From contig NZ_JACCFQ010000001.1 of the NCBI RefSeq assembly GCF_013410215.1, positions 1,736,001 to 1,800,000 of the forward strand: a stretch of DNA of 64,000 nucleotides, in the 5' to 3' direction. Within the stretch, counting starts at the first letter, position 1, and every line of letters begins with the position of its first letter. Both the position numbers and the translations under genes were made by a program. Below the pieces are notes generated by a model. It made no database searches. It was given only the letters and a program-made list of their open reading frames with translations, and was not told the origin of the DNA. This DNA comes from Nesterenkonia sandarakina. Lineage in GTDB: Bacteria > Actinomycetota > Actinomycetes > Actinomycetales > Micrococcaceae. This document shows, piece after piece, positions 1-64,000 of this stretch.

Positions 1-17
1 GGATGCTGGGCATCTGA
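1..17 (+). CDS. rpmI: 3' end of 50S ribosomal protein L35 (partial)
   Basis: The first 17 bases close a reading frame ending in MLGI followed by TGA. This matches the usual basic C-terminus of L35, and rpmI normally sits directly upstream of rplT in the infC-rpmI-rplT operon. Only about five codons are visible, so the call rests mainly on position. The 49-base gap to rplT contains the rplT ribosome binding site. Confidence 0.55.
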
Positions 18-66
18 GCCTCAGCACGATCATCACCGAAGACTTCACGACTCAAGGAGACATCAC

Positions 67-447
67 GTGGCACGTGTAAAGAGGGCCGTCAACGGCCATA
101 AGAAGCGCCGCAAGGTCCTGGACAGGGCCTCCGGCTACCGCGGACAGCGCTCGCGCCTCTACCGCAAGGCGAAAGAGCAGCTGCTGCACTCGTACGTCTA
201 CAACTACCAGCACCGCAAGAAGCGCAAGGGCGACTTCCGGCGGCTGTGGATCCAGCGCATCAACGCCGCTGCCCGCTCGCACGGAATGACCTACAACCGC
301 TTCATCCAGGGCCTGAAGGCCGCTGGGGTCGAGGTTGACCGCCGCATGCTCGCCGAGCTGGCGGTCTATGACGCGAACTCCTTCGGCGTCCTCGTCGAGA
401 CCGCCCGCAAGGCGCTCCCGCAGGATGTCAACGCCGCTCGAGTCTGA
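67..447 (+). CDS. rplT: 50S ribosomal protein L20
   Basis: The 126-residue, strongly basic protein starts [16 protein letters not shown] and contains the family run [15 protein letters not shown], both typical of bacterial L20 (usual length 115-128). L20 binds 23S rRNA early in 50S assembly and lies within the large subunit. Translation begins at a GTG preceded by AAGGAGA at 54-60, a near-perfect Shine-Dalgarno at normal distance. It belongs to the infC-rpmI-rplT operon, whose L35 end is visible just upstream. The methyltransferase gene about 100 bases downstream is probably cotranscribed. No anomaly seen. Confidence 0.98.
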
Positions 448-551
448 CTCGATCAGCATGGCCGAAGGCGCCGTCTCCGCACTGGAGGCGGCGCCTTCTG
501 CATGCCCGCACCCCACGATGCAGAAGACACGACGCAGAAGAAGAGAGAACC

Positions 552-1484
552 ATGTCTCAGCACAGCGACCCCGAGCTGGTCGACAACCCGCGCTCTGACC
601 GCGTCCGCCGCGTGGCAGCCCTCGCCGGACGTTCCGCACGGCAGAAGCAGGGGCTCTTCCTCGCCGAGGGGCCTCAGCCGGTGCGCGAAGCCCTTACCAT
701 CTGGCTGCGTCAGTGGGAGCAGGAACAGGGACCGCAGCCGTTCCCCGAGCTGGACGCGCTCTACTTCGACCCCGCGGCGCTTCAGCGGCACCCCGACGTG
801 CTCGCCCTGCTGGACCGGATGCGCGGCGTGCTCTTCAACCCCGAGGCCAAGCTGCCGGGGAAGGCCCGGGTGTTCCTGCGCGAGGCCACCGGCGAGGCGC
901 TGCGCGCCATGGGCGACGCCGAGACCTCCCAGGGCATGCTCGCGGTCTGCCGGATCCCCGACGCCGCCGCCCAGCGTGAGGCGCTGGATGCACAGCTGCA
1001 GAAGATCGCGGAGGGAACCGGGCAGGTGGCCGCGATGCTGCGACTTCAGGACCCCGGCAACGCCGGCACGATCATTAGGACTGCGGACGCAGCCGGGGCC
1101 GGCGCCGTCGTGCTCTCCCCGGGGACCGTGGACCCCTGGAGCCCCAAGGTGGTCCGCTCGGCAGCCGGTTCGCACTTCCACCTGCCGATCTTCACCGGCG
1201 TCGAGGCCTCAGACCTGAGCGAGGCCGCGCGCACCCACGGCTTCCAGGTGCTCGCCGCCGATGGACGCGGCGAGAAGCAGCTTGGTGAGCTGGCCACCCC
1301 TGCGAGCCGCACGCTGTGGCTCTTCGGACACGAAGCTCACGGGCTGACCCACGCCGAGCGTGAACTGGCCGACCATCGTGTGGCGATCCCGCTCTTCGGA
1401 GCCGCCGAGTCGTTGAACGTCGCCACCGCGGCCACGGTCTGCATGTACACCACAGCGATGGCTCAGCACTCACCGGCGGCATGA
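552..1484 (+). CDS. TrmH/SpoU family 2'-O-ribose RNA methyltransferase
   Basis: The 310-residue protein has an N-terminal substrate-binding region (roughly residues 1-125, L30e-like) and a C-terminal SPOUT knot. All three SpoU motifs are present: N-A-G-T-I-I-R-T (motif 1), LFGHEAHGL (motif 2) and IPLFGAAESLNVATAA (motif 3, forming the SAM-binding knot). Such enzymes methylate a ribose 2'-OH in 23S rRNA or tRNA using S-adenosylmethionine. Location directly after rplT is the usual actinobacterial place for this paralogue, which favours an rRNA target, but the exact nucleotide cannot be told from sequence. The start ATG follows a weak purine-rich tract. The end overlaps the next gene by ATGA, implying translational coupling. 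Confidence 0.92.
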   Translation: MSQHSDPELVDNPRSDRVRRVAALAGRSARQKQGLFLAEGPQPVREALTIWLRQWEQEQGPQPFPELDALYFDPAALQRHPDVLALLDRMRGVLFNPEAKLPGKARVFLREATGEALRAMGDAETSQGMLAVCRIPDAAAQREALDAQLQKIAEGTGQVAAMLRLQDPGNAGTIIRTADAAGAGAVVLSPGTVDPWSPKVVRSAAGSHFHLPIFTGVEASDLSEAARTHGFQVLAADGRGEKQLGELATPASRTLWLFGHEAHGLTHAERELADHRVAIPLFGAAESLNVATAATVCMYTTAMAQHSPAA

Positions 1485-1786
1485 GCAGGCAGGCCGAGAA
1501 CACCGGCTTCGACTGTCTGCACTGCGGCAAGTCGATCCCGGCCCAGCGCGGGGGCAGCTACCGCAACCACTGCCCGCACTGCCTGTACTCCCGGCATGTT
1601 GACATCACGCCAGGCGATCGCGCCGCGAACTGCGGCGCCGAGATGGCTCCCGTGGGGGTCGATCACAGTGGAAAGAAGGGCTTCCTGCTGCTGCACCGCT
1701 GCACCAGATGCGGTCAGGTGGACCGGAATCGGCTGGCTCCCGACGACGACATGGACCGGGTCATCGAACTCCAGCGCCCGCAGTAG
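1481..1786 (+). CDS. RNHCP-domain zinc-ribbon protein
   Basis: This 101-residue protein carries the hallmark RNHCPHC (about residues 28-34) that names the RNHCP family, with further Cys pairs FDCLHCGK near the N-terminus and RCTRCG near residue 75. Together these can form two zinc ribbons. The family has no settled biochemical role; a nucleic-acid-binding or ribosome-associated function is only an inference. The ATG overlaps the stop of the upstream RNA methyltransferase (ATGA), so the two are probably translated together, which is weak contextual support for a role in RNA metabolism. Length and composition look normal. Confidence 0.85.
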   Translation: MSRQAENTGFDCLHCGKSIPAQRGGSYRNHCPHCLYSRHVDITPGDRAANCGAEMAPVGVDHSGKKGFLLLHRCTRCGQVDRNRLAPDDDMDRVIELQRPQ

Positions 1787-1797
1787 CGGCTGCCGCC

Positions 1798-2448
1798 TCA
1801 GCCGGGCTGGTTGCTGAAGGCCACCCCGGAGCTGCCCCGCCGATGAGAGCCCACCAGGTGGGTGTCCACCATCCCGATCGCCTCCATCAGCGCGAACGCG
1901 GTGGTGGGTCCCACGAACCGGAAGCCTTCAGCCTTGAGTCGCTTCGAGAGTGCCTCAGACTCAGCGGAACGGGTCGGCACCTCGGTCAGGGTCTCGGGCG
2001 TGGGGGTCTGTTCGGGCTTATAGGACCAGATCAGCGCCGACAGCCCGCCATGCTCCCGCAGCGCCAGGGTGGCCTGAGCATTGCCGATGGTCGCGGTGAT
2101 CTTCCCGCGATGCCGGATGATCCCGGCATCGGCGAGCAGCCGGTGGACATCGGCCTCGGTGAACCCAGCGACCGCCTCGGGATCGAATCCCGCGAAGGCG
2201 GCTCGGAAATTCTCCCGCTTGGCCAGGATCGTGGACCAGGAGAGCCCGGCCTGGAACCCCTCCAGGCTCAGCCGCTCGAAGAGGCCGCGCTCCTCGCGGA
2301 CCGGCATGCCCCACTCGGTGTCGTAGTAGTGGCACATCATGGCGCTGCCCAGCGCCCAGGGCGTTCGTGCCAGGCCATCCTCACCGATCACCGTCCCGGA
2401 GGTCGGTGTCACCTGGGGATCGGGGGAAGGCGTCGCATCGGGGGTCAC
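1798..2448 (-). CDS. tag: DNA-3-methyladenine glycosylase I-like protein lacking most zinc ligands
   Basis: The 216-residue protein matches Tag across the fold: DTEWGMP, LEGFQAGLSW (Glu63 corresponds to catalytic Glu38 of E. coli Tag), KRENF and RFVGPTTAFALMEAIGMVDTH. Tag excises 3-methyladenine from alkylated DNA in base excision repair. Against the E. coli zinc site (Cys4, His17, His175, Cys179), the aligned positions here are Thr29, Tyr42, His197 and Ser201, so three of four ligands are gone. The N-terminal 25 residues are extra and disordered. The GTG start is preceded by TATCCT and six bases, suggesting a leaderless mRNA. It runs convergent to the RNHCP gene with an 11-bp gap. Confidence 0.88.
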   Translation of the reverse strand: MTPDATPSPDPQVTPTSGTVIGEDGLARTPWALGSAMMCHYYDTEWGMPVREERGLFERLSLEGFQAGLSWSTILAKRENFRAAFAGFDPEAVAGFTEADVHRLLADAGIIRHRGKITATIGNAQATLALREHGGLSALIWSYKPEQTPTPETLTEVPTRSAESEALSKRLKAEGFRFVGPTTAFALMEAIGMVDTHLVGSHRRGSSGVAFSNQPG

Positions 2449-2482
2449 GGACCCAGGATAGTCCGCTCACACCACGCCGGTA

Positions 2483-2497
2483 GTTGCACAATGCAAC
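2483..2497. promoter_or_regulatory. 15-bp inverted repeat between tag and the S9 peptidase gene
   Basis: GTTGCA-CAA-TGCAAC is a perfect 6-3-6 palindrome in the 81-bp divergent intergenic region, 33 bases upstream of the peptidase ATG and 35 upstream of the tag GTG. Its size and position fit an operator, but no specific regulator is recognised. It lies 20 bases upstream of the peptidase gene's probable -10 (TAGAAC, 2518-2523), so it would overlap the -35 area of that promoter. Confidence 0.4.
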
Positions 2498-2529
2498 CAT
2501 GTAGCGGGCAGCGCTGGTAGAACAAGGTC

Positions 2530-4692
2530 ATGACACAGCACAGCTCGCGCATCTTCTCCGACCTGGACCACTACGTCGCCCACCCCCGGCTCAGTGGACT
2601 CACCCTGAGCCCCGACGGCTCCCGACTGGTCACCTCGGTCTCCTCTGTGAACACCGCCGGTGACGGCTACTCCGCCGCCCTGTGGGAGATCGACCCCGCC
2701 GGGGAGCACCCGGCACGGCGGCTCACCCGCAGCGCCAAGGGGGAGTCCGCCCCCGCCTTCAGCGTCTCGGGGGATCTGTATTTCACCTCATCCCGTCCGG
2801 GGGAGAAGCCTGAGCAGAAGGGCGCCGCGCTGTACAGGCTGCCCGCCGCGGGGGGCGAAGCCGAGCTGGTGACCCGCCGGGCCGGTGGCGTGAGCCAGCC
2901 GCACTGCGCGCAGCAGGCGCCGGTCACCCTGCTCAGCGCACCGCTGCTGCCCGGAGCCAGCAGCGAGCAGGAGCAGGAGCAGCTGCACACCCGGCGCGAG
3001 GACGCCTCCGTGAAGGCGATCCTGCACACCGGATACCCGGTCCGGTTCTGGGACCACGACCTCGGCCCGGCCCGCCCCAGCCTCTTCGCACTCGAGCCTG
3101 CGGCGACCCCGAGCCCGGACTCCGCACCAAGCCCAGACTCCGCAGCAAGCTCAGACTCCGCAACACTTCCGGGGTCCGCGACAAGCCCGGTCTCCGACGA
3201 CGACGCCGCAGCGGGCACCGCAGATCCCGAGGCGGTGAACCTGCGCCACCTCACCGAGGGGCTCGGGTCCCGATTCGGCGGCGAGGTGCAGCTGGGCCCA
3301 GACGGCTCCTCCGCACTGATCAGCGTGATCGTGCCCGAGGCCAGGGCCGGGCAGCGCACCGCACTGGCCGTGGTGGACGTCGCCTCCGGGGAACGCCGAA
3401 TGATCGCCGACGAGCCGGGATACAGCTTCAGCGCCGGGGTGATCAGCCCCGATGGCCGCACCGCCGCCGTCGTGCGCTCGGCCCAGCCGACCCCGGAGCG
3501 GGCGCCGCAGCCCCAGCTGCACCTGCTGGACCTGCAGACCGGCGGGCTGACCCGGCTCGCTGCCGAGGCGGACCTGTGGCTGAGCCCTGCGGCCTGGCTG
3601 CCGGACGGCTCCGGGCTGCTCGCGCTGGCCGATCAGGGTGGACGCGGGCCGGTGTTCCGTGTGGACGCCGCGTCCGGGGCGGTGCACCAGGTGACCAGCG
3701 AGGACGCGACCTACTCCGCCGTCCTCGTGCACCCTGAGGGTCATACCGCCTACGGGGTGCGCTCGAGCTACGCGCACCCGGAGGAGGTGGTCTCGATCGA
3801 TCTGGCCACCGGGGAGGCTACCCGGCTGCCGAATCCCCATGAGCGTCCCGAACTGCCCGGCACCCTGAGTGAGGTCACCGCGGTGGGAGACGACGGTGCT
3901 CCGGTGCGGGCCTGGCTGGCGCTGCCCGCCGAGGCCTCGGCGAAGGATCCGGCGCCGCTGCTGCTGTGGATCCACGGCGGGCCGCTGAACTCCTGGAACG
4001 CCTGGACCTGGCGCTGGAATCCCTGGCTGATGGTGGCACAGGGCTACGCGGTGCTGCTGCCGGACCCGGCCCTGTCCACCGGGTATGGCCAGGAGTTCGT
4101 CCAGCGCGGCTGGAACTCCTGGGGCGGTCACCCGTTCACCGACCTGATGTCCATCACCGACGCCACCGAGGCGCGCGAGGACATCGATCACACCCGCACC
4201 GCGGCGATGGGCGGCTCGTTCGGCGGGTATATGGCGAACTGGATCGCCGGACAGACCGACCGGTTCTCCGCGATCGTCACCCATGCCTCGCTGTGGGCGC
4301 TGGACCAGTTCGGTCCCACAACGGACATGGCCTCCTACTGGCGCAACGAGCTCGATGAGCGGATGGCGGCCGAGCATTCCCCTCACCTGCACGTGGAGAA
4401 GATCGTGACTCCGATGCTGGTCATCCACGGGGACAAGGATTACCGGGTGCCGATCGGGGAGGGTCTGCGGCTCTGGTATGAGCTGCTCGCGAAGTCCGGG
4501 CTGCCCGCGGACGAGGATGGGCAGACCGCGCACCGCTTCCTCTACTTCCCAGATGAGAACCACTGGGTACTCAGTCCCTCGCACGCGAAGATCTGGTACC
4601 AGGTGGTCTCCGGCTTCCTGGCCGAGCACCTGCTGGGCACGGCGTCCGAGCTGCCGGCCGAGCTGGGGCTCACTGCCCCCGCGGCGGACTGA
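2530..4692 (+). CDS. S9 family serine peptidase (prolyl oligopeptidase/acylaminoacyl peptidase type)
   Basis: The 720-residue protein has an N-terminal seven-bladed beta-propeller (about residues 30-430) and a C-terminal alpha/beta hydrolase. The catalytic triad is readable: Ser563 in GGSFGGY, Asp637 in HGDKDYRVP and His678 in DENHWV. The oxyanion/HGGP segment is WIHGGPLNSW. No signal peptide is seen, so it probably trims short peptides in the cytosol. An unusual Ala/Ser/Pro/Asp-rich insert near residues 192-222 consists of about five six-residue repeats within a propeller loop. The probable -10 TAGAAC at 2518-2523 ends six bases before the ATG, predicting leaderless translation. Confidence 0.93.
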   Translation: MTQHSSRIFSDLDHYVAHPRLSGLTLSPDGSRLVTSVSSVNTAGDGYSAALWEIDPAGEHPARRLTRSAKGESAPAFSVSGDLYFTSSRPGEKPEQKGAALYRLPAAGGEAELVTRRAGGVSQPHCAQQAPVTLLSAPLLPGASSEQEQEQLHTRREDASVKAILHTGYPVRFWDHDLGPARPSLFALEPAATPSPDSAPSPDSAASSDSATLPGSATSPVSDDDAAAGTADPEAVNLRHLTEGLGSRFGGEVQLGPDGSSALISVIVPEARAGQRTALAVVDVASGERRMIADEPGYSFSAGVISPDGRTAAVVRSAQPTPERAPQPQLHLLDLQTGGLTRLAAEADLWLSPAAWLPDGSGLLALADQGGRGPVFRVDAASGAVHQVTSEDATYSAVLVHPEGHTAYGVRSSYAHPEEVVSIDLATGEATRLPNPHERPELPGTLSEVTAVGDDGAPVRAWLALPAEASAKDPAPLLLWIHGGPLNSWNAWTWRWNPWLMVAQGYAVLLPDPALSTGYGQEFVQRGWNSWGGHPFTDLMSITDATEAREDIDHTRTAAMGGSFGGYMANWIAGQTDRFSAIVTHASLWALDQFGPTTDMASYWRNELDERMAAEHSPHLHVEKIVTPMLVIHGDKDYRVPIGEGLRLWYELLAKSGLPADEDGQTAHRFLYFPDENHWVLSPSHAKIWYQVVSGFLAEHLLGTASELPAELGLTAPAAD

Positions 4693-4739
4693 CCACCCGG
4701 GAGCTGACGCGCCCGGCTCCCGTGCGGTCCGTCGCATGC

Positions 4740-4791
4740 CGATGCCGCGTCCCATCGTTGTTTCGGCTCAAAGCCGTGGGACATGGCATCG
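4740..4791. repeat. Imperfect intergenic palindrome
   Basis: Bases 4740-4754 and 4777-4791 form a 15-bp stem with two mismatches, enclosing a smaller CGGCT-CAA-AGCCG hairpin. A further copy of the GTCCCATCG motif (4749-4757) appears inverted at 4792-4800. The structure sits 48 bases after the S9 peptidase stop. It differs in sequence from the 74-bp repeat family found elsewhere in the window. It could be a terminator-like structure or the relic of another repeat family. Confidence 0.5.
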
Positions 4792-4840
4792 CGATGGGAC
4801 CTTTGCGTCGGTGGGATCTCTCAGGCGGTGACCCCCGGAC

Positions 4841-4884
4841 ATGAAGGAGCGGCCCTGGTCTGATGACCAGGGCCGCTCCTTCAT
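4841..4884. terminator. Perfect 20-bp hairpin between convergent genes
   Basis: Bases 4841-4860 are the exact reverse complement of 4865-4884, with a TGAT loop. The hairpin lies between the S9 peptidase (+) and ectD (-), which converge, so it can serve as a bidirectional transcription terminator. There is no T-tract on either side, as is common for actinobacterial L-shaped terminators. Confidence 0.75.
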
Positions 4885-4886
4885 GC

Positions 4887-4985
4887 TGCTGACGCGGCGC
4901 TGACGCGGCGCTGACGCGGCGCTGACGCGGCGCTGACGCGGCGCTGACGCGGCGCTGACGCGGCGCTGACGCGGCGCTGATGCGG
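4887..4985. repeat. 11-bp tandem array, nine units
   Basis: Nine head-to-tail copies of CGCTGACGCGG occupy 4887-4985. Units two to eight are identical; the first differs at its first base and the last has one T for C. The array begins three bases after the hairpin at 4841-4884 and ends 22 bases before the ectD stop codon. The near-perfect identity suggests recent expansion by slippage, so copy number probably varies between strains. An 11-bp period does not preserve a reading frame, which fits a non-coding position. Confidence 0.97.
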
Positions 4986-5007
4986 CACCGGCGCCCAGTG
5001 GGCAGGG

Positions 5008-5919
5008 TCAGCTGCCGGCGGGGGTGAAGTCCCGGCTCCCGAGGTGTTCTGGCCGGGGCTTCGCCGCGGCGTAGGGGTCCGTGGGCAGGTTCTCCACGGA
5101 GTTGTAGACGAGGAACACGTTCGAGCGGGAGTACGGAGTCACGTTGCCGTTGGACGCGTGCATGCAGTTGCTGTCGAACATCACGGCACCGCCCGCGGGG
5201 CCCTCGAGCACGTCGATGCCGAAGCGATCGGCGAACTCCGTCAGGGTCTCGGCGTCGGGGACTCCGGCGCCCTGCATGACCAGGGACTTCTCGTGGTTGT
5301 CCTCCGGGGTTGCGCCCACGGCGCTGATGAAGTGCTGGTGCGAGCCCGGCATGATCATCAGTGGACCGTTGAAGGAGTAGTTGTCCGTCAGTGAGATCGA
5401 GACGGACACCGCACGCGGGGCGGGCATGCCGTCCTCGGCGTGCCAGGTCTCGAAGTCCGAGTGCCAGGTGAAGTCCTTGCCGGTGAAGCTGGGCTTGTAG
5501 TTGATCCGGCTCTGGTGGATGTAGACCTCGGAGCCCAGGATCTGCCGGGCGCGCTCCACGACCCGTGGATCGTTGGCGATCTTCGCGAAGATCTCATTCG
5601 TGCGGTGGATCTCGAAGATGGAGCGGACCTCATCGGACTTCGCCTCCACCACGGTGCGCTCGTCCTGCTTCACTGCAGGGTCCTGGGCGAGCCGGGAGAG
5701 CTCGCGCTTGAACAGGGCGAGCTCATCGGGGCTGATCAGCTGATCGATGCTGAGGTAGCCCTTATCCTCGAAGCTGGAGAGCTCCTCGGAGTCCAGGGGG
5801 CCGTCCTGCGCCGAACCCTGCACGACCGCGTCCTCGCGGGCGATGACTTGGGTCTCGGTCACGGTGCGGGTGGGGTAGCGGTCAGCCAGTGCCGCTGGGT
5901 GATTCATCGTCGTCGTCAT
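5008..5919 (-). CDS. ectD: Ectoine hydroxylase
   Basis: This 303-residue protein is a non-haem Fe(II)/2-oxoglutarate dioxygenase that converts ectoine to 5-hydroxyectoine, a compatible solute for osmotic and heat stress. The EctD signature FTWHSDFETWHAEDGMP is intact; His153, Asp155 and His254 (NCMHASNGN) form the iron triad, and Arg near SRSNVF would bind 2-oxoglutarate. Length matches the family (about 290-310). The ATG is preceded by GAGGAAGG. It stands alone: ectABC is not in this window, so the ectoine must come from a distant locus or from uptake. The 265-bp region upstream (5920-6184) holds its promoter but no recognised operator. Confidence 0.95.
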   Translation of the reverse strand: MTTTMNHPAALADRYPTRTVTETQVIAREDAVVQGSAQDGPLDSEELSSFEDKGYLSIDQLISPDELALFKRELSRLAQDPAVKQDERTVVEAKSDEVRSIFEIHRTNEIFAKIANDPRVVERARQILGSEVYIHQSRINYKPSFTGKDFTWHSDFETWHAEDGMPAPRAVSVSISLTDNYSFNGPLMIMPGSHQHFISAVGATPEDNHEKSLVMQGAGVPDAETLTEFADRFGIDVLEGPAGGAVMFDSNCMHASNGNVTPYSRSNVFLVYNSVENLPTDPYAAAKPRPEHLGSRDFTPAGS

Positions 5920-6184
5920 TCGCGACCTTCCTCGAGTCTCGTGAGACCGTGTCTGGTTTCGTATTCAGTCAGTGTTCTCTCATAGGTGTTCCTGCTCAGC
6001 GCCGGTGGCCATGGTCCCCGTGTCATGGACTTCAGGGCGCTGCGAGCTGTCCTCCGACCGTAGCAGTCCAGTGATCTCATGCAACCGCCCGGCTGTCGGA
6101 GGGTGCCGACCGCGGGCTGCCGGAGGATGCCGACGACGACGGGGCGATGCAGTCGGGAGCGTTGTCGCCAAGTCGCCGTCGCCG

Positions 6185-6526
6185 TCAGCGGCGGATCTCG
6201 AACCCGGCCTGTGGCAGCGAGGCCAGCTCCTCTGCGCTGGCCTCGCGCTGATCGACCTCGCTCACCTCGGCGGACTCGGGTCCGGTCTCGGCCCAGCGGA
6301 GCAGCGCATCCACCGCCGGCCCGGCGCCACCCACTAACAGCTCCACCGCGCCGTCGGCGGTGTTCCTGACCCACCCGATCAGCCCGAGGTCATCGGCCTC
6401 GGCCTTCGCGGCGGCGCGGTAGGACACCCCCTGGACCTGACCGGTGACCTGGGCGTGGGTCCCTGTGGTGCAGCCCGAGGGGGAGAGGGGCTGTTCGGCA
6501 TCGGATGGCGTATGGGGTTCAGTCAT
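6185..6526 (-). CDS. acyP: Acylphosphatase
   Basis: The 113-residue protein contains the acylphosphatase signature GQVQGVSYR (catalytic Arg37) and GWVRNTADGAVE (catalytic Asn55), the two residues needed to hydrolyse carboxyl-phosphate bonds of acyl phosphates. An N-terminal tail of about 22 residues precedes the roughly 90-residue fold. The ATG at 6526 was chosen because it is the only start that leaves a plausible short tail; TGGAG lies just upstream. It follows an amidohydrolase gene on the same strand after 124 bases, but a functional link is not evident. Confidence 0.9.
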   Translation of the reverse strand: MTEPHTPSDAEQPLSPSGCTTGTHAQVTGQVQGVSYRAAAKAEADDLGLIGWVRNTADGAVELLVGGAGPAVDALLRWAETGPESAEVSEVDQREASAEELASLPQAGFEIRR

Positions 6527-6650
6527 GGCTCCAGTCAAACACCCACAGGGTTCAGCCACCAGGCCCCCGCCGGTGGTGGGTGTCGGCTGATCCGGACCAG
6601 CGACCACCCCCGAGCGCTGAGCCCCGCGCGCCGGCTGCCCGGGACTCGGA

Positions 6651-7820
6651 TCAGGTCTGCGAGTCTGCGGATTCCTCGGTGAAGACCAGCTCGCCGTCGA
6701 TCCAGGTGTGGCGCACCCGGTTCCTGGTGTCCAGTGGATCCCCGGACCAGATCGCAAGATCTGCGTCTTTGCCCGGCTCCAGGGTCCCGACCCGATCCGC
6801 CACCCCGAGCACCTCGGCTGGGTTGATGGTGATTGCACGAAGCGCCTGGACCGGGTCCATCCCTTCACGCACCGCCAGGGCTGCCTGGTGGATCAGGAAC
6901 TCGATCGGCACCACCGGGTGATCGGTGATGATCGAGACCTTCACCCCGGCGCGGGTGAGGATTCCGGGTGCCTTGGGACTGCGGTCGCGGACCTCCACCT
7001 TCGAGCGCGAGACGATCATGGGTCCGTAGAGCACCGGGATGCCCCGTTCGGCGATGACATCGGCGAGCTTATAGGCCTCCGTGCCGTGGTCCAGGACGAG
7101 TTCGTAGCCGAACTCATCGGCCAGACGCAGCGCGGTGGCGACGTCATCGGCGCGGTGACAGTGCTGCCGCCATGGGATCTCGCGGTCCAGCACCATCGCC
7201 AAGGCCTCCGAGACCAGGTCTCCGGGCCGGTCCGACGGGTCCTTGGCCTGCCAGTTCTTGGCCTCCGTGAAGGCCTTCCGGATGGTCATCGCGACGCCCA
7301 GCCGGGTGTTCGGGGTCTGCTTGCGCTCGCCGTAGACCCGCTTCGGGTTCTCTCCCAGGGCCGACTTCAGGCCCGAGGGGGAGCGCAGCACCATCTCATC
7401 GACGATCCGGCCCTGGGTCTTCAGCGCCACGGCGAGCCCGCCGATCGGGTTCGCCGACCCGGGGTTGACGTTGACCGTGGTGATGCCGGCGGCCCGGGCG
7501 TCGGCAAAACCGATCTCCGCCGGGTTGATCGCATCCAGGGCCCGCACGGCCGCGGTCACCGGGTCGGTGGTCTCGTTGACATCGGCTCCGGCCCAGCCTT
7601 CGCCCTCCTCGTGCACGCCCAGGTGCACGTGGGCGTCGATCAGTCCGGGCAGCACCCAGCCGCCTGCGGCGTCGATGACCTGATGCCCCTCGGGGTGCTC
7701 CACCTCGGCTCCCAGGGCGGCGATCTTGCCCTCGGTGACCACCAGCGAGCCGTCGAAGGGCTCTCCGCTGATGGGCAGGATGTGCGCATTGCTGATGACA
7801 TAGTTTCTTTGAGCAACCAT
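6651..7820 (-). CDS. Amidohydrolase family metalloenzyme
   Basis: The 389-residue protein has an imidazolonepropionase/hydantoinase-like amidohydrolase fold. An N-terminal composite beta domain leads to GLIDAHVHLG (metal HxH), QHCHRADD and LDHGTEA (further metal histidines) and SIITDHPVVP (catalytic Asp). The C-terminal GTLEPGKDADLAIWSGDPL is the family's closing motif. Substrate is unknown; the lineage includes imidazolonepropionase-like and prolidase-like deacylases. The start codon follows TAGAGT and six bases (7827-7832), a leaderless arrangement, in a 96-bp divergent region shared with the CDF exporter gene. Confidence 0.88.
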   Translation of the reverse strand: MVAQRNYVISNAHILPISGEPFDGSLVVTEGKIAALGAEVEHPEGHQVIDAAGGWVLPGLIDAHVHLGVHEEGEGWAGADVNETTDPVTAAVRALDAINPAEIGFADARAAGITTVNVNPGSANPIGGLAVALKTQGRIVDEMVLRSPSGLKSALGENPKRVYGERKQTPNTRLGVAMTIRKAFTEAKNWQAKDPSDRPGDLVSEALAMVLDREIPWRQHCHRADDVATALRLADEFGYELVLDHGTEAYKLADVIAERGIPVLYGPMIVSRSKVEVRDRSPKAPGILTRAGVKVSIITDHPVVPIEFLIHQAALAVREGMDPVQALRAITINPAEVLGVADRVGTLEPGKDADLAIWSGDPLDTRNRVRHTWIDGELVFTEESADSQT

Positions 7821-7916
7821 GTGGTGACTCTAGCGCACCGGCCTTGCTGAGAACGCTTCTGCGTCTGGCTCGCAGCTTATGAGATCCCAGGCGGATCGGA
7901 GGAGAATGACTGAACC

Positions 7917-8867
7917 ATGCACCACCACGACCACGGGCTGACCAGCAGCGCCGAGACCTCCGCGGAGACCCCCGACCGTGCCCGCTCGCAGCGCCGCCGG
8001 CTGGGGATCGCCTGCGCGATCACCCTGGGGATCGTCCTGGCCCAGGCACTGGGCGCCTGGGTGACCGGTTCACTGGCGCTGCTCACCGACGCGGTGCATT
8101 CGCTCACCGACAGCATCGGTCTGGGCGTGGCACTGATCGCAGCAGGACTGATGTACCGGGCCGCCACGGCCCAGCGCACCTGGGGATTCCGACGGGTGGA
8201 GATCCTGGCGGGCCTGATCCAGGCGACGCTGCTGCTGGGCGTGGGCACCTACGCCGCGGTGGAAGGCATCAGCCGGCTCGGCGCCCCTCCGGTCATCCTG
8301 CACCTGGAGCTGCTGCTCTTCGGAGCGGCGGGCCTGGCTGGCAACGTCATCTCGCTGCTGGTGCTCGCCTCGGGCCGCAAGGCCAACTTGAACATGCGCG
8401 CGGCATTCCTCGAGGTCAGTGCGGACGCGCTGGGCTCGCTCTCGGTGATGATCGCCGCCGTCGTCATCTGGACCACCGGATGGCAGCAGGCCGACGCCGT
8501 GGCCGCGCTGGCGATCGCGGCGCTGATCATCCCGCGCGCTGTGCTGCTGCTGCGCGAGACCGCCCGAGTGCTGCTGGAGTTCACCCCGCGCGGGCTGGAC
8601 CTGGAGAAGGTCAGGGCGCACATGCTGGCCCAGGACCATGTGCAGGGGGTCCATGACCTGCACGCCTCCACCGTGGCCACCGGGCTGCCGGTGATCTCGG
8701 CCCACGTGGTGCTCGACGACGCCTGCTTCCGCGACGGCTGCGTCCCTGAGACCCTGAACCGGCTGAAGACCTGCGTGGCCGAACACTTCGATGTGGCCGT
8801 GGAGCACTCCACCTTCCAGCTGGAACCGCGCAGCATCTCCGCAGCTGAGACCCATACACACGCCTGA
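7917..8867 (+). CDS. CDF-family divalent cation exporter (CzcD/ZitB type)
   Basis: The 316-residue protein opens with MHHHDHG, a metal-binding tail, then six membrane helices (about residues 30-200) and a cytosolic C-terminal domain. TM2 has His61-x3-Asp65 (VHSLTD). TM5 has Glu166-x3-Asp170 (EVSAD) where zinc CDFs usually have His-x3-Asp, which may alter metal preference. CDF proteins use the proton gradient to export Zn, Co, Cd or Mn from the cytosol. GGAGGAG lies 12 bases before the ATG. It is followed after 49 bases by a SodC-like lipoprotein. Confidence 0.9.
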   Translation: MHHHDHGLTSSAETSAETPDRARSQRRRLGIACAITLGIVLAQALGAWVTGSLALLTDAVHSLTDSIGLGVALIAAGLMYRAATAQRTWGFRRVEILAGLIQATLLLGVGTYAAVEGISRLGAPPVILHLELLLFGAAGLAGNVISLLVLASGRKANLNMRAAFLEVSADALGSLSVMIAAVVIWTTGWQQADAVAALAIAALIIPRAVLLLRETARVLLEFTPRGLDLEKVRAHMLAQDHVQGVHDLHASTVATGLPVISAHVVLDDACFRDGCVPETLNRLKTCVAEHFDVAVEHSTFQLEPRSISAAETHTHA

Positions 8868-8916
8868 ACCGAGGTCGGTGAGCTCCCGCTGAGGGTGCCC
8901 GGTAAGCTGTGCGCTC

Positions 8917-9741
8917 ATGAGCACTCCACCTCTGAGGTCCACAGCCCGCAGGTCCCGCGGCATGACGCTGACCGGGATCGCGCTGCTCGCCGCGCTCGCG
9001 GTCACCGGCTGCGGCGATGCCGAGTCTGAGCCCGAGACCGAGGGGGCCGCAGGGTCCCAGGACGACGCCGCGCAGGTCGACACCGCCGAGCCCGCTGACG
9101 GCGAGACCGACGACGAGGGGCAGGGCACCGGCCCCGCCAGCACTGGGGAGCCCTTCGCCAGCGCAGAGATCAGCGACGTGGCCCAGAACGCGATCGGCAC
9201 GGTGAGCTTCACCGAGGTCGACGGCGGGACGCTCGTCGAGGCAGAGGTCTTCGACCTCGACGCCGGCTTCCGCGGCATCACCATCCACGAGCGCGGCGTG
9301 TGTGAACCGCAGTCCAGCTCAGAGTCCGGGGTCTTCGGCGACTATGAGTCCTCCGGGGGACACCTCGTGGGCACCGCGGAGGAGGACCTGGGAATCGTGG
9401 ACGGCGAGGAGGCTCCCGAGGAGGAATCGCCGGAGACCGACCTCGATGACCTCTCCGAAGACGTGCCACCGGCCGAGCCGGAGGCGGTCACCCACCCAGA
9501 CCACGCCGGAGACCTGCCGAATCTGTTGGTCAACCAGGACCGGACGGGCTGGCTCAGCCTGGTCAGCGATCGGCTGAGCGCCGAGGACCTGCTCGGCACC
9601 GAAGGCAGCTCCGTGATCATCCACGCCCAGGCGGACAATCATGGCAACGTCCCGGATCGCTACTTCGGACCCGATGCGCAGACCCTCACCGACGGTGACG
9701 CCGGCAGCCGAGTGGCCTGCGGCGTCGTCGAAGAGCAGTGA
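8917..9741 (+). CDS. sodC: Cu/Zn superoxide dismutase-like lipoprotein, one copper ligand missing
   Basis: The 274-residue protein has a lipobox ending at Cys32 (LAVTGC), a 50-residue acidic linker, then a SodC domain. Retained features are His124 (TIHERGVC), His149, HAGDL (His196, Asp199; zinc), His236 (VIIHAQ), Cys129/Cys268 for the disulfide and Arg265 in GSRVACGV. The first copper ligand of the usual G-F-H-V-H motif is Thr122. The zinc loop between His149 and HAGDL is expanded by a Glu/Asp-rich insert of about 35 residues. It would act on the outer face of the membrane. TAAGCT at 8903-8908 is a likely -10. Confidence 0.82.
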   Translation: MSTPPLRSTARRSRGMTLTGIALLAALAVTGCGDAESEPETEGAAGSQDDAAQVDTAEPADGETDDEGQGTGPASTGEPFASAEISDVAQNAIGTVSFTEVDGGTLVEAEVFDLDAGFRGITIHERGVCEPQSSSESGVFGDYESSGGHLVGTAEEDLGIVDGEEAPEEESPETDLDDLSEDVPPAEPEAVTHPDHAGDLPNLLVNQDRTGWLSLVSDRLSAEDLLGTEGSSVIIHAQADNHGNVPDRYFGPDAQTLTDGDAGSRVACGVVEEQ

Positions 9742-9851
9742 GCACCACCCCCGGCCGTCAGAGGTCTTAGAGGCCTGCGGCGACGGCGCGGCACCGGCGC
9801 TGTAGCACGAATCTCGGCCGCGCGTGGCGTGCCCCCACGAGCTGGACTCAA

Positions 9852-9881
9852 TTGCTGTGGGATCGGCTCGGTAGATATAGT
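9852..9881 (+). promoter_or_regulatory. Promoter of the mrp operon
   Basis: TTGCTG (9852-9857) and TATAGT (9876-9881) are separated by 18 bases, a good fit to a housekeeping sigma-factor promoter. Transcription would start near 9888, giving a leader of about 70 bases before the short coupled ORF at 9959. This is the only convincing promoter in the 246-bp gap between sodC and mrpA. Confidence 0.65.
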
Positions 9882-9958
9882 CGATCACTGGTGTGCCGGG
9901 AAGACTGGTCGGCGATGAGCTTTTCCGCGCCGTTTCACCCGCACCGACTGGAGGCCCC

Positions 9959-10015
9959 ATGCATTCGCGAAGACCTTCCATGCGCTCGTGGGCGCCGGCG
10001 GTGGTCCGCCGATGA
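9959..10015 (+). CDS. Putative 18-codon leader peptide coupled to mrpA
   Basis: GGAGG at 9950-9954 is the only strong Shine-Dalgarno upstream of mrpA, and it precedes ATG 9959 rather than the mrpA start. The short frame encodes MHSRRPSMRSWAPAVVRR, with six arginines in 18 residues, and its TGA overlaps the mrpA ATG as ATGA at 10012-10015. This arrangement suggests ribosomes load on the leader and reinitiate on mrpA. Alternatively it could simply be chance, since the mrpA start itself could be a GTG at 9988. Evidence is structural only. Confidence 0.5.
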   Translation: MHSRRPSMRSWAPAVVRR

Positions 10016-12996
10016 GCCTCATGGTGCTCCTGCTGCTGACCCTCGCCCTGGTCCCGCTCTCGGTCCTGGTCCATCGCGCCCTCGGTCGAGACACCGGCTT
10101 CTTCGCCGCGGTGGCGCTGACCGGCATCGGCGTGGCCACGCTGCCGTGGCTGAGCACCCTGCTCGACGGGGGAGTGCTCGAGGAGCACCTGCCTTGGATC
10201 CCGACCGTCGACGTCGGGCTGAGTCTGCGCCTGGATGGGCTCGGGATGGTCTTCCTGCTGCTGATCCTCTTCATCGGCGCGCTGGTGATGGCCTATTCCG
10301 CCCGCTACTTCTCGGTCAAGAAGAAGACATCGGACTATTACCTGTGGATGCTGATGTTCGTCTTCGCGATGAGCGGGATGGTCATCGCCGATGACCTGAT
10401 CCTGCTCTTCGTGTTCTGGGAGTTCACCACACTGTGCTCCTTCTTCCTGATCAACCGCTCCGGAGACAAGGCGCCGGCCCCGGCGCAGCGCACCCTGCTG
10501 ATCACCGCCGCAGGCGGGCTGGGCCTGCTCACCGCGGTGCTGCTGATCATCGTGGAGACCGGCACCACCTCGATGTCCCAGGCGCTGACGCACAGCGCCT
10601 GGACGGAGAACACCACCTTCACCTCGGTGGTCGCGGTGCTCATCGCGTTCGCCGCCTTCACCAAGTCCGCGCAGTTCCCGTTCCACCTGTGGCTGCCCGA
10701 TGCCATGGTCGCCCCGGCGCCGGTCTCGGCATACCTGCACGCTGCGGCCATGGTCAAGGCAGGGATCTACCTGCTGCTGCGGTTCTCCCCGGTCTTCGAA
10801 GAGTCCACGCTGTGGCAGGTGCTGCTGATCAGCGCCGGTCTGACCACCGCCCTGATGGGTGCGCTCTTCGCCCTGCAGCGTCATGACATCAAAGAGATCA
10901 TGGCCTACTCCACGGTCTCCCAGCTGGGCTTCCTGGTCGCCGTGATCGGCATCGGCACCCCCACCGCACTGGTGGCCGCCACGATCCACGTGGTCGCCCA
11001 CGCGCTGTTCAAGTCCGCGCTGTTCATGATGGTGGGCATCATCGAACACGAGGCGCATTCTCGAGACATCCGCCGGCTCAACGGGCTGAGCAAGACCATG
11101 CGGATCTCGCTGGTGATCACCCTGATCTCCTCGCTCTCCATGGCCGGGGTCCCGCCGCTGCTGGGCTTCGTCTCCAAGGAGCACCTGCTCGCAGGGTTCC
11201 TCTCCGCGGATATGCCCGCCGTCCTGACCTGGACGCTGACGCTCATGGCGGTGCTCGCCGCGATCGGCACCTTCGCCTACTGCGGGCGGATCGTGCTCGG
11301 CGCATTCACCAGCTACACCGGCGCCGGGTCCAAGGACGAACACCACGAACCCATCGACCCCACCACCGCGCATGAGGCCCCCGCCAGCTTCTACCTCCCG
11401 GCGCTGCTGCCCGCCGTCGCAGGCCTGGTGCTCGGCTTCATCCCCTTCGTCTTCGACGGGCTGATCACCCGCGCCGGCGAGGACGCCCAGACCGGGACCT
11501 ATGAGGCGGAATTCGCCCTCTGGCACGGATTCAACACCGAACTGATGCTCTCCGCGGTGATCGTCCTCGGAGGACTGCTCGTGGTCGCCATGCGTGCCCG
11601 GCTGGATGATCTGATCCCGCGCCGCATCCTGCCCTTCACCGGGGTCCAGGTGGTCGAGTCCATGCGTCTGGGCTCGATCAACTTCGGGCGCCGGGTCGGG
11701 GACATCACCCGCACCGACATGCACGGGGTGCACCTGGCTGCCCCGGGCATCCTGCTTGCGGGTCTCTTCATCGCAGGGATGGTCGCAGCCCCGGTGGTCG
11801 GGGATTTCGACCCCGGCCACACCCGGATGACCGACTGGGTGCTGATCGCGCTGCTGGTCTGCTTCCTCGCCGGCACTGTGGCCACGGAGAATCGCGCCGC
11901 CGCGGTGGTGCTCGCCGGTGGTGCCGGCTTCGTGGTCGCCGCCTGGTACTTCGCCCTGGGCGCGGTGGACGTGGGCATGACCCAGCTGCTCGTGGAGATC
12001 CTCACCGTGGTGGTGCTGGTCCTGGTGCTGCGCAAGCTTCCCAAGCGCTTCCACAAGGTGACCCGCACCCGACGCGGCATCTCCATCGCCGTGGCCCTGG
12101 CCTTCGGCGTGATGGCCTTCGCCGCGACCTTCGCGCTCACCGGGCGTCGCGGACAGGCTCCGATCGCCGAGTGGTACCTGGAGAACACCTACGAGGAGAC
12201 CGGCGCGCTGAACGTGGTCAACTCGATCCTGGTGGACTTCCGAGCACTGGACACCTTCGGTGAGCTCACCGTGCTCGGCGTCGCGGGCTTCGCGATCCTG
12301 GCGCTGCTGAACTCCTCCTTCGCCACCTCGGACAACGAGCCGCCGGCCTCCCGGCAGTGGTCCGGGACCCCGCTGGACCACGCCGGGGACAACACCACCG
12401 CGATGCGCAGCGTCTTCAACTGGATGGCGCCGTTCATCGTGCTGCTCTCGCTGATCCTGCTGCTGCGCGGTCACTACGAGTCCGGCGGCGGGTTCATCGC
12501 CGCGCTGGTCGCCGGCGGCTTCTTCGCCCTGCGCTACCTGGTCGCCCCCTCGGACACCTCGGTGAAGCTGCGCTTCGACTACGCGCTGGTCATCGTCGGA
12601 GGCATCATCACCGGCGCCGCCATCGGCTTCGCCGGCTACCTCGAAGGCTCCTATCTGCGCCCGGTGGTCATCGCCGAAGGACTTCCCATGCCCTGGGGCT
12701 CCGACGCCGGCTTCTCCCTGACCACCGCGCTGATCTTCGACGTCGGCATCTACCTCGCCGTCATCGGTGCGGTGCTGGTGGCCCTGGACCGGCTGGGACA
12801 GGCGCAGCGCTACCCTGCGGAGCTGCTGAAGGCGCACCGCCGGGCCCATGGCACCAGCGAGGCCGAGCTCTCCACGGTGAAGGCCCCCGCCGGCTACCAC
12901 GCGGACCCCGGGGATCTGCCCTTCGAAGTCCAGGCCGACGAGTCCTGGCCAGGGGTCCACACCGAGAATGACCCGAGAGGGGTGAACGACCGATGA
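10012..12996 (+). CDS. mrpA: Na+/H+ antiporter subunit A with fused MrpB domain
   Basis: About 994 residues, rich in membrane helices. The first 650 residues are a NuoL-like proton-antiporter module (WEFTTLCSFFLINRS, FTKSAQFPFHLWLPDAMVAPAPVSAYLHAAAMVKAG). The C-terminal region (about 795-930; ESGGGFIAALVAGG, FDVGIYLAVIGAVLV) is the MnhB/MrpB domain, so no separate mrpB exists. The complex exchanges Na+ for H+ and supports salt and alkali tolerance. The ATG at 10012 is preferred because the frame starts directly with a membrane helix and overlaps the leader ORF; GTG 9988 would add eight residues. It overlaps mrpC by ATGA-type coupling. Confidence 0.95.
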   Translation: MSLMVLLLLTLALVPLSVLVHRALGRDTGFFAAVALTGIGVATLPWLSTLLDGGVLEEHLPWIPTVDVGLSLRLDGLGMVFLLLILFIGALVMAYSARYFSVKKKTSDYYLWMLMFVFAMSGMVIADDLILLFVFWEFTTLCSFFLINRSGDKAPAPAQRTLLITAAGGLGLLTAVLLIIVETGTTSMSQALTHSAWTENTTFTSVVAVLIAFAAFTKSAQFPFHLWLPDAMVAPAPVSAYLHAAAMVKAGIYLLLRFSPVFEESTLWQVLLISAGLTTALMGALFALQRHDIKEIMAYSTVSQLGFLVAVIGIGTPTALVAATIHVVAHALFKSALFMMVGIIEHEAHSRDIRRLNGLSKTMRISLVITLISSLSMAGVPPLLGFVSKEHLLAGFLSADMPAVLTWTLTLMAVLAAIGTFAYCGRIVLGAFTSYTGAGSKDEHHEPIDPTTAHEAPASFYLPALLPAVAGLVLGFIPFVFDGLITRAGEDAQTGTYEAEFALWHGFNTELMLSAVIVLGGLLVVAMRARLDDLIPRRILPFTGVQVVESMRLGSINFGRRVGDITRTDMHGVHLAAPGILLAGLFIAGMVAAPVVGDFDPGHTRMTDWVLIALLVCFLAGTVATENRAAAVVLAGGAGFVVAAWYFALGAVDVGMTQLLVEILTVVVLVLVLRKLPKRFHKVTRTRRGISIAVALAFGVMAFAATFALTGRRGQAPIAEWYLENTYEETGALNVVNSILVDFRALDTFGELTVLGVAGFAILALLNSSFATSDNEPPASRQWSGTPLDHAGDNTTAMRSVFNWMAPFIVLLSLILLLRGHYESGGGFIAALVAGGFFALRYLVAPSDTSVKLRFDYALVIVGGIITGAAIGFAGYLEGSYLRPVVIAEGLPMPWGSDAGFSLTTALIFDVGIYLAVIGAVLVALDRLGQAQRYPAELLKAHRRAHGTSEAELSTVKAPAGYHADPGDLPFEVQADESWPGVHTENDPRGVNDR

Positions 12997-13556
12997 GCAT
13001 CGCCATCGCTGTAGGCCTGCTCACCGCCGCGGCCGTCTACCTGTTCATGCAGCGCGGGATGGTGCGGATCGTGCTGGGCTTCGTGCTCGCCAGCCACGCC
13101 GCGAACCTGATGCTCTTCGCCGCCGGCAACACCGCCTACCGGGGCGTGCCCTATATCGGCTCCGGCGAGGTCGGTGAGCAGGCGGACCCGCTGCCGCAGG
13201 CCTTCGTGCTCACCGCCATCGTGATCGCCTTCTCGATCACCATGTTCATGGTGACCCTGGCGATCACCACCACCACCGATGATGACACCGAAGACGTGGA
13301 GGTCTCTCCGGCCCGGCTGCTCGCCGCGGACCGCGGCGACACCAACGACGCCGGCTACTTCGGCCTGACCACGGAGTCCGGCGACATCGTGGTGGACCGC
13401 GGGGAGGATGAGACCGGAGACCCCTGGCCGGAGAAGACCCCCGATACGGGCACGGCCTCAGGGGTGGAGAACTCCGACCCCGCCGCACCGAGTGCGGCAA
13501 CACCAGACACAGAAGCCCCAGAGGCTGAGACGACCCGGGAGGGGGAGACCCGATGA
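12993..13556 (+). CDS. mrpC: Na+/H+ antiporter subunit C
   Basis: The 187-residue protein begins with three membrane helices homologous to NuoK/MnhC (about residues 1-95; GLLTAAAVYLFMQRGMVRI, GFVLASHAANLMLF, AFVLTAIVIAFSITMFMVTL). It then carries a 90-residue, highly acidic, Thr/Glu-rich cytosolic tail that ordinary MrpC proteins (about 110-130 residues) lack. It is a core membrane subunit of the Mrp antiporter. The start overlaps the mrpA stop by four bases and the end overlaps mrpD by four bases, so the operon is translated as a coupled series. The tail resembles those of halotolerant actinobacteria, an inference. Confidence 0.95.
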   Translation: MSIAIAVGLLTAAAVYLFMQRGMVRIVLGFVLASHAANLMLFAAGNTAYRGVPYIGSGEVGEQADPLPQAFVLTAIVIAFSITMFMVTLAITTTTDDDTEDVEVSPARLLAADRGDTNDAGYFGLTTESGDIVVDRGEDETGDPWPEKTPDTGTASGVENSDPAAPSAATPDTEAPEAETTREGETR

Positions 13557-15157
13557 CCGAGATCCTTCCTCCGCTGCTCCCGCTGGCGGTCGGTGTGCCG
13601 CTGCTGCTCGCAGCGCTCGGAGTAGCGCTGCGCAAGAAGCGCCTGGCCCGGCACATGATCAGCCTCGGCACCCTGGCCGTCCTGTTCGTCTTCGCGGTGC
13701 TGCTGGTCATCGCCACCGGTGACGGCACCGTGCTGGTCCACCAGGTGGGCCTCTGGGACTACGGGGTCTCGATCCCGTTCGTCGTCGACGCGCTCTCCGC
13801 CCTGGTGCTGATGATCATGTCGGTGCTCGCCATCGCCAGCGTGCTCTTCGCCATGGCCACCCACGAGGCCCGGGCCCGGTTCTTCCACCCCTTCGTGCTG
13901 GTGCTCATGGCCGGGGTCTCCGGCGCGCTGATGACCGGTGACATCTTCAACCTCTTCGTCTTCATCGAGGTCATGCTGCTGCCCTCCTACGGGCTGCTGG
14001 CGATGATGGGGGCCAAGCTCGGCGCCCACGGCGCCCGGATCTACGTCTCGGTGAACCTGCTGGCCTCCACGCTGCTGCTGGTGGGCATCGCGCTGGTCTA
14101 CGCCACCGCGGGCACGGTGAACCTGGCCGAGCTGCACGGGGCGGGCAAGGAGGACCCCGCCGTCGCCCTGGCCGGTGGCGTGGTGCTCACCGCCATCGCG
14201 ATCAAGGCCGCGGTGGTGCCGGTGCACGGCTGGCTGACCCGCACCTACGCGATGACCTCCCCGGCGGTCACCGCCCTGTTCTCCGGGATCCACACCAAGG
14301 TCGCGATCTATGCGATCTACCGGATCTACTCGCTGCTCTTTGACGGCGACGAGCGCTTCCTCTGGGTGGCGCTGCTGATCACCTCGGCCACCATGCTCAT
14401 CGGCGTGCTCGGCGCAGTGGGGGAGAAGACCACCCGTTCCATCCTGGTCTTCCACATGATCAGCCAGATCGGCTACATCCTGATCGGCGTCGGACTGTTC
14501 ACCCTGCTGGGTCTCACGGCCGCGATCTTCTACCTGCTGCACCACATGATCGTGAAGGCCTCGCTGTTCCTCTCCACCGGCGCGATCGAGGAGACCTACG
14601 GCACCGGGGAGATCGACAAGCTCGGCGGCATGCTCAAGCGCGAGCCGCTGATCGCAGTGACCTTCATGGTGGCCGCTCTCTCACTCGCCGGCCTGCCGCC
14701 CTTCTCCGGGTTCGTCGCGAAGTTCGCGATCATCCAGGCCACCCTGGCCGAATCCCACTACTGGGTGGCCGCCGTCGCGGTGGTGGTCTCGGTCTTCACG
14801 CTGCTCTCGATGCTCAAGATCTGGACCGGGGTCTTCATGGGATCCGAGCCCGCAGACCTGCAGGAGCGGGCACTGACCTACCAGCAGCGGATGCACGGGA
14901 AGCGCTACCTGCGGGTCCAGGCCCAGGCAGAGACGCCCACCCTGACCATCGGGCCCCCCACGGCGACCACCTCCGCGGTGCTCGCCGGGAAACAGGCGGT
15001 CAAGGTGCCCTTCAAGCTGATCTTCCCGGCGATCCTGCTGGCCGCGATCACCTTGTTCTTCGGCCTCGGGGCGGAGCTGCTGATGGGCTGGTCAGAGACC
15101 GCGGCGGAGAACCTGCTCAACCCAATGGACTACGTGAGGGCGGTGAGTGGAGCATGA
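13553..15157 (+). CDS. mrpD: Na+/H+ antiporter subunit D
   Basis: The 534-residue NuoN/NuoM-like subunit carries the second proton-translocating half of the Mrp complex, with about 14 membrane helices. Characteristic stretches are FIEVMLLPSYGLLAMMG, IKAAVVPVHGWLTRTYAMTSP and HMISQIGYILIGVG, including the key transmembrane lysine (AIKAAVVPVHGW) and the glutamate in FIEVML. Length is slightly above the usual 490-510 because of a loop near residue 440-480. It overlaps both mrpC and mrpE by four bases. It probably works together with subunit A in coupled Na+/H+ exchange. Confidence 0.96.
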   Translation: MTEILPPLLPLAVGVPLLLAALGVALRKKRLARHMISLGTLAVLFVFAVLLVIATGDGTVLVHQVGLWDYGVSIPFVVDALSALVLMIMSVLAIASVLFAMATHEARARFFHPFVLVLMAGVSGALMTGDIFNLFVFIEVMLLPSYGLLAMMGAKLGAHGARIYVSVNLLASTLLLVGIALVYATAGTVNLAELHGAGKEDPAVALAGGVVLTAIAIKAAVVPVHGWLTRTYAMTSPAVTALFSGIHTKVAIYAIYRIYSLLFDGDERFLWVALLITSATMLIGVLGAVGEKTTRSILVFHMISQIGYILIGVGLFTLLGLTAAIFYLLHHMIVKASLFLSTGAIEETYGTGEIDKLGGMLKREPLIAVTFMVAALSLAGLPPFSGFVAKFAIIQATLAESHYWVAAVAVVVSVFTLLSMLKIWTGVFMGSEPADLQERALTYQQRMHGKRYLRVQAQAETPTLTIGPPTATTSAVLAGKQAVKVPFKLIFPAILLAAITLFFGLGAELLMGWSETAAENLLNPMDYVRAVSGA

Positions 15158-15561
15158 TGAGCTGGCCTTTCCGGATCATCGGATTCCTCTTCTGGTACGC
15201 CAAGGAATTCGTCAGCGCCAACCTCTCGGTGACCGCCGAGGTGCTGCGCCCGCGGGCACGCTCGAAGATGCGTCCGGCGATCGTCGCAGTCCCGGCGGCC
15301 TCGCGCAGTGACAGCGAGTGGACGATGATCTCCTCGCTGATCACCCTGACTCCGGGCACGCTGACCATCACGATCTCCCGGGAGCACGGGATCCTCTACG
15401 TGCACGGGATGTTCGTGGAGAGCCGCGAGGAGCTGGTCGCCGAGATCCAGGAGATGGAGGACCGGATGCTGCATGCGATGCGCCGCGCGCCCGGTGACCT
15501 GACTCGTCCCACCCAGCTGCCGGTGGTCCGCCCGCTGGACGAGGCAGGTGAGAGCCGATGA
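15154..15561 (+). CDS. mrpE: Na+/H+ antiporter subunit E
   Basis: The 135-residue MnhE-family protein has one or two N-terminal membrane helices (PFRIIGFLFWYAKEF) and the family pattern NLSVTAEVLRPRARSKMRPAIVAVP, then ISSLITLTPGTLTITI. MrpE is an accessory membrane subunit needed for antiporter assembly. Start and end overlap neighbours by ATGA, consistent with strict operon coupling. A second ATG follows immediately; the first is used because it gives the overlap. Confidence 0.93.
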   Translation: MMSWPFRIIGFLFWYAKEFVSANLSVTAEVLRPRARSKMRPAIVAVPAASRSDSEWTMISSLITLTPGTLTITISREHGILYVHGMFVESREELVAEIQEMEDRMLHAMRRAPGDLTRPTQLPVVRPLDEAGESR

Positions 15562-15824
15562 TCTCCGAGTGGACTCTCGAGATCGCGCTGATCCTGCTGG
15601 CGATCGGCATGGTCATCGCCTCTGTGCGTGGACTGCTCGGCCCGCGCACCATGGATCGCGCCGTGGCCGCGGACCTGATCTTCTTCGCCACCATCGGCTT
15701 CGTCGCCCTGATCGGACTGCGCACCAACATCGAGGCGCTCTTCGACATCATCCTGATCGCCACGCTGCTGGGCTTCATGGCGGCGCTGTCCATGGCACGA
15801 CTCGGATCTGGAGGCCGCCGCTGA
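15558..15824 (+). CDS. mrpF: Na+/H+ antiporter subunit F
   Basis: The 88-residue, three-helix protein fits MnhF: a first helix IALILLAIGMVIASVRGLLG, the motif GPRTMDRAVAADLIF, and a final helix DIILIATLLGFMAALSMARL. In the Mrp complex it forms part of the small-subunit cluster (C, E, F, G). It overlaps mrpE by four bases and shares one base with the mrpG start (TGATG). Confidence 0.93.
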   Translation: MISEWTLEIALILLAIGMVIASVRGLLGPRTMDRAVAADLIFFATIGFVALIGLRTNIEALFDIILIATLLGFMAALSMARLGSGGRR

Positions 15825-16180
15825 TGACTCTGACCGACTTCGCCGACATCCTCGGCCTGGTGTTCATCTTCCTGGGCATCGCCACGATCGTGATCTCGGC
15901 CATCGGGCTGTTCAAGCTCCCGGATCTGTACCTGCGCGCCTCGGCCGTGGGCACCTCCGCGGGACTGGGTGTCGCGTCCATCGTCTTCGGGGCGCTGCTG
16001 ATGGATTTCAGCGGGTTGAACCTGATCAAGGCGATCATCGCGATCATCGCTCAGCTGCTGACCTCCGCGGTGGGTTCCATGGCGATCGCCCGGGCCGGGT
16101 ACCTCAACAACGCCCTTCCGGCGGCGATCACCCACATCGACGAGCTGGCGATGACCAGACGCAGCGAATCCAGGAGCTAA
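15824..16180 (+). CDS. mrpG: Na+/H+ antiporter subunit G
   Basis: The 118-residue protein has three membrane helices and the MnhG pattern GLFKLPDLYLRASAVGTSAGLGV, followed by a short polar C-terminus. It is the last gene of the mrp operon. The ATG at 15824 overlaps the last base of the mrpF stop, consistent with the coupled layout seen throughout. No terminator hairpin is visible before the next gene, which has its own promoter 30 bases downstream. Confidence 0.93.
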   Translation: MTLTDFADILGLVFIFLGIATIVISAIGLFKLPDLYLRASAVGTSAGLGVASIVFGALLMDFSGLNLIKAIIAIIAQLLTSAVGSMAIARAGYLNNALPAAITHIDELAMTRRSESRS

Positions 16181-16222
16181 TGGACAGTTGGTGATGGGGT
16201 CACATGCGGATAGTTTGAGTCT

Positions 16223-17494
16223 ATGAGCGCTCATTCGGACCCGCAGGGTCAATCAGACGATTCCAGTCCGGCCAGCCGTGTCGCCGGTGCCCTGAAGGCT
16301 CACCGCGCCCCACGGCATCAGATCGAGGATCAGGGCCGCTCCGGCGGCACCGTGCATCAGAACGGTCAGCTGCGGGTGGGAACCCTCTCCGCCGCGGCGG
16401 ATCAGCCCTATATGGTCAAGAACCGGCAGCGCGAGGACTTCGAGGCGGCCACCGCCGGTGACACCGAGGAGAAGAAGACCTCTTCACCGGTGAAGCTGAC
16501 CGGCACCACCTGGAAGTACAGCATCAAACGCACCTTCACCGAGTTCGGCCGGGACAGCTGCACCGACCTGGCGGCGGGGCTCACCTACTACGCGGTGCTC
16601 TCGGTCTTCCCGGCGCTGATCGCGCTGGTCTCGCTGATGTCCTTCGTCGGTGAGAGTGAGCGCACCCAGGAGTTCCTGCTCTCCACCGCCGCCCAGATGG
16701 TGGAATCCGACACCATGGAGCAGATCCGAGAGCCGATCATCGCGATCACCAGCGTCCAGGGCGCCGGAATCGGGCTCGCGCTGGGCATCCTGACCGCGCT
16801 GTGGACCGCCTCGAACTACGTCAATGCCTTCTCCCGGTCGATGAACCGGATCTACGAGGTGGAGGAGGGTCGCTCCATGCTGAAGCTGCGGCCGATCTTC
16901 TACCTGGTCACCGCCGGGCTGCTGGTGCTGGTCGCCACCGCGATCTTCCTGCTGCTGACCTCCGGCCCGATCGCCCGCGCCGTTGGAGACACCGTCGGAC
17001 TCGGGGACACCGCCGTGACCATCTTCAACTGGGGCACCTATCCTGCACTGCTGCTGGTGGCCGCGGCCTGCATTGCGATGCTGTACTTCGCCACGCCGAA
17101 CCTGCGTCAGCCCGGAGCGCGCTGGATCTCCGCGGGCGCCGTGCTGGCCATCCTGGTCATGGTGCTCGCCACCACCGCCGTGTTCTTCTACGTGGCGAAC
17201 TTCAGCAGCTACGAGGCCACCTACGGGGCGCTGGCCGGCGTGATCATCTTCCTGCTGTGGGTCTACATCATGAATCTGGTGCTGCTGCTCGGAGCCGAGT
17301 TCGACGCCGAGCTGGAGCGCGGACGTCAGCTCCAAAGCGGCATCGAGGCAGAGCGCACGATCATGCTCCCGCCGCGCGATATGGGCGCCGCAGAGAAGAA
17401 GTCGAAGAAGTATGAGGACCTGGTCGCCCAGGGCAGAGCACTGCGACTGACCCAGGGTGAGACCTTCGATCCCGAGGACTCCTGGCGGCGCTGA
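16223..17494 (+). CDS. YihY/BrkB-family membrane protein
   Basis: The 423-residue protein has about 90 disordered N-terminal residues, then a six-helix YihY/UPF0761 domain (about 95-370). Family marks are FGRDSCTDLAAGLTYYAVLSVFPALIAL, LTALWTASNYVNAF and LLWVYIMNLVLLLGAEFDAE. Older annotations call this ribonuclease BN, but the family is an integral membrane protein of uncertain function. The long N-terminus is supported by TAGTTT (16211-16216) six bases before ATG 16223, a leaderless start also seen at other genes here. A polar tail follows the last helix. Confidence 0.9.
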   Translation: MSAHSDPQGQSDDSSPASRVAGALKAHRAPRHQIEDQGRSGGTVHQNGQLRVGTLSAAADQPYMVKNRQREDFEAATAGDTEEKKTSSPVKLTGTTWKYSIKRTFTEFGRDSCTDLAAGLTYYAVLSVFPALIALVSLMSFVGESERTQEFLLSTAAQMVESDTMEQIREPIIAITSVQGAGIGLALGILTALWTASNYVNAFSRSMNRIYEVEEGRSMLKLRPIFYLVTAGLLVLVATAIFLLLTSGPIARAVGDTVGLGDTAVTIFNWGTYPALLLVAAACIAMLYFATPNLRQPGARWISAGAVLAILVMVLATTAVFFYVANFSSYEATYGALAGVIIFLLWVYIMNLVLLLGAEFDAELERGRQLQSGIEAERTIMLPPRDMGAAEKKSKKYEDLVAQGRALRLTQGETFDPEDSWRR

Positions 17495-17953
17495 GACTCG
17501 CCGAGAGCAGACTCGCGTAACACTGTGACTTATTAGCAGGTCGGGCCGGTCTACTGGTGAGTAGCCACGGCGCCAACCACATGTTGCATACGTGTTACAA
17601 CTAGCAGAGTGACCCGGCTCACAGAATCTGCGGACACCTGACCGCCTAGCAGCTCCCGTGCAATTCCTCAGCCGGAATTGCACGGGAGTTTCTCTGTCTG
17701 CGGTGGGTGGTTGCATGTTTCACACATGTTTTCGCAGCTCTGAGATGCCGGCCTCGGGTGAGTGATCTGGGTCATATCTTGCGCGGTTGCATCGGGTAAC
17801 GATTCAGACACGCAGCGGAAAAGCGTCCTCAGGTGCGCAGCGCCGACCGTAGTCTGGTTCGCACATTGAACCGGTGTTAGATGGGTCACCTTCTCGAGGG
17901 ATGAGGGAAGACATCGGACCCGGTCACATCGCATTGAAGGATGAGGAGCAACT
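17495..17953 (+). promoter_or_regulatory. 459-bp intergenic region with terminator and CRP/GlxR-like boxes
   Basis: The region separates the YihY gene from the first peptide importer. It contains AGTGA-N6-TCACA (17608-17623), a near-perfect CRP/GlxR-type palindrome, a factor-independent terminator (17653-17688) and a weaker AGTGA-N6-TCATA site (17761-17776). The second site lies about 180 bases upstream of the importer start and is the likelier regulator of it. GAGGAG lies just before the GTG at 17954. No gene or small ORF is convincing here. Confidence 0.55.
17653..17695 (+). terminator. Rho-independent terminator after the YihY gene
   Basis: A perfect 15-bp stem (17653-17667 with 17674-17688) with a six-base loop is followed by TTTCTC. 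It lies 159 bases after the YihY stop codon and would end that transcript or a short transcript initiated within the gap. Confidence 0.85.
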
Positions 17954-19795
17954 GTGAAACTGAGGAAACTCTCTGCGGCGACGGCCCTTCTGGCCACCGG
18001 CGCACTCGTGCTCTCCGGATGCACCCCGGGCGGCGGCAATGACGACGCCGACGGCGCGGAAACCGGCAACGGCGAGACCAGCGGCAACACCGACGCGTTC
18101 AGCGCCGAGGGCCAGCAGTTCACCACCGAGCCGGAGGACACCGGCAAGGCCGATACCAGCGACCTCGAGACCATGGACGACGAGATCTCGGTCTCCATGG
18201 GTGAGATCGAGTTCGTGGGCTACAACGGTCAGACCCCGGAGAGCTACAGCGTCTACAACTCCACCGTGGTGAACCGGATCTTCGAGGGCTTCGGCTACTG
18301 GGGCACTGACAACGTCTGGTACGCCAATGAGGACTTCGGCTCCTATGAGGTCGTCAGCGAAGACCCATTCACCGTGGAGTACACCATCGGTGAAGATGTC
18401 ACCTGGTCCGATGGCACCCCGGTCACCGTGGCCGACTACGTGCTGGACTGGGCCTATCAGAACGCCTCGCTGACCAACTCTGATGATGAGCCGCTGTTCA
18501 ACGGCATCTCCCAGACCTACGGCGAGCGTGTGCTCGAAGGCCCGCAGGGCGATCCCGAGGGCAAGACCTTCACCATCGAATACACCGAGCCCTTCGCCGA
18601 CTGGGAGATCATGGTCAACTACGCGCTGCCGGCGCATGTGGTCGCCGAGCAGAGTGACATGGAGCTCGACGAGCTGGTCACCGCGGTGCGCGAGGCCGAC
18701 ACCGAGACGCTGGAGCCCGTGGCTGAGTTCTGGAACGAGGGCTGGCTGACCGACCCCGGCACGCTGCCCGATGAGGAGCTCATCCCGGTCAACGGTGCTT
18801 ATAAGCTGGACAACTGGCAGGCCGGTGAGTCCCTGACCATCTCCGCCAATGAGGAGTACTGGGGCAACGCGCCGGGCACCGAGCGGATCGTCTTCCGCTT
18901 CGTCAACGACGGCCAGCATGTCCAGGCTCTGGAGAACGGGGACCTCAACGTCGCCCGCCCCCAGGCCACCGTGGACACCCGCGGCCAGCTCGAGCGCCTG
19001 GAGGGCCAGATCGTTCTGCATGAGGGTGAGGCGGCCACCTGGGAGCACCTGGACTTCAACTTCATCGAAGGCAGCGCCTTCGCTGACAGTCTGGAGCTGC
19101 GCGAGGCCTTCGCCATGTGCGTGCCGCGCCAGCAGATCGTCTCCAACCTGGTCGAGCCGGTCAACCCCGAGGCCACGGTGCTCAACGCCCGCGAGTCGCT
19201 GACCTTCGAGGAGAACTACGAGGACATCGTCTCCGAGAGCTACGACGGCAGCTATGACGAGGTCGACATCGAGGGTGCCGCCGAGATCCTCGAGGCTGAG
19301 GATGCTGTGGGCACCGAGGTCCGCATCGGCTACGCCGGTCCGAACCCGCGCCGCACCGATACTGTGGCCGAGATCAAGGCCTCCTGTGACGAGGCCGGCT
19401 TCGAGATCGTGGACTCCGGCTCCGAGGACTTCTTCGGTCCGGGCGGTGCCCAGGAGACCGGCGACTACGAAGTCGCACTCTTCGCCTGGGCCGGTTCCGG
19501 CCAGGTGGTCTCGGGACAGAACATCTACTCCACGGGACGCGCGCAGAACTACGGCGAGTACTCCAACGAGACCGTGGATGACCTGTTCAACCAGCTTGCC
19601 ACCACGGAAGACGAGGCCGAGCAGCAGGAGATCATCATCGGCATCGAGCAGGAGCTCTGGGGAGACCTGTTCGGGATCCCGCTCTACGTGCACCCGCAGC
19701 TCTCCGGCTCGGACATCTCGATCAGCAACGTCCGCGACACCGCTTCGCAGGACCAGATCGTGTGGAACGCCGAGCAGTGGCAGCGCGCCGAGTGA
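17954..19795 (+). CDS. Peptide ABC transporter substrate-binding lipoprotein (family 5)
   Basis: The 613-residue lipoprotein has a signal with lipobox ending at Cys23 (ALVLSGC), an acidic linker to about residue 75 and an SBP_bac_5 (DppA/OppA) domain. Family features include the N-terminal region VNRIFEGFGYWG, NPFTVEYTIGEDVTWSDGTPVTVADYVLDW-like helix and YSTGRAQNYGEYSN near the end. It captures oligopeptides or a similar solute outside the membrane for the permease genes that follow. Composition is very acidic, as expected for a halotolerant actinobacterium. The GTG start has GAGGAG upstream. Substrate cannot be assigned from sequence. Confidence 0.93.
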   Translation: MKLRKLSAATALLATGALVLSGCTPGGGNDDADGAETGNGETSGNTDAFSAEGQQFTTEPEDTGKADTSDLETMDDEISVSMGEIEFVGYNGQTPESYSVYNSTVVNRIFEGFGYWGTDNVWYANEDFGSYEVVSEDPFTVEYTIGEDVTWSDGTPVTVADYVLDWAYQNASLTNSDDEPLFNGISQTYGERVLEGPQGDPEGKTFTIEYTEPFADWEIMVNYALPAHVVAEQSDMELDELVTAVREADTETLEPVAEFWNEGWLTDPGTLPDEELIPVNGAYKLDNWQAGESLTISANEEYWGNAPGTERIVFRFVNDGQHVQALENGDLNVARPQATVDTRGQLERLEGQIVLHEGEAATWEHLDFNFIEGSAFADSLELREAFAMCVPRQQIVSNLVEPVNPEATVLNARESLTFEENYEDIVSESYDGSYDEVDIEGAAEILEAEDAVGTEVRIGYAGPNPRRTDTVAEIKASCDEAGFEIVDSGSEDFFGPGGAQETGDYEVALFAWAGSGQVVSGQNIYSTGRAQNYGEYSNETVDDLFNQLATTEDEAEQQEIIIGIEQELWGDLFGIPLYVHPQLSGSDISISNVRDTASQDQIVWNAEQWQRAE

Positions 19796-19854
19796 TCTCA
19801 GCAGTCCCCAGGTCCCGCCCAGCCGAGCATCTCGGCTGAGCTCAGGACCGTAGA

Positions 19855-19903
19855 CATCGGTGGGGTTCGACCCGGAGGAACTCCGGATCGAACCCCACCG
19901 ATG
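19855..19903 (+). terminator. 23-bp hairpin between binding-protein and permease genes
   Basis: Bases 19855-19877 pair with 19881-19903 with one mismatch and a GAA loop. The hairpin lies 59 bases after the binding-protein stop and 35 before the permease start, with no T-tract. It probably acts as a partial terminator or mRNA-stabilising structure, keeping the binding protein in excess over the membrane subunits, a common arrangement in importer operons (inference). Confidence 0.65.
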
Positions 19904-19938
19904 CTTGGCCCACAGCTCGTGGAAGGTACAACCACCCC

Positions 19939-21462
19939 GTGTACAGCTATGTCCTCAAGCGTCTCCTCAGTGCCATCCTGGTGCTCTTCGGCGCCTCTCT
20001 GCTCGTCTTCGTCCTGGTGATCAACTCCGGGGACCCGCTCCAGGAGCTGCGTGAGTCCAATGCGGACAACGTGGAGTTCCTGATCCAGCAGCGGATCTCC
20101 TTCATGAATCTGGATGAGCCCTGGTACTCCCGGTACTGGATCTGGCTCACCGGGATCGCCGGATGCGCCGTGGGCGCCTGCGACTTCGGCACCAATATGA
20201 GTGGACAGGACGTCGGCGCGATGGTCGCGAACTCCGCGTCCTCCACCCTGCGCCTGGTCTTCCTGGCCACCATCCTCTCGATAATCATCGGCATCCTCAC
20301 CGGAATCGTCACCGCCATCCGGCAGTACTCCTCGCTGGACTACGCCGTCTCCTTCTTCGTCTTCCTCTTCTTCTCGCTCCCGGTCTTCTGGGCCGCGGTG
20401 CTGGCCAAGGACTGGATGGGCATCACGTACAACAACTGGCTGCGCGAACCGAACTTCACCTGGACGCAGATCATCATCGTCGCCGCCGTCGCCGCGATCC
20501 TGGTGCCGCTGATCATCGGCGGCTCCGCCCGACGTCGGCTGCTCACCGGGGCCGTGATGTTCGGCTTCGTCATGGTGGTCATGCCGGCGATGGACTCGAT
20601 GAACTACGCCCGCGAGCCCCAGCTCGGCCCGGCCGTCATCACCGTTCTCGGCATCGGACTGGCCTTCGGGCTGACCGCGCTGCTCTCCGGGCTGCGGAAC
20701 CGGCGGGTGCTGTACTCCGCGCTGACCGTGGTCGGAATCGGCCTGGTCTCCTACTACGCCACCTTCTGGCTGCTGATCGACCCGCCTGGCGGCTGGCTGA
20801 CCATCGCGGGACTGTTCCTGGTCACCATCGCCGTCGCCGTGCTGGTGGGTCGGACCATGGGAGGCCACGCCAAGGGTCAGGCCGTGGCCGTCAGCGTGAT
20901 CACCGCCGCGCTGTTCGCGGTCATGGTCCTGCTGGATCACTTCATGCGGGCCTGGCCCGGGTTCCTGGGCCTGAAACCACGCCCGATCGCCACCATCGGC
21001 TCCTCATCGCCGAACTTCAGCGGGGACTTCTGGGAGGTCGCCCTGGATCAGGGGACACAGCTGGTGCTGCCCACCACGATCCTGATGCTGGTCTCGGTGG
21101 CCACCTACACGCGGTACACCCGCAGCTCCATGCTGGAGGCCGTGAACCAGGACTACATCCGCACGGCACGCGCCAAGGGCGTCAACGAGCGCACAGTTGT
21201 CTTCAAGCATGCCTTCCGCAACTCGATGATCCCGCTGACCACCATCGTGGCCTTTGACTTCGCCGGTCTGATCGGCGGCGCCGTGGTCGTCGAGCAGGTC
21301 TTCGGCTGGTCCGGCATGGGCGACATGTTCGTCACCGGATTGAGCAGCTCCGACCCTGCCCCGGTCATGGCGTTCACCCTTATCACCGGCGCCGCCGCGG
21401 TGCTGTTCAACCTGATTGCGGACCTCATGTACGCGGTCCTGGATCCGAGGATTAGAGTATGA
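19939..21462 (+). CDS. Peptide ABC transporter permease, DppB-like with extra membrane region
   Basis: The 507-residue protein begins YSYVLKRLLSAILVLFGASLLVFVLV and ends with the DppB membrane-domain pattern: the EAA loop YIRTARAKGVNERTVVFKHAFRNSMIPL and LIADLMYAVLDPRIRV. Usual DppB proteins have about 310-340 residues. Here some 170 residues with about five additional hydrophobic helices (roughly 180-330) are inserted before the last permease half. It forms the membrane channel with the next gene. The start is a GTG, and the end overlaps the next gene by ATGA. The insertion could be a lineage-specific feature; its role is unknown. Confidence 0.9.
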   Translation: MYSYVLKRLLSAILVLFGASLLVFVLVINSGDPLQELRESNADNVEFLIQQRISFMNLDEPWYSRYWIWLTGIAGCAVGACDFGTNMSGQDVGAMVANSASSTLRLVFLATILSIIIGILTGIVTAIRQYSSLDYAVSFFVFLFFSLPVFWAAVLAKDWMGITYNNWLREPNFTWTQIIIVAAVAAILVPLIIGGSARRRLLTGAVMFGFVMVVMPAMDSMNYAREPQLGPAVITVLGIGLAFGLTALLSGLRNRRVLYSALTVVGIGLVSYYATFWLLIDPPGGWLTIAGLFLVTIAVAVLVGRTMGGHAKGQAVAVSVITAALFAVMVLLDHFMRAWPGFLGLKPRPIATIGSSSPNFSGDFWEVALDQGTQLVLPTTILMLVSVATYTRYTRSSMLEAVNQDYIRTARAKGVNERTVVFKHAFRNSMIPLTTIVAFDFAGLIGGAVVVEQVFGWSGMGDMFVTGLSSSDPAPVMAFTLITGAAAVLFNLIADLMYAVLDPRIRV

Positions 21463-22628
21463 GCCAGCAGACACCCCCCGTCCCGCCCGAGGATGTGCGC
21501 AGCGCCGCCGAGGCCGAGGACGCCAAGCTCGCCAGCGCGCAGCGCTCCTACTCCCAGGGCCAGCTGGTCCGGCGCAGATTCTTCGCCCATAAGCCGGCCG
21601 TGGTCTCCATGGTGGTGCTGGCCTTCATCATCCTGCTCTCGATCACCTCGATCGGCTTCTCCGGGCAGGGCACCGGCTGGTGGTCCAAGAGCTTCCTGTC
21701 CACCGGTCTCACGGTCAACGGCGGCCGCCCCACCATGTTCACCGACGGCTTCCTGGGTGAGCATCCCTTCGGCCAGGACAGCATCGGCCGGGACTACTTC
21801 GCCATGGTGATGCGCGGCACCCAGCAGTCCCTGCTCGTGGCCATAGGCGTGGCGCTGTCCTCCACCTTCCTCGGAGTGCTGGTCGGCGCGCTGGCCGGGT
21901 ACTTCCGCGGCTGGGTCGAGGCGGTGCTGATGCGCGTCACCGATGTGGTCATCGTGGTGCCGCTGCTGGCCCTGGCGGCCGTCTTCGGCGCCTACGCCCA
22001 GGGCCTGCCAGGGGGCACGCTCACGCTGGCGCTCGCCATCGGCCTGGCCACCTGGACCGGCACTGCCCGTCTGGTCCGCGCGGAGATCCTCTCGCTGCGG
22101 GAGAAGGAGTACGTCTCAGCCGCCGTCTCCATGGGTGCCCACCCGGCACGGATCATTCTCAAGCACATGCTGCCCAACAGCATCGGGGTGATTGTGGTCA
22201 ACGCCACCTTCGCGATTGCCACCGCCATCCTCCTGGAGACCACGCTGTCCTACCTCGGATTCGGAGTCCAGGCCCCGGAGACGTCGCTCGGTGCGCTGAT
22301 CCAGAACAACCAGAACGCCTTCACCACCCGGCCCTGGCTCTTCTGGTTCCCCGGGCTCTTCATCATCGCCATCGCGCTGAGCGTGAACTTCATCGGCGAC
22401 GGCCTCCGGGACGCCATCGACCCACGGCAGAAGCGCTCCGGCGCCAACCGGCCCGGCTGGCGGACTGCCTTCGGCCTGCTCGGCCGCGCCACCGCGGAGG
22501 AGCGGTCCGGCAAGCAGGTGAGCGAGCTCTCCGGTGGTCCCACCCAGATGCAGCCGCCCGCCGGAATGGCCGACCACGGTCCAGACTTCGGGCATGATCC
22601 GACCGATGAGAAGAAGAGGGACTCCTGA
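21459..22628 (+). CDS. Peptide ABC transporter permease, DppC-like
   Basis: The 389-residue DppC/OppC-type permease has an N-terminal cytosolic stretch, a first helix (VVSMVVLAFIILLSITSIGF), the OppC motif LGEHPFGQDSIGRDYFAMVMRGTQQSL and the EAA loop VSAAVSMGAHPARIILKHMLPNSIGV. The C-terminal 65 residues are polar and longer than usual. It pairs with the DppB-like subunit and overlaps both neighbours (four bases upstream, one base downstream), so the operon is tightly coupled. Confidence 0.93.
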   Translation: MSQQTPPVPPEDVRSAAEAEDAKLASAQRSYSQGQLVRRRFFAHKPAVVSMVVLAFIILLSITSIGFSGQGTGWWSKSFLSTGLTVNGGRPTMFTDGFLGEHPFGQDSIGRDYFAMVMRGTQQSLLVAIGVALSSTFLGVLVGALAGYFRGWVEAVLMRVTDVVIVVPLLALAAVFGAYAQGLPGGTLTLALAIGLATWTGTARLVRAEILSLREKEYVSAAVSMGAHPARIILKHMLPNSIGVIVVNATFAIATAILLETTLSYLGFGVQAPETSLGALIQNNQNAFTTRPWLFWFPGLFIIAIALSVNFIGDGLRDAIDPRQKRSGANRPGWRTAFGLLGRATAEERSGKQVSELSGGPTQMQPPAGMADHGPDFGHDPTDEKKRDS

Positions 22629-24373
22629 TGCCCGAACCAGTGCTGAGTTATAAGGACATCCGCGTCAGCTTCGCCACCGAGTTCGGCGATGTCGACGCCG
22701 TCAAGGGAGTCTCCTTCGAGGTCATGCCGGGTGAGGTCGTCGCCGTGGTCGGAGAATCCGGCTCCGGCAAGTCCGTCACCTCCTCCACGGCTATGGGGCT
22801 GCTGCCGGAGAACGCCACCGTCGAGGGTGAGGTGCTGCTTGAAGGTCGCAGCGTGTTGCAGATGTCCACCGCTGAGCTGCGCCGGCTGCGCGGCTCCGAC
22901 ATCAGCATGGTCTTCCAGGAGCCGATGACCGCGCTGAACCCGGTGCTGCGCGTGTCGGATCAGCTGGTGGAGGCGCTGCAGGTCCACGACGTGGCCTTCG
23001 GCGCAGACGCTCTGGAGAAGTCCGTCGAGCTGCTGGAGCGCGTAGGCATCCCCGATGCCCGGACCAAGATCCGGCAGTATCCGCACCAGTTCTCCGGAGG
23101 GCAGCGCCAGCGCATCGTGATCGCGATGGCGATCGCCTGCGGGCCGAAGGTGATCATCGCCGATGAGCCCACCACAGCACTGGATGTCACGGTGCAGGCC
23201 GAGATCCTGGATCTGCTGCGTGAGCTGAAGCAGGAGCTGAACACCGGCATCCTGCTGATCACGCACAACATGGGCGTGGTCGCGGACATGGCGGACCGCG
23301 TGGTGGTGATGCTCAATGGCGAGGTGGTGGAGACCGGACCGGTGACCAAGATCCTCGGCCACCCGGAGCACCCCTACACCCGTCGCCTGCTCGCGGCGAT
23401 GCCGCTGCTGCGGGAGGCAGGGGACCCCTCGCTGGAGCAGGACCGCGAACGGGAGCGTGTCAGAGTCACCGAGCGTGCCGCGCGTGAGAACAGCCCCGGC
23501 GCAACCGCCGGCGTGAGCGCCGGCGCAGCTTCAGGTGCGGCTTCGGTTGCGCCTCCGGCGCTCGAGGCCAAGGACGTCGCGCTGGAGTACAAGTTCCGGC
23601 GCAAGGCGACTCGAGTGGTGCACGATCTGAACTTCACCGTGCAGCCCGGGGAGATCATGGGTCTGGTGGGGGAGTCTGGTTCGGGCAAGTCCACCGTGGC
23701 CAAGGCGGTGCTGGGCCTGCTCGACATCGCCGAAGGTGAGTTGCGCGTGCGCGGTGAGAACATGCCCACGCTTCCTGCCAAGCAGAAGAAGGCGCTCAAG
23801 CGGGAGATCGGCGTGGTGTTCCAGGACCCGGCCGCCTCGCTGGACCCACGATTCCCGATCGGTGACATCATCACCGAGCCGATGGTGGTGCATAAGGAGG
23901 GGGACAAGAACTCCCGCACCGCCCGGGCCCGGGAGCTGCTGGATGCCGTCAGACTGCCCTCCAGCGTGCTCAACCGTTACCCGCATGAGCTCTCCGGGGG
24001 CCAGCGGCAGCGCATCTCGATCGCCCGCGCGCTGACCCTGAATCCCACGCTGCTGATCGCCGACGAGCCCACCTCGGCCCTGGACGTCTCGGTCCAGGCC
24101 GCGGTGCTGGAGCTGTTCTCCGAGCTGCAGCAGCAATACGGCTTCGCCTGCCTCTTCGTCAGCCATGACCTCGCAGTCGTGGACTCCCTGGCGCACAAGG
24201 TGCTGGTGATGCAGAAGGGACGCACCGTGGAGCAGGGGACCACCGACGAGGTGCTGCGTCATGCCCGGGAGTCCTACACCCAGCAGCTGCTGGCCGCGGC
24301 TCCGGTGCCGAACCCCGAGGTGCAGGCCCGACGCCGGACCGAGCGCCAACGGCTGCTCGCCGCCCTGAGCTGA
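22628..24373 (+). CDS. Fused dipeptide ABC transporter ATPase (DppD-DppF)
   Basis: The 581-residue protein contains two complete ABC ATPase domains. Each has a Walker A (GESGSGKS), a signature (FSGGQRQRI and LSGGQRQRI) and a Walker B ([11 protein letters not shown] and LIADEPTSALD), with a 45-residue Ala/Gly-rich linker around residues 265-310. It energises import through the two preceding permeases from the cytosolic side. Fusion of DppD and DppF into one chain is common in actinobacteria, while the second importer downstream keeps them separate. The ATG shares one base with the upstream stop. Confidence 0.95.
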   Translation: MPEPVLSYKDIRVSFATEFGDVDAVKGVSFEVMPGEVVAVVGESGSGKSVTSSTAMGLLPENATVEGEVLLEGRSVLQMSTAELRRLRGSDISMVFQEPMTALNPVLRVSDQLVEALQVHDVAFGADALEKSVELLERVGIPDARTKIRQYPHQFSGGQRQRIVIAMAIACGPKVIIADEPTTALDVTVQAEILDLLRELKQELNTGILLITHNMGVVADMADRVVVMLNGEVVETGPVTKILGHPEHPYTRRLLAAMPLLREAGDPSLEQDRERERVRVTERAARENSPGATAGVSAGAASGAASVAPPALEAKDVALEYKFRRKATRVVHDLNFTVQPGEIMGLVGESGSGKSTVAKAVLGLLDIAEGELRVRGENMPTLPAKQKKALKREIGVVFQDPAASLDPRFPIGDIITEPMVVHKEGDKNSRTARARELLDAVRLPSSVLNRYPHELSGGQRQRISIARALTLNPTLLIADEPTSALDVSVQAAVLELFSELQQQYGFACLFVSHDLAVVDSLAHKVLVMQKGRTVEQGTTDEVLRHARESYTQQLLAAAPVPNPEVQARRRTERQRLLAALS

Positions 24374-24581
24374 GCGCGCGAGCTGGGCGGTCGAGAAGTG
24401 CGCCCTGGAGCGCGCCTGGGCGGCAGTGAGTAGCAGATGGAACACGGTCAGATGAACAGGACCTGAAACACAGCTGAAAAGTTGCCCTGCTAAACTCGCT
24501 CCCACAGGTGACCCACGCAACACACTCGCTGGGGTCGCCGTATGCCCAGAAAGCTCGCATCTTCTCGAGGAGTCATCGAAT

Positions 24582-26216
24582 ATGCACGTCAACAAGACAT
24601 CCCGTCGCTCTCGCGCGACGGGAGCTGTCGCCGTGACCGCGGCCGCCACTCTGGCGCTCGCGGCCTGCGGCGGTGGCGACAACGGCGGCGCCGGCAACGG
24701 CGAAGCCGCTGAGGGCGTTGAAGGCGGCGGCACCGTCTCCGCCTACAACTGCGAACCCCAGTTCCTCGTCCCGGCGAACTCCACCGAGGTCTGCGGATCC
24801 TGGGTCCTGGGCTCGCTGTTCACCGGCCTGACCCAGACCGACTTCGACACCTACGAGCCCACTGCGGGCGTGGCGGAGTCCTGGGACACCGAGGACAACG
24901 TGACCTGGACCTTCACCCTGGGTGAGGACTGGACCTTCCACGACGGCGAAGCGATCACCGCACAGACCTTCGTGGACACCTACAACTGGGCCGTTGATCC
25001 CGACAACGCGCAGCAGAGCGCCAACTTCTTCGACAACTTCCTGGGCTACCAGGAGGTCGTCGACGGCGACGCCGAGGAGATGGAAGGCGTCCGCGCGGTG
25101 GATGACTACACCCTCGAGATCGAGCTCACCGAGCCCTTCTCGCCGCTGCCCGACATGCTGACCTACACCGCCTTCTACCCGCTGCCCTCGGTCGCCTACG
25201 ACGACATCGAGGCTTTCGAGCAGGCTCCGGTGGGCAACGGTCGCTACATGATGGACGGGGAGTGGGAGCACGACCAGCAGATCGCGGTTAACCGCTTCGA
25301 GGACTGGGCCGGTGAGAACCCAGGTCTTCCCGAGCGCATCGAATGGAAGATCTACTCCGAGGTCGACACCGCCTACCTGGACGTCCAGGCCGGCAACCTC
25401 GACATCCTGGATAACGCCCCGGCGAACCGCCGCACCACGGTGGAGGCCGACTTCGGTGACAACGCGCAGGACTTCGACACCTCATCCTTCACCTACCTGG
25501 GCTTCCCGCTGTACCAGGAGGAGTTCCAGGACGTCGATGTGCGCCACGCGCTCTCCATGGCCATCGACCGCGAGCTGATCATCGACAACATCTTCGACGG
25601 CGCGCAGACCCCGGCGGAGAACATCATTCCCCCGGACCTGATCGAGGGCAATGAGAACACCTGCGAGTTCTGCCAGTACGATCCTGAGGCAGCCGCAGAG
25701 CTCTACGAGGAAGCAGGCGGCCCGGATGAGCTGACCGTGTACTTCAACTCCGGTGCCGGTCACGAGGACTGGGTCGAGGCCGTGGCCAACCAGTGGCGCG
25801 ACAACCTGGGCATCGAGGACATCACCTTCGAGTCCCTGGAGTTCGCCCAGTACCTGGGTCTGCACGATGAGCAGGAGATCACCGGACCGTACCGGCTGGG
25901 CTGGACGCTGTCCTACCCGAGCGCGCAGTACGCCATGGAGCCGATCTACTCCACCGGCGCTTCCTCGAACTACGCCGACTACTCCTCCGAGGAGTTCGAC
26001 GATCTGCTCAGCCAGGCCAATGCCGAGACTGATCCCGATGCCGCGGCGGAGCTCTACACCGACGCCGAGGCGATCCTCCTCGAGGACATGCCGGTCATTC
26101 CGCTGTGGTTCACCAACTACCAGGTGGTGCACAGCGACCGGATCGACGGCGAGTCCATCTTCATGGACCAGGCCACCTTCACCCGCCTGGAGCAGGTGGT
26201 GGTGACCGAGGAGTAG
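24582..26216 (+). CDS. Peptide ABC transporter substrate-binding lipoprotein (second system)
   Basis: The 544-residue family-5 solute-binding lipoprotein has a lipobox ending at Cys29 (TLALAAC), a Gly/Asn-rich linker and the mature DppA/OppA fold: SLFTGLTQTDFDTYEP, GEDWTFHDGEAITAQTFVDTYNW, APVGNGRYMM and the final EDMPVIPLWF. It binds the substrate of the second importer encoded immediately downstream. A 208-bp gap upstream separates it from the first importer and contains a possible -10 TAAACT near 24491, so it probably has its own promoter. Confidence 0.94.
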   Translation: MHVNKTSRRSRATGAVAVTAAATLALAACGGGDNGGAGNGEAAEGVEGGGTVSAYNCEPQFLVPANSTEVCGSWVLGSLFTGLTQTDFDTYEPTAGVAESWDTEDNVTWTFTLGEDWTFHDGEAITAQTFVDTYNWAVDPDNAQQSANFFDNFLGYQEVVDGDAEEMEGVRAVDDYTLEIELTEPFSPLPDMLTYTAFYPLPSVAYDDIEAFEQAPVGNGRYMMDGEWEHDQQIAVNRFEDWAGENPGLPERIEWKIYSEVDTAYLDVQAGNLDILDNAPANRRTTVEADFGDNAQDFDTSSFTYLGFPLYQEEFQDVDVRHALSMAIDRELIIDNIFDGAQTPAENIIPPDLIEGNENTCEFCQYDPEAAAELYEEAGGPDELTVYFNSGAGHEDWVEAVANQWRDNLGIEDITFESLEFAQYLGLHDEQEITGPYRLGWTLSYPSAQYAMEPIYSTGASSNYADYSSEEFDDLLSQANAETDPDAAAELYTDAEAILLEDMPVIPLWFTNYQVVHSDRIDGESIFMDQATFTRLEQVVVTEE

Positions 26217-26227
26217 TCCTCACAGCC

Positions 26228-26280
26228 CACGGCAGAGGCGCGGCCTGCGCGAAGTCTTCGCAGGTCGCGCCTCTGCCGTG
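26228..26280 (+). terminator. Strong hairpin after the second binding-protein gene
   Basis: Bases 26228-26253 and 26257-26280 form a long, nearly perfect stem with one bulge and a G-U pair. It lies 11 bases after the binding-protein stop and about 140 before the permease start, without a T-tract. Like the hairpin at 19855, it may limit readthrough into, or stabilise the message upstream of, the permease genes. Confidence 0.7.
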
Positions 26281-26420
26281 TCGGCAGCACAGGATTCTCA
26301 GAAATCCTGTCTGAGTCCCTATCATTGATCGCGGCGTCGCCCCCGGCTCAGGAGAAGACCTCTCCGCCGAGACAGACGCTCGGCGCACCCGCGCCATCAC
26401 CCGCACCCACAAGGACAGCA

Positions 26421-27347
26421 ATGACCCGCTATATCATTCGGCGTCTGCTCCAGTTCATCCCGGTCATCCTGATCTCCACGTTGATCGTCTATGCACTGGT
26501 CTTCGCCATTCCCGGTGACCCGATCCGGGCACTGGCCGGAGACCGCCCGATGAGCGACGCCGTCCGGGAGACCCTGCGCGAGCAGTACAACCTGGATGAC
26601 CCGTTCCTCGTCCAGTACTTCAAATACATCTGGGGCATCATCACCGCCCTGGACTTCGGCTCCACCTTCAACGGCCGCCCGGTCACTGACATCATCGAAC
26701 AGCGCCTCCCGGTCACTGCGACCCTGGCCCTGGTCACCTTCGTGATCCAGACCATCATGGGCATCATCGCCGGCATCCTCGCCGCTCTCTACCGCGACCG
26801 GTTCTTCGACCGCTTCGTGCAGGTCTCCACCGTGGCCATGGTGGCGCTGCCCACCCTGGTGATCGGCTTCCTGCTGCAGCTGATCTTCGGCTTGAACCTG
26901 GGCTGGTTCCCGATCGCCGGCGTCAACAACGGCATCTCCAGCTACATCCTGCCGGCGCTGACCATGGCCGCGGTCTCCACCGGCATCCTGGCCCGGCTGG
27001 TGCGCAGCGAACTGCTGGACTCGCTGAAGTCCGACTACGTCCGCACCGCCACCGCGAAGGGCATGAAGCGTACCCGGGTGATCACCCGGCACGGGCTGCG
27101 CAACTCGCTGATCCCCGCGGTCACCTTCATCGGTGCGGATCTCGCCAGCATGATGGCCGGCTCCATCATCGTGGAGACGATCTTCAACCTCCCCGGGCTG
27201 GGCCAGCAGGTGTTCGCCTCCATCCAGGGGCAGGAGGGCACCGTCGTCGTCGGCATCGTGACCCTCTTCGTGCTCTTCTTCGTGGTGATCAACCTGATCG
27301 TTGATCTCCTCTATGGCCTTCTCGACCCAAGGATCCGTTATGAGTGA
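26421..27347 (+). CDS. Peptide ABC transporter permease, DppB type (second system)
   Basis: The 308-residue protein shows the standard DppB pattern: TRYIIRRLLQFIPVILISTL, AIPGDPIRALAGD, the EAA loop YVRTATAKGMKRTRVITRHGLRNSLIPA and the end LIVDLLYGLLDPRIRYE. The ATG at 26421 is chosen because AAGGACA lies just upstream and the frame starts directly with the first helix; upstream extension would add a polar, non-conserved tail. It overlaps the next gene by eight bases. Unlike the first system's permease it has normal length. Confidence 0.95.
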   Translation: MTRYIIRRLLQFIPVILISTLIVYALVFAIPGDPIRALAGDRPMSDAVRETLREQYNLDDPFLVQYFKYIWGIITALDFGSTFNGRPVTDIIEQRLPVTATLALVTFVIQTIMGIIAGILAALYRDRFFDRFVQVSTVAMVALPTLVIGFLLQLIFGLNLGWFPIAGVNNGISSYILPALTMAAVSTGILARLVRSELLDSLKSDYVRTATAKGMKRTRVITRHGLRNSLIPAVTFIGADLASMMAGSIIVETIFNLPGLGQQVFASIQGQEGTVVVGIVTLFVLFFVVINLIVDLLYGLLDPRIRYE

Positions 27348-28278
27348 GATACACCGCCCCGAAGCGCGCGTGGAGCCGATCGACTCCACCCTGGAACCCG
27401 CAGGCGAGCCGGCCAAGACCAAGAAGGTCGAAGAGGCGAGCCTGCTCGCCGACGCCTGGCGCTCGCTGCGCAGAAACCCCTGGTTCATCATCTCCGGGGT
27501 CCTGCTGGTGCTCTTCCTGTCGATGGCGATCTTCCCGCAGCTGTTCACCAGCACCGACCCGCGGGAGTGCCTGCTGGGACGCAGCCGCCAGGCACCCTCG
27601 GCGGAACACTGGTTCGGCACCGACATCCAGGGCTGTGACTACTACAGCCGGGTGATCCACGGCGCCCGGAACTCCATCGCGGTGGGCTTCATCGTGGCCA
27701 TCGGCACCTTCATCATCGCCGTGGTGCTCGGCCTGGTGGCCGGCTACTTCGGCTCCTGGGTCGACGCCGTGATCTCCCGCTTCACCGACATGGTCTTCGC
27801 CGTGCCCTACATCCTGGGCGCACTGGTGTTCCTCAACGTGCTGGAGTCCCGCGGCGTCCGCGAGGTCGCCTTCGTGCTGATCATCTTCATGTGGCCCACC
27901 ATGACGCGCCTGATGCGCGGTTCGGTGATCTCAGTGGTCAACTCCGAGTTCGTGCTCGCCGCCCGCGCCCTGGGCGCCGGCCCGATCACCATCATGCGTC
28001 GGCACATCCTGCCGAACTCGCTGGGACCGGTGATCGGCTACGCCACGGTCTTCACCGGGATCATCATCGGCGCCGAGGCGACGCTGACCTTCCTCGGCGT
28101 CGGCCTGCAGCTGCCCGCGATCTCCTGGGGGCTCCAGCTCTCCGACGCGCAGCCGTTCCTGCAGACCGTCCCGCACCTGCTGCTGTTCCCGGTGATCTTC
28201 GTCGGGCTCACGGTGTTTGCATTCATGACCATGGGCGACGCCATCCGCGACGCCCTTGATCCCAAATCCAAGAAGTGA
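27340..28278 (+). CDS. Peptide ABC transporter permease, DppC type (second system)
   Basis: The 312-residue OppC/DppC-like protein carries an N-terminal cytosolic tail, first helix FIISGVLLVLFLSMAIFPQ, HWFGTDIQGCDYYSRVIHGARNS, and the EAA loop FVLAARALGAGPITIMRRHILPNSLGP. ATG 27340 lies inside the last codons of the DppB gene (ATGAGTGA), indicating translational coupling. The Cys pair around ECLLGR and GCDYY could form an external disulfide. It pairs with the preceding permease in the second importer. Confidence 0.94.
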   Translation: MSEIHRPEARVEPIDSTLEPAGEPAKTKKVEEASLLADAWRSLRRNPWFIISGVLLVLFLSMAIFPQLFTSTDPRECLLGRSRQAPSAEHWFGTDIQGCDYYSRVIHGARNSIAVGFIVAIGTFIIAVVLGLVAGYFGSWVDAVISRFTDMVFAVPYILGALVFLNVLESRGVREVAFVLIIFMWPTMTRLMRGSVISVVNSEFVLAARALGAGPITIMRRHILPNSLGPVIGYATVFTGIIIGAEATLTFLGVGLQLPAISWGLQLSDAQPFLQTVPHLLLFPVIFVGLTVFAFMTMGDAIRDALDPKSKK

Positions 28279-28291
28279 AGGGCTGGATCTC

Positions 28292-29395
28292 ATGACTGAA
28301 TCCCAGACCTCGACCCGGTTCACCCCGGGAACCCGACCCGGCGATGCACCCCTGCTGGAGGTCAAGGACCTCCAGGTGGAGTTCCGCACCAAGGCCGGCG
28401 TGGCCAAAGCCATCAACGGGCTGAACTTCACCCTGCACGCGGGGGAGACCCTCGCGATCCTGGGTGAGTCCGGCTCGGGCAAGTCCGTGACCGCCCAGAC
28501 CATCATGGGCATCCTGGACATGCCCCCGGGCCGGATCGCCGGCGGGGAGATCCGTTACCGCGGCGATGACCTGCTCACCATGGAGGAAGACTCTCGACGG
28601 AAGCTGCGCGGGGTCAAGATCGCCATGATCTTCCAGGATGCGCTCTCCTCGCTGAACCCGGTGCTCCCGGTGGGCTGGCAGATCGCGGAGATGTTCCGCG
28701 TGCACCGCGGGCTCAAGCGCAAGGAAGCCCGGGCCAAGGCCGTGGAGATGATGCAGCGCGTGGGGATCCCCGGCGCCGAGGAGCGTGCCGGGGACTTCCC
28801 GCACCAGTTCTCCGGCGGTATGCGCCAGCGCATCATGATCGCCATGGCCATCGCCCTGGACCCCGATGTGCTGATCGCCGATGAGCCCACCACCGCGCTG
28901 GACGTCACCGTCCAGGCCCAGGTGATGCGGCTGCTGAAGGATCTGCAGACCGAGTTCAACATGGGCCTGATCCTGATCACCCACGACCTCGGCGTGGTCG
29001 CCGACGTGGCAGACAAGATCGCGGTGATGTACTCCGGCCGCGTGATGGAGGCCGCCGACGTCTACGAGACCTACGGCAGGCCGGGACACCCCTACACTCA
29101 AGGGCTGCTGGCCTCGATCCCCAGGATCGACGACGAGGGTGGCCGGCTGCGCGCGATCTCCGGGCTGCCGCCGTCGCTGACCGATATGCCGCCGGGCTGC
29201 CCGTTCAACCCACGCTGCGAGTTCGCCACCGACCGCTGCACCACCGAACGTCCTGAGCTGCGCCTGGTCGCCGAGGGCCACCTCTCGGCCTGTCACTACG
29301 CCGAGGACGTCTACGCCGGCACCGCCACACGCACCCGCCGCCCGTCACCGACCGGCGCCGGGATGATCGCGATCTCACAGGAGGCACCCGAATGA
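28292..29395 (+). CDS. Peptide ABC transporter ATPase, DppD type (second system)
   Basis: The 367-residue ATPase has Walker A GESGSGKS, signature FSGGMRQRI, Walker [12 protein letters not shown] and the C-terminal oligopeptide/dipeptide extension [14 protein letters not shown] with its conserved Cys cluster, which is typical of DppD/DppF proteins and may hold an iron-sulfur cluster. The ATG at 28292 follows the upstream stop by 13 bases. The final codons overlap the DppF gene by four bases. It works in the cytosol as one half of the heterodimeric motor. Confidence 0.95.
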
Positions 29396-30444
29396 GTCTC
29401 TCAGCACCCGCTGCGGCGGATCCGTTCGCGGAGAAGAAGTCCGTGCTCGAAGTCGACGGCCTGGTCAAGCACTTCCCGATCACCCAGGGCATCGTCTTCC
29501 AGCGCAAGGTCGGCGCGGTGAAGGCGGTGGACGGAGTCAGCTTCAACCTGCGCGAGGGGGAGACCCTGGGCATCGTGGGGGAGTCCGGCTGTGGCAAGTC
29601 CACCCTGGCGAAGCTGCTGATGCGCCTGGAGGAGCCCGACGCCGGCACCGTGAAGTTCCGCGGCGAGGACTTCCTCTCGGTCAAGGGCGATGAGCTGCGC
29701 CGGCTGCGTCGGAAGATCCAGATCATCTTCCAGGACCCCTACACCTCGCTGAACCCGAGGATGTCAGTGGGTGACATCATCGCCGAGCCGTTCAAGCTGC
29801 ATCCGGAGGAGAAGCCCAAGCAGGGCATCCGGAACCGGGTCAAGGAGCTGCTGGACCTGGTGGGGCTGAACCCGGAGCACATCAACCGCTACCCGCACCA
29901 GTTCTCCGGGGGTCAGCGCCAGCGCATCGGGATCGCGCGCGGCCTGGCCCTGAACCCGGATGTGATCATCTGCGACGAACCGGTCTCCGCGCTGGACGTC
30001 TCGGTCCAGGCCCAGGTGATGAACCTGCTCGATGACCTGCAGAAGGAGTTCGGGCTCAGCTACATCTTCATCGCCCATGACCTCTCCGTGGTCCGGCACA
30101 TCTCCGACCGGGTCGGCGTGATGTACCTGGGCAAGCTGGCGGAGCTGGGCACCCAGGACGAGATCTACACCGCTCCGGCGCACCCCTACACCCAGGCGCT
30201 GCTCTCCGCCGTGCCGCTGCCGGATCCCACCATGCGCGGGGCCCGGGAGCAGATCGTGCTGCAGGGGGATCCGCCGAACCCGGCCAACCCGCCTTCGGGA
30301 TGCCGCTTCCGCACCCGCTGCTGGAAGGCCACCGAGATCTGCGCCACCCAGGAGCCGGAGCTGATCTCCCGAGGTCAGATCACCCAGCTCGCAGCCTGCC
30401 ACCACGCCGAGCAGAACGAGAAGGTCATCCCCGCTCACGGCTAG
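29392..30444 (+). CDS. Peptide ABC transporter ATPase, DppF type (second system)
   Basis: The 350-residue partner ATPase contains the DppF-type insert [23 protein letters not shown], Walker A GESGCGKS, signature [14 protein letters not shown], Walker [12 protein letters not shown], and the C-terminal [15 protein letters not shown] Cys cluster. It overlaps the DppD gene (ATGA). It completes the five-gene importer that starts at 24582. The next gene is typA after 293 bases, which hold the typA promoter. Confidence 0.95.
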
Positions 30445-30552
30445 CCCGGCACACACCGGCGCTCTACATCCCGCGCTGTACACCCGGCGCGCGCCTCTGG
30501 GCGGGGAGCACCCCGTCCGGAGGCGCTGCGCATGCCCGGGTGAGCAGGATCA

Positions 30553-30583
30553 TTGCCGGTCTCGCGGCCCAAGGCCGTACACT
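30553..30583 (+). promoter_or_regulatory. typA: Possible typA promoter
   Basis: TTGCCG (30553-30558) and TACACT (30578-30583) are 19 bases apart in the 293-bp gap before typA. If used, the 5' leader is about 150 bases. Nothing else is recognised in this gap. Confidence 0.4.
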
Positions 30584-30737
30584 TGAAAGGTGTGGTCGCG
30601 ACACGGCGGTTCCGCCGCGCGCTCTGACCCACCCGAATCCACACTGTTGAACCCCGACGCGACCCGGACGAGTCACGCGATGACCTCGCCCGGGAACGAC
30701 CGTCACACTCTCCTCTATGGAAGGCGTTGCCCCTCTT

Positions 30738-32684
30738 ATGACCACTGCTGCCGCTCGTACACTTGCAGGCACTGACGAGCGCCAGGATCTGCGCAACGTC
30801 GCCATCGTCGCCCACGTCGACCACGGCAAGACCACTCTGGTCGATGCCATGCTCACCCAGACCAAGTCGGTCGGCGGCCACGGCGATCTCGAGGACCGGG
30901 TCATGGACTCCGGTGAGCTCGAGAAGGAGAAGGGCATCACGATCCTGGCCAAGAACACCACCGTGTTCTACTCCGGTCCGGCCGCCACCGCGCACGCCGG
31001 CATGGAGGAGGTCACCATCAATGTGATCGACACCCCCGGCCACGCCGACTTCGGTGGTGAGGTCGAGCGCGGCCTCTCCATGGTCGACGGCGTCGTGCTG
31101 CTCGTGGACGCCTCCGAGGGCCCGCTGCCGCAGACCCGCTTCGTGCTGCGCAAGGCACTGAACGCGCAGCTGCCGGTGATCCTGGTGGTGAACAAGACCG
31201 ACCGCCCCGATGCCCGCATCGACGGCGTGGTCTCCGACACCATGGACCTGCTGCTCGGCCTGGCCTCCGACGTCGCCGAGGAGAACCCCGATCTGGACCT
31301 GGACTCCGTGCTGGACGTCCCGGTGGTCTTCGCCTCCGGCAAGGCCGGACGCGCCTCGAAGACTCAGCCCGAGGACGGCGGCCTGCCCGAGGGTGAGGAT
31401 CTGGAGGCGCTCTTCGACACCATCCTGGAGCACGTCCCGGCCCCGAAGTACGACGCCGAAGAGGTCCTCCAGGCCCACGTCACCAACCTTGACGCCTCGC
31501 CCTTCCTAGGCCGCCTGGCGCTGCTGCGCATCTTCAACGGCACGCTGAAGAAGAACCAGCAGGTCGCCTGGGCCCGCAAGGACGGCACCATGAAGACGGT
31601 GAAGATCACCGAGCTGCTCGCCACCAAGGGACTGGAGCGGGTCTCCGCAGACTCCGCCGGGCCCGGCGAGATCGTCGCCGTCGCCGGGATCTCCGACATC
31701 ATGATCGGTGAGACCCTTACCGACCTGGAGACCCCCAAGCCGCTGCCGACCATCACCGTGGATGATCCCGCGATCTCCATGACCATCGGCATCAACACCT
31801 CCCCGATGGCCGGCCGGGTCAAGGGCGCGAAGGTCACTGCCCGCCAGGTCAAGGACCGTCTGGACAAGGAACTCATCGGCAACGTCTCGCTCAAGGTGTT
31901 CCCCACCGAGCGTCCTGACACCTGGGAGGTCCAGGGCCGAGGCGAGCTCGCCCTGGCGATCCTGGTCGAGCAGATGCGCCGCGAAGGCTTCGAGCTGACC
32001 GTGGGCAAGCCCCAGGTGGTGACCCGGGAGATCGACGGGAAGCTGCACGAGCCGATGGAGAACATGACCATCGACGCTCCGGACGAGTTCATGGGTGCGA
32101 TCACCCAGCTCATGGCCGCTCGCAAGGGCACCATGACCACGATGACCAACAACGGCACCGGCTGGATCCGCATGGAGTTCCTGGTCCCGGCCCGCGGGCT
32201 CATCGGCTTCCGCACCAAGTTCCTCACCGACACCCGCGGGGCCGGAATCGCGTCTTCCTACGCGGCCGGCTACGAGCCCTGGAAGGGCCTGATCGAGTAC
32301 CGCACCTCCGGATCGCTGATCTCCGACCGCACCGGCACCGCGACCCCGTTCGCGATGATCAACCTGCAGGAGCGCGGCACCTTCTTCGTGGACCCGCAGG
32401 AAGAGGTCTACGAGGGCATGGTCGTCGGCGAGAACGCCCGCCACGACGACATGGAGGTCAACATCACGAAGGAGAAGAAGCTCACCAACATGCGTGCAGC
32501 CTCGGCAGACTCCTTCGAAGGCCTGACCCCTCCGACCAAGCTCACCCTCGAGGAGTCCCTGGAGTTCGCCAACGAGGACGAGTGCGTCGAGGTCACCCCG
32601 GACTCGATCCGGATCCGCAAGGTCATCCTGAACTCCTCCGAGCGCATGCGTGACTCACGCAAGAAGAAGAGCGCCTCGCAGTAA
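30738..32684 (+). CDS. typA: Ribosome-associated GTPase TypA/BipA
   Basis: About 648 residues with the translational GTPase motifs AHVDHGKTT (G1), DTPGHADFGGEVERGL (G3) and NKTDRPDAR (G4), then EF-G-like domains and the TypA-specific C-terminal domain (GVAPARGLIGFRTKF-type region, YAAGYEPWKG). TypA binds ribosomes and assists 50S assembly and stress-related translation. ATG 30738 is preferred because GGAAGG lies 11 bases upstream and family proteins start near this point. An in-frame ATG at 30717 has no Shine-Dalgarno. The stop overlaps the next gene by one base (TAATG). Confidence 0.96.
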   Translation: MTTAAARTLAGTDERQDLRNVAIVAHVDHGKTTLVDAMLTQTKSVGGHGDLEDRVMDSGELEKEKGITILAKNTTVFYSGPAATAHAGMEEVTINVIDTPGHADFGGEVERGLSMVDGVVLLVDASEGPLPQTRFVLRKALNAQLPVILVVNKTDRPDARIDGVVSDTMDLLLGLASDVAEENPDLDLDSVLDVPVVFASGKAGRASKTQPEDGGLPEGEDLEALFDTILEHVPAPKYDAEEVLQAHVTNLDASPFLGRLALLRIFNGTLKKNQQVAWARKDGTMKTVKITELLATKGLERVSADSAGPGEIVAVAGISDIMIGETLTDLETPKPLPTITVDDPAISMTIGINTSPMAGRVKGAKVTARQVKDRLDKELIGNVSLKVFPTERPDTWEVQGRGELALAILVEQMRREGFELTVGKPQVVTREIDGKLHEPMENMTIDAPDEFMGAITQLMAARKGTMTTMTNNGTGWIRMEFLVPARGLIGFRTKFLTDTRGAGIASSYAAGYEPWKGLIEYRTSGSLISDRTGTATPFAMINLQERGTFFVDPQEEVYEGMVVGENARHDDMEVNITKEKKLTNMRAASADSFEGLTPPTKLTLEESLEFANEDECVEVTPDSIRIRKVILNSSERMRDSRKKKSASQ

Positions 32685-33148
32685 TGACGGCACCGCACCA
32701 GACCGCGGCACCCGCGCGGAGAAGCTCACGGCGACCAGCGCTGCTGGGCGTGTGCTTCTCCGCCGGGCTGGTGCTCGGGATCCTGGGCACCCTGCTGCAC
32801 GGGAACATCCTGGTGCTGGGCTCCACCGAGACCGGCACCGTGCTGCCCTGGGGCGCCGCCCTGGCCCTGCTGATGTGCCTGATGGCGCAGCTCTGGGCCG
32901 GGCTGAAGAGCGGCTCGCTGGCCGAGCCGGTGCTGATGGGAGCGACCACCTTCACCGTGGCCACGATCGCCTACCTCTGGCCAGGACCTGACCAGCTGGT
33001 GGTGCCCTACAGCCCGGAGGCCATGGCGCTGCTGCCCGGTCCCACGCTGGCCTCGCTGATCTGGTGGCTGGGCTCGGCGACGGTCACCCTGATCGCCATG
33101 GTCCTCGTCAAGTGGATCGTGGTGCGGGACCGCGCCGCATCTCGCTAG
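32684..33148 (+). CDS. Small four-helix membrane protein of unknown function
   Basis: The 154-residue protein has a 20-residue basic N-terminus and four hydrophobic helices (about 22-45, 53-72, 80-98 and 125-147) with a Pro-rich extracellular loop. It resembles uncharacterised actinobacterial membrane proteins of the DUF6113 kind found near fdxA, but this assignment is tentative. The ATG overlaps the typA stop (TAATG), so expression depends on typA. Its TAG stop codon also forms the first three bases of the probable fdxA -10 hexamer TAGACT. Confidence 0.7.
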   Translation: MTAPHQTAAPARRSSRRPALLGVCFSAGLVLGILGTLLHGNILVLGSTETGTVLPWGAALALLMCLMAQLWAGLKSGSLAEPVLMGATTFTVATIAYLWPGPDQLVVPYSPEAMALLPGPTLASLIWWLGSATVTLIAMVLVKWIVVRDRAASR

Positions 33149-33185
33149 ACTCTAGTTACGCACCCGTAGAGAGACTGAGGAGTCC

Positions 33186-33506
33186 ATGACGTACATCATC
33201 GCCCTTCCTTGCGTGGATCTGAAGGACAAGGCCTGCATCGATGAATGCCCCGTGGACTGCATCTACGAGGGTGAGCGCATGCTCTACATCCACCCGGACG
33301 AGTGCGTGGACTGCGGCGCCTGTGAGCCGGTCTGCCCGGTGGAGGCCATCTACTACGAGGACGACACCCCGGAGCAGTGGTCCGAGTACTATCGCGCCAA
33401 CGTCGAGTTCTTCGACGAGGTCGGTTCCCCCGGCGGAGCCGCCAAGGTCGGACTGATCCCCAAGGACCACGAGATCGTGGCAGCCCTGCCGCCGCAGCAG
33501 CAGTGA
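33186..33506 (+). CDS. fdxA: 7Fe ferredoxin
   Basis: The 106-residue seven-iron ferredoxin has Cys9, Cys17 and Cys50 for a [3Fe-4S] cluster and Cys21, Cys40, Cys43 and Cys46 for a [4Fe-4S] cluster, in the order expected for actinobacterial FdxA. The C-terminal 50 residues (PEQWSEYYRANVEFFDEVGSP) are the usual extension. It is a cytosolic low-potential electron carrier. GAGGAG lies just before the ATG, and TAGACT (33146-33151) is the likely -10. It is followed by dapC, the usual actinobacterial pairing. Confidence 0.97.
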   Translation: MTYIIALPCVDLKDKACIDECPVDCIYEGERMLYIHPDECVDCGACEPVCPVEAIYYEDDTPEQWSEYYRANVEFFDEVGSPGGAAKVGLIPKDHEIVAALPPQQQ

Positions 33507-33544
33507 CCCCGCAGCACTGATCACCGACCCCCGCGGAGGCACCG

Positions 33545-34723
33545 ATGCTCACTCTTCCCGAGTACCCCTGGGACGCGATGGCGCCCTATCTGGAGAAGGC
33601 CCAGCGGCACCCCGAGGGAGTCGTCAACCTCTCCATCGGCACCCCGGTGGACCCTACTCCTGAGGTCATCCAGGCGGCGCTCACCGCGGCCGCCGATGCC
33701 CCGGGCTATCCCACCACCCACGGCACCCGCACGCTGCGCGAATCCATCTCGGCCTGGTTCGCTCGGCGCCGCGGGGTCACCGGGCTGGATCCGGAGCACA
33801 TCCTGCCCACTGTGGGCTCCAAGGAGCTCGTCGCCTGGCTGCCCACCCTGCTGGGACTCGGCGCTCGCGCCGGGGCCGGGGCCGCCGACGTCGTGCTCCG
33901 CCCGCTGGTGGCGTACCCGACCTATGACATCGGCGCGCAGATCGCCGGGGCCACCCCGCTGGCCACCGATGATCCGCTCGGCCTCGACGAAGAGACGCTG
34001 CAGCGGGTGAAGCTGATCTGGATCAACTCACCCTCGAACCCCACCGGCGCGGTGGCCGGGGTGGAATGGATGCGTCAGGTGGTCGCGTTGGCGCGCCGGA
34101 TCGGCGCCGTGGTCGCCTCCGACGAATGCTACGCCGAGCTGCCCTGGGAGGTCGCCGGGGATGACGTCCCCTCGGTCCTGGACCCGCGGGTCTGCGGCGT
34201 GCACCCGGAGACCGGGGAGCCCGATCATCGGGGTCTGCTGGCGGTGTACTCGGCCTCGAAGCAGTCCAACATCGCCGGATACCGTGCCGCCTTCGCCGCC
34301 GGCTGCCCGGAGCTGATCCACGGGCTGATCAACACCCGCAAGCACGCCGGGATGATCGTGCCTGCCCCGATCCAGGCCGCGCTGACCGCGGCACTGGACG
34401 ACGACGCCCACGTCGCCGCCCAGCGGGAGGTCTACCGCCGGCGTCGTGCACTGCTGGTGCCGGCCCTTGAAGCCGCCGGGCTGCAGATCGAGAAGTCCCA
34501 CGCCGGGCTCTACCTGTGGTGCCGCGCCGCCGGCCCGCAGGGGACGGCGCCGGCTGCCCGCAGCGCAGAGGACACCTGGGCGCTGGTGGAGCAGATGGCG
34601 CAGCGCGGGATCCTCGTCGGGCCCGGGGTCTTCTACGGGGAGCAGGGCAACGGTTACATCCGGGTGGCGCTGACCGCCACCGATGAGCGGATCGCCGCCG
34701 CCGCGCAGCGGCTCACCGCCTGA
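33545..34723 (+). CDS. dapC: Succinyldiaminopimelate transaminase
   Basis: The 392-residue fold-type I PLP aminotransferase contains NLSIGTPVDPTP, YPTTHGTRTLRESI, the PLP lysine in SASKQSNIAGYR and the substrate-binding Arg in YIRVALT. It makes N-succinyl-LL-2,6-diaminopimelate in the lysine/peptidoglycan branch. Placement directly after fdxA is the classic actinobacterial fdxA-dapC pair, and dapD and dapE lie 3-5 kb downstream, so three consecutive pathway enzymes are in this window. GGAGG precedes the ATG. There is a non-conserved Gly/Ala loop near 105-115. Confidence 0.93.
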   Translation: MLTLPEYPWDAMAPYLEKAQRHPEGVVNLSIGTPVDPTPEVIQAALTAAADAPGYPTTHGTRTLRESISAWFARRRGVTGLDPEHILPTVGSKELVAWLPTLLGLGARAGAGAADVVLRPLVAYPTYDIGAQIAGATPLATDDPLGLDEETLQRVKLIWINSPSNPTGAVAGVEWMRQVVALARRIGAVVASDECYAELPWEVAGDDVPSVLDPRVCGVHPETGEPDHRGLLAVYSASKQSNIAGYRAAFAAGCPELIHGLINTRKHAGMIVPAPIQAALTAALDDDAHVAAQREVYRRRRALLVPALEAAGLQIEKSHAGLYLWCRAAGPQGTAPAARSAEDTWALVEQMAQRGILVGPGVFYGEQGNGYIRVALTATDERIAAAAQRLTA

Positions 34724-34832
34724 GCTGGGGGACTGACTCGAACCGGGTGAACCAGGACACAACTGGCAACCGACGGTGACCAGACGGTAGGTTTGTCATG
34801 ATGTCCCCCGAGTGTGTCTGATAAGGAGACCC

Positions 34833-36116
34833 ATGACTGAGCAGACCTCTGCCCGCCTGAATTATCAGGGGGGAGATCTGGAACTACCCGTGCAGTCCGC
34901 GGTGGAGGGCAATGTCGGTCTCGATATCGCGCCCCTGCTGAAGACCACCGGAGCCGTCACCTATGACCCCGGCTTCATGAACACCGCCAACGCGAAGTCT
35001 GCGATCACCTACATCGACGGCGATGCTGGCATCCTGCGCTACCGCGGCTACCCGATCGAGCAGCTCGCCGAGCACTCCAGCTTCCTCGAGGTCTCCTACC
35101 TGCTGATCTACGGCGAGCTGCCCACCCAGCAGCAGCTCACCGACTTCGACAACGTCACCCGTCGGCACACCCTGCTCCACGAGGAGCTGCGCGACTTCTT
35201 CGGCGGCTTCCCCCGCGACGCGCACCCGATGCCGGTGCTCTCCTCCGCGGTCTCCGCGCTCTCCACCTACTACCCGGACTCGCTGGATCCCTTCAACAAG
35301 GACCACGTGGAGCGCTCCACGTACCGGATGCTCGCGAAGGTGCCCACCATCGCGGCCTACGCGTATAAGAAGTCCATCGGTCAGCCGATGCTCTACCCGG
35401 ACAACAACCTCACCCTGGTGGAGAACCTGATCCGCGGCTGCTTCGGCGTGCCTGCCGAGCAGTTCGAGCTGGACCCGGACATGGTCAAGGCCCTGGACAC
35501 GCTGCTGATCCTGCATGCGGACCACGAGCAGAACTGCTCCACCTCCACCGTGCGCCTGGTGGGGTCCTCGCAGGCGAACCTCTTCGCCTCGGTCTCCGCC
35601 GGGATCAACGCGCTCTACGGCCCCGCCCACGGCGGCGCCAACGAGGCCGTGCTGGGGATGCTGCGCCAGATCCAGTCCGGTGACGTCAGCCCGGAGGCCT
35701 TCATGGAGAAGGTCAAGAACAAGGAGGCCGGCGTCCGCCTGATGGGCTTCGGGCACCGGGTCTACAAGAACTACGACCCGCGCGCCCGGGTGGTCAAGGG
35801 CCTCGCCGATGACCTGCTGGCCAAGCTCGGCGGCGACGACGAGCTCTTCGACATCGCCCAGCGCCTGGAGCAGAAGGCGCTGGAGGACGACTACTTCATC
35901 GAGCGCAAGCTCTACCCGAACGTGGACTTCTACACCGGGCTGATCTACAAGGCCATGGGCTTCCCGGAGAAGATGTTCACGGTGCTCTTCGCGCTGGGCC
36001 GGCTCCCCGGCTGGATCGCCCAGTGGCGCGAGATGATCGAGGATCCCTCCACCAAGATCGGTCGGCCCCGCCAGCTCTACATCGGCGAGCCGGAGCGGAA
36101 CTACCCCGGAGCCTGA
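34833..36116 (+). CDS. gltA: Citrate synthase
   Basis: The 427-residue type II (hexameric-type) citrate synthase condenses oxaloacetate with acetyl-CoA in the TCA cycle. It shows the family signature GFGHRVYKNYDPRA, the catalytic His in LHADHEQNCSTS and HGGANEAV, and the N-terminal domain FMNTANAKSAITYIDGDAGILRYRGYPIEQL. ATG 34833 is preceded by AAGGAG (34823-34828). A frame extension to 34812 lacks a ribosome site. The gene is followed after 19 bases by a palindromic 74-bp repeat ending in a T-run that can terminate transcription. Confidence 0.98.
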   Translation: MTEQTSARLNYQGGDLELPVQSAVEGNVGLDIAPLLKTTGAVTYDPGFMNTANAKSAITYIDGDAGILRYRGYPIEQLAEHSSFLEVSYLLIYGELPTQQQLTDFDNVTRRHTLLHEELRDFFGGFPRDAHPMPVLSSAVSALSTYYPDSLDPFNKDHVERSTYRMLAKVPTIAAYAYKKSIGQPMLYPDNNLTLVENLIRGCFGVPAEQFELDPDMVKALDTLLILHADHEQNCSTSTVRLVGSSQANLFASVSAGINALYGPAHGGANEAVLGMLRQIQSGDVSPEAFMEKVKNKEAGVRLMGFGHRVYKNYDPRARVVKGLADDLLAKLGGDDELFDIAQRLEQKALEDDYFIERKLYPNVDFYTGLIYKAMGFPEKMFTVLFALGRLPGWIAQWREMIEDPSTKIGRPRQLYIGEPERNYPGA

Positions 36117-36135
36117 CCCTCCGCGCACTCTCTTT

Positions 36136-36209
36136 CGTTGAGCGGCGGATTCTGCGAGCAGTTGATGGCCTTTACGGCCCAAACTGTTCGCAGAATCCGC
36201 CGCTCAACG
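36136..36209. repeat. 74-bp palindromic intergenic repeat, copy A
   Basis: The arms begin CGTTGAGCGGCGGATTCTG and end in the reverse complement; 27 of 28 outer positions pair, and an inner GGCC stem forms the tip. It is one of four copies of exactly 74 bp in the window. It is followed by TTTTT, so at this site it probably also terminates gltA transcription. It differs from the other copies by C for G at the eighth base, compensated in both arms. Confidence 0.95.
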
Positions 36210-36241
36210 TTTTTGGCGAGGCGATGTTTTTGGCGGGGCGG

Positions 36242-37306
36242 TCAGCGCCGGGAGAAGCCGATCACCACGGCGTCCTCGCTGACCGACTCCACCCGTTCCC
36301 AGCGGCCGGAGTCGCGGTGCCACTGGTAGGCCCCGGCGTGGACCGACTGCACCCCGTAGGTCTCCGCGGCGGCCACGGCCCACTGCGCGAGCAGCCATTC
36401 CGGCTCGCTGCGTTCGGTCGCGGCGTCCTCGGAGTCCTCCTCAGAGCTGGCCTCGGTGACCCCGGCGTCGTCCTCGACGTCGCTGACCGAGACCCGCACG
36501 ATGGCCGACTCGCCGGAGCCTTCCACGGCCACCGCCTCGGCTCCGAGCATGCCGGAGAGAGAGCCCTCCAGCTCCCCGCGCAGGCCTTCGGCGTCGGGGC
36601 CCGGGACATCGATCTGGCTGAGCTGGCAGGTCATCACCATCGGCTGCACCCCGGTGAGCGGACGCGCGAAGGCCCGCGCCAGCTCCTCGTGCTGCGGGTA
36701 GAACGTCGGATTCTGCGGCCGCCCCAGCGCTTCGGCGGATTCCTCCATCCCCAGCTCAGGTGACCATGCCAGCTCGCCCTCGCCCTCGCCCTCGCCGTCG
36801 CGACTCTCCACCAGGCGTGCGTAGAAGTCCTCGGCGGTTCTCGGGGTGGAGCTGGTGGCGCTCACGGCATCCCACTGTGGTCCGCCGTCGGCGAAGAGCA
36901 CCGGCGCCGGGGAGGGCTGCTCAGAGTCGCCTTCCTCAGCCTCAGCGTCCTCCTCCGCTGGCTGGGCCGTGGGGCCCGCACGGTTCTCCAGATCGGTCTC
37001 CTGGAGCGAGATCGCGATCGCGTCGGTGGCCGCCTGCACCGGCAGCTCCCGCTCTGCGGCGGCGGCGGCCAGATGCGCCGCAGAGTAGGTCTGCGCCGGG
37101 GTGAGCCGATGCTCCACCTCGCCCACCGTGACCGAGCAGCGTTCATCGAGGAGGTACTCGTTCTCCTCGATGAACTGCCAGGCCCCGTAGCCGGTGGCGC
37201 CGACGGCGGCGGCGACCACGGTGATCGCCGCAACGGCCTTGACTCGGCGACGGCGTCGGTAGACGGTACGGGTGACGGTGATGGGGCGATCAGCGCGCGG
37301 GCTCAT
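36242..37306 (-). CDS. Membrane-anchored protein of unknown function
   Basis: The 354-residue protein has a basic N-terminus (RRRRRVKAVAA), one membrane helix at about residues 23-45 and a large extracytoplasmic part beginning EENEYLLDERCSV. The chain holds two acidic low-complexity stretches, including a Gly-Glu alternation near residue 170 and a Glu/Ser-rich run near 295. Two cysteines (in ERCSV and MTCQLS) could form a disulfide. No enzymatic domain is recognised. GAGAGG precedes the start. It lies between the gltA-side repeat and dapD on the same strand as dapD. Confidence 0.75.
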   Translation of the reverse strand: MSPRADRPITVTRTVYRRRRRVKAVAAITVVAAAVGATGYGAWQFIEENEYLLDERCSVTVGEVEHRLTPAQTYSAAHLAAAAAERELPVQAATDAIAISLQETDLENRAGPTAQPAEEDAEAEEGDSEQPSPAPVLFADGGPQWDAVSATSSTPRTAEDFYARLVESRDGEGEGEGELAWSPELGMEESAEALGRPQNPTFYPQHEELARAFARPLTGVQPMVMTCQLSQIDVPGPDAEGLRGELEGSLSGMLGAEAVAVEGSGESAIVRVSVSDVEDDAGVTEASSEEDSEDAATERSEPEWLLAQWAVAAAETYGVQSVHAGAYQWHRDSGRWERVESVSEDAVVIGFSRR

Positions 37307-37377
37307 CGAGGACCTCTCGGTTCAGGGGCTGCGTGGGCGCGACGGCGTGCCCGTTCCACGGTGCCTGGACGGGCTGA

Positions 37378-38331
37378 TCAGTTGCGGTGCAGGGCGGCGT
37401 TGAGCTCGACCTTCTGGCCCTTGCGCGGGACGGCCTGAACGGCGCCGGTGAGCGAGTCGCGGCGGAAGAGCAGGTTCGGCACGCCGGAGAGCGCGGAAGC
37501 CTTCACGGTGTCCATCACGGTGCGGTCATCGGCGAGCACCGAGACCTTGGTGCCGGCGGTGACGTAGAGCCCGGCCTCGATCACGCAGTCGTCCCCGACC
37601 GAGATCCCCACACCGGAGTTCGCGCCGAGCAGCACACGCTCGCCCAGGGTGATCTTCTCCTTGCCGCCTCCGGAGAGGGTGCCCATGATGGATGCGCCGC
37701 CGCCGATGTCGGTGCCGTCGCCGACCACGACCCCGGCGGAGATGCGTCCCTCCACCATGGAGGTGCCCAGGGTGCCGGCGTTGAAGTTCACGAAGCCTTC
37801 GTGCATCACGGTGGTGCCCTCGGCCAGGTGTGCGCCCAGGCGCACCCGGTCCGCGTCGCCGATGCGCACACCCGAGGGGGTGACGTAGTCCACCAGGCGC
37901 GGGAACTTGTCGATCGAGTGCACGCTGACGTGCCCGCGGGCGCGCAGCTTCAGCCGGGTGGTCTCGAACCCGGCCACCGCGCAGGGGCCGAAGTTGGTCC
38001 AGACCACGTTGCTCAGGTGCCCGAAGATTCCGTCGAGGTTGATGCTGCGCGGGGTGACCAGACGGTGGGAGAGCAGGTGCAGACGCAGCCACACATCGGA
38101 GGTGGAACTCGCCTCGGAGTCCAGATCCGACTCCACGGAGACCACCTCGGTGGTGACGCCGCGCTCGGGATCCGTGCCGGTGGCGGCCTGCAGCGAGGCG
38201 ATCAGCTCGGCGTCGTCGTTCTCAGACAGGGGGGTCATCACCGGGCGCGGGAACCAGGTGTCCAGGACGGTGCCGTCGGTGGTCACCGTGGCGAGGCCAT
38301 GGCCGGATGCAGTTCGATTCTCAGTGCTCAT
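37378..38331 (-). CDS. dapD: Tetrahydrodipicolinate N-succinyltransferase
   Basis: The 317-residue left-handed beta-helix acyltransferase is of the actinobacterial DapD class. Hexapeptide-repeat stretches include [46 protein letters not shown] and [15 protein letters not shown]. It uses succinyl-CoA to make N-succinyl-2-amino-6-oxopimelate for diaminopimelate and lysine synthesis. It is divergent from dapE with an 87-bp gap. TAGGAT (38338-38343) ends six bases before the ATG, so the mRNA is predicted leaderless. Confidence 0.95.
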
Positions 38332-38418
38332 GGCACCATCCTACTTTTTCCTGTGCCGGAGCCCAGGGCTTCGGGAATGCGGGTCCCCGTTGCGGTGGGG
38401 TTCGCCTAGGCTGAACGG
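38332..38418. promoter_or_regulatory. Divergent dapD/dapE promoter region
   Basis: Two -10-like hexamers face outward: TAGGAT for dapD (38343 to 38338, minus strand) and TAGGCT for dapE (38407-38412, plus strand). Each ends exactly six bases before its start codon, implying two leaderless transcripts from 87 bp. No lysine riboswitch or operator is recognised. Confidence 0.6.
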
Positions 38419-39552
38419 ATGGATATCCGCGCTCTGCTCTCCGGCGACGTCGCCGCGCTCACCGAGGCGATCATCGCCTGCGAATCTGTCTCCGGCAATG
38501 AGAAGGCCCTGGCCGACGCCGTGGAGTCGGCGCTGCAGGACCTCGGCGGCCTGAGTCTGCACCGCGACGGGGACACGATCATCGCGCGCACCGAGACCGG
38601 TGCCGGGCAGCGGATCATCCTGGCCGGGCACCTGGACACCGTGCCGCTGCCGAGCACCCCGGGTTCCCGCGGCACGGTCCCGCCGAGCTGGGAGCAGATC
38701 GACGGCGAGCAGGTGCTCTATGGCCGCGGCGCCACCGACATGAAGGGCGGCGTGGCGGTGCAGCTGAAGCTGGCCGACGACGTCGCCGCTCACCTGGCCG
38801 CGGGCGGGTCCCTGGACCGCGACATCACCTGGGTCTTCTACGACCACGAGGAGGTCGAGGCCAGCAAGTCCGGACTCGGTCGGGTGATGCGCAGCGTGCC
38901 GGAGCTGCTGGACGGGGACTTCGCAGTCCTGCTGGAACCCACCCACGGGGTGGTCGAGGGTGGGTGCAACGGCACCTGCCGCTTCGAGGTCACGATCCCG
39001 GGGGTCGCCGCGCATTCCGGACGCGCCTGGATGGGGGAGAACGCGATCCACGGGGCCGCCGGGCTGCTGCAGGTGCTCAGCGACTACACGCCGCAGACCA
39101 TCACGGTGGAGGGCCTGGACTACCGCGAGGGGCTCAACGCGGTCCGCATCCGCGGCGGGGTGGCCGGAAACGTCATCCCGGATTCCACCGTGGTGGAGAT
39201 CAACTACCGCTTCGCCCCGGACAAGACGGAGGAGCAGGCCCACGCCCACGTCCGCGAGGTCCTCGCCGAAGCCGGGATCAGCGCAGGCCAGCAGAAGGTC
39301 ACGGACAGCTCCTCGGCCGCGCGCCCCGGTCTGGACCATCCGGCGGCCCAGGCGTTCATCGCCGCCGTGGGTGGGGAGCCGATGCCGAAATACGGCTGGA
39401 CCGATGTGGCACGCTTCTCCGCTCAGGGAGTCCCCGCCGTGAACTTCGGTCCCGGGGATCCGCTGCTGGCCCATTCCGATGATGAACACGTCACCGCGCA
39501 GGCGCTGCGGGACTGCCACACGGCGCTGCACCGCTGGCTGCTGGGAGGCTGA
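38419..39552 (+). CDS. dapE: Succinyl-diaminopimelate desuccinylase
   Basis: The 377-residue M20-family metallopeptidase removes succinate from N-succinyl-LL-diaminopimelate. The dinuclear zinc site is visible: His in AGHLDTVPLP, Asp in GRGATDMKGG, the Glu pair in YDHEEVEA, Glu in VLLEPTHG and the C-terminal His in DDEHVT. The dimerisation domain lies at about 180-290. It is divergent from dapD. The start follows TAGGCT by six bases with no Shine-Dalgarno, fitting leaderless translation. Confidence 0.95.
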   Translation: MDIRALLSGDVAALTEAIIACESVSGNEKALADAVESALQDLGGLSLHRDGDTIIARTETGAGQRIILAGHLDTVPLPSTPGSRGTVPPSWEQIDGEQVLYGRGATDMKGGVAVQLKLADDVAAHLAAGGSLDRDITWVFYDHEEVEASKSGLGRVMRSVPELLDGDFAVLLEPTHGVVEGGCNGTCRFEVTIPGVAAHSGRAWMGENAIHGAAGLLQVLSDYTPQTITVEGLDYREGLNAVRIRGGVAGNVIPDSTVVEINYRFAPDKTEEQAHAHVREVLAEAGISAGQQKVTDSSSAARPGLDHPAAQAFIAAVGGEPMPKYGWTDVARFSAQGVPAVNFGPGDPLLAHSDDEHVTAQALRDCHTALHRWLLGG

Positions 39553-39631
39553 ACCGCGGAGTCAGAGGTGCACGGCTGAGCGCCGGTCGCGTGCCGGGTG
39601 AGCGCCGGGGCGGATCCTCTAGGCTGATCTC

Positions 39632-40345
39632 ATGACCGAGAAGCAGACCTCCAGCACCCGTCCAGTCGCCCTGATCACCGGAGCCTCCCGCGGCATCGGC
39701 AAGGCCATCGCCGAAGAGCTCGGCCGCGACCACCACATCCTGGTCGGCGGGACCAACCCCGAGACCGTGGACGCCGTGGTGCAGGCCCTGCCCAGCGCGG
39801 AGCCGTTCCTGGTGGATCTGACCGATCTCGAGGCCATCGCCCCGGCGCTGGAGAAGGCCGCGCTCACCCGACTGGACGTGATGGTCCACTCAGCCGGGCT
39901 GGCCTGGATGAACCCGGTGGCGGAGAGCTCCCCGGCCCAGTTCCAAGAGATGTTCACAGTCAACGTCTTCGCCGTCGCCGAGCTGACCCGCGCCGGGCTG
40001 CCGCTGCTGCGCGAATCCTCCGGGCAGATGCTCAGCATCAACTCCGGCGCCGGATTCACCGCCGGACCCGGGAGCTCGATGTACTCCGGGACCAAGTTCG
40101 CGCTGCGCGCGCTCACCGACGCGCTGCGTGAGGAGGAGCGCGGCCGGATCAAGGTCACCTCGATCCACCCCGGCCGGGTGGACACAGATATGCAGGTTGC
40201 ACTTCAGCAGTCCATGGGCAACCAGAATTACGACGGCGGCATCTACATCTCCCCACAGGCCATCGCCGAGGCGGCGCGCACCGTGGTGGACATGGAGGAC
40301 GCCTCGATGGTGGAGAGCATCTCCATCCGCCCGGTCCAGAAGTGA
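39632..40345 (+). CDS. Short-chain dehydrogenase/reductase
   Basis: The 237-residue classical SDR has the cofactor motif TGASRGIG (residues 14-21), the NAG-equivalent HSAGLAW, the catalytic Ser in SINSGAG and Tyr/Lys in YSGTKFAL. It is an NAD(P)-dependent oxidoreductase; substrate is unknown. The chain is shorter than typical SDRs, with a compact C-terminus. TAGGCT (39620-39625) six bases before the ATG predicts leaderless translation. The GTG start of the GNAT gene overlaps its stop (GTGA). Confidence 0.92.
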   Translation: MTEKQTSSTRPVALITGASRGIGKAIAEELGRDHHILVGGTNPETVDAVVQALPSAEPFLVDLTDLEAIAPALEKAALTRLDVMVHSAGLAWMNPVAESSPAQFQEMFTVNVFAVAELTRAGLPLLRESSGQMLSINSGAGFTAGPGSSMYSGTKFALRALTDALREEERGRIKVTSIHPGRVDTDMQVALQQSMGNQNYDGGIYISPQAIAEAARTVVDMEDASMVESISIRPVQK

Positions 40346-40836
40346 CCGACATGCACGTCACCGAGCTGCCCGAAGAGCTCATCGACGCCGCCGCGGATCT
40401 CTGGCACCAGGCTGGGCTCACCCGCCCCTGGAACGACCCGCACGAGGACTGCCAGCGAGCCCTCACCGGGGAAGAGTCCACGGTGCTCGCCGCGCTCGAC
40501 GCCGCAGGTCGGCTCTCCGGCACGGTGATGGTGGGCCAGGACGGACACCGCGGCTGGATCTACTACCTCGCCGTGGACTCCCGGCAGCAGGGCCAGGGTC
40601 TCGGCAAGGTGCTGCTCGCCGGGGCCGAGGACTGGCTGCGTCAGCGCGGAGTGCCCAAGCTGATGCTCATGGTTCGGCAGGAGAACGCTGAAGTCCAGGA
40701 CTTCTACCGGAAATTGGGCTACACCGACCAGGACACGGTGGTGCTGGGCCGCTGGCTGGACACCGAGCTTCAGGCCGGGCTCGAGGCGGGGAGCGAGACC
40801 GAGGTCGGTGTGGGGGAGCCCCAGGCAAGGGGTTGA
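40342..40836 (+). CDS. GNAT-family acetyltransferase
   Basis: The 164-residue protein is a GNAT acyltransferase of the YpeA type, with DLWHQAGLTRPWNDP at the N-terminus and the acetyl-CoA-binding motif A RQQGQGLGKVLLAGAEDWL, followed by QDFYRKLGY. It would transfer an acetyl group from acetyl-CoA to an amine; the target is unknown. The GTG start overlaps the SDR stop by four bases (GTGA), linking the two. A 20-residue polar tail follows the fold. Confidence 0.88.
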   Translation: MTDMHVTELPEELIDAAADLWHQAGLTRPWNDPHEDCQRALTGEESTVLAALDAAGRLSGTVMVGQDGHRGWIYYLAVDSRQQGQGLGKVLLAGAEDWLRQRGVPKLMLMVRQENAEVQDFYRKLGYTDQDTVVLGRWLDTELQAGLEAGSETEVGVGEPQARG

Positions 40837-40844
40837 GTTCCGGG

Positions 40845-40900
40845 GGCTGAGTCTCCTGGACTGAGTCCACAAGGCTGAGTCTCCTGGGCTGCGTTCAGTG
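40845..40900. repeat. Two-copy 28-bp tandem repeat
   Basis: GGCTGAGTCTCCTGG occurs at 40845 and again at 40873 with a 28-bp period; the remainder of the unit has diverged. It lies between the convergent GNAT and LOG genes, and the second unit reaches six bases into the LOG 3' end. It appears to be a local duplication. Confidence 0.7.
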
Positions 40901-41500
40901 TCCCGCGGGAGGCGTCCAGGCACGCAGCTGCGAGATCAGATCCTGCGGGTCCGCGCTGATCACCAGTGCCTCGCGGCGCCAGGCGGACATGAAACCCTCG
41001 TCGACCATGTGATCCACCATCGCCAGCAGCGGATCCCAGAAGCCCTTGACGTTGTAGAGTCCCACCGGCTTGTTGTGCAGCCCCAGGTATTGCCAGGTCC
41101 AGACCTCGAAGAACTCCTCGAGTGTGCCCATGCCCCCAGGCAGCGCGATGAAGCCGTCGCCGAGCTCCGCCATCCGGGATTTTCGGGTGTGCATATCCTC
41201 AACGATCTCCAGCGAGGTCAGGCCGTGATGGCCCACCTCGCGGCCGATGAGCACCTCAGGGATGATCCCGTGCACCTCACCGCCAGCCTCTAGGGCGGCG
41301 TCGGCGATCTGCCCCATCAGCCCGACCTTGCCCCCGCCGTAGACCACGCTGATCTCCGCGCCCGCCAGCGCGGTGCCCAGGCGGCGGACCTCCTCGGTGT
41401 AGTCCAGGTCGGCCCCGGAGGCGGAGCCGGTGAATACCGTGAGAGCATGGAACCGTGGGGCAGGGGCGGATGCTGGGGTGTCCAGTGAAATAGAGGTCAC
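40895..41500 (-). CDS. LOG-family nucleotide 5'-monophosphate phosphoribohydrolase (TIGR00730-like)
   Basis: About 201 residues with a Rossmann-like fold and the LOG family motif PGGMGTLEEFFEVWTW, plus GGGKVGLMG near the N-terminus. Such proteins remove the base from cytokinin-type riboside monophosphates, or possibly other nucleotides. The GTG at 41500 is chosen because it leaves a shorter, family-like N-terminus; an in-frame ATG at 41533 adds 11 residues. TATAGA just upstream of the GTG is a candidate -10. It converges with the GNAT gene and lies head-to-head with the tRNA-Asn gene. Confidence 0.86.
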   Translation of the reverse strand: MTSISLDTPASAPAPRFHALTVFTGSASGADLDYTEEVRRLGTALAGAEISVVYGGGKVGLMGQIADAALEAGGEVHGIIPEVLIGREVGHHGLTSLEIVEDMHTRKSRMAELGDGFIALPGGMGTLEEFFEVWTWQYLGLHNKPVGLYNVKGFWDPLLAMVDHMVDEGFMSAWRREALVISADPQDLISQLRAWTPPAGH

Positions 41501-41522
41501 AGCTCTATAGTTCCACAGCGAT

Positions 41523-41552
41523 TTCACAGCCACCGGGATCCCCTGCTAGACT
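41523..41552 (+). promoter_or_regulatory. tRNA-Asn promoter
   Basis: TTCACA (41523-41528) and TAGACT (41547-41552) are 18 bases apart, and the tRNA begins 13 bases after the -10. This fits a housekeeping promoter with a short leader removed by RNase P. Confidence 0.6.
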
Positions 41553-41565
41553 TTTTCAGTCGCAA

Positions 41566-41637
41566 TCCTCCATAGCTCAACGGCAGAGCACTCGACTGTT
41601 AATCGAGCGGTTGTTGGTTCGAATCCAACTGGGGGAG
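41566..41637 (+). tRNA. tRNA-Asn (GTT)
   Basis: A full cloverleaf is present: acceptor TCCTCCA/TGGGGGA, D-arm GCTC/GAGC, anticodon stem CTCGA/TCGAG with loop CTGTTAA giving anticodon GTT, T-arm GTTGG/CCAAC with TTCGAAT. The discriminator is G73 and no CCA is encoded. A terminator follows at 41644. Confidence 0.97.
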
Positions 41638-41643
41638 CAGATC

Positions 41644-41674
41644 CGCCCTCGCCCTCACGGGCGGGGGCGTTTTT
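41644..41674 (+). terminator. Rho-independent terminator after tRNA-Asn
   Basis: An 11-bp GC-rich stem (41644-41654 with 41659-41669, one G-U) with a four-base loop is followed by TTTTT. It ends the tRNA-Asn transcript. Confidence 0.9.
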
Positions 41675-41743
41675 CATGCCATAGTGTTTTCCCTGCGAGG
41701 CCGTCCTGCGGCCCTGACCTGCTGAATCTGATTCGGAGACTAG

Positions 41744-42619
41744 ATGCGCGCCCCTGAGACGAAGACCCATGACATTGCCCGGCTGATCATCTCCTGCCCG
41801 GACCAGCCGGGGATCGTCGCGGCCGTCTCGGAGCTGATCGCGGAGGTCGGCGGCAACATCATCAGCCTGGACCAGTACTCCACCGGGGTGGAGGAGGGGC
41901 GCTTCTTCCAGCGCACCGTGTTCCACCTGCCCGGCCTGGCTGCGGCCAAGCCCGCGGTGGAGGAGGCGATCCGGACCAAGCTGGCGGACGGCTTCTCCAT
42001 GGAGTATTCGCTGACCGCGGCGGATCAGCCCAAGCGGGTGGCGATCTTCGCGTCCAAGACCGACCACTGCCTGCTGGATCTGCTGTGGCGGCACCGCCGG
42101 GGTGAGATCCCGATGGACATCGTCATGGTGATCTCCAACCACGCCGACCTGGCCGAGGATGTCCGGCCCTTCGGGATTCCTTATTTTCACGTGCCTGTGG
42201 TCAACGGTGACAAGGCGGCAGCCGAGGCCCGGCACCTGGAGCTGCTGCAGGGCAATGTCGACATGATCGTGCTCGCCCGGTACATGCAGATCATCTCCGA
42301 GGATTTCCTCGAGCAGGTGGGCGCTCCGGTGATCAACATCCACCACAGCTTCCTGCCCGCCTTCATCGGGGCCGGGCCCTACCAGAAGGCAGCTGACCGG
42401 GGGGTCAAGCTGATCGGCGCCACGGCCCACTACGTGACCAAGGACCTCGACGAGGGCCCGATCATCGAACAGGACGTCATCCGGGTCTCACACAGCGACG
42501 ACGTCGCCCAGCTCACCCGCTTCGGCGCCGACGTGGAGCGCGCCGTGCTCTCGCGCGCGGTGAAGTGGCACTGCGAAGACCGCGTGATCCGCAACGGCGG
42601 CACCACCATCGTCTTCTAG
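41744..42619 (+). CDS. purU: Formyltetrahydrofolate deformylase
   Basis: The 291-residue protein has an N-terminal ACT regulatory domain (ISCPDQPGIVAAVSELI) and a C-terminal formyltransferase-like hydrolase domain with INIHHSFLPAFIGAGPYQ, GATAHYVTKDLDEGPII and the catalytic Asn-His-Asp set. PurU splits 10-formyltetrahydrofolate into formate and tetrahydrofolate, balancing one-carbon units for purine synthesis and glycine metabolism. Length matches the family (about 280-295). It lies after the tRNA-Asn terminator and before a 74-bp palindromic repeat. Confidence 0.96.
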   Translation: MRAPETKTHDIARLIISCPDQPGIVAAVSELIAEVGGNIISLDQYSTGVEEGRFFQRTVFHLPGLAAAKPAVEEAIRTKLADGFSMEYSLTAADQPKRVAIFASKTDHCLLDLLWRHRRGEIPMDIVMVISNHADLAEDVRPFGIPYFHVPVVNGDKAAAEARHLELLQGNVDMIVLARYMQIISEDFLEQVGAPVINIHHSFLPAFIGAGPYQKAADRGVKLIGATAHYVTKDLDEGPIIEQDVIRVSHSDDVAQLTRFGADVERAVLSRAVKWHCEDRVIRNGGTTIVF

Positions 42620-42649
42620 AGCCTCCTTCCTCTCTATCCCCCCTCCCTC

Positions 42650-42723
42650 CGCTGAGGGGCGGATTCTGCGACTAGTTTGGGCTTTTCCGCCCATGAATCA
42701 GCCGTAGAATCCGCCCCTCAACG
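42650..42723. repeat. 74-bp palindromic intergenic repeat, copy B
   Basis: The arms start CGCTGAGGGGCGGATTCTG and end in CCGCCCCTCAACG, with an inner GGGC/GCCC stem at the tip. It sits between the convergent purU (+) and hsp20 (-) genes and shares length and outer arms with copies A, C and D. Confidence 0.95.
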
Positions 42724-42749
42724 AAAAGGGGAGTGGGGGTGGGGGAGGG

Positions 42750-43199
42750 TCAGGATTCGATCTTCTTCTCGCGCTCGGTCGAGGAGATCGTGATCTTGCG
42801 CGGCTGTTCGGTGGCGTAGACCCCTGTCACGCGGACCGTGAGGACACCGGATTCGTAGCTCGCGGAGATCGCGTCGCTGGAGACCTCTCCCGGAAGGGTC
42901 ACGGTGCGGGAGAAGGACCCGTAGCGCACCTCGCGCAGCCCCTCGGCCTCGGTCTCGCTGCGGCGTTCACCGGAGACGGTCAGTGTGCGGCCGGTCAGCT
43001 CCACCGCGACATCCTTCTCCGGGTCGACGCCGGGGAGATCCGCGCGCAGCACCAGGTCCTCGCCGTCGCGATGCGCGTCGACCGCCGGGACGAATCCGCC
43101 CTGCCGCTGCGCGGCGTCCATCGAGGGGGCCCGGACGGAACGGAACACGTCGTCGATCAGGGCGAAGGGGTCCAGGCGGGTCAGAGAGTTGTTGATCAC
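42750..43199 (-). CDS. hsp20: Hsp20/alpha-crystallin small heat-shock protein
   Basis: The 149-residue protein has an N-terminal tail followed by an alpha-crystallin domain (about residues 38-130): FVPAVDAHRDGEDLVLRADLPGVDPEK, LTVSGERR and the closing ASYESGVLTVRV-type strand. It prevents aggregation of unfolded proteins as an ATP-independent oligomeric chaperone in the cytosol. The GTG start has AAGGAG at 43209-43214. A HAIR-type operator and a -10 TATACT (43281-43286) upstream indicate control by HspR. The C-terminal Ile-x-Ile motif (ITISST) for oligomer assembly is present. Confidence 0.95.
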   Translation of the reverse strand: MINNSLTRLDPFALIDDVFRSVRAPSMDAAQRQGGFVPAVDAHRDGEDLVLRADLPGVDPEKDVAVELTGRTLTVSGERRSETEAEGLREVRYGSFSRTVTLPGEVSSDAISASYESGVLTVRVTGVYATEQPRKITISSTEREKKIES

Positions 43200-43230
43200 A
43201 GCAATCAGCTCCTTGTACTCATTGCTCTAT

Positions 43231-43280
43231 GGGGACAGGTTTGGCGCCTTGCGGCATGGGTTCCAACGGAACCTGTCTCC
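43231..43280. promoter_or_regulatory. Inverted repeat between hsp20 promoter and start
   Basis: GGGGACAGGTT (43231-43241) and AACCTGTCTCC (43270-43280) form an 11-bp inverted repeat with one mismatch separated by 28 bases. It lies just downstream of the -10. It might be a second operator or a 5'-UTR hairpin; the ribosome site is not inside the stem. Confidence 0.4.
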
Positions 43281-43293
43281 AGTATATTCCGAA

Positions 43294-43314
43294 GTTGAGC
43301 ATGATGCACTCAAC
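43294..43314 (-). promoter_or_regulatory. HAIR-like operator (HspR inverted repeat) for hsp20
   Basis: GTTGAGC-N7-ACTCAAC matches the HspR-associated inverted repeat consensus CTTGAGT-N7-ACTCAAG in spacing and in the TTGAG/CTCAA cores; the two outermost bases and one arm base differ. It lies eight bases upstream of the -10 TATACT on the minus strand, the position expected for a repressor of the hsp20 promoter. Confidence 0.7.
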
Positions 43315-43434
43315 TTTTCCGACGTGACTCAGCGTAGCGACTCCGTGATTCCAGCAGGTCATCCTGATGCAATACAACGGCCCTGAGCTGAGGGTGGCCT
43401 TCGCTCAGGCGCTGGGTTCGATTAGAGTGCCGGA

Positions 43435-44304
43435 GTGTCCAAGTCGAAGAAAACGCGCGTCCAGCACGTCCTCACGGTCCAGGACGTGACGCAGCTCAGC
43501 CCGCATATGATCCGCCTCGTCCTGGGCGGCCCCGGGTTCGCCGCGATCGAGTTCAAGTCTGTGGGGGAGTCTCCCGCCACGGACCAGTACATCAAGCTGC
43601 TCTTCCTGCCCCAGAACCTCGATGCCGACGCCGCTGCCGCGCAGGGCGTGGACCTGCGCCGGCCCTATGACATGGAGGCTCTGCGCGAGCAGCTGAGCAC
43701 CGAGCAGATGCCGGTGACCCGGACCTACACCATCCGCCACGTGGATCATGCCCGGGAGCAGATCTGGGTGGACTTCGTGGTCCATGGGGACGTTGGTCGG
43801 GCGGGGGTCTGGGCGAAGCAGGCGCGCCTCGGTGATGAGATCAGCTTCTTCGGCCCAGGCAGCGGCTACGCCCCGCGCGCGGAGGCCCAGTGGCATCTTC
43901 TGGCCGGGGACGAGGCGGCGCTGCCCGCGATCGCCTCCGCGCTGGAGTCGATGCCCGAGGACGCGCGCGGCGTCGCCGTCGTCGAGGTCCGCGACGCCAC
44001 GGAGCGTCAGCCTCTTGATGTCCCCGCCGGGATGGACCTGATCTGGCTGCATCGTGAGGCGGAGTTCAGCCCTGAGACCACGATGCTCGCGGAGTATCTG
44101 GAGCAGCTGAGCGTTCCGGAGGGCGATGTCCAGGTCTTCGTCCATGGCGAGCGCGCCCAGATGAAGCGGATCCGCCGGATGCTGGTGGACCAGAAGGGCC
44201 TGGATCGCAAGGCGATGTCACTCTCGGCCTATTGGGCGCACGGTCGGATCGAGGATCAGTTCCAGGCAGAGAAGCGCACCCCGGTGGGCCAGCTCGAGGG
44301 TTGA
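43435..44304 (+). CDS. Siderophore-interacting FAD-binding reductase (ViuB/SIP family)
   Basis: The 289-residue protein has an N-terminal FAD-binding domain with the RTYTIRHVD motif (R-x-Y-T/S-x-R, binds FAD) and a C-terminal NAD(P)-binding region (LLAGDEAALPAI, VFVHGERAQMKRIRR). SIPs reduce Fe(III)-siderophores in the cytosol to release iron. No siderophore transporter lies adjacent. The GTG start follows TAGAGT (43423-43428) by six bases, so leaderless translation is predicted. The region between it and hsp20 also holds the HAIR element. Confidence 0.92.
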   Translation: MSKSKKTRVQHVLTVQDVTQLSPHMIRLVLGGPGFAAIEFKSVGESPATDQYIKLLFLPQNLDADAAAAQGVDLRRPYDMEALREQLSTEQMPVTRTYTIRHVDHAREQIWVDFVVHGDVGRAGVWAKQARLGDEISFFGPGSGYAPRAEAQWHLLAGDEAALPAIASALESMPEDARGVAVVEVRDATERQPLDVPAGMDLIWLHREAEFSPETTMLAEYLEQLSVPEGDVQVFVHGERAQMKRIRRMLVDQKGLDRKAMSLSAYWAHGRIEDQFQAEKRTPVGQLEG

Positions 44305-44325
44305 GTCCTCAGTCGCGGATCTCGC

Positions 44326-44772
44326 TCAGCCCGCCACCCCTGAGCTGGTGCCGATGACCAGCGCCGCCATCAGCAGCAGCGCCAGCAGCACCACGGTGAT
44401 CGCAGAGAACATCCCGGCGCGCTCGCGGTGCCCGGCCAGACGCCGGTCCTGGGTGTCCCGCATCGACCCGGCGAGCAGCATGATCATGTCCAGCAAGGGC
44501 CAGGCGAAGGCCACGGTCACGCAGAGCAGCCCCAGACTGGTCTGACCCAGGACCATCAGCACGACGGCGGCGACGCTCACCACGGCCATCAGCACCGCCG
44601 AGACCCTCCGGTCCAGATACCACCGATGAGCCCCTGCGGGACCCAGGAGAAGTGTCAGGAGCCAAGCGATCGCAAAACGTTTCCTCGAGGTCGGCTGGGA
44701 CTCGTAAGCGCGCCGGTCAGCCTCGGTATAGGTGTTGGCGTAGAGCTCTTCGAAATCGTACTGATCGGCCAT
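44326..44772 (-). CDS. TM2-domain membrane protein
   Basis: About 148 residues: a cytosolic N-terminus with tyrosine- and acid-rich sequence (YDFEELYANTYTEAD), then a TM2 domain (KRFAIAWLLTLLLGPAGAHRWYLDRRVSAVL) and two further helices, four in total. TM2 proteins are widespread small membrane proteins with no defined bacterial function. ATG 44772 is chosen because TACGAT ends seven bases upstream, matching the leaderless starts nearby; an upstream ATG would add 14 residues across that hexamer. Confidence 0.8.
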   Translation of the reverse strand: MADQYDFEELYANTYTEADRRAYESQPTSRKRFAIAWLLTLLLGPAGAHRWYLDRRVSAVLMAVVSVAAVVLMVLGQTSLGLLCVTVAFAWPLLDMIMLLAGSMRDTQDRRLAGHRERAGMFSAITVVLLALLLMAALVIGTSSGVAG

Positions 44773-44852
44773 GTTCTCAATCGTATAGGTGGTAGTTTGT
44801 AGTGAACTGAACACCCACCCTTGAGCACCATCACTTATATGGAGGCGCAGTC

Positions 44853-45815
44853 TTGTCTCAGCCAGGAACCGGCCGTACGAAGGGCACGCCGCCCCGTACG
44901 TCGCTGCTCGATGTGATCAAGGTCGTGCTGCGACTTGGCCCCAAGCAGATCAACGATGAGATCCAGCTGGCCATCGCCCAGATGAAGACCAAGGGCGTGG
45001 CCGCAGGCATCGCCGTGGCGCTCATGGTGGTCGGCGTCGTCTTCCTGACCTTCCTGGTGGTGGCGCTCATCGTGGCCGCCGTGGCGGCGCTCTCTCTGAT
45101 CTTCGAGCTCTGGGCCGCAGCGCTGATCGTGGCAGGCATCTTCTTGGTGATCGCGCTGATCTTCGCGCTGATAGGACTGCTCAAGCTGAAGAAGACGATG
45201 CCGCTGCTGCCCGAGGACGCGATCCGCGGGTTCCGCCTCGACCTCGGAGTCGCCCGCGAGGGTACGCGCTTCGATCCGCAGAGCCTGGACAAGGCCGATG
45301 CCGAGAAGCGCCGAAAGAAGGAAGAGGCCAAGCGTCAGGCGGCCGAGCAGGCCAAGAAGGACGCCAAGACCCCCGGTTCGGGCTCCCCGACGCCGCCCAC
45401 CTACAGCGAGCTGCTGCGCCGCACCGGTCTGCGCCGCGATCATCTGGCGTCCCTGCAGGACCAGATCACCTCCGGCTCCCGGAACATCGCGGAGAACGTC
45501 AAGGACAAGGCCGAGAACGTCAAGGACCGGGCCGACCGACTCAGCTCCAAGGCTCGCGGCGGTTCCAAGCCGAAGCCGGAGAAGCGCGGCTCCGCGGACC
45601 CGGTCCCGCCCACGGGCAAGACCCGGGGTGCGGCCGGTGAGCCGGTGCGCGTCACCTCCGAGGAGCCTGAGATCGTCGGCGTCCCGGCTGCGGACCAGGA
45701 GTCGAGCGCCCACGCGGCCGGCGAGTTCGTGGCCGCCCGGTGGAAGCCGCTCGCGGTGGTCGCCGGTTCCGCCGCTGCAGGTGCGGTCTTCCTGCGTGAG
45801 CTTGTGAAGAAGTAA
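44853..45815 (+). CDS. Phage holin-family (DUF1469-type) membrane protein
   Basis: The 320-residue protein starts at TTG with GGAGG at 44841-44845. Two or three membrane helices (about residues 48-110) are flanked by a helical N-terminus (LGPKQINDEIQLAIAQMKTKG) and a long Lys/Ala/Glu-rich, probably coiled-coil region (about 145-240). A last hydrophobic segment follows (LAVVAGSAAAGAVFL). Homologues are annotated as actinobacterial holin superfamily III, but most are chromosomal envelope proteins of unknown role; no prophage genes are near. Its TAA stop forms part of the next gene's -10. Confidence 0.78.
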   Translation: MSQPGTGRTKGTPPRTSLLDVIKVVLRLGPKQINDEIQLAIAQMKTKGVAAGIAVALMVVGVVFLTFLVVALIVAAVAALSLIFELWAAALIVAGIFLVIALIFALIGLLKLKKTMPLLPEDAIRGFRLDLGVAREGTRFDPQSLDKADAEKRRKKEEAKRQAAEQAKKDAKTPGSGSPTPPTYSELLRRTGLRRDHLASLQDQITSGSRNIAENVKDKAENVKDRADRLSSKARGGSKPKPEKRGSADPVPPTGKTRGAAGEPVRVTSEEPEIVGVPAADQESSAHAAGEFVAARWKPLAVVAGSAAAGAVFLRELVKK

Positions 45816-45824
45816 ACTTCCCCG

Positions 45825-46466
45825 GTGAGACTGATCGGCGCCGGGACCCAGGACGGCTTCGAGTACACCGTTCGCGAGACCTTCTGGACCGTGCCCAACA
45901 TCATCACGGTGCTGCGGTTCCCGCTGATCCCGATCTTCGTCTGGCTGGTGGCCCAGGGTGAGTATCTCGCCGCCTTCTGGGTGCTCGCGGTGCTCTCCAG
46001 CACGGACTGGATCGACGGGTACATCGCCCGGCGCTTCGATCAGATGTCCACGGTGGGTCAGTGGCTGGACCCGGTGGCGGATCGGCTTGCTCTGATCATC
46101 GTCAGCGCGACCCTGGTCGGCTTCGACGTGATACCGCTCTGGGTGCTGCTCGCGGTGGTCATCCCAGACCTGGTCCTCTCCGTCAACACCTATCTGCTCT
46201 TCAAAGGCCCGCCGCCGCTGAAGGTGACCGTGCTGGGCAAGATCCGGACCGCCTGCCTGCTGGTCGGGCTGCCCCTGGCGCTGCTGGGATCCACCGGAAT
46301 GCTGCGCGAGAGCCTGGTCCCCGCCCTCGCGCTGGCGCTGCTGGCCCTGGGTTCAGCCCTGCATATCATTGCTTCTGTCGATTACTTCATCAAGGCCCGT
46401 CAGACGGCGGCGCGACTGCGCCGCGAACAGGCCCATCCGGGCGTAGAGGAGGATGTGACCCCCTGA
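45825..46466 (+). CDS. CDP-alcohol phosphatidyltransferase
   Basis: The 213-residue membrane enzyme has the complete CDP-alcohol motif DWIDGYIAR...GQWLDPVAD (D-x2-D-G-x2-A-R-x8-G-x3-D-x3-D) near residues 62-87 and about six helices. It condenses a CDP-diacylglycerol-type donor with an alcohol such as glycerol phosphate or inositol phosphate, so it could be a PgsA-like or PIP synthase-like enzyme. Direct pairing with a GT4 glycosyltransferase favours an envelope lipid role. The GTG start lies six bases after TAAACT (45813-45818), whose TAA is the upstream stop codon. Confidence 0.9.
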   Translation: MRLIGAGTQDGFEYTVRETFWTVPNIITVLRFPLIPIFVWLVAQGEYLAAFWVLAVLSSTDWIDGYIARRFDQMSTVGQWLDPVADRLALIIVSATLVGFDVIPLWVLLAVVIPDLVLSVNTYLLFKGPPPLKVTVLGKIRTACLLVGLPLALLGSTGMLRESLVPALALALLALGSALHIIASVDYFIKARQTAARLRREQAHPGVEEDVTP

Positions 46467-47761
46467 TGGTGAACGCCGTGCCCGTCGATGCTCCCGGTGA
46501 GGAGCCCGCTGAGACATCCTCCGAGGCGACCTCTGAGAAGACCCAGACGACACCGGGGACCAACCCCGGGAATCATGGTGAGCCGAAGCTGCGCATCCTG
46601 ATCGCGGCAGACACCTATCCTCCGGACGTCAATGGTGCCGCCGTCTTCAGTCATCGGCTCGCGAAGAGCATGGCGGCCCGCGGTCACGAGGTGCACATCG
46701 CCGCGGCGCGGACCAGCCGCGGGCCTGACATGGTGGAACACACCGATGAGGCGACCGTACACCGGTTCCGTTCCTTCAAGGCCCCGACGCATGAGTACAT
46801 CCGGCTCTGCCTGCCCTGGCTGGTGGAACCGGCCATGCGACGGCTGATGGATGAGCTGCAGCCCGACGTCGTCCACGTGCAGTGCCATTACATGATCGGC
46901 AAGGCAGCGATCGACGCGGCCGCGGAGCGTGGCGTGCGCACCATCGCCACCAACCACTTCATGCCTGAGAACCTGGATCCGTTCCTGCCGTTCCCCGACT
47001 GGTTCCGCCGGATCGTGGCGAAGAACTCGTGGCGGGACATGGGCAAGCTGATGGGCAAGGCAGCCGTGGTGACCACACCGACCCCGTTGGCGGCGCGCAC
47101 CATGATGCAGCGGGCAGGCTTTGAGAAGGTGCTTCCGCTCTCCAACGGGATCGACGTCGATTACTACCGGCTGGGCCCCGATGAGGTGCTGACCCCACCT
47201 GCGCGCCCCACGGTGCTCTTCGTGGGCCGGCTGGCGGTGGAGAAGAACGTGGACGTGCTCATCGAGGCGATCGCGAAGACCGACCCTGCGCTCGGGATCG
47301 GGCTGGACATCGTCGGTGATGGCGAGCAGCGCGCCGGGCTTGCCGCGCAGATCCAGCAGCTGGGCCTCGGGGACCGGGTGCGGATGCGCGGGCACGTCGA
47401 TGAGGACGCGCTGCGCCGGGCGTATCTGGAGGCAGACGTCTTCTGCCAGCCGGGCACCGCCGAGCTGCAGTCGCTGGTCTCACTGGAGGCCATGTCCGCC
47501 GGGACGCCGGTGGTGCTCGCCGACGCGCTGGCTCTGCCGCATCTGGTCGAGGAGGGGGTCAACGGCTATCTGTTCGAGCCCGGGAACTCCGCACATCTGG
47601 CCGCCCGGCTGGAGCAGCTGTTCACCCTGAGCCCAGAGCAACGCACCCGAATGGGCGAACGCAGCCAGGAACGTGCCGGCCGGCACAGCCTGAAGACCAC
47701 GATGGATGCCTTCGAGAAGCTCTACCGCGGAGCCGACTGGATCGAGGGACGAACCCCCTAG
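46466..47761 (+). CDS. GT4 glycosyltransferase, GT-B fold
   Basis: The 431-residue protein has a 40-residue polar N-terminus, then a GT-B fold: LIAADTYPPDVNGAAVFSHRLAKSMAARGHEV, and FVGRLAVEKNVDVLIEA. The donor-binding EX7E-type region is ETSDCSS-like in reverse; on the coding strand it reads SLEAMSAGTPVVLADALALPHLVEEG. It transfers a sugar from a nucleotide donor to an unknown acceptor, and PimA/MshA-type enzymes are relatives. The ATG shares one base with the preceding CDP-alcohol gene and has GAGGAGG upstream, so the pair is coupled. A mannosyl- or glucosyl-phospholipid product is an inference. Confidence 0.9.
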   Translation: MVNAVPVDAPGEEPAETSSEATSEKTQTTPGTNPGNHGEPKLRILIAADTYPPDVNGAAVFSHRLAKSMAARGHEVHIAAARTSRGPDMVEHTDEATVHRFRSFKAPTHEYIRLCLPWLVEPAMRRLMDELQPDVVHVQCHYMIGKAAIDAAAERGVRTIATNHFMPENLDPFLPFPDWFRRIVAKNSWRDMGKLMGKAAVVTTPTPLAARTMMQRAGFEKVLPLSNGIDVDYYRLGPDEVLTPPARPTVLFVGRLAVEKNVDVLIEAIAKTDPALGIGLDIVGDGEQRAGLAAQIQQLGLGDRVRMRGHVDEDALRRAYLEADVFCQPGTAELQSLVSLEAMSAGTPVVLADALALPHLVEEGVNGYLFEPGNSAHLAARLEQLFTLSPEQRTRMGERSQERAGRHSLKTTMDAFEKLYRGADWIEGRTP

Positions 47762-47844
47762 CGGAGCGGGGTCAGGTCCTCACCCACTGTCCTCACCTGC
47801 TGTCCTCACCTGCGGCGCTGGGCCGCCACGGTCGACGTCGGGCG

Positions 47845-49140
47845 CTATTCTCCGGGGGTCAGCCGCAGCAGGGCGGCACCGTCCCCGTCCTCGATGATCC
47901 AGATGCTGCCGTCCGGGGCCTGTTCCACGTCTCGGATCCGGGCCCCCATCTCCCAGATCTCCTGCTGCCCGGCCTGCTCGCCCTCGAGCTCCACCCGGAC
48001 CAGCGCCTCGCCGGAGAGCGCGCCGAGGAACGCGCTGTCGGCCCAGTCGTCGAACATCTCTCCCTGATAGATCATCAGACTGCCGGGAGAGATGGACGGG
48101 GTCCACCAGGCGGCCGGGGGTGCGAAACCGTCACCCTCTGTGTGATCGGGGATCTCGGCGCCCCCATACTGGGAGCCGTTGGACGCCTCGGGCCAGCCGT
48201 AGTTCTCACCCGCCTCGAGCAGGTTCAGCTCGTCGCCTCCCTCGGGGCCCATCTCGGAGACCCAGAGCTGCCCCTCGGAGTCGAAGTCGATGCCCAGCGG
48301 GTTCCGGTGGCCGTAGGTCCAGATCTCCTCGGTGACGTCCCCGTCCTCGGCGAAGGGGTTCTCCGGGGCAGGTTCGCCCTCGGGGGTCAGTCGCATCACC
48401 TTGCCCAGACCGCTGGAGAGGTCCTGCGCCGGATCCAGCTGCTGACGGTCCCCGGAGGTCACGAAGAGATGCTCGCCGTCGGGGCTGAACGCGAGGCGGT
48501 GTGAGAAGTGGCCTGAGCCGGAGGTCTTGGGGTCCTGCTCCCAGATCACCGTGAGGTCCTCCAGCGCCGCGCTGTCCCCGGAGTCCACCAGCTGCGCGTG
48601 ACCGATGACCGCCCCGGTCCCTGCCTCCGAAGAGTTCACCCAGCTCAGGTAGACCCGCTGGCTCTCCTCGAAGTCTGGGGCGACGACGACGTCGCCCAGC
48701 CCGCCCTGACCCTCGACGACGATGTCCTCTGGCAGCCCGGTCACGCTGAGGTCCGCGGAGGCGTCTGCGCCCTCGGCGGAGCTGCGCAGGAAGAGCTCAC
48801 CGTAGCGGCTGGTGATCAACATCTGCTCGGTGCCGGGCAGGAACTCCAACGCCCAGGGGGCGTCGTAGCTGCCCTGCTCGGTGGCGCTGAACGGCATGGA
48901 ATCCGCGTCGGAGCTTTCGGGGGAGCTCGACGGATCTTCTTCAGCGGCGTCGGGTCCTTCCGTGTCCTCGGGGGCGCCGCCGGTGTCTGCGGTGTCGCCC
49001 GCCTCGGAGCTGGTCTCGGCCGTGCTGGTCCCAGCAGCTGGGTCCTCGCCTTCGCTGTTCTGCTCCGCCGAGGAGTCTGCGCAGCTGACCAGCAGCAGCG
49101 AGGTGAGGATTCCGGCCGATATCACTGGTAGACGTCCCAT
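47845..49140 (-). CDS. PQQ-dependent glucose/sorbosone dehydrogenase-like lipoprotein
   Basis: The 431-residue protein has a lipobox ending at Cys20 (LLLVSC), an acidic Ser/Glu/Asp-rich linker to about residue 85, and a six-bladed GSDH propeller: APWALEFLPGTEQMLITSRYGEL, HFSHRLAFSPDGEHLFVTSGDR, WTYGHRNPLGIDFDSEGQLWVSEMGPEGGDELN. It probably oxidises an aldose outside the membrane. Whether it uses PQQ is not provable here, as no PQQ genes are near. TAGTGT (49147-49152) six bases before the ATG predicts leaderless translation. Confidence 0.87.
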   Translation of the reverse strand: MGRLPVISAGILTSLLLVSCADSSAEQNSEGEDPAAGTSTAETSSEAGDTADTGGAPEDTEGPDAAEEDPSSSPESSDADSMPFSATEQGSYDAPWALEFLPGTEQMLITSRYGELFLRSSAEGADASADLSVTGLPEDIVVEGQGGLGDVVVAPDFEESQRVYLSWVNSSEAGTGAVIGHAQLVDSGDSAALEDLTVIWEQDPKTSGSGHFSHRLAFSPDGEHLFVTSGDRQQLDPAQDLSSGLGKVMRLTPEGEPAPENPFAEDGDVTEEIWTYGHRNPLGIDFDSEGQLWVSEMGPEGGDELNLLEAGENYGWPEASNGSQYGGAEIPDHTEGDGFAPPAAWWTPSISPGSLMIYQGEMFDDWADSAFLGALSGEALVRVELEGEQAGQQEIWEMGARIRDVEQAPDGSIWIIEDGDGAALLRLTPGE

Positions 49141-49154
49141 GACCTGACACTAGT

Positions 49155-50573
49155 TCATGAGCTGCGGCCCCGGCTCGGGTCTGTTGTTCTGTTGCGTCGG
49201 GGCGACAGCGAGGGCGAGGGTAGTGCGCCGAAGTCCGGGATCGGCAGCTGCGTGCCACCGGCAAGGGCTGAGGCGTGTGCCACGATCCCGGGGGCGGTGA
49301 ACATCGCGGCGCGCCACGCGTTGACCGGCGGGGACTCTCCTGTGACCAGAGACCGGATGAAGTCATCGGCGAGGAAATGGTGCGCCCCTTCGTGGCCGTT
49401 GGGTGCGTAGTCATACTCGCGGGGGAGCCTGGAGCGGTCATGGACCGCAGCCGTTCCCGAGCTGAAGCCGGCGCGCAGGGCCGGGTCGAGGTCTGCGACC
49501 TCGGGCTGAGGGTGCCGCACCGGGATGAAGTCCGCGGAGATGTCGTGAGATTCCTGTTTGTCATTCCAGACCGTCTGATGCGCGAGCTGCTCGAAGCTGG
49601 CCTCGGTGCCGAAGAATCGGAAGCGCGATTCTCTGATCGGGGAGGGGTAGCCGACCCGGCGCATCTCGTTGGTGCGCATGGCCCCGCCGTCGGAGAGCTT
49701 GAACAGCGCCGAGGCGTTGGAGAAGCTGTTGTTGAACTGGCTGAGCTCGCGGTCGAACACGCCGTCGTCGCGATCATCTTCTACGCCGATGCAGCTCACG
49801 CTCACTGCGCGGGCTGGCAGCGCACCGAGGACTCCGCCGATGGCGTGCGTGGGATAGAGCATCGGGGGATAGCTCGCGGTGGCCTTCCAGTCGGGTCCAC
49901 CGCTGTACCGGTAGGCGGCATAGAAGCCCAGGTCCATGTCATGGACATAGTCACCCTCGGTGTAGAAGACGCGTCCGAGATCGCCCTTGCGGATGCGGTC
50001 GCGCATGTAGACCGTGGCCGGATTGTAGTAGCTGGTCTCACCCATCATGTAGGTCAGCCCGGTGCGTCGGACCTCTGCGATGATCTCTTCGATCTCGGTG
50101 AGCTCCACCGCCATCGGCACCGCGGAGTAGACATGCTTGCCAGCCCGCAGCGCCTGGAGCACCAGTGGGCCATGCGTCCAGCGCTGGGTGAAGATCGCGA
50201 CCGCGTCAATGTCCGAGTCCAGCAGCTCCTGGTAGCTGCCGATGGTCTGCGCAAGCTCGTACTCGGCGGCCAGGGCGGCGGCTCGCTCCGGGATCACATC
50301 CGTGATGCTCAGCCGGCTCACGTGGGGGTGCAGATGCCACAGGGTCGCGAAGCTCGTGGAGAACTGCCCGGCGCCGACGATGCCGATGCTGACCCGGCCA
50401 GCTCCCGGGTCCAGGGGTGAGTCAGGTTCCTCGGGGAGCCGGAGGTCCGGGGCTGCCGGGGTTTCGGGGACTGCCGGGACCGAGGTCGCCGGGCGTGAGG
50501 GAGCCGGGCGTACGAGAGGTGAGGGCCGTTGCTGCCCCGCTTCGAGGAGGTGATTCTCAGGCTGGCTCGACAT
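49155..50573 (-). CDS. Gfo/Idh/MocA-family oxidoreductase
   Basis: The 472-residue protein has a Pro-rich disordered N-terminus of about 60 residues, then a Rossmann NAD(P) domain (IGIVGAGQFSTSFATLW, DAVAIFTQRWTHGPLVLQALRAGKHVYSAVPM with the EKP-equivalent changed to SAVPM) and a C-terminal substrate domain. The EKP lysine that usually assists catalysis is absent, which may alter chemistry. Substrate is probably a sugar or inositol derivative. A CRP-like TGTGA-N6-TCACA box overlaps the start codon. The upstream neighbour is a tRNA gene on the same strand. Confidence 0.85.
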   Translation of the reverse strand: MSSQPENHLLEAGQQRPSPLVRPAPSRPATSVPAVPETPAAPDLRLPEEPDSPLDPGAGRVSIGIVGAGQFSTSFATLWHLHPHVSRLSITDVIPERAAALAAEYELAQTIGSYQELLDSDIDAVAIFTQRWTHGPLVLQALRAGKHVYSAVPMAVELTEIEEIIAEVRRTGLTYMMGETSYYNPATVYMRDRIRKGDLGRVFYTEGDYVHDMDLGFYAAYRYSGGPDWKATASYPPMLYPTHAIGGVLGALPARAVSVSCIGVEDDRDDGVFDRELSQFNNSFSNASALFKLSDGGAMRTNEMRRVGYPSPIRESRFRFFGTEASFEQLAHQTVWNDKQESHDISADFIPVRHPQPEVADLDPALRAGFSSGTAAVHDRSRLPREYDYAPNGHEGAHHFLADDFIRSLVTGESPPVNAWRAAMFTAPGIVAHASALAGGTQLPIPDFGALPSPSLSPRRNRTTDPSRGRSS

Positions 50574-50588
50574 GTGAACACGATCACA
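50573..50588 (-). promoter_or_regulatory. CRP/GlxR-type palindrome at the Gfo/Idh start
   Basis: TGTGA-ACACGA-TCACA is a perfect match to the cAMP-receptor-protein core (TGTGA-N6-TCACA). The flanks extend it to CATG...CATG (50571-50590). It overlaps the Gfo/Idh start codon, so a bound CRP/GlxR protein would likely repress initiation. Confidence 0.6.
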
Positions 50589-50620
50589 TGCGGTGCGCGG
50601 CGGGTCAACACGCCTGTCTG

Positions 50621-50694
50621 TAGGGCGTCTGGGACTTGAACCCAGGACAAAAGGATTATGAGTCCTCTGCTCTAACCAACTGAGCTAACGCCCC
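50621..50694 (-). tRNA. tRNA with CAT anticodon (probably tRNA-Ile2; Met possible)
   Basis: On the minus strand a full cloverleaf is present: acceptor GGGGCGT/ACGCCCT, D-arm AGCTCAGTTGGTTAGAGC, anticodon loop CTCATAA (CAT), T-arm CTGGG/CCCAG with TTCAAGT, discriminator A73, no CCA. The D-arm TTAGCTCAGTTGGTTAGAGCA resembles bacterial Ile2 tRNAs, whose C34 becomes lysidine, more than elongator Met tRNAs. Identity between the two needs TilS-determinant comparison. Confidence 0.9.
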
Positions 50695-50762
50695 TCGAGG
50701 CCTCGTCCGCCGCGCGAGGCCGCCAGACGAGGACACTCGGACATACTACCGAGGGTCTCCGG

Positions 50763-51149
50763 TCAGAGCTGAACCCAGACCGAGGCGCGCGCCCGGGGGT
50801 GCTCCTCGGCCTGGACCTCCAGAGCGGTCAGACCATGATCGGCCGGCAGCCCGGCGGCCAGCGTCTCGGCGATGTGTTCGATGATCACCTCGGTGGTGGT
50901 GAACTTCCCGGCCAGGGCGTCGACCTCGTCGAGGTTCTGATAGCGCAGCGGCTCCAGGGTGGCGGCGAGCAGCTCGGAGGCGGCGCCGATGTCCAACACC
51001 ACGCCGTACTCGTTCAGGCCGTCTCGGAAGAAGCTGGCCTGGATGCTCAGCGTGGCGCCGTGCAGGTTCTGCGCGGGCCCGAAGAACGGGTCCTGCAGGC
51101 TGTGGGCGATCATGATGTGGTCATCGACGGTCAGACGGAAGCGGCTCAT
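50763..51149 (-). CDS. 6-pyruvoyl-tetrahydropterin synthase/QueD-like tunnel-fold protein, divergent
   Basis: The 128-residue protein shares the T-fold outline of QueD/PTPS: AHSL (first zinc His), NLHG (second His), GVVLDIGAASELL, FTTTEVIIEHIAETL and the final EVQAEEHPRARASVWV. However, the catalytic Cys before LHG is absent, the third zinc His of LHGH is Ala (LHGA), and the Asp-His pair of the DHxxLN motif is missing (LRYQNLDE). It is therefore unlikely to perform the normal 6-carboxytetrahydropterin reaction. GAGGAG precedes the ATG. It lies 46 bases after the MDR gene in the same operon. Confidence 0.75.
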   Translation of the reverse strand: MSRFRLTVDDHIMIAHSLQDPFFGPAQNLHGATLSIQASFFRDGLNEYGVVLDIGAASELLAATLEPLRYQNLDEVDALAGKFTTTEVIIEHIAETLAAGLPADHGLTALEVQAEEHPRARASVWVQL

Positions 51150-51195
51150 GGCTCTCCTCGGTGGGTGGTGGATGGGGTCGGCGCCGTGTAGAAGC

Positions 51196-52272
51196 TCACC
51201 CGAAGGCGTGGTGCTCCGCCAGCGGATGATCGATCACGTGCAGAATCTGCTCCCGGGTCCAGGGCGCGCCGGCGGCGACGTCGCGCATCACCGCGGGCAG
51301 CTCCGATAACGGGGAGTGCCCGCTGATCAGCATCTCGAAACGGGAGTCGAGCAGATCCAGCGCCGTAGCGAGGCGCTCACCACGGGTGCGGCGCATCCGG
51401 CGCGGCCCGGGCACCTGGCCGACCTGGGTCGCCACGATCCGCAGCCGGCGGGCGTGGAAATCGGCCCCCAGCGGGATCTGCTGCTCCGCGGTGCCGTACC
51501 AGGACTGCTCGACGATCACGGCGTCGTCGCCGGCCAGTCGCAGCGCACTGGCGAGACCGGCGGAGCTGGCGGTGCTGTGCAGGACCACGTCGTTATCGGG
51601 CGACGCCTCCTCCGGGGCGACGGCCTCCAGGCCCAGAGATTCGATGAAGCCGCGCCGCTCGGCGTCGATCTCCACCACCTGCAGGCGCTGCAGTGCCATC
51701 TTCGAGGCCAATAGCGCGGTGGTCAGCCCGATCAGGCCCCCGCCGACGACGGCGACCCGGTCACCCACCAGGACCGGGCCCTCCCAGAGCCCGTTGAGTC
51801 CCACCTCACCGATCCCTGCGAGCAGCGCCCGCTGCGGGGTGCACCCTTCGGGCACCACATGGGCGGCGGCCTCCGGGACCACGACATGCTCACGGTGACC
51901 GGCCAGGGTGAAGACCGTCTCTCCGATCAGGGACTCGTTGCCCTGCCGGACCACCCCGACATTGAGGTAGCCGTGGGAGACCGGGAACGGCAGCTCGCCG
52001 AGCTGGAAGGGCGCCTGCATGGTCTCGGTGATGTTCGCGGGCACCTCACCGCGGTGCACCAGGGATTCGGTGCCGCGAGAGATCCCGCTGTACAGCGTCT
52101 CGATCAGCAGCTCACCCGGTCCCGGCTCAGGCAGACCGACCTCGCGCAGCGCCCCGGTGTGGGCGGCTTCGGTCCAATACTGTTGAGACGTCTGCGACGG
52201 GTGCGAGGTCCGATCAGGCCCCTGGAGATCTGCACTGACACCGGTGACACTGGACTCGCTCATGACACTCAT
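51196..52272 (-). CDS. Medium-chain dehydrogenase (MDR) without zinc ligands
   Basis: About 358 residues of an MDR alcohol-dehydrogenase fold. The catalytic-zinc Cys of the N-terminal domain is replaced in YSGISRGTESL, and the GHE motif reads SHGYLN; no four-Cys structural-zinc loop is present. The Rossmann motif is VAVVGGGLIGLTTALLA. The S-G-I-S-x-G-T-E pattern resembles BchC-type chlorophyllide dehydrogenases. It would be an NAD(P)-dependent oxidoreductase acting on an unknown substrate. Start choices at 52275, 52272 and 52263 are close; GGAGA upstream favours the first two. It is cotranscribed with the PTPS-like gene. Confidence 0.78.
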   Translation of the reverse strand: MSVMSESSVTGVSADLQGPDRTSHPSQTSQQYWTEAAHTGALREVGLPEPGPGELLIETLYSGISRGTESLVHRGEVPANITETMQAPFQLGELPFPVSHGYLNVGVVRQGNESLIGETVFTLAGHREHVVVPEAAAHVVPEGCTPQRALLAGIGEVGLNGLWEGPVLVGDRVAVVGGGLIGLTTALLASKMALQRLQVVEIDAERRGFIESLGLEAVAPEEASPDNDVVLHSTASSAGLASALRLAGDDAVIVEQSWYGTAEQQIPLGADFHARRLRIVATQVGQVPGPRRMRRTRGERLATALDLLDSRFEMLISGHSPLSELPAVMRDVAAGAPWTREQILHVIDHPLAEHHAFG

Positions 52273-52327
52273 CATGCCAGAGGTCTCCGCGCGGACGCTG
52301 CGGTGCCGGCTGTGCCAGAATCGGGAC

Positions 52328-53431
52328 GTGCTGAAGCTCTTCTTCGACTGCCGGTACACCCGGACCCAGGTCCACGACGGCATCTCCAGGTTCACCGCCT
52401 CCCTGGTGGAGGCGGCCGCCGAGCGGGCCGATGTCACGATGCTGATCAGCGATCCGGAGCAGCTGAACCTGCTGCCGGAGCTGCCGCATCTGCAGATCTC
52501 CGCGCCGACCTCGGCCCGCGAGCCCTGGGTCAGCCGGCAGATCAACCCGCACCGTCCCGATGTGGTGTTCTCCCCGATGCAGACCATGGGCGGCCGGGGC
52601 CGGAACTACCCGTTGATCCTCACGGTGCACGACCTCATCTACTACGCCCATCGCACGCCGCCCCCGGATCTTCCCGCCCTGGTGCGGCTGGGGTGGCGGG
52701 CCTATCACCTGTCCTACCTGCCGCAGCGGCTGGTGCTCAACCAGGCCGACGCCGTGGCGACGGTCTCCGAGACCACGCGCGGGCTGATCCGGGGCCATGC
52801 GCTGACCCGCCGCCCGGTGGAGCTGATCTCCAATGCCCCGCCCACCGTGGAGCAGCCTCGAGACGCCTCCGCCGATCCGACCCGTGAACTCATCTATATG
52901 GGCTCCTTCATGGGCTATAAGAACGTCGAATCCGTGATCGCGGGCCTGAACCGGCTCCCCGGATATACCCTGCACCTGTGCAGCCCGATCCAGCCCGCTC
53001 AAGAAGCTGCGCTCCGGGCGCTCGCAGATGACCCCGACCAGCTGGTCTTTCACCACGGGATCTCCGACGCCGAGTACCGAGTCCTGCTTCGACGGGCCAG
53101 CGCCCTGGTCTCACTGTCCCAGGCCGAGGGCTATGGACTGCCGGTGGTGGAAGCCATGGCCCACGGAACGCCCTGCGTGCTCTCCGAGCTTCCGATCTTC
53201 ACTGAGATCGGGGGAGCCGCGGTAGCCGATTCCGGTGTCCAGGTGGTTCCTGGTCGGGATCCGGACGCCTTCGCCAAGGCGGTGCGCAGACTTGAGCAGC
53301 CCGCGGTGTTCAGCCGCGCGTCCGGCGCCGCGCGTGCCCGCAGCCTCCAGTTCTCCTGGGCCGAGTCGGCGGCATCCCTGGTCACGCTGGGGGAGCGCCT
53401 GGCCGGGCACGGCCGCGCGGGCGGAGGCTGA
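52328..53431 (+). CDS. GT4 glycosyltransferase
   Basis: About 367 residues with a GT-B fold: KLFFDCRYTRTQVHDGISRF at the N-terminus, ILTVHDLIYYAHRTPP, ATVSETTRGLI, the donor-domain start IYMGSFMGYKNVESVI and the nucleotide-sugar site SLSQAEGYGLPVVEAMAHGTPCVL (EX7E). It transfers a sugar to an unknown acceptor. The GTG at 52328 is used because the conserved fold begins here and CAGAAT-N6-GTG partly fits the leaderless pattern. It is divergent from the MDR/PTPS-like operon with about 55 bp between starts, so the three may form one functional group. Confidence 0.85.
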   Translation: MLKLFFDCRYTRTQVHDGISRFTASLVEAAAERADVTMLISDPEQLNLLPELPHLQISAPTSAREPWVSRQINPHRPDVVFSPMQTMGGRGRNYPLILTVHDLIYYAHRTPPPDLPALVRLGWRAYHLSYLPQRLVLNQADAVATVSETTRGLIRGHALTRRPVELISNAPPTVEQPRDASADPTRELIYMGSFMGYKNVESVIAGLNRLPGYTLHLCSPIQPAQEAALRALADDPDQLVFHHGISDAEYRVLLRRASALVSLSQAEGYGLPVVEAMAHGTPCVLSELPIFTEIGGAAVADSGVQVVPGRDPDAFAKAVRRLEQPAVFSRASGAARARSLQFSWAESAASLVTLGERLAGHGRAGGG

Positions 53432-53497
53432 TCCCAACGCGGCTGATCCCGCACCGCTGATCAAGCACGGCTCATCACGCACCGCTGAACCTCACGC
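53426..53497. repeat. Degenerate short tandem array after the GT4 gene
   Basis: Five imperfect units of 13-15 bp built around GGCTGATC or GCTGATC run across and beyond the GT4 stop codon. Divergence is much greater than in the 11-bp array at 4887. It sits between convergent genes and has no coding role. Confidence 0.45.
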
Positions 53498-53530
53498 GAT
53501 GCGACCAAGGGTGTGGCTGTGCCCTTTGCG

Positions 53531-54730
53531 TCAGCCGGAGACCACAGGGTTCTCGGAGGTTCCCTCCCGGGCCCTGCGTGCCGAGGCGACGTCGTCCACG
53601 ACGATCACGATATGGCGCACGCTGGAGATCAGGGACCCGTAGAGCGGCCAGGTGTCTCTCGGCAGGCCTTGGTTCTGCGACATCTCTGCCGAGAGCGAGC
53701 TCAGGTTCTCGTGCAGCGAGGCGACCTCGGCGTCCGGGTCGGCGATGGAGCGCCCGGCGTCGCCGACGATCTGTGCCCAGCGTTCACGGAACTGGTGGTC
53801 CCACTCGCCCTCGGTGTAGCTGGCCTCACGCAGGGTCCGTGCCAGATGGCGCAGGTGTGAGACACCCTCGTCAGCGCGTTCCAGGATCTCCTCATAGCTC
53901 GCCTCAGCGGCGTTCCAGCTGCTGGTCTGCAGGGTCTCCCGGCCCTGCCGGGCGCGTGGATTGACGCGGCGGGATTCACGGGCGAAGCGCACCACGGTCC
54001 AGGCGGAGTTCAGCTCCGCCGTCATCGATTCGGTCTCCTGGAACCACGCCTCGGCCTTGTCGGTGTCCCAGGAGTCGGAGAACTCCTCGGAGATGCTGAT
54101 CAGGACCCCGCCCATCCGCTCATTGATGCTGTCCACATAACGCCCGGCCTGTTTGTCCCGAAGCGGCGGCAGGATCAGCAGGTTGACCACAAGCCCCGCG
54201 GCCACCCCGACGGCAACCTCGATGATGCGATCATCCAGGAGCGGCTGCTGATCGTCGAAGCCGCTGCCCAGCACGAAGATCGCGGTGGTGGCGATCGCGA
54301 TGCCCTCATCTCGGATCCAGGAGACCCGGGCCGCGGTGATCCCCACGAGCAGTGCCAGCGCGAAGGTCCACAGGCTGACCCCGAGGAAGTGTCCGATCAG
54401 GAAGGACAGGCCCACCCCGAGGGTCGAGGCGATGGTGGTCTGGACTCCGCGGGTGAGCGAGCGGTGCACCGTGGCGTGCACGGTGAGGATCGCCGTCCAG
54501 GGGGCGAGGAACGCCAGTTCAGACTCCAACACCTCGGTCGAGACCCACCACGCGCCCGTGCCGGCGATCACGGTCTTGAGGATCTGCAGCACGTCGGTGA
54601 TGAACTCGGGACGTTGAAGCAGGCTTCGGATGTCACGGCTGCGTCTCTCCGGGGCCGATCCGTGGCCCGGGTGCTGCTCGGTGTCTCGCTGCGGATGTTC
54701 CGGCGTCGTCTCCTGGTGGCGGCGGGCCAC
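53531..54730 (-). CDS. FUSC-family aromatic acid exporter-like membrane protein
   Basis: About 399 residues: a polar N-terminus, then six membrane helices (roughly 45-190; AFLAPWTAILTVHATVHRSLTRGVQTTIASTLGVGLSFLIG, ALALLVGITAARVSW), and a long C-terminal cytosolic helical domain. FUSC/YccS/AaeB-like proteins export aromatic or other acids. The GTG at 54730 is chosen because GAGGAGG lies five bases upstream (54735-54741); extending to 54778 adds 16 residues across that site and a TATTCT -10-like hexamer. It converges with the GT4 gene. Confidence 0.83.
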   Translation of the reverse strand: MARRHQETTPEHPQRDTEQHPGHGSAPERRSRDIRSLLQRPEFITDVLQILKTVIAGTGAWWVSTEVLESELAFLAPWTAILTVHATVHRSLTRGVQTTIASTLGVGLSFLIGHFLGVSLWTFALALLVGITAARVSWIRDEGIAIATTAIFVLGSGFDDQQPLLDDRIIEVAVGVAAGLVVNLLILPPLRDKQAGRYVDSINERMGGVLISISEEFSDSWDTDKAEAWFQETESMTAELNSAWTVVRFARESRRVNPRARQGRETLQTSSWNAAEASYEEILERADEGVSHLRHLARTLREASYTEGEWDHQFRERWAQIVGDAGRSIADPDAEVASLHENLSSLSAEMSQNQGLPRDTWPLYGSLISSVRHIVIVVDDVASARRAREGTSENPVVSG

Positions 54731-54805
54731 GAGTCCTCCTCGGGTAGTTCTCGGCAGCGGGCGAGAATATTCTGCCATTGTCGCGGCCGCTCAGGAACTG
54801 CGGCG

Positions 54806-55372
54806 TCACCGGTCGTCCAGTGGCAGCAATACCGAGGGTTCCAGATCACCGGTGAGCAGCAGTGGGTTGATGTACTCCCCGTAGAGCCGCACACCCCAAT
54901 GCAGGCAGGGTGTGGCGCAATGGCTCGGACTGACCGCCAGCGTTGCCACCGGATCCCCGGTGCTGACCCGATCGCCGACCTGAAGGCTGCTCTCCACAGG
55001 TTCGAAGGAGCTGAGGTAGCCGTCGCCGTGGCGGATGGAGAGCACGGGCCGGTCCACGACGACGCCGACGAAGCTGACCTCACCCTCGGCAGGTGCGCGG
55101 ATGCTCACCGAGGTCTCCAGCGGACCCAAATCTGCTCCTCGGTGACCTGCACCCCAGGGGGAGGGCGGTCTGGTGAAAGGCCGCAGCTCACCTGCGGACA
55201 CCGGAGGGACCCAAAGCGCCCGTGTCGCTGATGGCGCGTCGAGCTCCGTAGGGTCGATTCCCAGCAGCAGCGATCCGGCTGAGGCGGGAGTCAACACCCC
55301 CAGAACAAGCAGCAGCGTGAGACCCAGCGTTGCTGCCCTGAGCCGTCCGAATCTGCACCCGCTCGCGTCCAT
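54806..55372 (-). CDS. M23 (LytM-like) peptidase domain secreted protein, altered active site
   Basis: The 188-residue protein has a signal peptide (about residues 1-33, ending ASAG) and an M23 fold. The zinc ligands His77 and Asp81 (HRGADLG) and His158 (CLHWG) remain. The two catalytic histidines of active LytM enzymes are replaced: the first His of HxH is Cys156 and the Y-x-H-L histidine is Glu124 (SSFEPV). It may bind rather than cut peptidoglycan. Location upstream of rpsB, divergent, is the usual actinobacterial position. The ATG at 55372 is the only start that gives a proper signal peptide. Confidence 0.85.
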   Translation of the reverse strand: MDASGCRFGRLRAATLGLTLLLVLGVLTPASAGSLLLGIDPTELDAPSATRALWVPPVSAGELRPFTRPPSPWGAGHRGADLGPLETSVSIRAPAEGEVSFVGVVVDRPVLSIRHGDGYLSSFEPVESSLQVGDRVSTGDPVATLAVSPSHCATPCLHWGVRLYGEYINPLLLTGDLEPSVLLPLDDR

Positions 55373-55755
55373 GCATCCAGCCTCGACCACCGGCGAACCC
55401 CGATCCCCGCGAACGCGCTGAAGTGTGCAGCGTGAGGGCCCCCGGCGGATCCCTGCGACGGTTGGGGAAAACGCCGTCGAGCGGCTAAGCTGAACCCCAG
55501 CAGTTGACACTGGCGCGTCTCGGCGTGCCTGGATCAGCTGACTACGCGCAGGAGCTGCCCGAGTGATCGGGGCGTTTCTCATCGGTCCACATCGCTGTCC
55601 CTGACCTTGGAACAGCCATGCGGCGAGAACGCGAGGCCTCTCCCTCTTCTGCCAGGAGCCCGAGAGAACCGGGCCATTGTCCAACCGAGAATCCCAGCCG
55701 GAGCTGCATCAGGCATGTCCTGCATGTTCTAAGCCCGGCATCGAAAGGAAATACC
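55373..55755 (+). promoter_or_regulatory. rpsB: 383-bp rpsB upstream region
   Basis: This gap between the divergent M23-like gene and rpsB holds a candidate promoter TTGGGG-N18-TAAGCT (55462-55491) and a downstream TTGACA (55504-55509) without a clear -10. The resulting leader of about 250 bases is long and GC-rich, as expected for a ribosomal protein S2 leader under autogenous control, but no known motif was confirmed. No small gene is convincing here. Confidence 0.4.
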
Positions 55756-56652
55756 ATGCCTGTCGTCACCATGCGCCAGCTGCTCGACTCCGGTGTCCAC
55801 TTCGGTCACCAGACTCGCCGCTGGAACCCGAAGATGAAGCGCTTCATCTTCACCGAGCGCAACGGCATCTACATCGTTGACCTCCAGCAGTCCCTGACCT
55901 ACATCGACACTGCCTACGAGTTCGTCAAGCAGACCGTCGCCCACGGCGGCTCCGTCCTCTTCGTCGGCACCAAGAAGCAGGGCCAGGAAGCCATCGCCGA
56001 GCAGGCCACCCGCGTCGGCCAGCCCTACGTCAACCATCGTTGGCTCGGCGGCATGCTGACCAACTTCCAGACGGTCTCCAAGCGCGTGCAGCGCATGAAG
56101 GAGCTCGAGGAGATCGACTTCGACGACGTCGCAGGCTCCGGTCACACCAAGAAGGAACTGCTGCTGATGCGCCGCGAGCTCACCAAGCTGCAGTCGAACC
56201 TCGGTGGTATCCGCAACCTGACCAAGACCCCCTCTGCGGTCTGGATCGTCGACACCAACAAGGAGCACCTGGCGGTCGATGAGGCCAAGAAGCTGGGCAT
56301 CCCCGTGATCGCCATCCTCGACACCAACTGCGACCCCGATGACGTCCAGTACCCGATCCCGGGCAACGACGACGCCATCCGGTCCGTGGACCTGCTGACC
56401 CGCGTGATCGCCGACGCCGTGGCCGATGGCCTCATGGCTCGCGAGAACAAGCGCGGCGGCGGCTCCGGCGCGGCTGCCGAGCCGATGGCCGAGTGGGAGC
56501 GCGAGCTGCTCGAGCAGCACGCCACCGAGAAGTCCGCCGAGGCTGAGAAGTCGGAGCAGGCTGCAGAGCCCGCCAAGGCTGAGCAGTCCACCGAGGCTCC
56601 CGCCGCTGAGTCCACCGAGTCCACCGACGCTTCGGCTGAAGAAGCCAAGTAA
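55756..56652 (+). CDS. rpsB: 30S ribosomal protein S2
   Basis: The 298-residue S2 protein begins [27 protein letters not shown] and contains [11 protein letters not shown] and the closing [15 protein letters not shown]. It has the usual length plus a 60-residue Ala/Glu/Ser-rich acidic tail typical of actinobacteria. S2 binds the head of the 30S subunit. AAAGGAA (55744-55750) precedes the ATG. It heads the conserved rpsB-tsf-pyrH-frr-cdsA series. Confidence 0.98.
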
Positions 56653-56671
56653 AGAGAGGAACTGCTTTTCT

Positions 56672-57511
56672 ATGGCGAACTACACCGCTGCAGACATCAA
56701 GGCCCTGCGTGAGCGCACCGGCGCCGGCATGATGGACGTGAAGAAGGCTCTGGATGAGACCGACGGCGATACCGAGAAGGCCCTCGAGGCCATCCGGATC
56801 CGCGGACTCAAGGGTGCTGCCAAGCGCGAAGGCCGCTCCGCCGTGGAGGGCCTGGTCACCGCCAAGGTCGTCAACCGCACCAAGGGCTTCCTGATCGAGA
56901 TCAACGCCGAGACCGACTTCGTGGCCAAGTCCGCGAAGTTCGTCGCGCTGGCCGACAAGGTCCTCGAGACCGCCGTCGCCCACGACGTGGACACCGTGGA
57001 GGCGCTCCTGGAGGCCGACGTCGAGGGCAAGAAGCTCGTCGACTTCGTCACCGAAGAGGGCGCGATCCTCGGCGAGAAGGTCGTCGTGCGTCGTCTTGCC
57101 ACGGTCGAGGGCTCCTTCGTGGACGCCTACCTGCACAAGACCTCCAAGGACCTTCCGGCTCAGGTCGGCGTGCTCTTCGCCGTCGACGCCGACTCGGACC
57201 AGGCCAAGGAAGCTGCCCACGACATCGCGGTGCACGCCGCCGCGCTGTCCCCGCAGTTCCTGACCCGCGACGAGGTCCCCGCGGAGACCGTGGCCGATGA
57301 GCGCCGCATCGCCGAGGAGACCGCACGGGCCGAGAACAAGCCCGAGCAGGCGATGACCAAGATCATCGAGGGACGCACCAACGCGTACTTCAAGGACAAC
57401 GTGCTGGTCGACCAGCCGTTCGCCAAGGACCCGAAGAAGACCGTCACCCAGGTCCTCGAGTCCGCCGGCACGTCCGCGAAGGGTCTGGCTCGCTTCCGCG
57501 TCGGAGCCTGA
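56672..57511 (+). CDS. tsf: Elongation factor Ts
   Basis: The 279-residue EF-Ts begins with MANYTAADIKALRERTGAG, with the signature LRERTGAGMMDVKKAL followed by TD(G)D and the core EINAETDFVAK. It is the GDP/GTP exchange factor for EF-Tu. GAGAGGA lies upstream of ATG 56672, 20 bases after rpsB, so the two are cotranscribed. A strong terminator follows at 57596. Confidence 0.98.
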   Translation: MANYTAADIKALRERTGAGMMDVKKALDETDGDTEKALEAIRIRGLKGAAKREGRSAVEGLVTAKVVNRTKGFLIEINAETDFVAKSAKFVALADKVLETAVAHDVDTVEALLEADVEGKKLVDFVTEEGAILGEKVVVRRLATVEGSFVDAYLHKTSKDLPAQVGVLFAVDADSDQAKEAAHDIAVHAAALSPQFLTRDEVPAETVADERRIAEETARAENKPEQAMTKIIEGRTNAYFKDNVLVDQPFAKDPKKTVTQVLESAGTSAKGLARFRVGA

Positions 57512-57595
57512 TGCTTGATGCCGCTGAGACTCGCGGCAGCTGAACTGCAGAGCCGCTGACCATTAGACTGGTCGCAGCTCAACAGTTCAGACGTC

Positions 57596-57636
57596 AAGGG
57601 GGTGGCCACTTCACACGAGGTGGTCACCCCCTTTTC
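57596..57636 (+). terminator. Rho-independent terminator after tsf
   Basis: AAGGGGGTGGCCAC... pairs with GTGGTCACCCCCTT over about 17 bp (57596-57612 with 57617-57633, two G-U pairs), followed by TTTT. It separates rpsB-tsf from pyrH, so pyrH needs its own promoter. Confidence 0.92.
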
Positions 57637-57731
57637 TGTGCCCACCGCGGCCTGCTTCGGTCGCAGCGGCCGCCCGTGAGCGGCTCAACGCGACCACCTC
57701 ACCCCGCCCCACGAACCCCTGGAGGACACCC

Positions 57732-58454
57732 ATGACCACAGAGACCCCGACCCACCGCCGCCGTGTGCTCCTGAAGCTCTCCGGAGAGGTCTTCGGCGGA
57801 GGTGCAGTGGGAGTGGATCCGGCCACGGTGCGCGGGATCGCTGAGCAGATCGCCGCCGTCAAGGGTCAGGTGGAAGTCTCCGTCGTCGTCGGCGGCGGCA
57901 ACTTCTTCCGCGGCGCCGAGCTCTCCCGCGCCGGCATGGACCGGGCCCGCGCCGACTACATCGGCATGCTGGGCACCGTGATGAACGCCCTGGCGCTGCA
58001 GGACTTCCTGGAGCAGGCCGGGCAGCCCACCCGCGTGCAGACCGCCATCACCATGGGTCAGGTCGCTGAGTCCTACATCCCGCTGCGCGCCGTGCGCCAC
58101 ATGGAGAAGGACCGGGTCGTCGTCTTCGGCGCCGGCGCAGGCATGCCCTACTTCTCCACCGACACCGTCTGTGCCCAGCGCGCGCTGGAGACCCGTTCAG
58201 ACATGGTGCTGATGGCCAAGTCCGGTGTGGACGGGATCTACACGGCGGACCCGAAGACCACCCCCGACGCGCAGAAGCTGGATCACCTCACCTACACCGA
58301 CGCGCTGCGCAAGAACATCCGCGTGATGGACCAGACCGCGATGACCATGTGCAATGACAACGACCTGAACATGCGGGTCTTCGGCATGGAGGGCGAGGGC
58401 AACGTCACCCGCGCCCTGCTCGGCGAGGAGATCGGCACGCTGGTCACCCCCTGA
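57732..58454 (+). CDS. pyrH: UMP kinase
   Basis: The 240-residue amino-acid-kinase-fold enzyme phosphorylates UMP to UDP. It shows the P-loop-like start [23 protein letters not shown], the conserved [17 protein letters not shown] and [11 protein letters not shown] with the UMP-binding region. PyrH is hexameric and allosterically controlled by UTP and GTP. GGAGG lies before the ATG. It sits between tsf and frr in the standard order. Confidence 0.97.
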
Positions 58455-58532
58455 CCTGGTGGCCCGGACTAGACTGGACCTCTATTGAGTCCGCAACGTC
58501 TTCCCACAACGTCATCCCATAAGGAGACCCCC

Positions 58533-59090
58533 GTGATTGATGAGACCCTGGCAGATGCCAAGGAGCAGTTCGAGCGAGCCATCGAGGCCACCTCGGTCGA
58601 CTTCAGCACCGTGCGCACCGGCCGCGCCAACCCGGCGCTGTACTCCCGGGTGCTGGTGGACTACTACGGCGCCGCCACCCCGCTGCAGCAGCTGGCAGCC
58701 TTCTCCACCCCGGACGCCAAGACCATCCTGATCACCCCCTATGACATCTCAGCGATGCGCGACATCGAGCGGGCGCTGTCTGACTCTGAGATCGGGGCCA
58801 ACCCCTCCAACGACGGCAAGCAGATCCGGATCACGATCCCGGACCTCACCGAGGAGCGCCGCAAGGAGTACGTCAAGCTGATCAAGTCCAAGGGCGAGGA
58901 CCACAAGGTCTCGGTGCGCAACACCCGGCGCAAGTCCAAGGAGATCATCGAGAAGGCCATCAAGGACGGCGAGGTCGGCAAGGACGATGGCGAGCGCGGC
59001 ACCAAGGAGCTCGAAAGCCTCACCAAGTCCTATGTGGAGAAGATCGATGAGATGAGCAAGCGCAAGGAAGCTGAGCTGCTCGAGGTCTGA
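58533..59090 (+). CDS. frr: Ribosome recycling factor
   Basis: The 185-residue RRF (family length about 185) shows ERAIEATSVDFSTVRTGRANPALYSRVLVDYYG, AATPLQQLA and KQIRITIPDLTEERRKEYVK. With EF-G it splits post-termination ribosomes. The GTG at 58533 is preceded by AAGGAG (58521-58526). TAGACT near 58470 is a possible -10. The TGA overlaps the cdsA start (TGATG). Confidence 0.97.
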   Translation: MIDETLADAKEQFERAIEATSVDFSTVRTGRANPALYSRVLVDYYGAATPLQQLAAFSTPDAKTILITPYDISAMRDIERALSDSEIGANPSNDGKQIRITIPDLTEERRKEYVKLIKSKGEDHKVSVRNTRRKSKEIIEKAIKDGEVGKDDGERGTKELESLTKSYVEKIDEMSKRKEAELLEV

Positions 59091-59944
59091 TGTCAGGCAA
59101 AGCTGGGAGGGACCTGCCCGCAGCCATCATCACCGGTGTCGTCCTGCTGGTCCCGGCACTCCTGGGGATCTTCTTCTTCGAGCTGCTGCTGATCTTCGTC
59201 TGGACCATCCTGCTCTCCATGGGGGTCTGGGAGGTGGCCCGCGCCCTCGAGACCAGGGTGGCACCCAACGGACACCATCTGCGGCTGCCGAAGATTCCGC
59301 TGTTCCTCGGCGCCGTGGCGATGCCCACCGCCGCCTACTTCGGCGGGGTGGAGGCGCTGACGCTGGCGCTGATGGCCACCGGGCTGGCGATCATCGTCGC
59401 CGCGGCGCTCTGGAAGGTGCGCGACCCCGGTCGTTCCATCCTGGCCTCGGTGTTCGTGGCCAGCTGGGTGCCGTTCATGATGTCCTTCGCGGTGCTGCTG
59501 CTCAACCTTGACCAGGGTGACTGGCGGCTCGTCGTCGTCGTGCTGCTGGTGGTCTCCAACGACACCTTCGGCTACATCTTCGGGGTCTTCTTCGGGAAGC
59601 ACCCGATGGCGCCGAAGATCAGCCCGAAGAAGTCCTGGGAGGGCTTCGCGGGCTCGCTGCTCGGGGCCTCCGGCGTCGGGGTGCTGGCCTCCTGGCTGAT
59701 CTTCGATGAGCCGCTCTACGTCGGGGCGGTGCTCGCGGTGGCCGTGGTGGTCGCCTCCACCGCCGGGGACTTCTCCGAGTCGATGGTCAAACGCGAACTC
59801 GGCATCAAGGACATGTCGCGGCTGCTTCCAGGTCACGGCGGAGTGATGGATCGCCTGGACTCGCTGGTCTTCGCAATGCCCACCGCGTTCTTCGTGGTCG
59901 TGGCGTTCAGCGGGGATACCGGTGGTGTTCCACTAGGCTTATGA
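59090..59944 (+). CDS. cdsA: Phosphatidate cytidylyltransferase
   Basis: The 284-residue integral membrane protein makes CDP-diacylglycerol from phosphatidate and CTP. The Cds signature is present near the C-terminus: STAGDFSESMVKRELGIKDMSRLLPGHGGVMDRLDSL, including the catalytic acids. About eight membrane helices precede. It supplies the CDP-lipid used by phosphatidyltransferases such as the one at 45825. It is coupled to frr by one shared base. Confidence 0.96.
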   Translation: MSGKAGRDLPAAIITGVVLLVPALLGIFFFELLLIFVWTILLSMGVWEVARALETRVAPNGHHLRLPKIPLFLGAVAMPTAAYFGGVEALTLALMATGLAIIVAAALWKVRDPGRSILASVFVASWVPFMMSFAVLLLNLDQGDWRLVVVVLLVVSNDTFGYIFGVFFGKHPMAPKISPKKSWEGFAGSLLGASGVGVLASWLIFDEPLYVGAVLAVAVVVASTAGDFSESMVKRELGIKDMSRLLPGHGGVMDRLDSLVFAMPTAFFVVVAFSGDTGGVPLGL

Positions 59945-59946
59945 GC

Positions 59947-60507
59947 ATGGCGCAGAACGAGACGGCACTTTTCACGCTCCTCAACGAGGGCGAGCAGGGT
60001 TATCACCGCGACGAGGTGGATGAATTCATGGCACGCGCCCGCGTGGCCTATGACTCCGGCGAGGGCATGGCGCTGGCCGAGATCCGTGACGTGAGCTTCT
60101 CGATGACCGGCGGCGGCTATGACCCCGCAGAGGTCGACGGCGCGCTGGACCGGCTCGAGGACGCGTTCGCCGGCGCCGAGCGGGACAAGTACATCGATGC
60201 CCATGGCGAGGACGCCTGGTATGAGATGCTCGCCGAACGCGCCGAGCCGCTGCGCGGACGGCTCTCCCGCCCGGACGGCAAACGCTTCCGAGAACCGGCG
60301 CACTCCTCCTCCAACGGCTACCGCAAGGAACAGGTCGACGAACTCTGCCGCCAGCTCGAGCAGTACCTCGACGGGGAGAACCCGATGAGCGTGGACGAGG
60401 TCCGCACCATGACCTTCTCCGGGGCCCACGGCCACAACGGCTACGACGAGGCCCAGGTGGACGCATTCCTGGACAAGATGACCGAGATCATGGCCTCCGT
60501 CGGCTGA
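59947..60507 (+). CDS. DivIVA-domain protein
   Basis: About 186 residues with three copies of the short DivIVA/SepIVA-like pattern: F-x7-G-Y-x3-E-V-D-E-F-M near residue 20, GYDPAEVDGALDRLEDAF, and GYRKEQVDELCRQLEQYL and GYDEAQVDAFLDKMTEIM toward the C-terminus. Such domains mediate coiled-coil polar or septal scaffolds. TAGGCT (59934-59939) ends seven bases before ATG 59947, favouring this start over ATG 59941, which would directly abut the hexamer. It probably has its own promoter despite overlapping the cdsA 3' region. Confidence 0.85.
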   Translation: MAQNETALFTLLNEGEQGYHRDEVDEFMARARVAYDSGEGMALAEIRDVSFSMTGGGYDPAEVDGALDRLEDAFAGAERDKYIDAHGEDAWYEMLAERAEPLRGRLSRPDGKRFREPAHSSSNGYRKEQVDELCRQLEQYLDGENPMSVDEVRTMTFSGAHGHNGYDEAQVDAFLDKMTEIMASVG

Positions 60508-60530
60508 CCCAGCCTTCCCCTTCCCCTTCT

Positions 60531-60604
60531 CGTTGAGGGGCGGAATCTGCGGGTATCTCATCGGGTTTTTGGCCCTAGATGCTCGCAGATTCCGCCCCTC
60601 AACG
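60531..60604. repeat. 74-bp palindromic intergenic repeat, copy C
   Basis: CGTTGAGGGGCGGAATCTGCG and its complement close both ends, with TTTTTGG near the tip. It begins 24 bases after the DivIVA-domain gene stop and flanks the degenerate gene at 60762 on its left. Length is exactly 74 bp, as in the other copies. Confidence 0.95.
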
Positions 60605-60761
60605 TGTGTGGGCACGGTTTCGCCGCTTCATCCCCAGCCTCGGGTCCCGCCGGGACTCTCCACAGCCAAGCCCTGGGCCCCCCGGCGAGGCGGCGAACCG
60701 GTGTGCACTGACTCCCGTGGAGTCACCGAGCAGATCCCAGGACGGCCGTCGGCGACCCGCC

Positions 60762-61595
60762 ATGTTCGTGCCCTCAGAGGGACGACGACGGGCGCGGCTC
60801 CATGCCGAGGGCATGACGCGGCGCGATCTCGAGCATTCCCGGGCGAACGATCTCCTGCGCCGACTGGCGCACGGCGTGTATTCCGGCACGGGGCTGCCGC
60901 AGGAGCCGGAGTCTGATCCGATCAGCGCACTGCTGCAGGGGCTCACCGAGGCCACCCCACGGGTGGTCAGCTTCGAGACGGCAGCCCGGTTCTGGGGACT
61001 GGTTCCCGGGGAGGTCGCCCCGCCGTTCCACCTGAGCAGTCCGGCAGGCGGGCCGCCGGTGCAGCGGCCCGAACTGGTGGTGGGGCACCGGATCACGGTC
61101 CCGGATCGGTTCGTCGTCGACCTTCACGGAATCCGGGTCACCAGCCCGGCCTGGACCTGGTTGGACCTCTCGCTGCGCGCAGCCGCGGGCGCAGCGGCGG
61201 GCCGCGCCGTCGAACGTGCGGTGCTCCTGGGAGATCAGGCGGTGCGTCCTCCACGCCGCGAATTCGGCGAGACCGGTGGGCCGCTGGCGAGCATCGACGA
61301 GCTGCGTGAGGCTGTGCGGGTGCGTGGTCGCACCAAGGGCATTCGGCACGTCCGTGAGGCTGTGGCCCTGGTCCGGGTCGGCGTCGACTCCCCGCAGGAG
61401 TCCCGGTTGCGGTACTTCATGCACCTCGCCGCCCTGCCCGAGCCGCTGGTGAACCCGGTGATTCGGGGTCCCAGTGGATGTCCCTCATTCGAGCCCGACC
61501 TGGCCATCCCGGAGTTCCGCCTCGCGATCCAGCGCATCCAGCGCGCGCTGGTGCAGCGGGGTTGGCGCCCGGACAGCCTCACCACACACCGCTGA
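60762..61595 (+). pseudogene. Degenerate AbiEi-like/DUF559 protein, nuclease core deleted
   Basis: About 277 residues. The N-terminal part (MTRRDLEHSRANDLLRRLAHGVYS) looks like the winged-helix start of AbiEi-type antitoxin-like proteins. The C-terminal part (SPQESRLRYFMHLAALPEPLVNPVI, EPDLAIPEFRLAI) resembles DUF559/Vsr-like proteins. Those normally continue with EYDG-x-HH and a W-x2-D segment; here the chain jumps directly to RIQRALVQRGWRP, then ends, so the nuclease motif is missing. The TGA stop lies within the left end of repeat copy D. The gene is bracketed by repeats C and D. No Shine-Dalgarno is seen, so the start is uncertain. Confidence 0.55.
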
Positions 61596-61663
61596 GGGGC
61601 GGATTCTGCGAGTATCTGGCGCCGATCTCGGCCTCAACTACTCGTAGAATCCGCCCCTCAACG
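61590..61663. repeat. 74-bp palindromic intergenic repeat, copy D
   Basis: The arms start CGCTGAGGGGCGGATTCTGCG and end ATCCGCCCCTCAACG; 25 outer positions pair with two mismatches. Its first bases supply the TGA that ends the degenerate gene upstream. It lies between that gene and the convergent actP gene. Confidence 0.95.
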
Positions 61664-61687
61664 AAAGGGGGAGGAGGGAGGATCAGG

Positions 61688-63346
61688 TCAGTGTTCCACG
61701 GCCTTCTCTGCTCCCACGCCGGTCAGGGACCGGATCTCCATCTCGGCCTGCTTGGCCGGGTCCTCCGCCACCTTCGAGGTCATCGAGCCGATCCAGCCCA
61801 GCAGGAAGGCCAGCGGGATCGAGACCAGCCCGGGGTTGGTCAGCGGGTACAGCGCCAGATCCACCTCGGGGAAGAAGGAGGTGTCCCGGCCCCAGACCAC
61901 GGGGGAGAACGCGATGAGCAGCAGCGCCGATCCCAGCCCGCCATACATCGACCACAGCGCGCCACGGGTGGTGAAGCGCTTCCAGAACAGCGAGTACAGG
62001 ATGGTCGGCAGGTTCGCCGAGGCGGCCACCGCGAAGGCCAGCGCCACCAGGAACGCCACGTTCTGACCCTGTGCCCCGATCCCGCCGAGGATCGCGAGGA
62101 TCCCGACCACGATCACGGTCATCTTCGCGGCCTTGACCTCACCGGCGGAGTCGATCTTGCCCTTCTTGATGACCTGGGCGTAGACGTCGTGGGCGAAGGA
62201 GGCCGAGGCCGTGATGGTCAGCCCGGCGACCACCGCGAGGATGGTGGCGAAGGCGACGGCGGCGATGAAGCCCAGCAGGAGGGTTCCGCCGAGTTCGTAG
62301 GCCAGCAGCGGTGCCGCTGAGTTCTGACCGCCCGGGGCCGCCAGGATCGTCTCGGTGTCCAGCAGGGCTGCTGCGCCGTAGCCCAGCACCAGGGTGAACA
62401 GGTAGAACGCGCCGATCAGGGCGATGGCGACCACCACAGACTTGCGTGCGTCCTTGGCGGTGGGCACCGTGTAGAAGCGGATCAGCACGTGCGGCAGGGC
62501 GGCGGTGCCCAGCACCAGGGCGATGCCCAGGGACATGAAGTCCAGCTTGGTGAACAGGTCGGCGCCGTACTGCAGGCCCGGTTCGAGCAGAGCAGCCTCG
62601 CCGGTGTTCTCCACCGCGCCGCCGAGCAGCTCGGAGAAGTTGAAGCCGTAGAGGGCCAGGACCCAGATGGTCATCACCGCGGAGCCCGCGATCAGCAGGG
62701 TGGCCTTGATGATCTGCACCCAGGTGGTGCCCTTCATGCCGCCGATGAAGACGTAGAAGATCATCAGCGCGCCGACCACGGCGATGATCAGTGACTGGCC
62801 GACCCCGCTGTCGATGCCCAGCAGCAGCGAGACCAGCGCGCCGGCGCCGGCCATCTGGGCCAGCAGGTAGAAGAGGCAGACCGCCAGGGTGGAGATCGCC
62901 GCAGCGATCCGGACCGGCTGCTGGCGCAGACGGAAGCTGAGCACGTCGGCCATCGTGAACTTGCCGGTGTTGCGCATCAGCTCGGCGACCAGCAGCAGGG
63001 CGATCAGCCAGGCCACGAGGAAGCCTATGGAGTAGAGGAAGCCGTCGTATCCGTAGATCGCGATGGCGCCCACGATGCCGAGGAAGGAGGCCGCGGAGAG
63101 GTAGTCCCCGGCGATCGCCGTGCCGTTCTGGGTGCCTGAGAAGGAGCGTCCGCCGGCGTAGTAGTCGGCGGCGGTGCTGGTGTTCTTCGATGCGCGGATC
63201 ACGAAGAACAGCGTGACGCCGACGAAGACCAGGAAGATCGCGATGTTCGCCAGGGGACTGCCCACGTCGGAGCCGGCCTCGGCGGCCGCGGTGGCCAGCG
63301 GCAGCCCGGCCGCCTCGGAGCTGGTTGCGTTGATCAGGGAGTTCAT
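61688..63346 (-). CDS. actP: Cation/acetate symporter (ActP/MctC-like)
   Basis: The 552-residue solute:sodium symporter family protein has about 13 helices, with NGTAIAGDYLSAASFLGIVGAIA near the N-terminus, TWVQIIKATLLI, GKIDSAGEVKAAKM and a conserved SSS end. It takes up acetate and related short-chain monocarboxylates using Na+ or H+. It overlaps the DUF485 gene by one base, the standard ActP-YjcH pairing. Its regulation likely comes from the CRP/GlxR-type box upstream of the DUF485 gene. Confidence 0.94.
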   Translation of the reverse strand: MNSLINATSSEAAGLPLATAAAEAGSDVGSPLANIAIFLVFVGVTLFFVIRASKNTSTAADYYAGGRSFSGTQNGTAIAGDYLSAASFLGIVGAIAIYGYDGFLYSIGFLVAWLIALLLVAELMRNTGKFTMADVLSFRLRQQPVRIAAAISTLAVCLFYLLAQMAGAGALVSLLLGIDSGVGQSLIIAVVGALMIFYVFIGGMKGTTWVQIIKATLLIAGSAVMTIWVLALYGFNFSELLGGAVENTGEAALLEPGLQYGADLFTKLDFMSLGIALVLGTAALPHVLIRFYTVPTAKDARKSVVVAIALIGAFYLFTLVLGYGAAALLDTETILAAPGGQNSAAPLLAYELGGTLLLGFIAAVAFATILAVVAGLTITASASFAHDVYAQVIKKGKIDSAGEVKAAKMTVIVVGILAILGGIGAQGQNVAFLVALAFAVAASANLPTILYSLFWKRFTTRGALWSMYGGLGSALLLIAFSPVVWGRDTSFFPEVDLALYPLTNPGLVSIPLAFLLGWIGSMTSKVAEDPAKQAEMEIRSLTGVGAEKAVEH

Positions 63347-63708
63347 CAGTGCTTGTCCTCCTCAGGAAGGCCCGCGCCCCGGGCTTCGAGCTCGGTGCGC
63401 AGCGCCGAGGATTTGGGGTCCATCTTCGAGTTGCTGAACCAGACGTAGAGACCGGTGATCACGAACGTGGTGAGGAACTGCGCGAGTCCGAGCACCAGGC
63501 CGAGGTTGATGTTCCCCCAGACCGGGATCGCCATCACGTCGGGGAAGAACGCGGCGACCAGCACGAATGCGATGTACCAGATCAGGAAAAACGCGGTCAT
63601 CGGGAAGACGAAGCTCCGATGCGTCCTGCGAAGCTCCTGGAAGTCTTCGCGCGCCTGCACCTCCTGGTAGTCAACAGGCCCCGCATTGGGGGCATCGACC
63701 TGTGTCAT
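63346..63708 (-). CDS. DUF485 (YjcH-like) membrane protein
   Basis: The 120-residue protein has two membrane helices (FPMTAFFLIWYIAFVLVAAFF and GLVLGLAQFLTTFVITGLYVWFSN), preceded by the DUF485 motif DFQELRRTHRSFVFP. It is the usual partner encoded with the acetate symporter ActP. ATG 63708 is chosen because AAGGAG lies just upstream, giving a family-like start MTQVDAPNAG. It overlaps actP by one base. Confidence 0.92.
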   Translation of the reverse strand: MTQVDAPNAGPVDYQEVQAREDFQELRRTHRSFVFPMTAFFLIWYIAFVLVAAFFPDVMAIPVWGNINLGLVLGLAQFLTTFVITGLYVWFSNSKMDPKSSALRTELEARGAGLPEEDKH

Positions 63709-63779
63709 GACGACTCCTTCGGATTGCGTCGGCACGCCGCAGCGGGCCTCGGTCATGGTGGTGTACCTCCAGAGTGCAG

Positions 63780-63795
63780 TGTGATCCGGGTCACT
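63780..63795 (-). promoter_or_regulatory. CRP/GlxR-type box upstream of DUF485-actP
   Basis: TGTGA-TCCGGG-TCACT matches nine of ten core positions of the CRP palindrome. It is 72 bases upstream of the DUF485 start. The related corynebacterial acetate/pyruvate uptake operon is controlled by GlxR, which supports a similar control here (inference). Confidence 0.55.
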
Positions 63796-63921
63796 GTCGC
63801 GCTCGTGGCCGGTCTGTGCGATGAGCGGCACCGGATAAGCGATGAGTGGTCGTCCTCGGGTGAGGTGGACCGGCCGTGAGCTGTGCAACAGATCCGCGCG
63901 CGGGCTCATAGGATGAGGGCG

Positions 63922-64000
63922 ATGAACTTCCTGGCAGAGCTCGGCCCCCTGGTGCTTGCCCTGGCCCTGTTGGCTGGGGTGGTGCTGGCTGCCGTCCTGC
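63922..64000 (+). CDS. 5' end of an unidentified membrane protein gene (partial)
   Basis: A frame opening MNFLAELGPLVLALALL runs to the window edge as a hydrophobic first helix. TAGGAT (63909-63914) ends seven bases before the ATG, matching the leaderless pattern, and this sets the start at 63922 rather than ATG 63913, which lies inside that hexamer. It is divergent from the acetate uptake genes, where a two-component sensor is one possibility, but the visible part cannot identify it. Confidence 0.5.
   Translation, partial: MNFLAELGPLVLALALLAGVVLAAVL

What the first reader, a model, noticed from the sequence alone, without database searches (positions are those of the whole stretch)
36136..61663. 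Family of exactly 74-bp palindromic intergenic repeats (four copies)
Copies at 36136-36209, 42650-42723, 60531-60604 and 61590-61663 have the same length, the outer arms CGYTGAGSGGCGGAWTCTG and a nested GGCC-type tip. Arm changes are compensated (C/G swap in copy A), so the fold appears selected or inherited as a unit. All lie next to gene 3' ends, and the one after gltA is followed by a T-run. They may be a non-autonomous, mobile REP/MITE-like element or a domesticated terminator; no transposase is visible.
Basis: seen in the sequence. Interest (0 to 1): 0.72.

Follow-up and report, generated by a model that had tools for sequence, protein, structure and literature searches.

The report
Fixed-length palindromes at gene ends
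A bacterium (Nesterenkonia) and its relatives carry dozens of DNA palindromes of about 74 letters just behind the ends of ordinary genes; different lineages spell them differently but keep nearly the same length, which suggests that something in the cell reads them.

Summary
The four 74-bp palindromes exist, and the host (Nesterenkonia) holds 18 copies, 17 of exactly 74 bp. Eight related genomes hold 15-27 each. Over these nine genomes 161 of 188 copies are 74 bp, 26 are 73 or 75.

They sit a median of 20 nt behind stop codons. They are old: 24 orthologous clusters, seven filled in 9 of 9 genomes. The four vacancies inspected (two sites, two genomes each) keep arm remnants, so look like deletions. 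No target duplication and no Y1 transposase were found in the nine genomes. So "mobile now" is not supported here, although relatives show near-identical neighbour copies with unrelated flanks.

"Compensated arms" clearly holds for column 8 only. With columns 8 and 19 aside, 10 of 330 deviations are compensated, and re-pairing halves between copies hardly changes arm pairing. Yet arms stay 87-89% identical between orthologues while adjoining flanks fall to 53-59%. Arm sequence seems selected, not just the fold.

Other Nesterenkonia carry 72-75 bp families with different arms, mostly at other genes, plus an 84-bp class.

Best reading: a once-dispersing repeat, now a fixed gene-end (probably terminator) element whose half-sites bind an unidentified lineage-specific factor.

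The parts
36136..36209 (.). Copy A, 74-bp palindrome between convergent gltA (citrate synthase, stop at 36116) and a gene on the - strand ending at 36242
   Evidence: fold -63.4 kcal/mol, z -15; Pfam Citrate_synt; orthologous site filled in all 9 main genomes
42650..42723 (.). Copy B, 74-bp palindrome between convergent ACT/formyltransferase gene (purU-like, stop 42619) and an Hsp20 gene (ends 42750)
60531..60604 (.). Copy C, 74-bp palindrome 23 nt behind a gene with a DivIVA domain (stop 60507), tandem context
   Evidence: G019 and G021 keep only arm remnants at this site
61590..61663 (.). Copy D, 74-bp palindrome between convergent genes; its left arm (TGA, 61593-61595) is the stop codon of the upstream ORF; 24 nt from a sodium:solute symporter gene ending at 61688
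36136..36156 (+). Example of the conserved outer half-site (columns 1-21, clade consensus CGTTGAGGGGCGGATTCTCCG); its inverted partner is 36189-36209
   Evidence: half-site composition over 322 halves of 161 copies

Best explanation
A dispersed family of fixed-length, two-half palindromes that act as gene 3'-end elements, most probably bidirectional transcription terminators or mRNA 3'-end stabilisers. Each 37-bp half carries a 21-bp sequence that is conserved on its own account, so an unidentified sequence-specific factor (a DNA-binding protein that needs the two half-sites at a set spacing, or less likely an RNA-binding one) is inferred to read it. The family arose by element-precise dispersal behind stop codons before this Nesterenkonia clade radiated and is now vertically inherited, kept by selection and lost by deletion. 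Sister lineages had their own expansions with other arm 'dialects'. Shown: copy number, fixed length, position behind stop codons, orthologous positions, arm conservation with little compensation, lineage-specific arms, arm remnants at vacant sites. Inferred: terminator activity, the reading factor, the dispersal mechanism.
For: 18 copies in the host and 15-27 in eight relatives; 161 of 188 are 74 bp, 22 are 73, 4 are 75, one 66. 177 of 188 copies have at least one gene end facing them; 268 gene ends, quartiles 13/20/36 nt. 24 orthologous clusters with 3 or more main-clade copies, seven filled in 9 of 9 genomes. Gapped identity of orthologue pairs (438 pairs from 18 one-copy clusters): arms 0.87 and 0.89, adjoining 21-nt flanks 0.59 and 0.53, against 0.45 and 0.44 for flanks of unrelated sites. 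Without column 8, arm pairing is 0.9075 real against 0.9089 with halves re-paired between copies of one genome; of 330 deviating column-copies (columns 8 and 19 left out) 10 are compensated, 71 wobble, 249 mismatched. At gltA, G014, G003, G002, G020, G008, G001, G004 and G013 have unrelated 34-45 nt hairpins 11-55 nt behind the stop. G028 has 28 copies with other arms, 27 of 74 bp and one 72. Column 19 has drifted as a set: G in 23 of 34 halves of G000, 0 of 50 in G016, 0 of 44 in G027, 0 of 42 in G011.
Against: No protein is identified, and no RNA 3' end was mapped. A U-tract follows in only 9 of 268 transcript-facing ends. With column 8 included, arm pairing is slightly above re-paired halves (0.8991 against 0.8939, 10 of 500 reach it), and oriented real copies fold slightly better than re-paired ones (-47.1 against -45.5 kcal/mol, 0 of 100 reach it), so some selection on pairing remains. 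Arms of unrelated sites are nearly as alike as those of orthologues (0.837-0.877), which fits selection but also homogenisation. By a crude gene caller 24 of 188 main-clade copies lie between divergent genes, and 11 of 188 have no facing gene. Adjacent genes are ordinary, with no common theme recognised.
Confidence: 0.5

Rival explanations
1. A non-autonomous mobile element (MITE- or REP-like) that still spreads with help from an unseen transposase; the place behind stop codons is merely where insertion does no harm.
For: Neighbour copies within 5 kb reach 98.8% identity with unrelated flanks: near pairs inner identity 0.70 (n=47) against 0.56 for far pairs (n=1881), 25-bp flanks 0.35 and 0.34. 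Copies cluster: 4 adjacent gaps under 3 kb in G000 against 0.3 expected for random places. Families with different arms sit mostly at different genes: G028 0 of 25, G003 1 of 23 copies with a facing gene share a gene with the main clade.
Against: In the window's clade sites are shared by up to 9 of 9 genomes; the four vacancies inspected keep arm remnants; no shared 4-9 bp on both sides in 188 copies; Y1 transposase in 0 of 9 main genomes and 1 of 20 genomes searched; no exact match of the element pattern in viral contigs and no BLAST match of copy A in plasmids or phages. The window's own neighbour pair C/D is not alike inside (0.53).
Confidence: 0.2
2. Ordinary Rho-independent terminators, in which only the RNA hairpin matters, alike by descent from one expanded repeat.
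For: Position behind stop codons, strong folds, short unrelated hairpins at the same gltA place in eight relatives, a small folding advantage of real over re-paired copies.
Against: A hairpin alone would let the sequence drift with compensation; here sequence is kept and compensation is 10 of 330. U-tracts are rare (9 of 268). Length is nearly fixed although a stem need not be.
Confidence: 0.15
3. Repeats without function whose arms are kept alike by gene conversion between copies.
For: Some neighbour pairs are near identical; arm identity is the same for orthologues (0.876) and paralogues (0.877); column 8 is mixed between genomes at many sites.
Against: Inner parts of paralogues in one genome are no more alike than those of different sites in different genomes (0.547 and 0.549, better strand taken for both). 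For 28 neighbour pairs with homologous pairs elsewhere, the pair within a genome is the more alike in only 6. At some sites the column-8 state is kept: C-G in 6 of 7 at gltA, G-C in 9 of 9 at copy D's site.
Confidence: 0.1

Closest known systems
REP elements, GTAG- and CGTC-tagged (Di Nocera 2013, PMC3733652; parts of the abstract and passages seen)
   Same: Dispersed palindromes, some families species-specific, mostly between tandem or convergent genes and often within 20 bp of gene 3' ends; CGTC REPs also lack a dedicated transposase and are mostly inverted dimers
   Different: CGTC units have stems of 8-9 bp, loops of 4-5 and unpaired tag and tail; here one unit is a 74-bp palindrome of two 37-bp halves with paired ends, no tag, and a nearly fixed total length
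REPs counted by RepRanger (PMC12306157; passages seen)
   Same: Lists putative REPs in an Arthrobacter and other Actinomycetota
   Different: Its default palindromes are at most 32 nt; Nesterenkonia is not mentioned
TRIT, repeated terminator motif of Mycobacterium (Gardner 2011, RNIE; recalled, paper not held; the name seen only in a passage of PMC3526491)
   Same: Actinobacterial, repeated terminator-like hairpins at gene 3' ends (recalled)
   Different: As recalled TRIT is shorter and mycobacterial; lineage-specific arms, fixed length and independence of halves are not known to me for it; not tested here
DNA uptake sequence dialects of Neisseriaceae (PMC3630211; search listing and start of abstract only; details recalled)
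   Same: Lineage 'dialects' of a dispersed short sequence that tracks a reading protein; inverted pairs double as terminators (recalled)
   Different: Uptake sequences are far more numerous and also occur singly (recalled); here about 18 copies, nearly all as complete pairs
MITEs (general features recalled)
   Same: Short, inverted terminal arms, no coding capacity, many copies
   Different: No target duplication, no partner transposon seen, sites stable across the clade

Membership tests
REP (CGTC type) | Short stem-loop (8-9 bp stem) with an unpaired tag at one end | tested here: not met
   Single outer stem of up to 28 bp, both ends paired
REP (GTAG type) | Associated RAYT / Y1 transposase in the genome | tested here: not met
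   PF01797 in 0 of 9 main genomes; 1 of 20 genomes searched, G006
MITE | Target site duplication | tested here: not met
   0 of 188 copies share 4-9 bp on both sides; 4 of 188 share 3 bp against 2.95 with shuffled flanks, 15 share 2 bp against 18.5
MITE | Clean empty orthologous sites | tested here: inconclusive
   Two sites, two genomes each inspected: all four keep arm-like remnants of roughly 10-20 nt, by my reading of the alignments. Other possible vacancies listed were not inspected
MITE | Autonomous transposon with the same ends | tested here: inconclusive
   In the own genome all arm hits with at most 1 mismatch belong to the 18 copies except one at 1185539; transposases other than Y1 were not searched
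Intrinsic terminator | Stable hairpin just behind the stop codon | tested here: met
   268 gene ends, quartiles 13/20/36 nt; folds of the 18 own copies z -1.5 to -15
Intrinsic terminator | U-tract after the hairpin | tested here: not met
   4 or more T in the next 8 nt in 9 of 268; G-rich instead. Actinobacterial terminators without U-tract are recalled from the literature
Intrinsic terminator | RNA 3' end at the site | not testable with these tools
   No RNA data
Known Rfam family | Match at gathering score | tested here: not met
   Only two tRNAs in window 30000-64000

The most novel reading that the evidence does not exclude
The element is a pair of inverted sites for a lineage-coevolving DNA-binding (perhaps transposase-derived) protein that acts at gene ends, and its length is set by the DNA helix: sizes cluster at 73-75 and 84 bp, about one turn apart, while arm sequences change from lineage to lineage. 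This would be a class of gene-end control site conserved in length and layout rather than in sequence.
Probability: 0.22. Interest if true: 0.75.

Novelty: new variant of a known kind. Interest (0 to 1): 0.52.

Why it matters
Dispersed palindromes at bacterial gene ends are common, but why they are kept is an open question: fold, sequence or mobility. This family lets the three be told apart. Positions are stable, sequence is kept with little compensation, and length is kept across lineages whose arms differ. That makes a direct experiment possible: find what binds the arms, and ask whether spacing matters. If a reading factor exists, gene ends in these actinobacteria would have a sequence-specific layer with lineage dialects.

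Tried and rejected
Covariation as proof of a selected fold: not borne out. In the own genome both-sides-changed cells are 12 against 10.1 shuffled; over 161 copies column 8 stands out (z 4.8), columns 12, 14 and 19 reach only z 2.2, and without column 8 nothing is left in the arms. The first, unoriented half-swap test showed inner pairs below expectation; this came from mixing the two orientations of the asymmetric tip, so it was repeated with copies oriented by their inner part, where a small folding advantage of real copies appeared.

Ungapped flank identities (0.48 and 0.42) understate flank similarity because of indels; gapped values are 0.59 and 0.53, and the report uses these.

General concerted evolution of neighbour copies: near pairs over all genomes are more alike, but in the main clade the within-genome pair is the more alike in only 6 of 28 cases (the cross-genome mean there includes orthologues), so conversion is not general there.

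A genus-wide pattern of outer ends at 74 bp was too noisy: many listed hits look coding. Helical-turn spacing also fits the 63-bp family of G039, but not the 59-60 bp family of G036, so it is kept only as a possibility.

Literature: searches gave no account of these repeats in their listings. Of the 13 papers ten were listed and none opened; those were not opened; passages were read of PMC12306157, PMC3733652 and PMC3526491 only.

The gltA site in G005, G006, G007 and G023 was found because I looked there; these four are left out of the unbiased site-sharing count (4 of 74 remaining copies, at two genes). No chance level was measured for that count.
Full report
WHAT IS THERE. The four copies at 36136-36209, 42650-42723, 60531-60604 and 61590-61663 are real and exactly 74 bp long. 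The window lies in a 3.02-Mb genome, G000:C1:1736001-1800000. A scan of named genomes for the element returns 41 stretches, all titled Nesterenkonia. A covariance model built from 17 copies finds 18 copies in the own genome, each seen on both strands, 17 of 74 bp and one of 73; two weak further places were found. In a search of 58 genomes, own one included, 17 have a match at E 0.01 or better. Eight other members of the genus carry many copies: G011 25, G012 23, G016 27, G018 22, G019 15, G021 17, G022 16, G027 25, counted from the place lists. G012, G027, G011, G018, G019 and G021 can be named by their contig lengths: N. aurantiaca DSM 27373, N. sp. Act20, uncultured Nesterenkonia 2-592A-3Z, N. 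sp. E16_10, N. sp. LB17 and N. sandarakina CG 35. Over these nine 'main' genomes 188 copies are tabulated: 161 of 74 bp, 22 of 73, 4 of 75 and one of 66. Two of the 73-bp ones (G012:C1:560873, G018:C22:220450) have quite different arms.

ANATOMY. Columns 1-21 of each half (consensus CGTTGAGGGGCGGATTCTCCG) are strongly conserved over 322 halves, apart from columns 8 and 19; columns 22-35 follow a looser consensus. The tip is asymmetric, so each copy has an orientation. The flanks are C-rich before and G-rich after the element along the transcript: 55% C in the 12 nt before, 57% G in the 8 nt after, over 268 transcript-facing ends. Single copies fold into stems of up to 28 bp with a small tip; of the 18 own copies the weakest reaches z -1.5 and the strongest z -15.

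WHERE IT SITS. 177 of 188 main copies have at least one gene end facing them, 91 have two; the 268 distances from stop codon to element have quartiles of 13, 20 and 36 nt. A crude gene caller put 81 between convergent, 80 between tandem and 24 between divergent genes, with 3 overlapping. In copy D, and in one more own copy (2089105), the arm's own TGA is the stop codon of the upstream ORF by these ORF calls (distance -6). The adjacent genes are ordinary: citrate synthase, formyltransferase, Hsp20, DivIVA-domain, symporter, acetyl-CoA synthetase-like, thiolase, prolyl oligopeptidase, S30AE ribosome-associated protein and others; several have no Pfam match.

AGE AND MOBILITY. Flank comparison groups the 212 copies of 14 genomes into 48 clusters, 21 of them single copies. 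24 clusters hold three or more main-clade copies; seven are filled in 9 of 9 genomes and five in 8; a few clusters merge two neighbouring sites. I inspected two sites that are vacant in some genomes: the site of G000:189601 in G021 and G022 and window copy C's site in G019 and G021. All four keep pieces that I read as arm remnants, so the element was probably lost by deletion; no clean empty site was seen, but other possible vacancies were not inspected. No copy of 188 shares 4-9 bp on both sides. The Y1 transposase family PF01797 is in 0 of the 9 main genomes and in 1 of 20 genomes searched; other transposase families were not searched. Copy A has no match in plasmids or phages and the element pattern none in viral contigs. 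Against this, element-precise copying has happened in relatives: pairs within 5 kb reach 98.8% identity over 84 bp with unrelated flanks (G003 2113873 and 2114753), and pairs above 91% occur in G003, G028, G008, G018 and G027; near pairs average 0.70 inner identity (n=47), far pairs 0.56 (n=1881), 0 of 5000 random samples reach the near mean, while flank identity is the same (0.35 and 0.34). Copies are also clustered: 4 adjacent gaps under 3 kb in G000 against 0.3 expected for random places (the null does not restrict places to gene ends). In the main clade, however, the within-genome neighbour pair is the more alike in only 6 of 28 comparisons, and the window's pair C/D is at background (0.53).

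SEQUENCE OR FOLD. If only the hairpin mattered, arm changes would be compensated. In the own genome, cells changed on both sides are 12 against 10.1 in shuffles. Over 161 copies, re-pairing left and right halves between copies of the same genome gives arm pairing of 0.8939 against 0.8991 real (10 of 500 shuffles reach it); with column 8 set aside the difference is gone: 0.9075 real, 0.9089 re-paired, 306 of 400 shuffles at least as high. Of 330 column-copies with a deviation (columns 8 and 19 left out), 10 are compensated, 71 wobble and 249 mismatched. In the other direction, oriented real copies fold slightly better than re-paired ones, -47.1 against -45.5 kcal/mol, sd 0.36, 0 of 100, and column 8 pairs more often than re-paired halves, 0.733 against 0.591. 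The column-8 state is kept at some sites (C-G in 6 of 7 at gltA, G-C in 9 of 9 at copy D's site) and mixed at many others, so few independent changes may lie behind its covariation. Arms of orthologues are 0.87 and 0.89 identical (gapped, 438 pairs from 18 one-copy clusters) while the adjoining 21 nt are at 0.59 and 0.53, not far above unrelated sites (0.45 and 0.44); the inner part is 0.632 (305 pairs of 74-bp copies, ungapped). Arm sequence is therefore kept while the surroundings turn over. Gene conversion is a poor explanation, since inner parts of paralogues in one genome (0.547) are no more alike than those of different sites in different genomes (0.549); but arms of unrelated sites are nearly as alike as those of orthologues, so homogenisation of arms alone is not excluded.

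DIALECTS AND LENGTH. I looked at the 3' end of gltA in 23 Nesterenkonia genomes. Eight main genomes have the element (its scored ends are trimmed in two). G005, G006 and G023 have hairpins with other arms and scored spans of 71, 74 and 69 bp, G007 one with a scored span of 60 that I extend by eye to 74. Eight others (G014, G003, G002, G020, G008, G001, G004, G013) have unrelated short hairpins; G009, G010 and G015 show nothing clear (GltA tree). G026, found without looking at gltA, also has a 73-bp version there. G028 carries 28 copies with arms mostly CATCGAGTCCCCGATC, 27 of 74 bp and one of 72. G003, G008, G023 and G009 carry 72-75 bp versions with arms such as CRTCGAGTGGGGG or CATCGAGCGGGGG. 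G006 has its own 74-bp family and G005 a small one. Outer ends CRTYGAG are shared by seven of the eight groups compared (not G006); columns 8-21 differ; an inner motif YAKYT starts at column 24 in 187 of 322 main, 18 of 54 G028, 10 of 20 84-bp and 3 of 10 G006 halves, but is rare in G003 (5 of 32, one column off), G008, G023 and G026. A second size class of 84 bp appears in G003 (6), G009 (3) and G024 (3), with none listed between 76 and 83 bp (ten sequences seen). That is about one helical turn more than 73.5 bp. Different-arm families mostly occupy other genes: of 84 such copies examined (not all that were found), 78 have a facing gene; leaving out the four gltA copies that I found by looking there, 4 of 74 share a gene with the main clade, at two genes; G028 0 of 25. 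One cluster joins G003, G009 and, by one flank, G028, so some sharing exists among those. Within the main clade column 19 has shifted as a set: G in 23 of 34 halves of G000, 15 of 32 of G021, 14 of 38 of G018 and 7 of 40 of G012, but 2 of 24 in G019, 1 of 18 in G022 and 0 of 50, 0 of 44 and 0 of 42 in G016, G027 and G011.

INTERPRETATION. Shown: an old, position-stable family behind stop codons, with nearly fixed length and arm sequence kept with little compensation. Inferred: a factor reads each half-site, and the element ends or protects transcripts from both sides. The dispersal step is unexplained; it was element-precise and partly local in relatives, and left no duplication. I therefore rate a fixed gene-end element with a reading factor highest (0.5), an active mobile element 0.2, a plain terminator 0.15 and conversion without function 0.1.

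NOVELTY. Repeats at gene 3' ends without a dedicated transposase are known (CGTC REPs, PMC3733652, parts of the abstract and passages; TRIT, recalled). The tested defining features of REPs are not met; of MITEs the target duplication is not met and the other two tests are inconclusive. The combination of fixed length, lineage dialects and independent halves is a new variant of a known kind as far as my searches show (listings of an open-licence library, few papers opened).

Noticed in passing
G003:C1:2098109, 1015855, 1017007, 2113873, 2114753, 1245758 (L395-L398); L351, L353, L357, L376: A second size class of exactly 84 bp with the same outer ends (mostly CATCGAGTGG), about one helical turn longer than the 73-75 bp class
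   Followed up: partly
L321, L323, L328, L333, L337, L341, L345 (G039) and L322, L324, L338, L342, L346 (G036): Two genomes of other families of the order have their own dispersed hairpins at the gltA 3' end and elsewhere: about 63 bp in G039, 59-60 bp in G036 (some in clusters)
   Followed up: partly
L397 (G003), L280 and L281 (G028), L367 and L370 (G008): Near-identical neighbour copies about 0.9-2.4 kb apart with unrelated flanks: recent element-precise copying by an unknown route
   Followed up: partly
window 61593-61595 and G000:C1:2089105: The TGA in the element's arm is the stop codon of the upstream ORF, by ORF calls
   Followed up: no
G012:C1:560873 and G018:C22:220450: Two orthologous 73-bp palindromes with a different arm dialect (CATCGAGTGGGCGAT) inside main-clade genomes
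   Followed up: no
window 4840-4885, 19855-19903, 26228-26280: Other strong inverted repeats (21-23 bp arms, 95-100% complementary) with unrelated sequence, perhaps ordinary terminators
   Followed up: no
G009:C60:36039-36112: A 74-bp near-perfect palindrome with CGTTGAG ends but unrelated arms
   Followed up: no
window 41566-41637 (+) and 50621-50694 (-): Two tRNA genes (Rfam)
   Followed up: no
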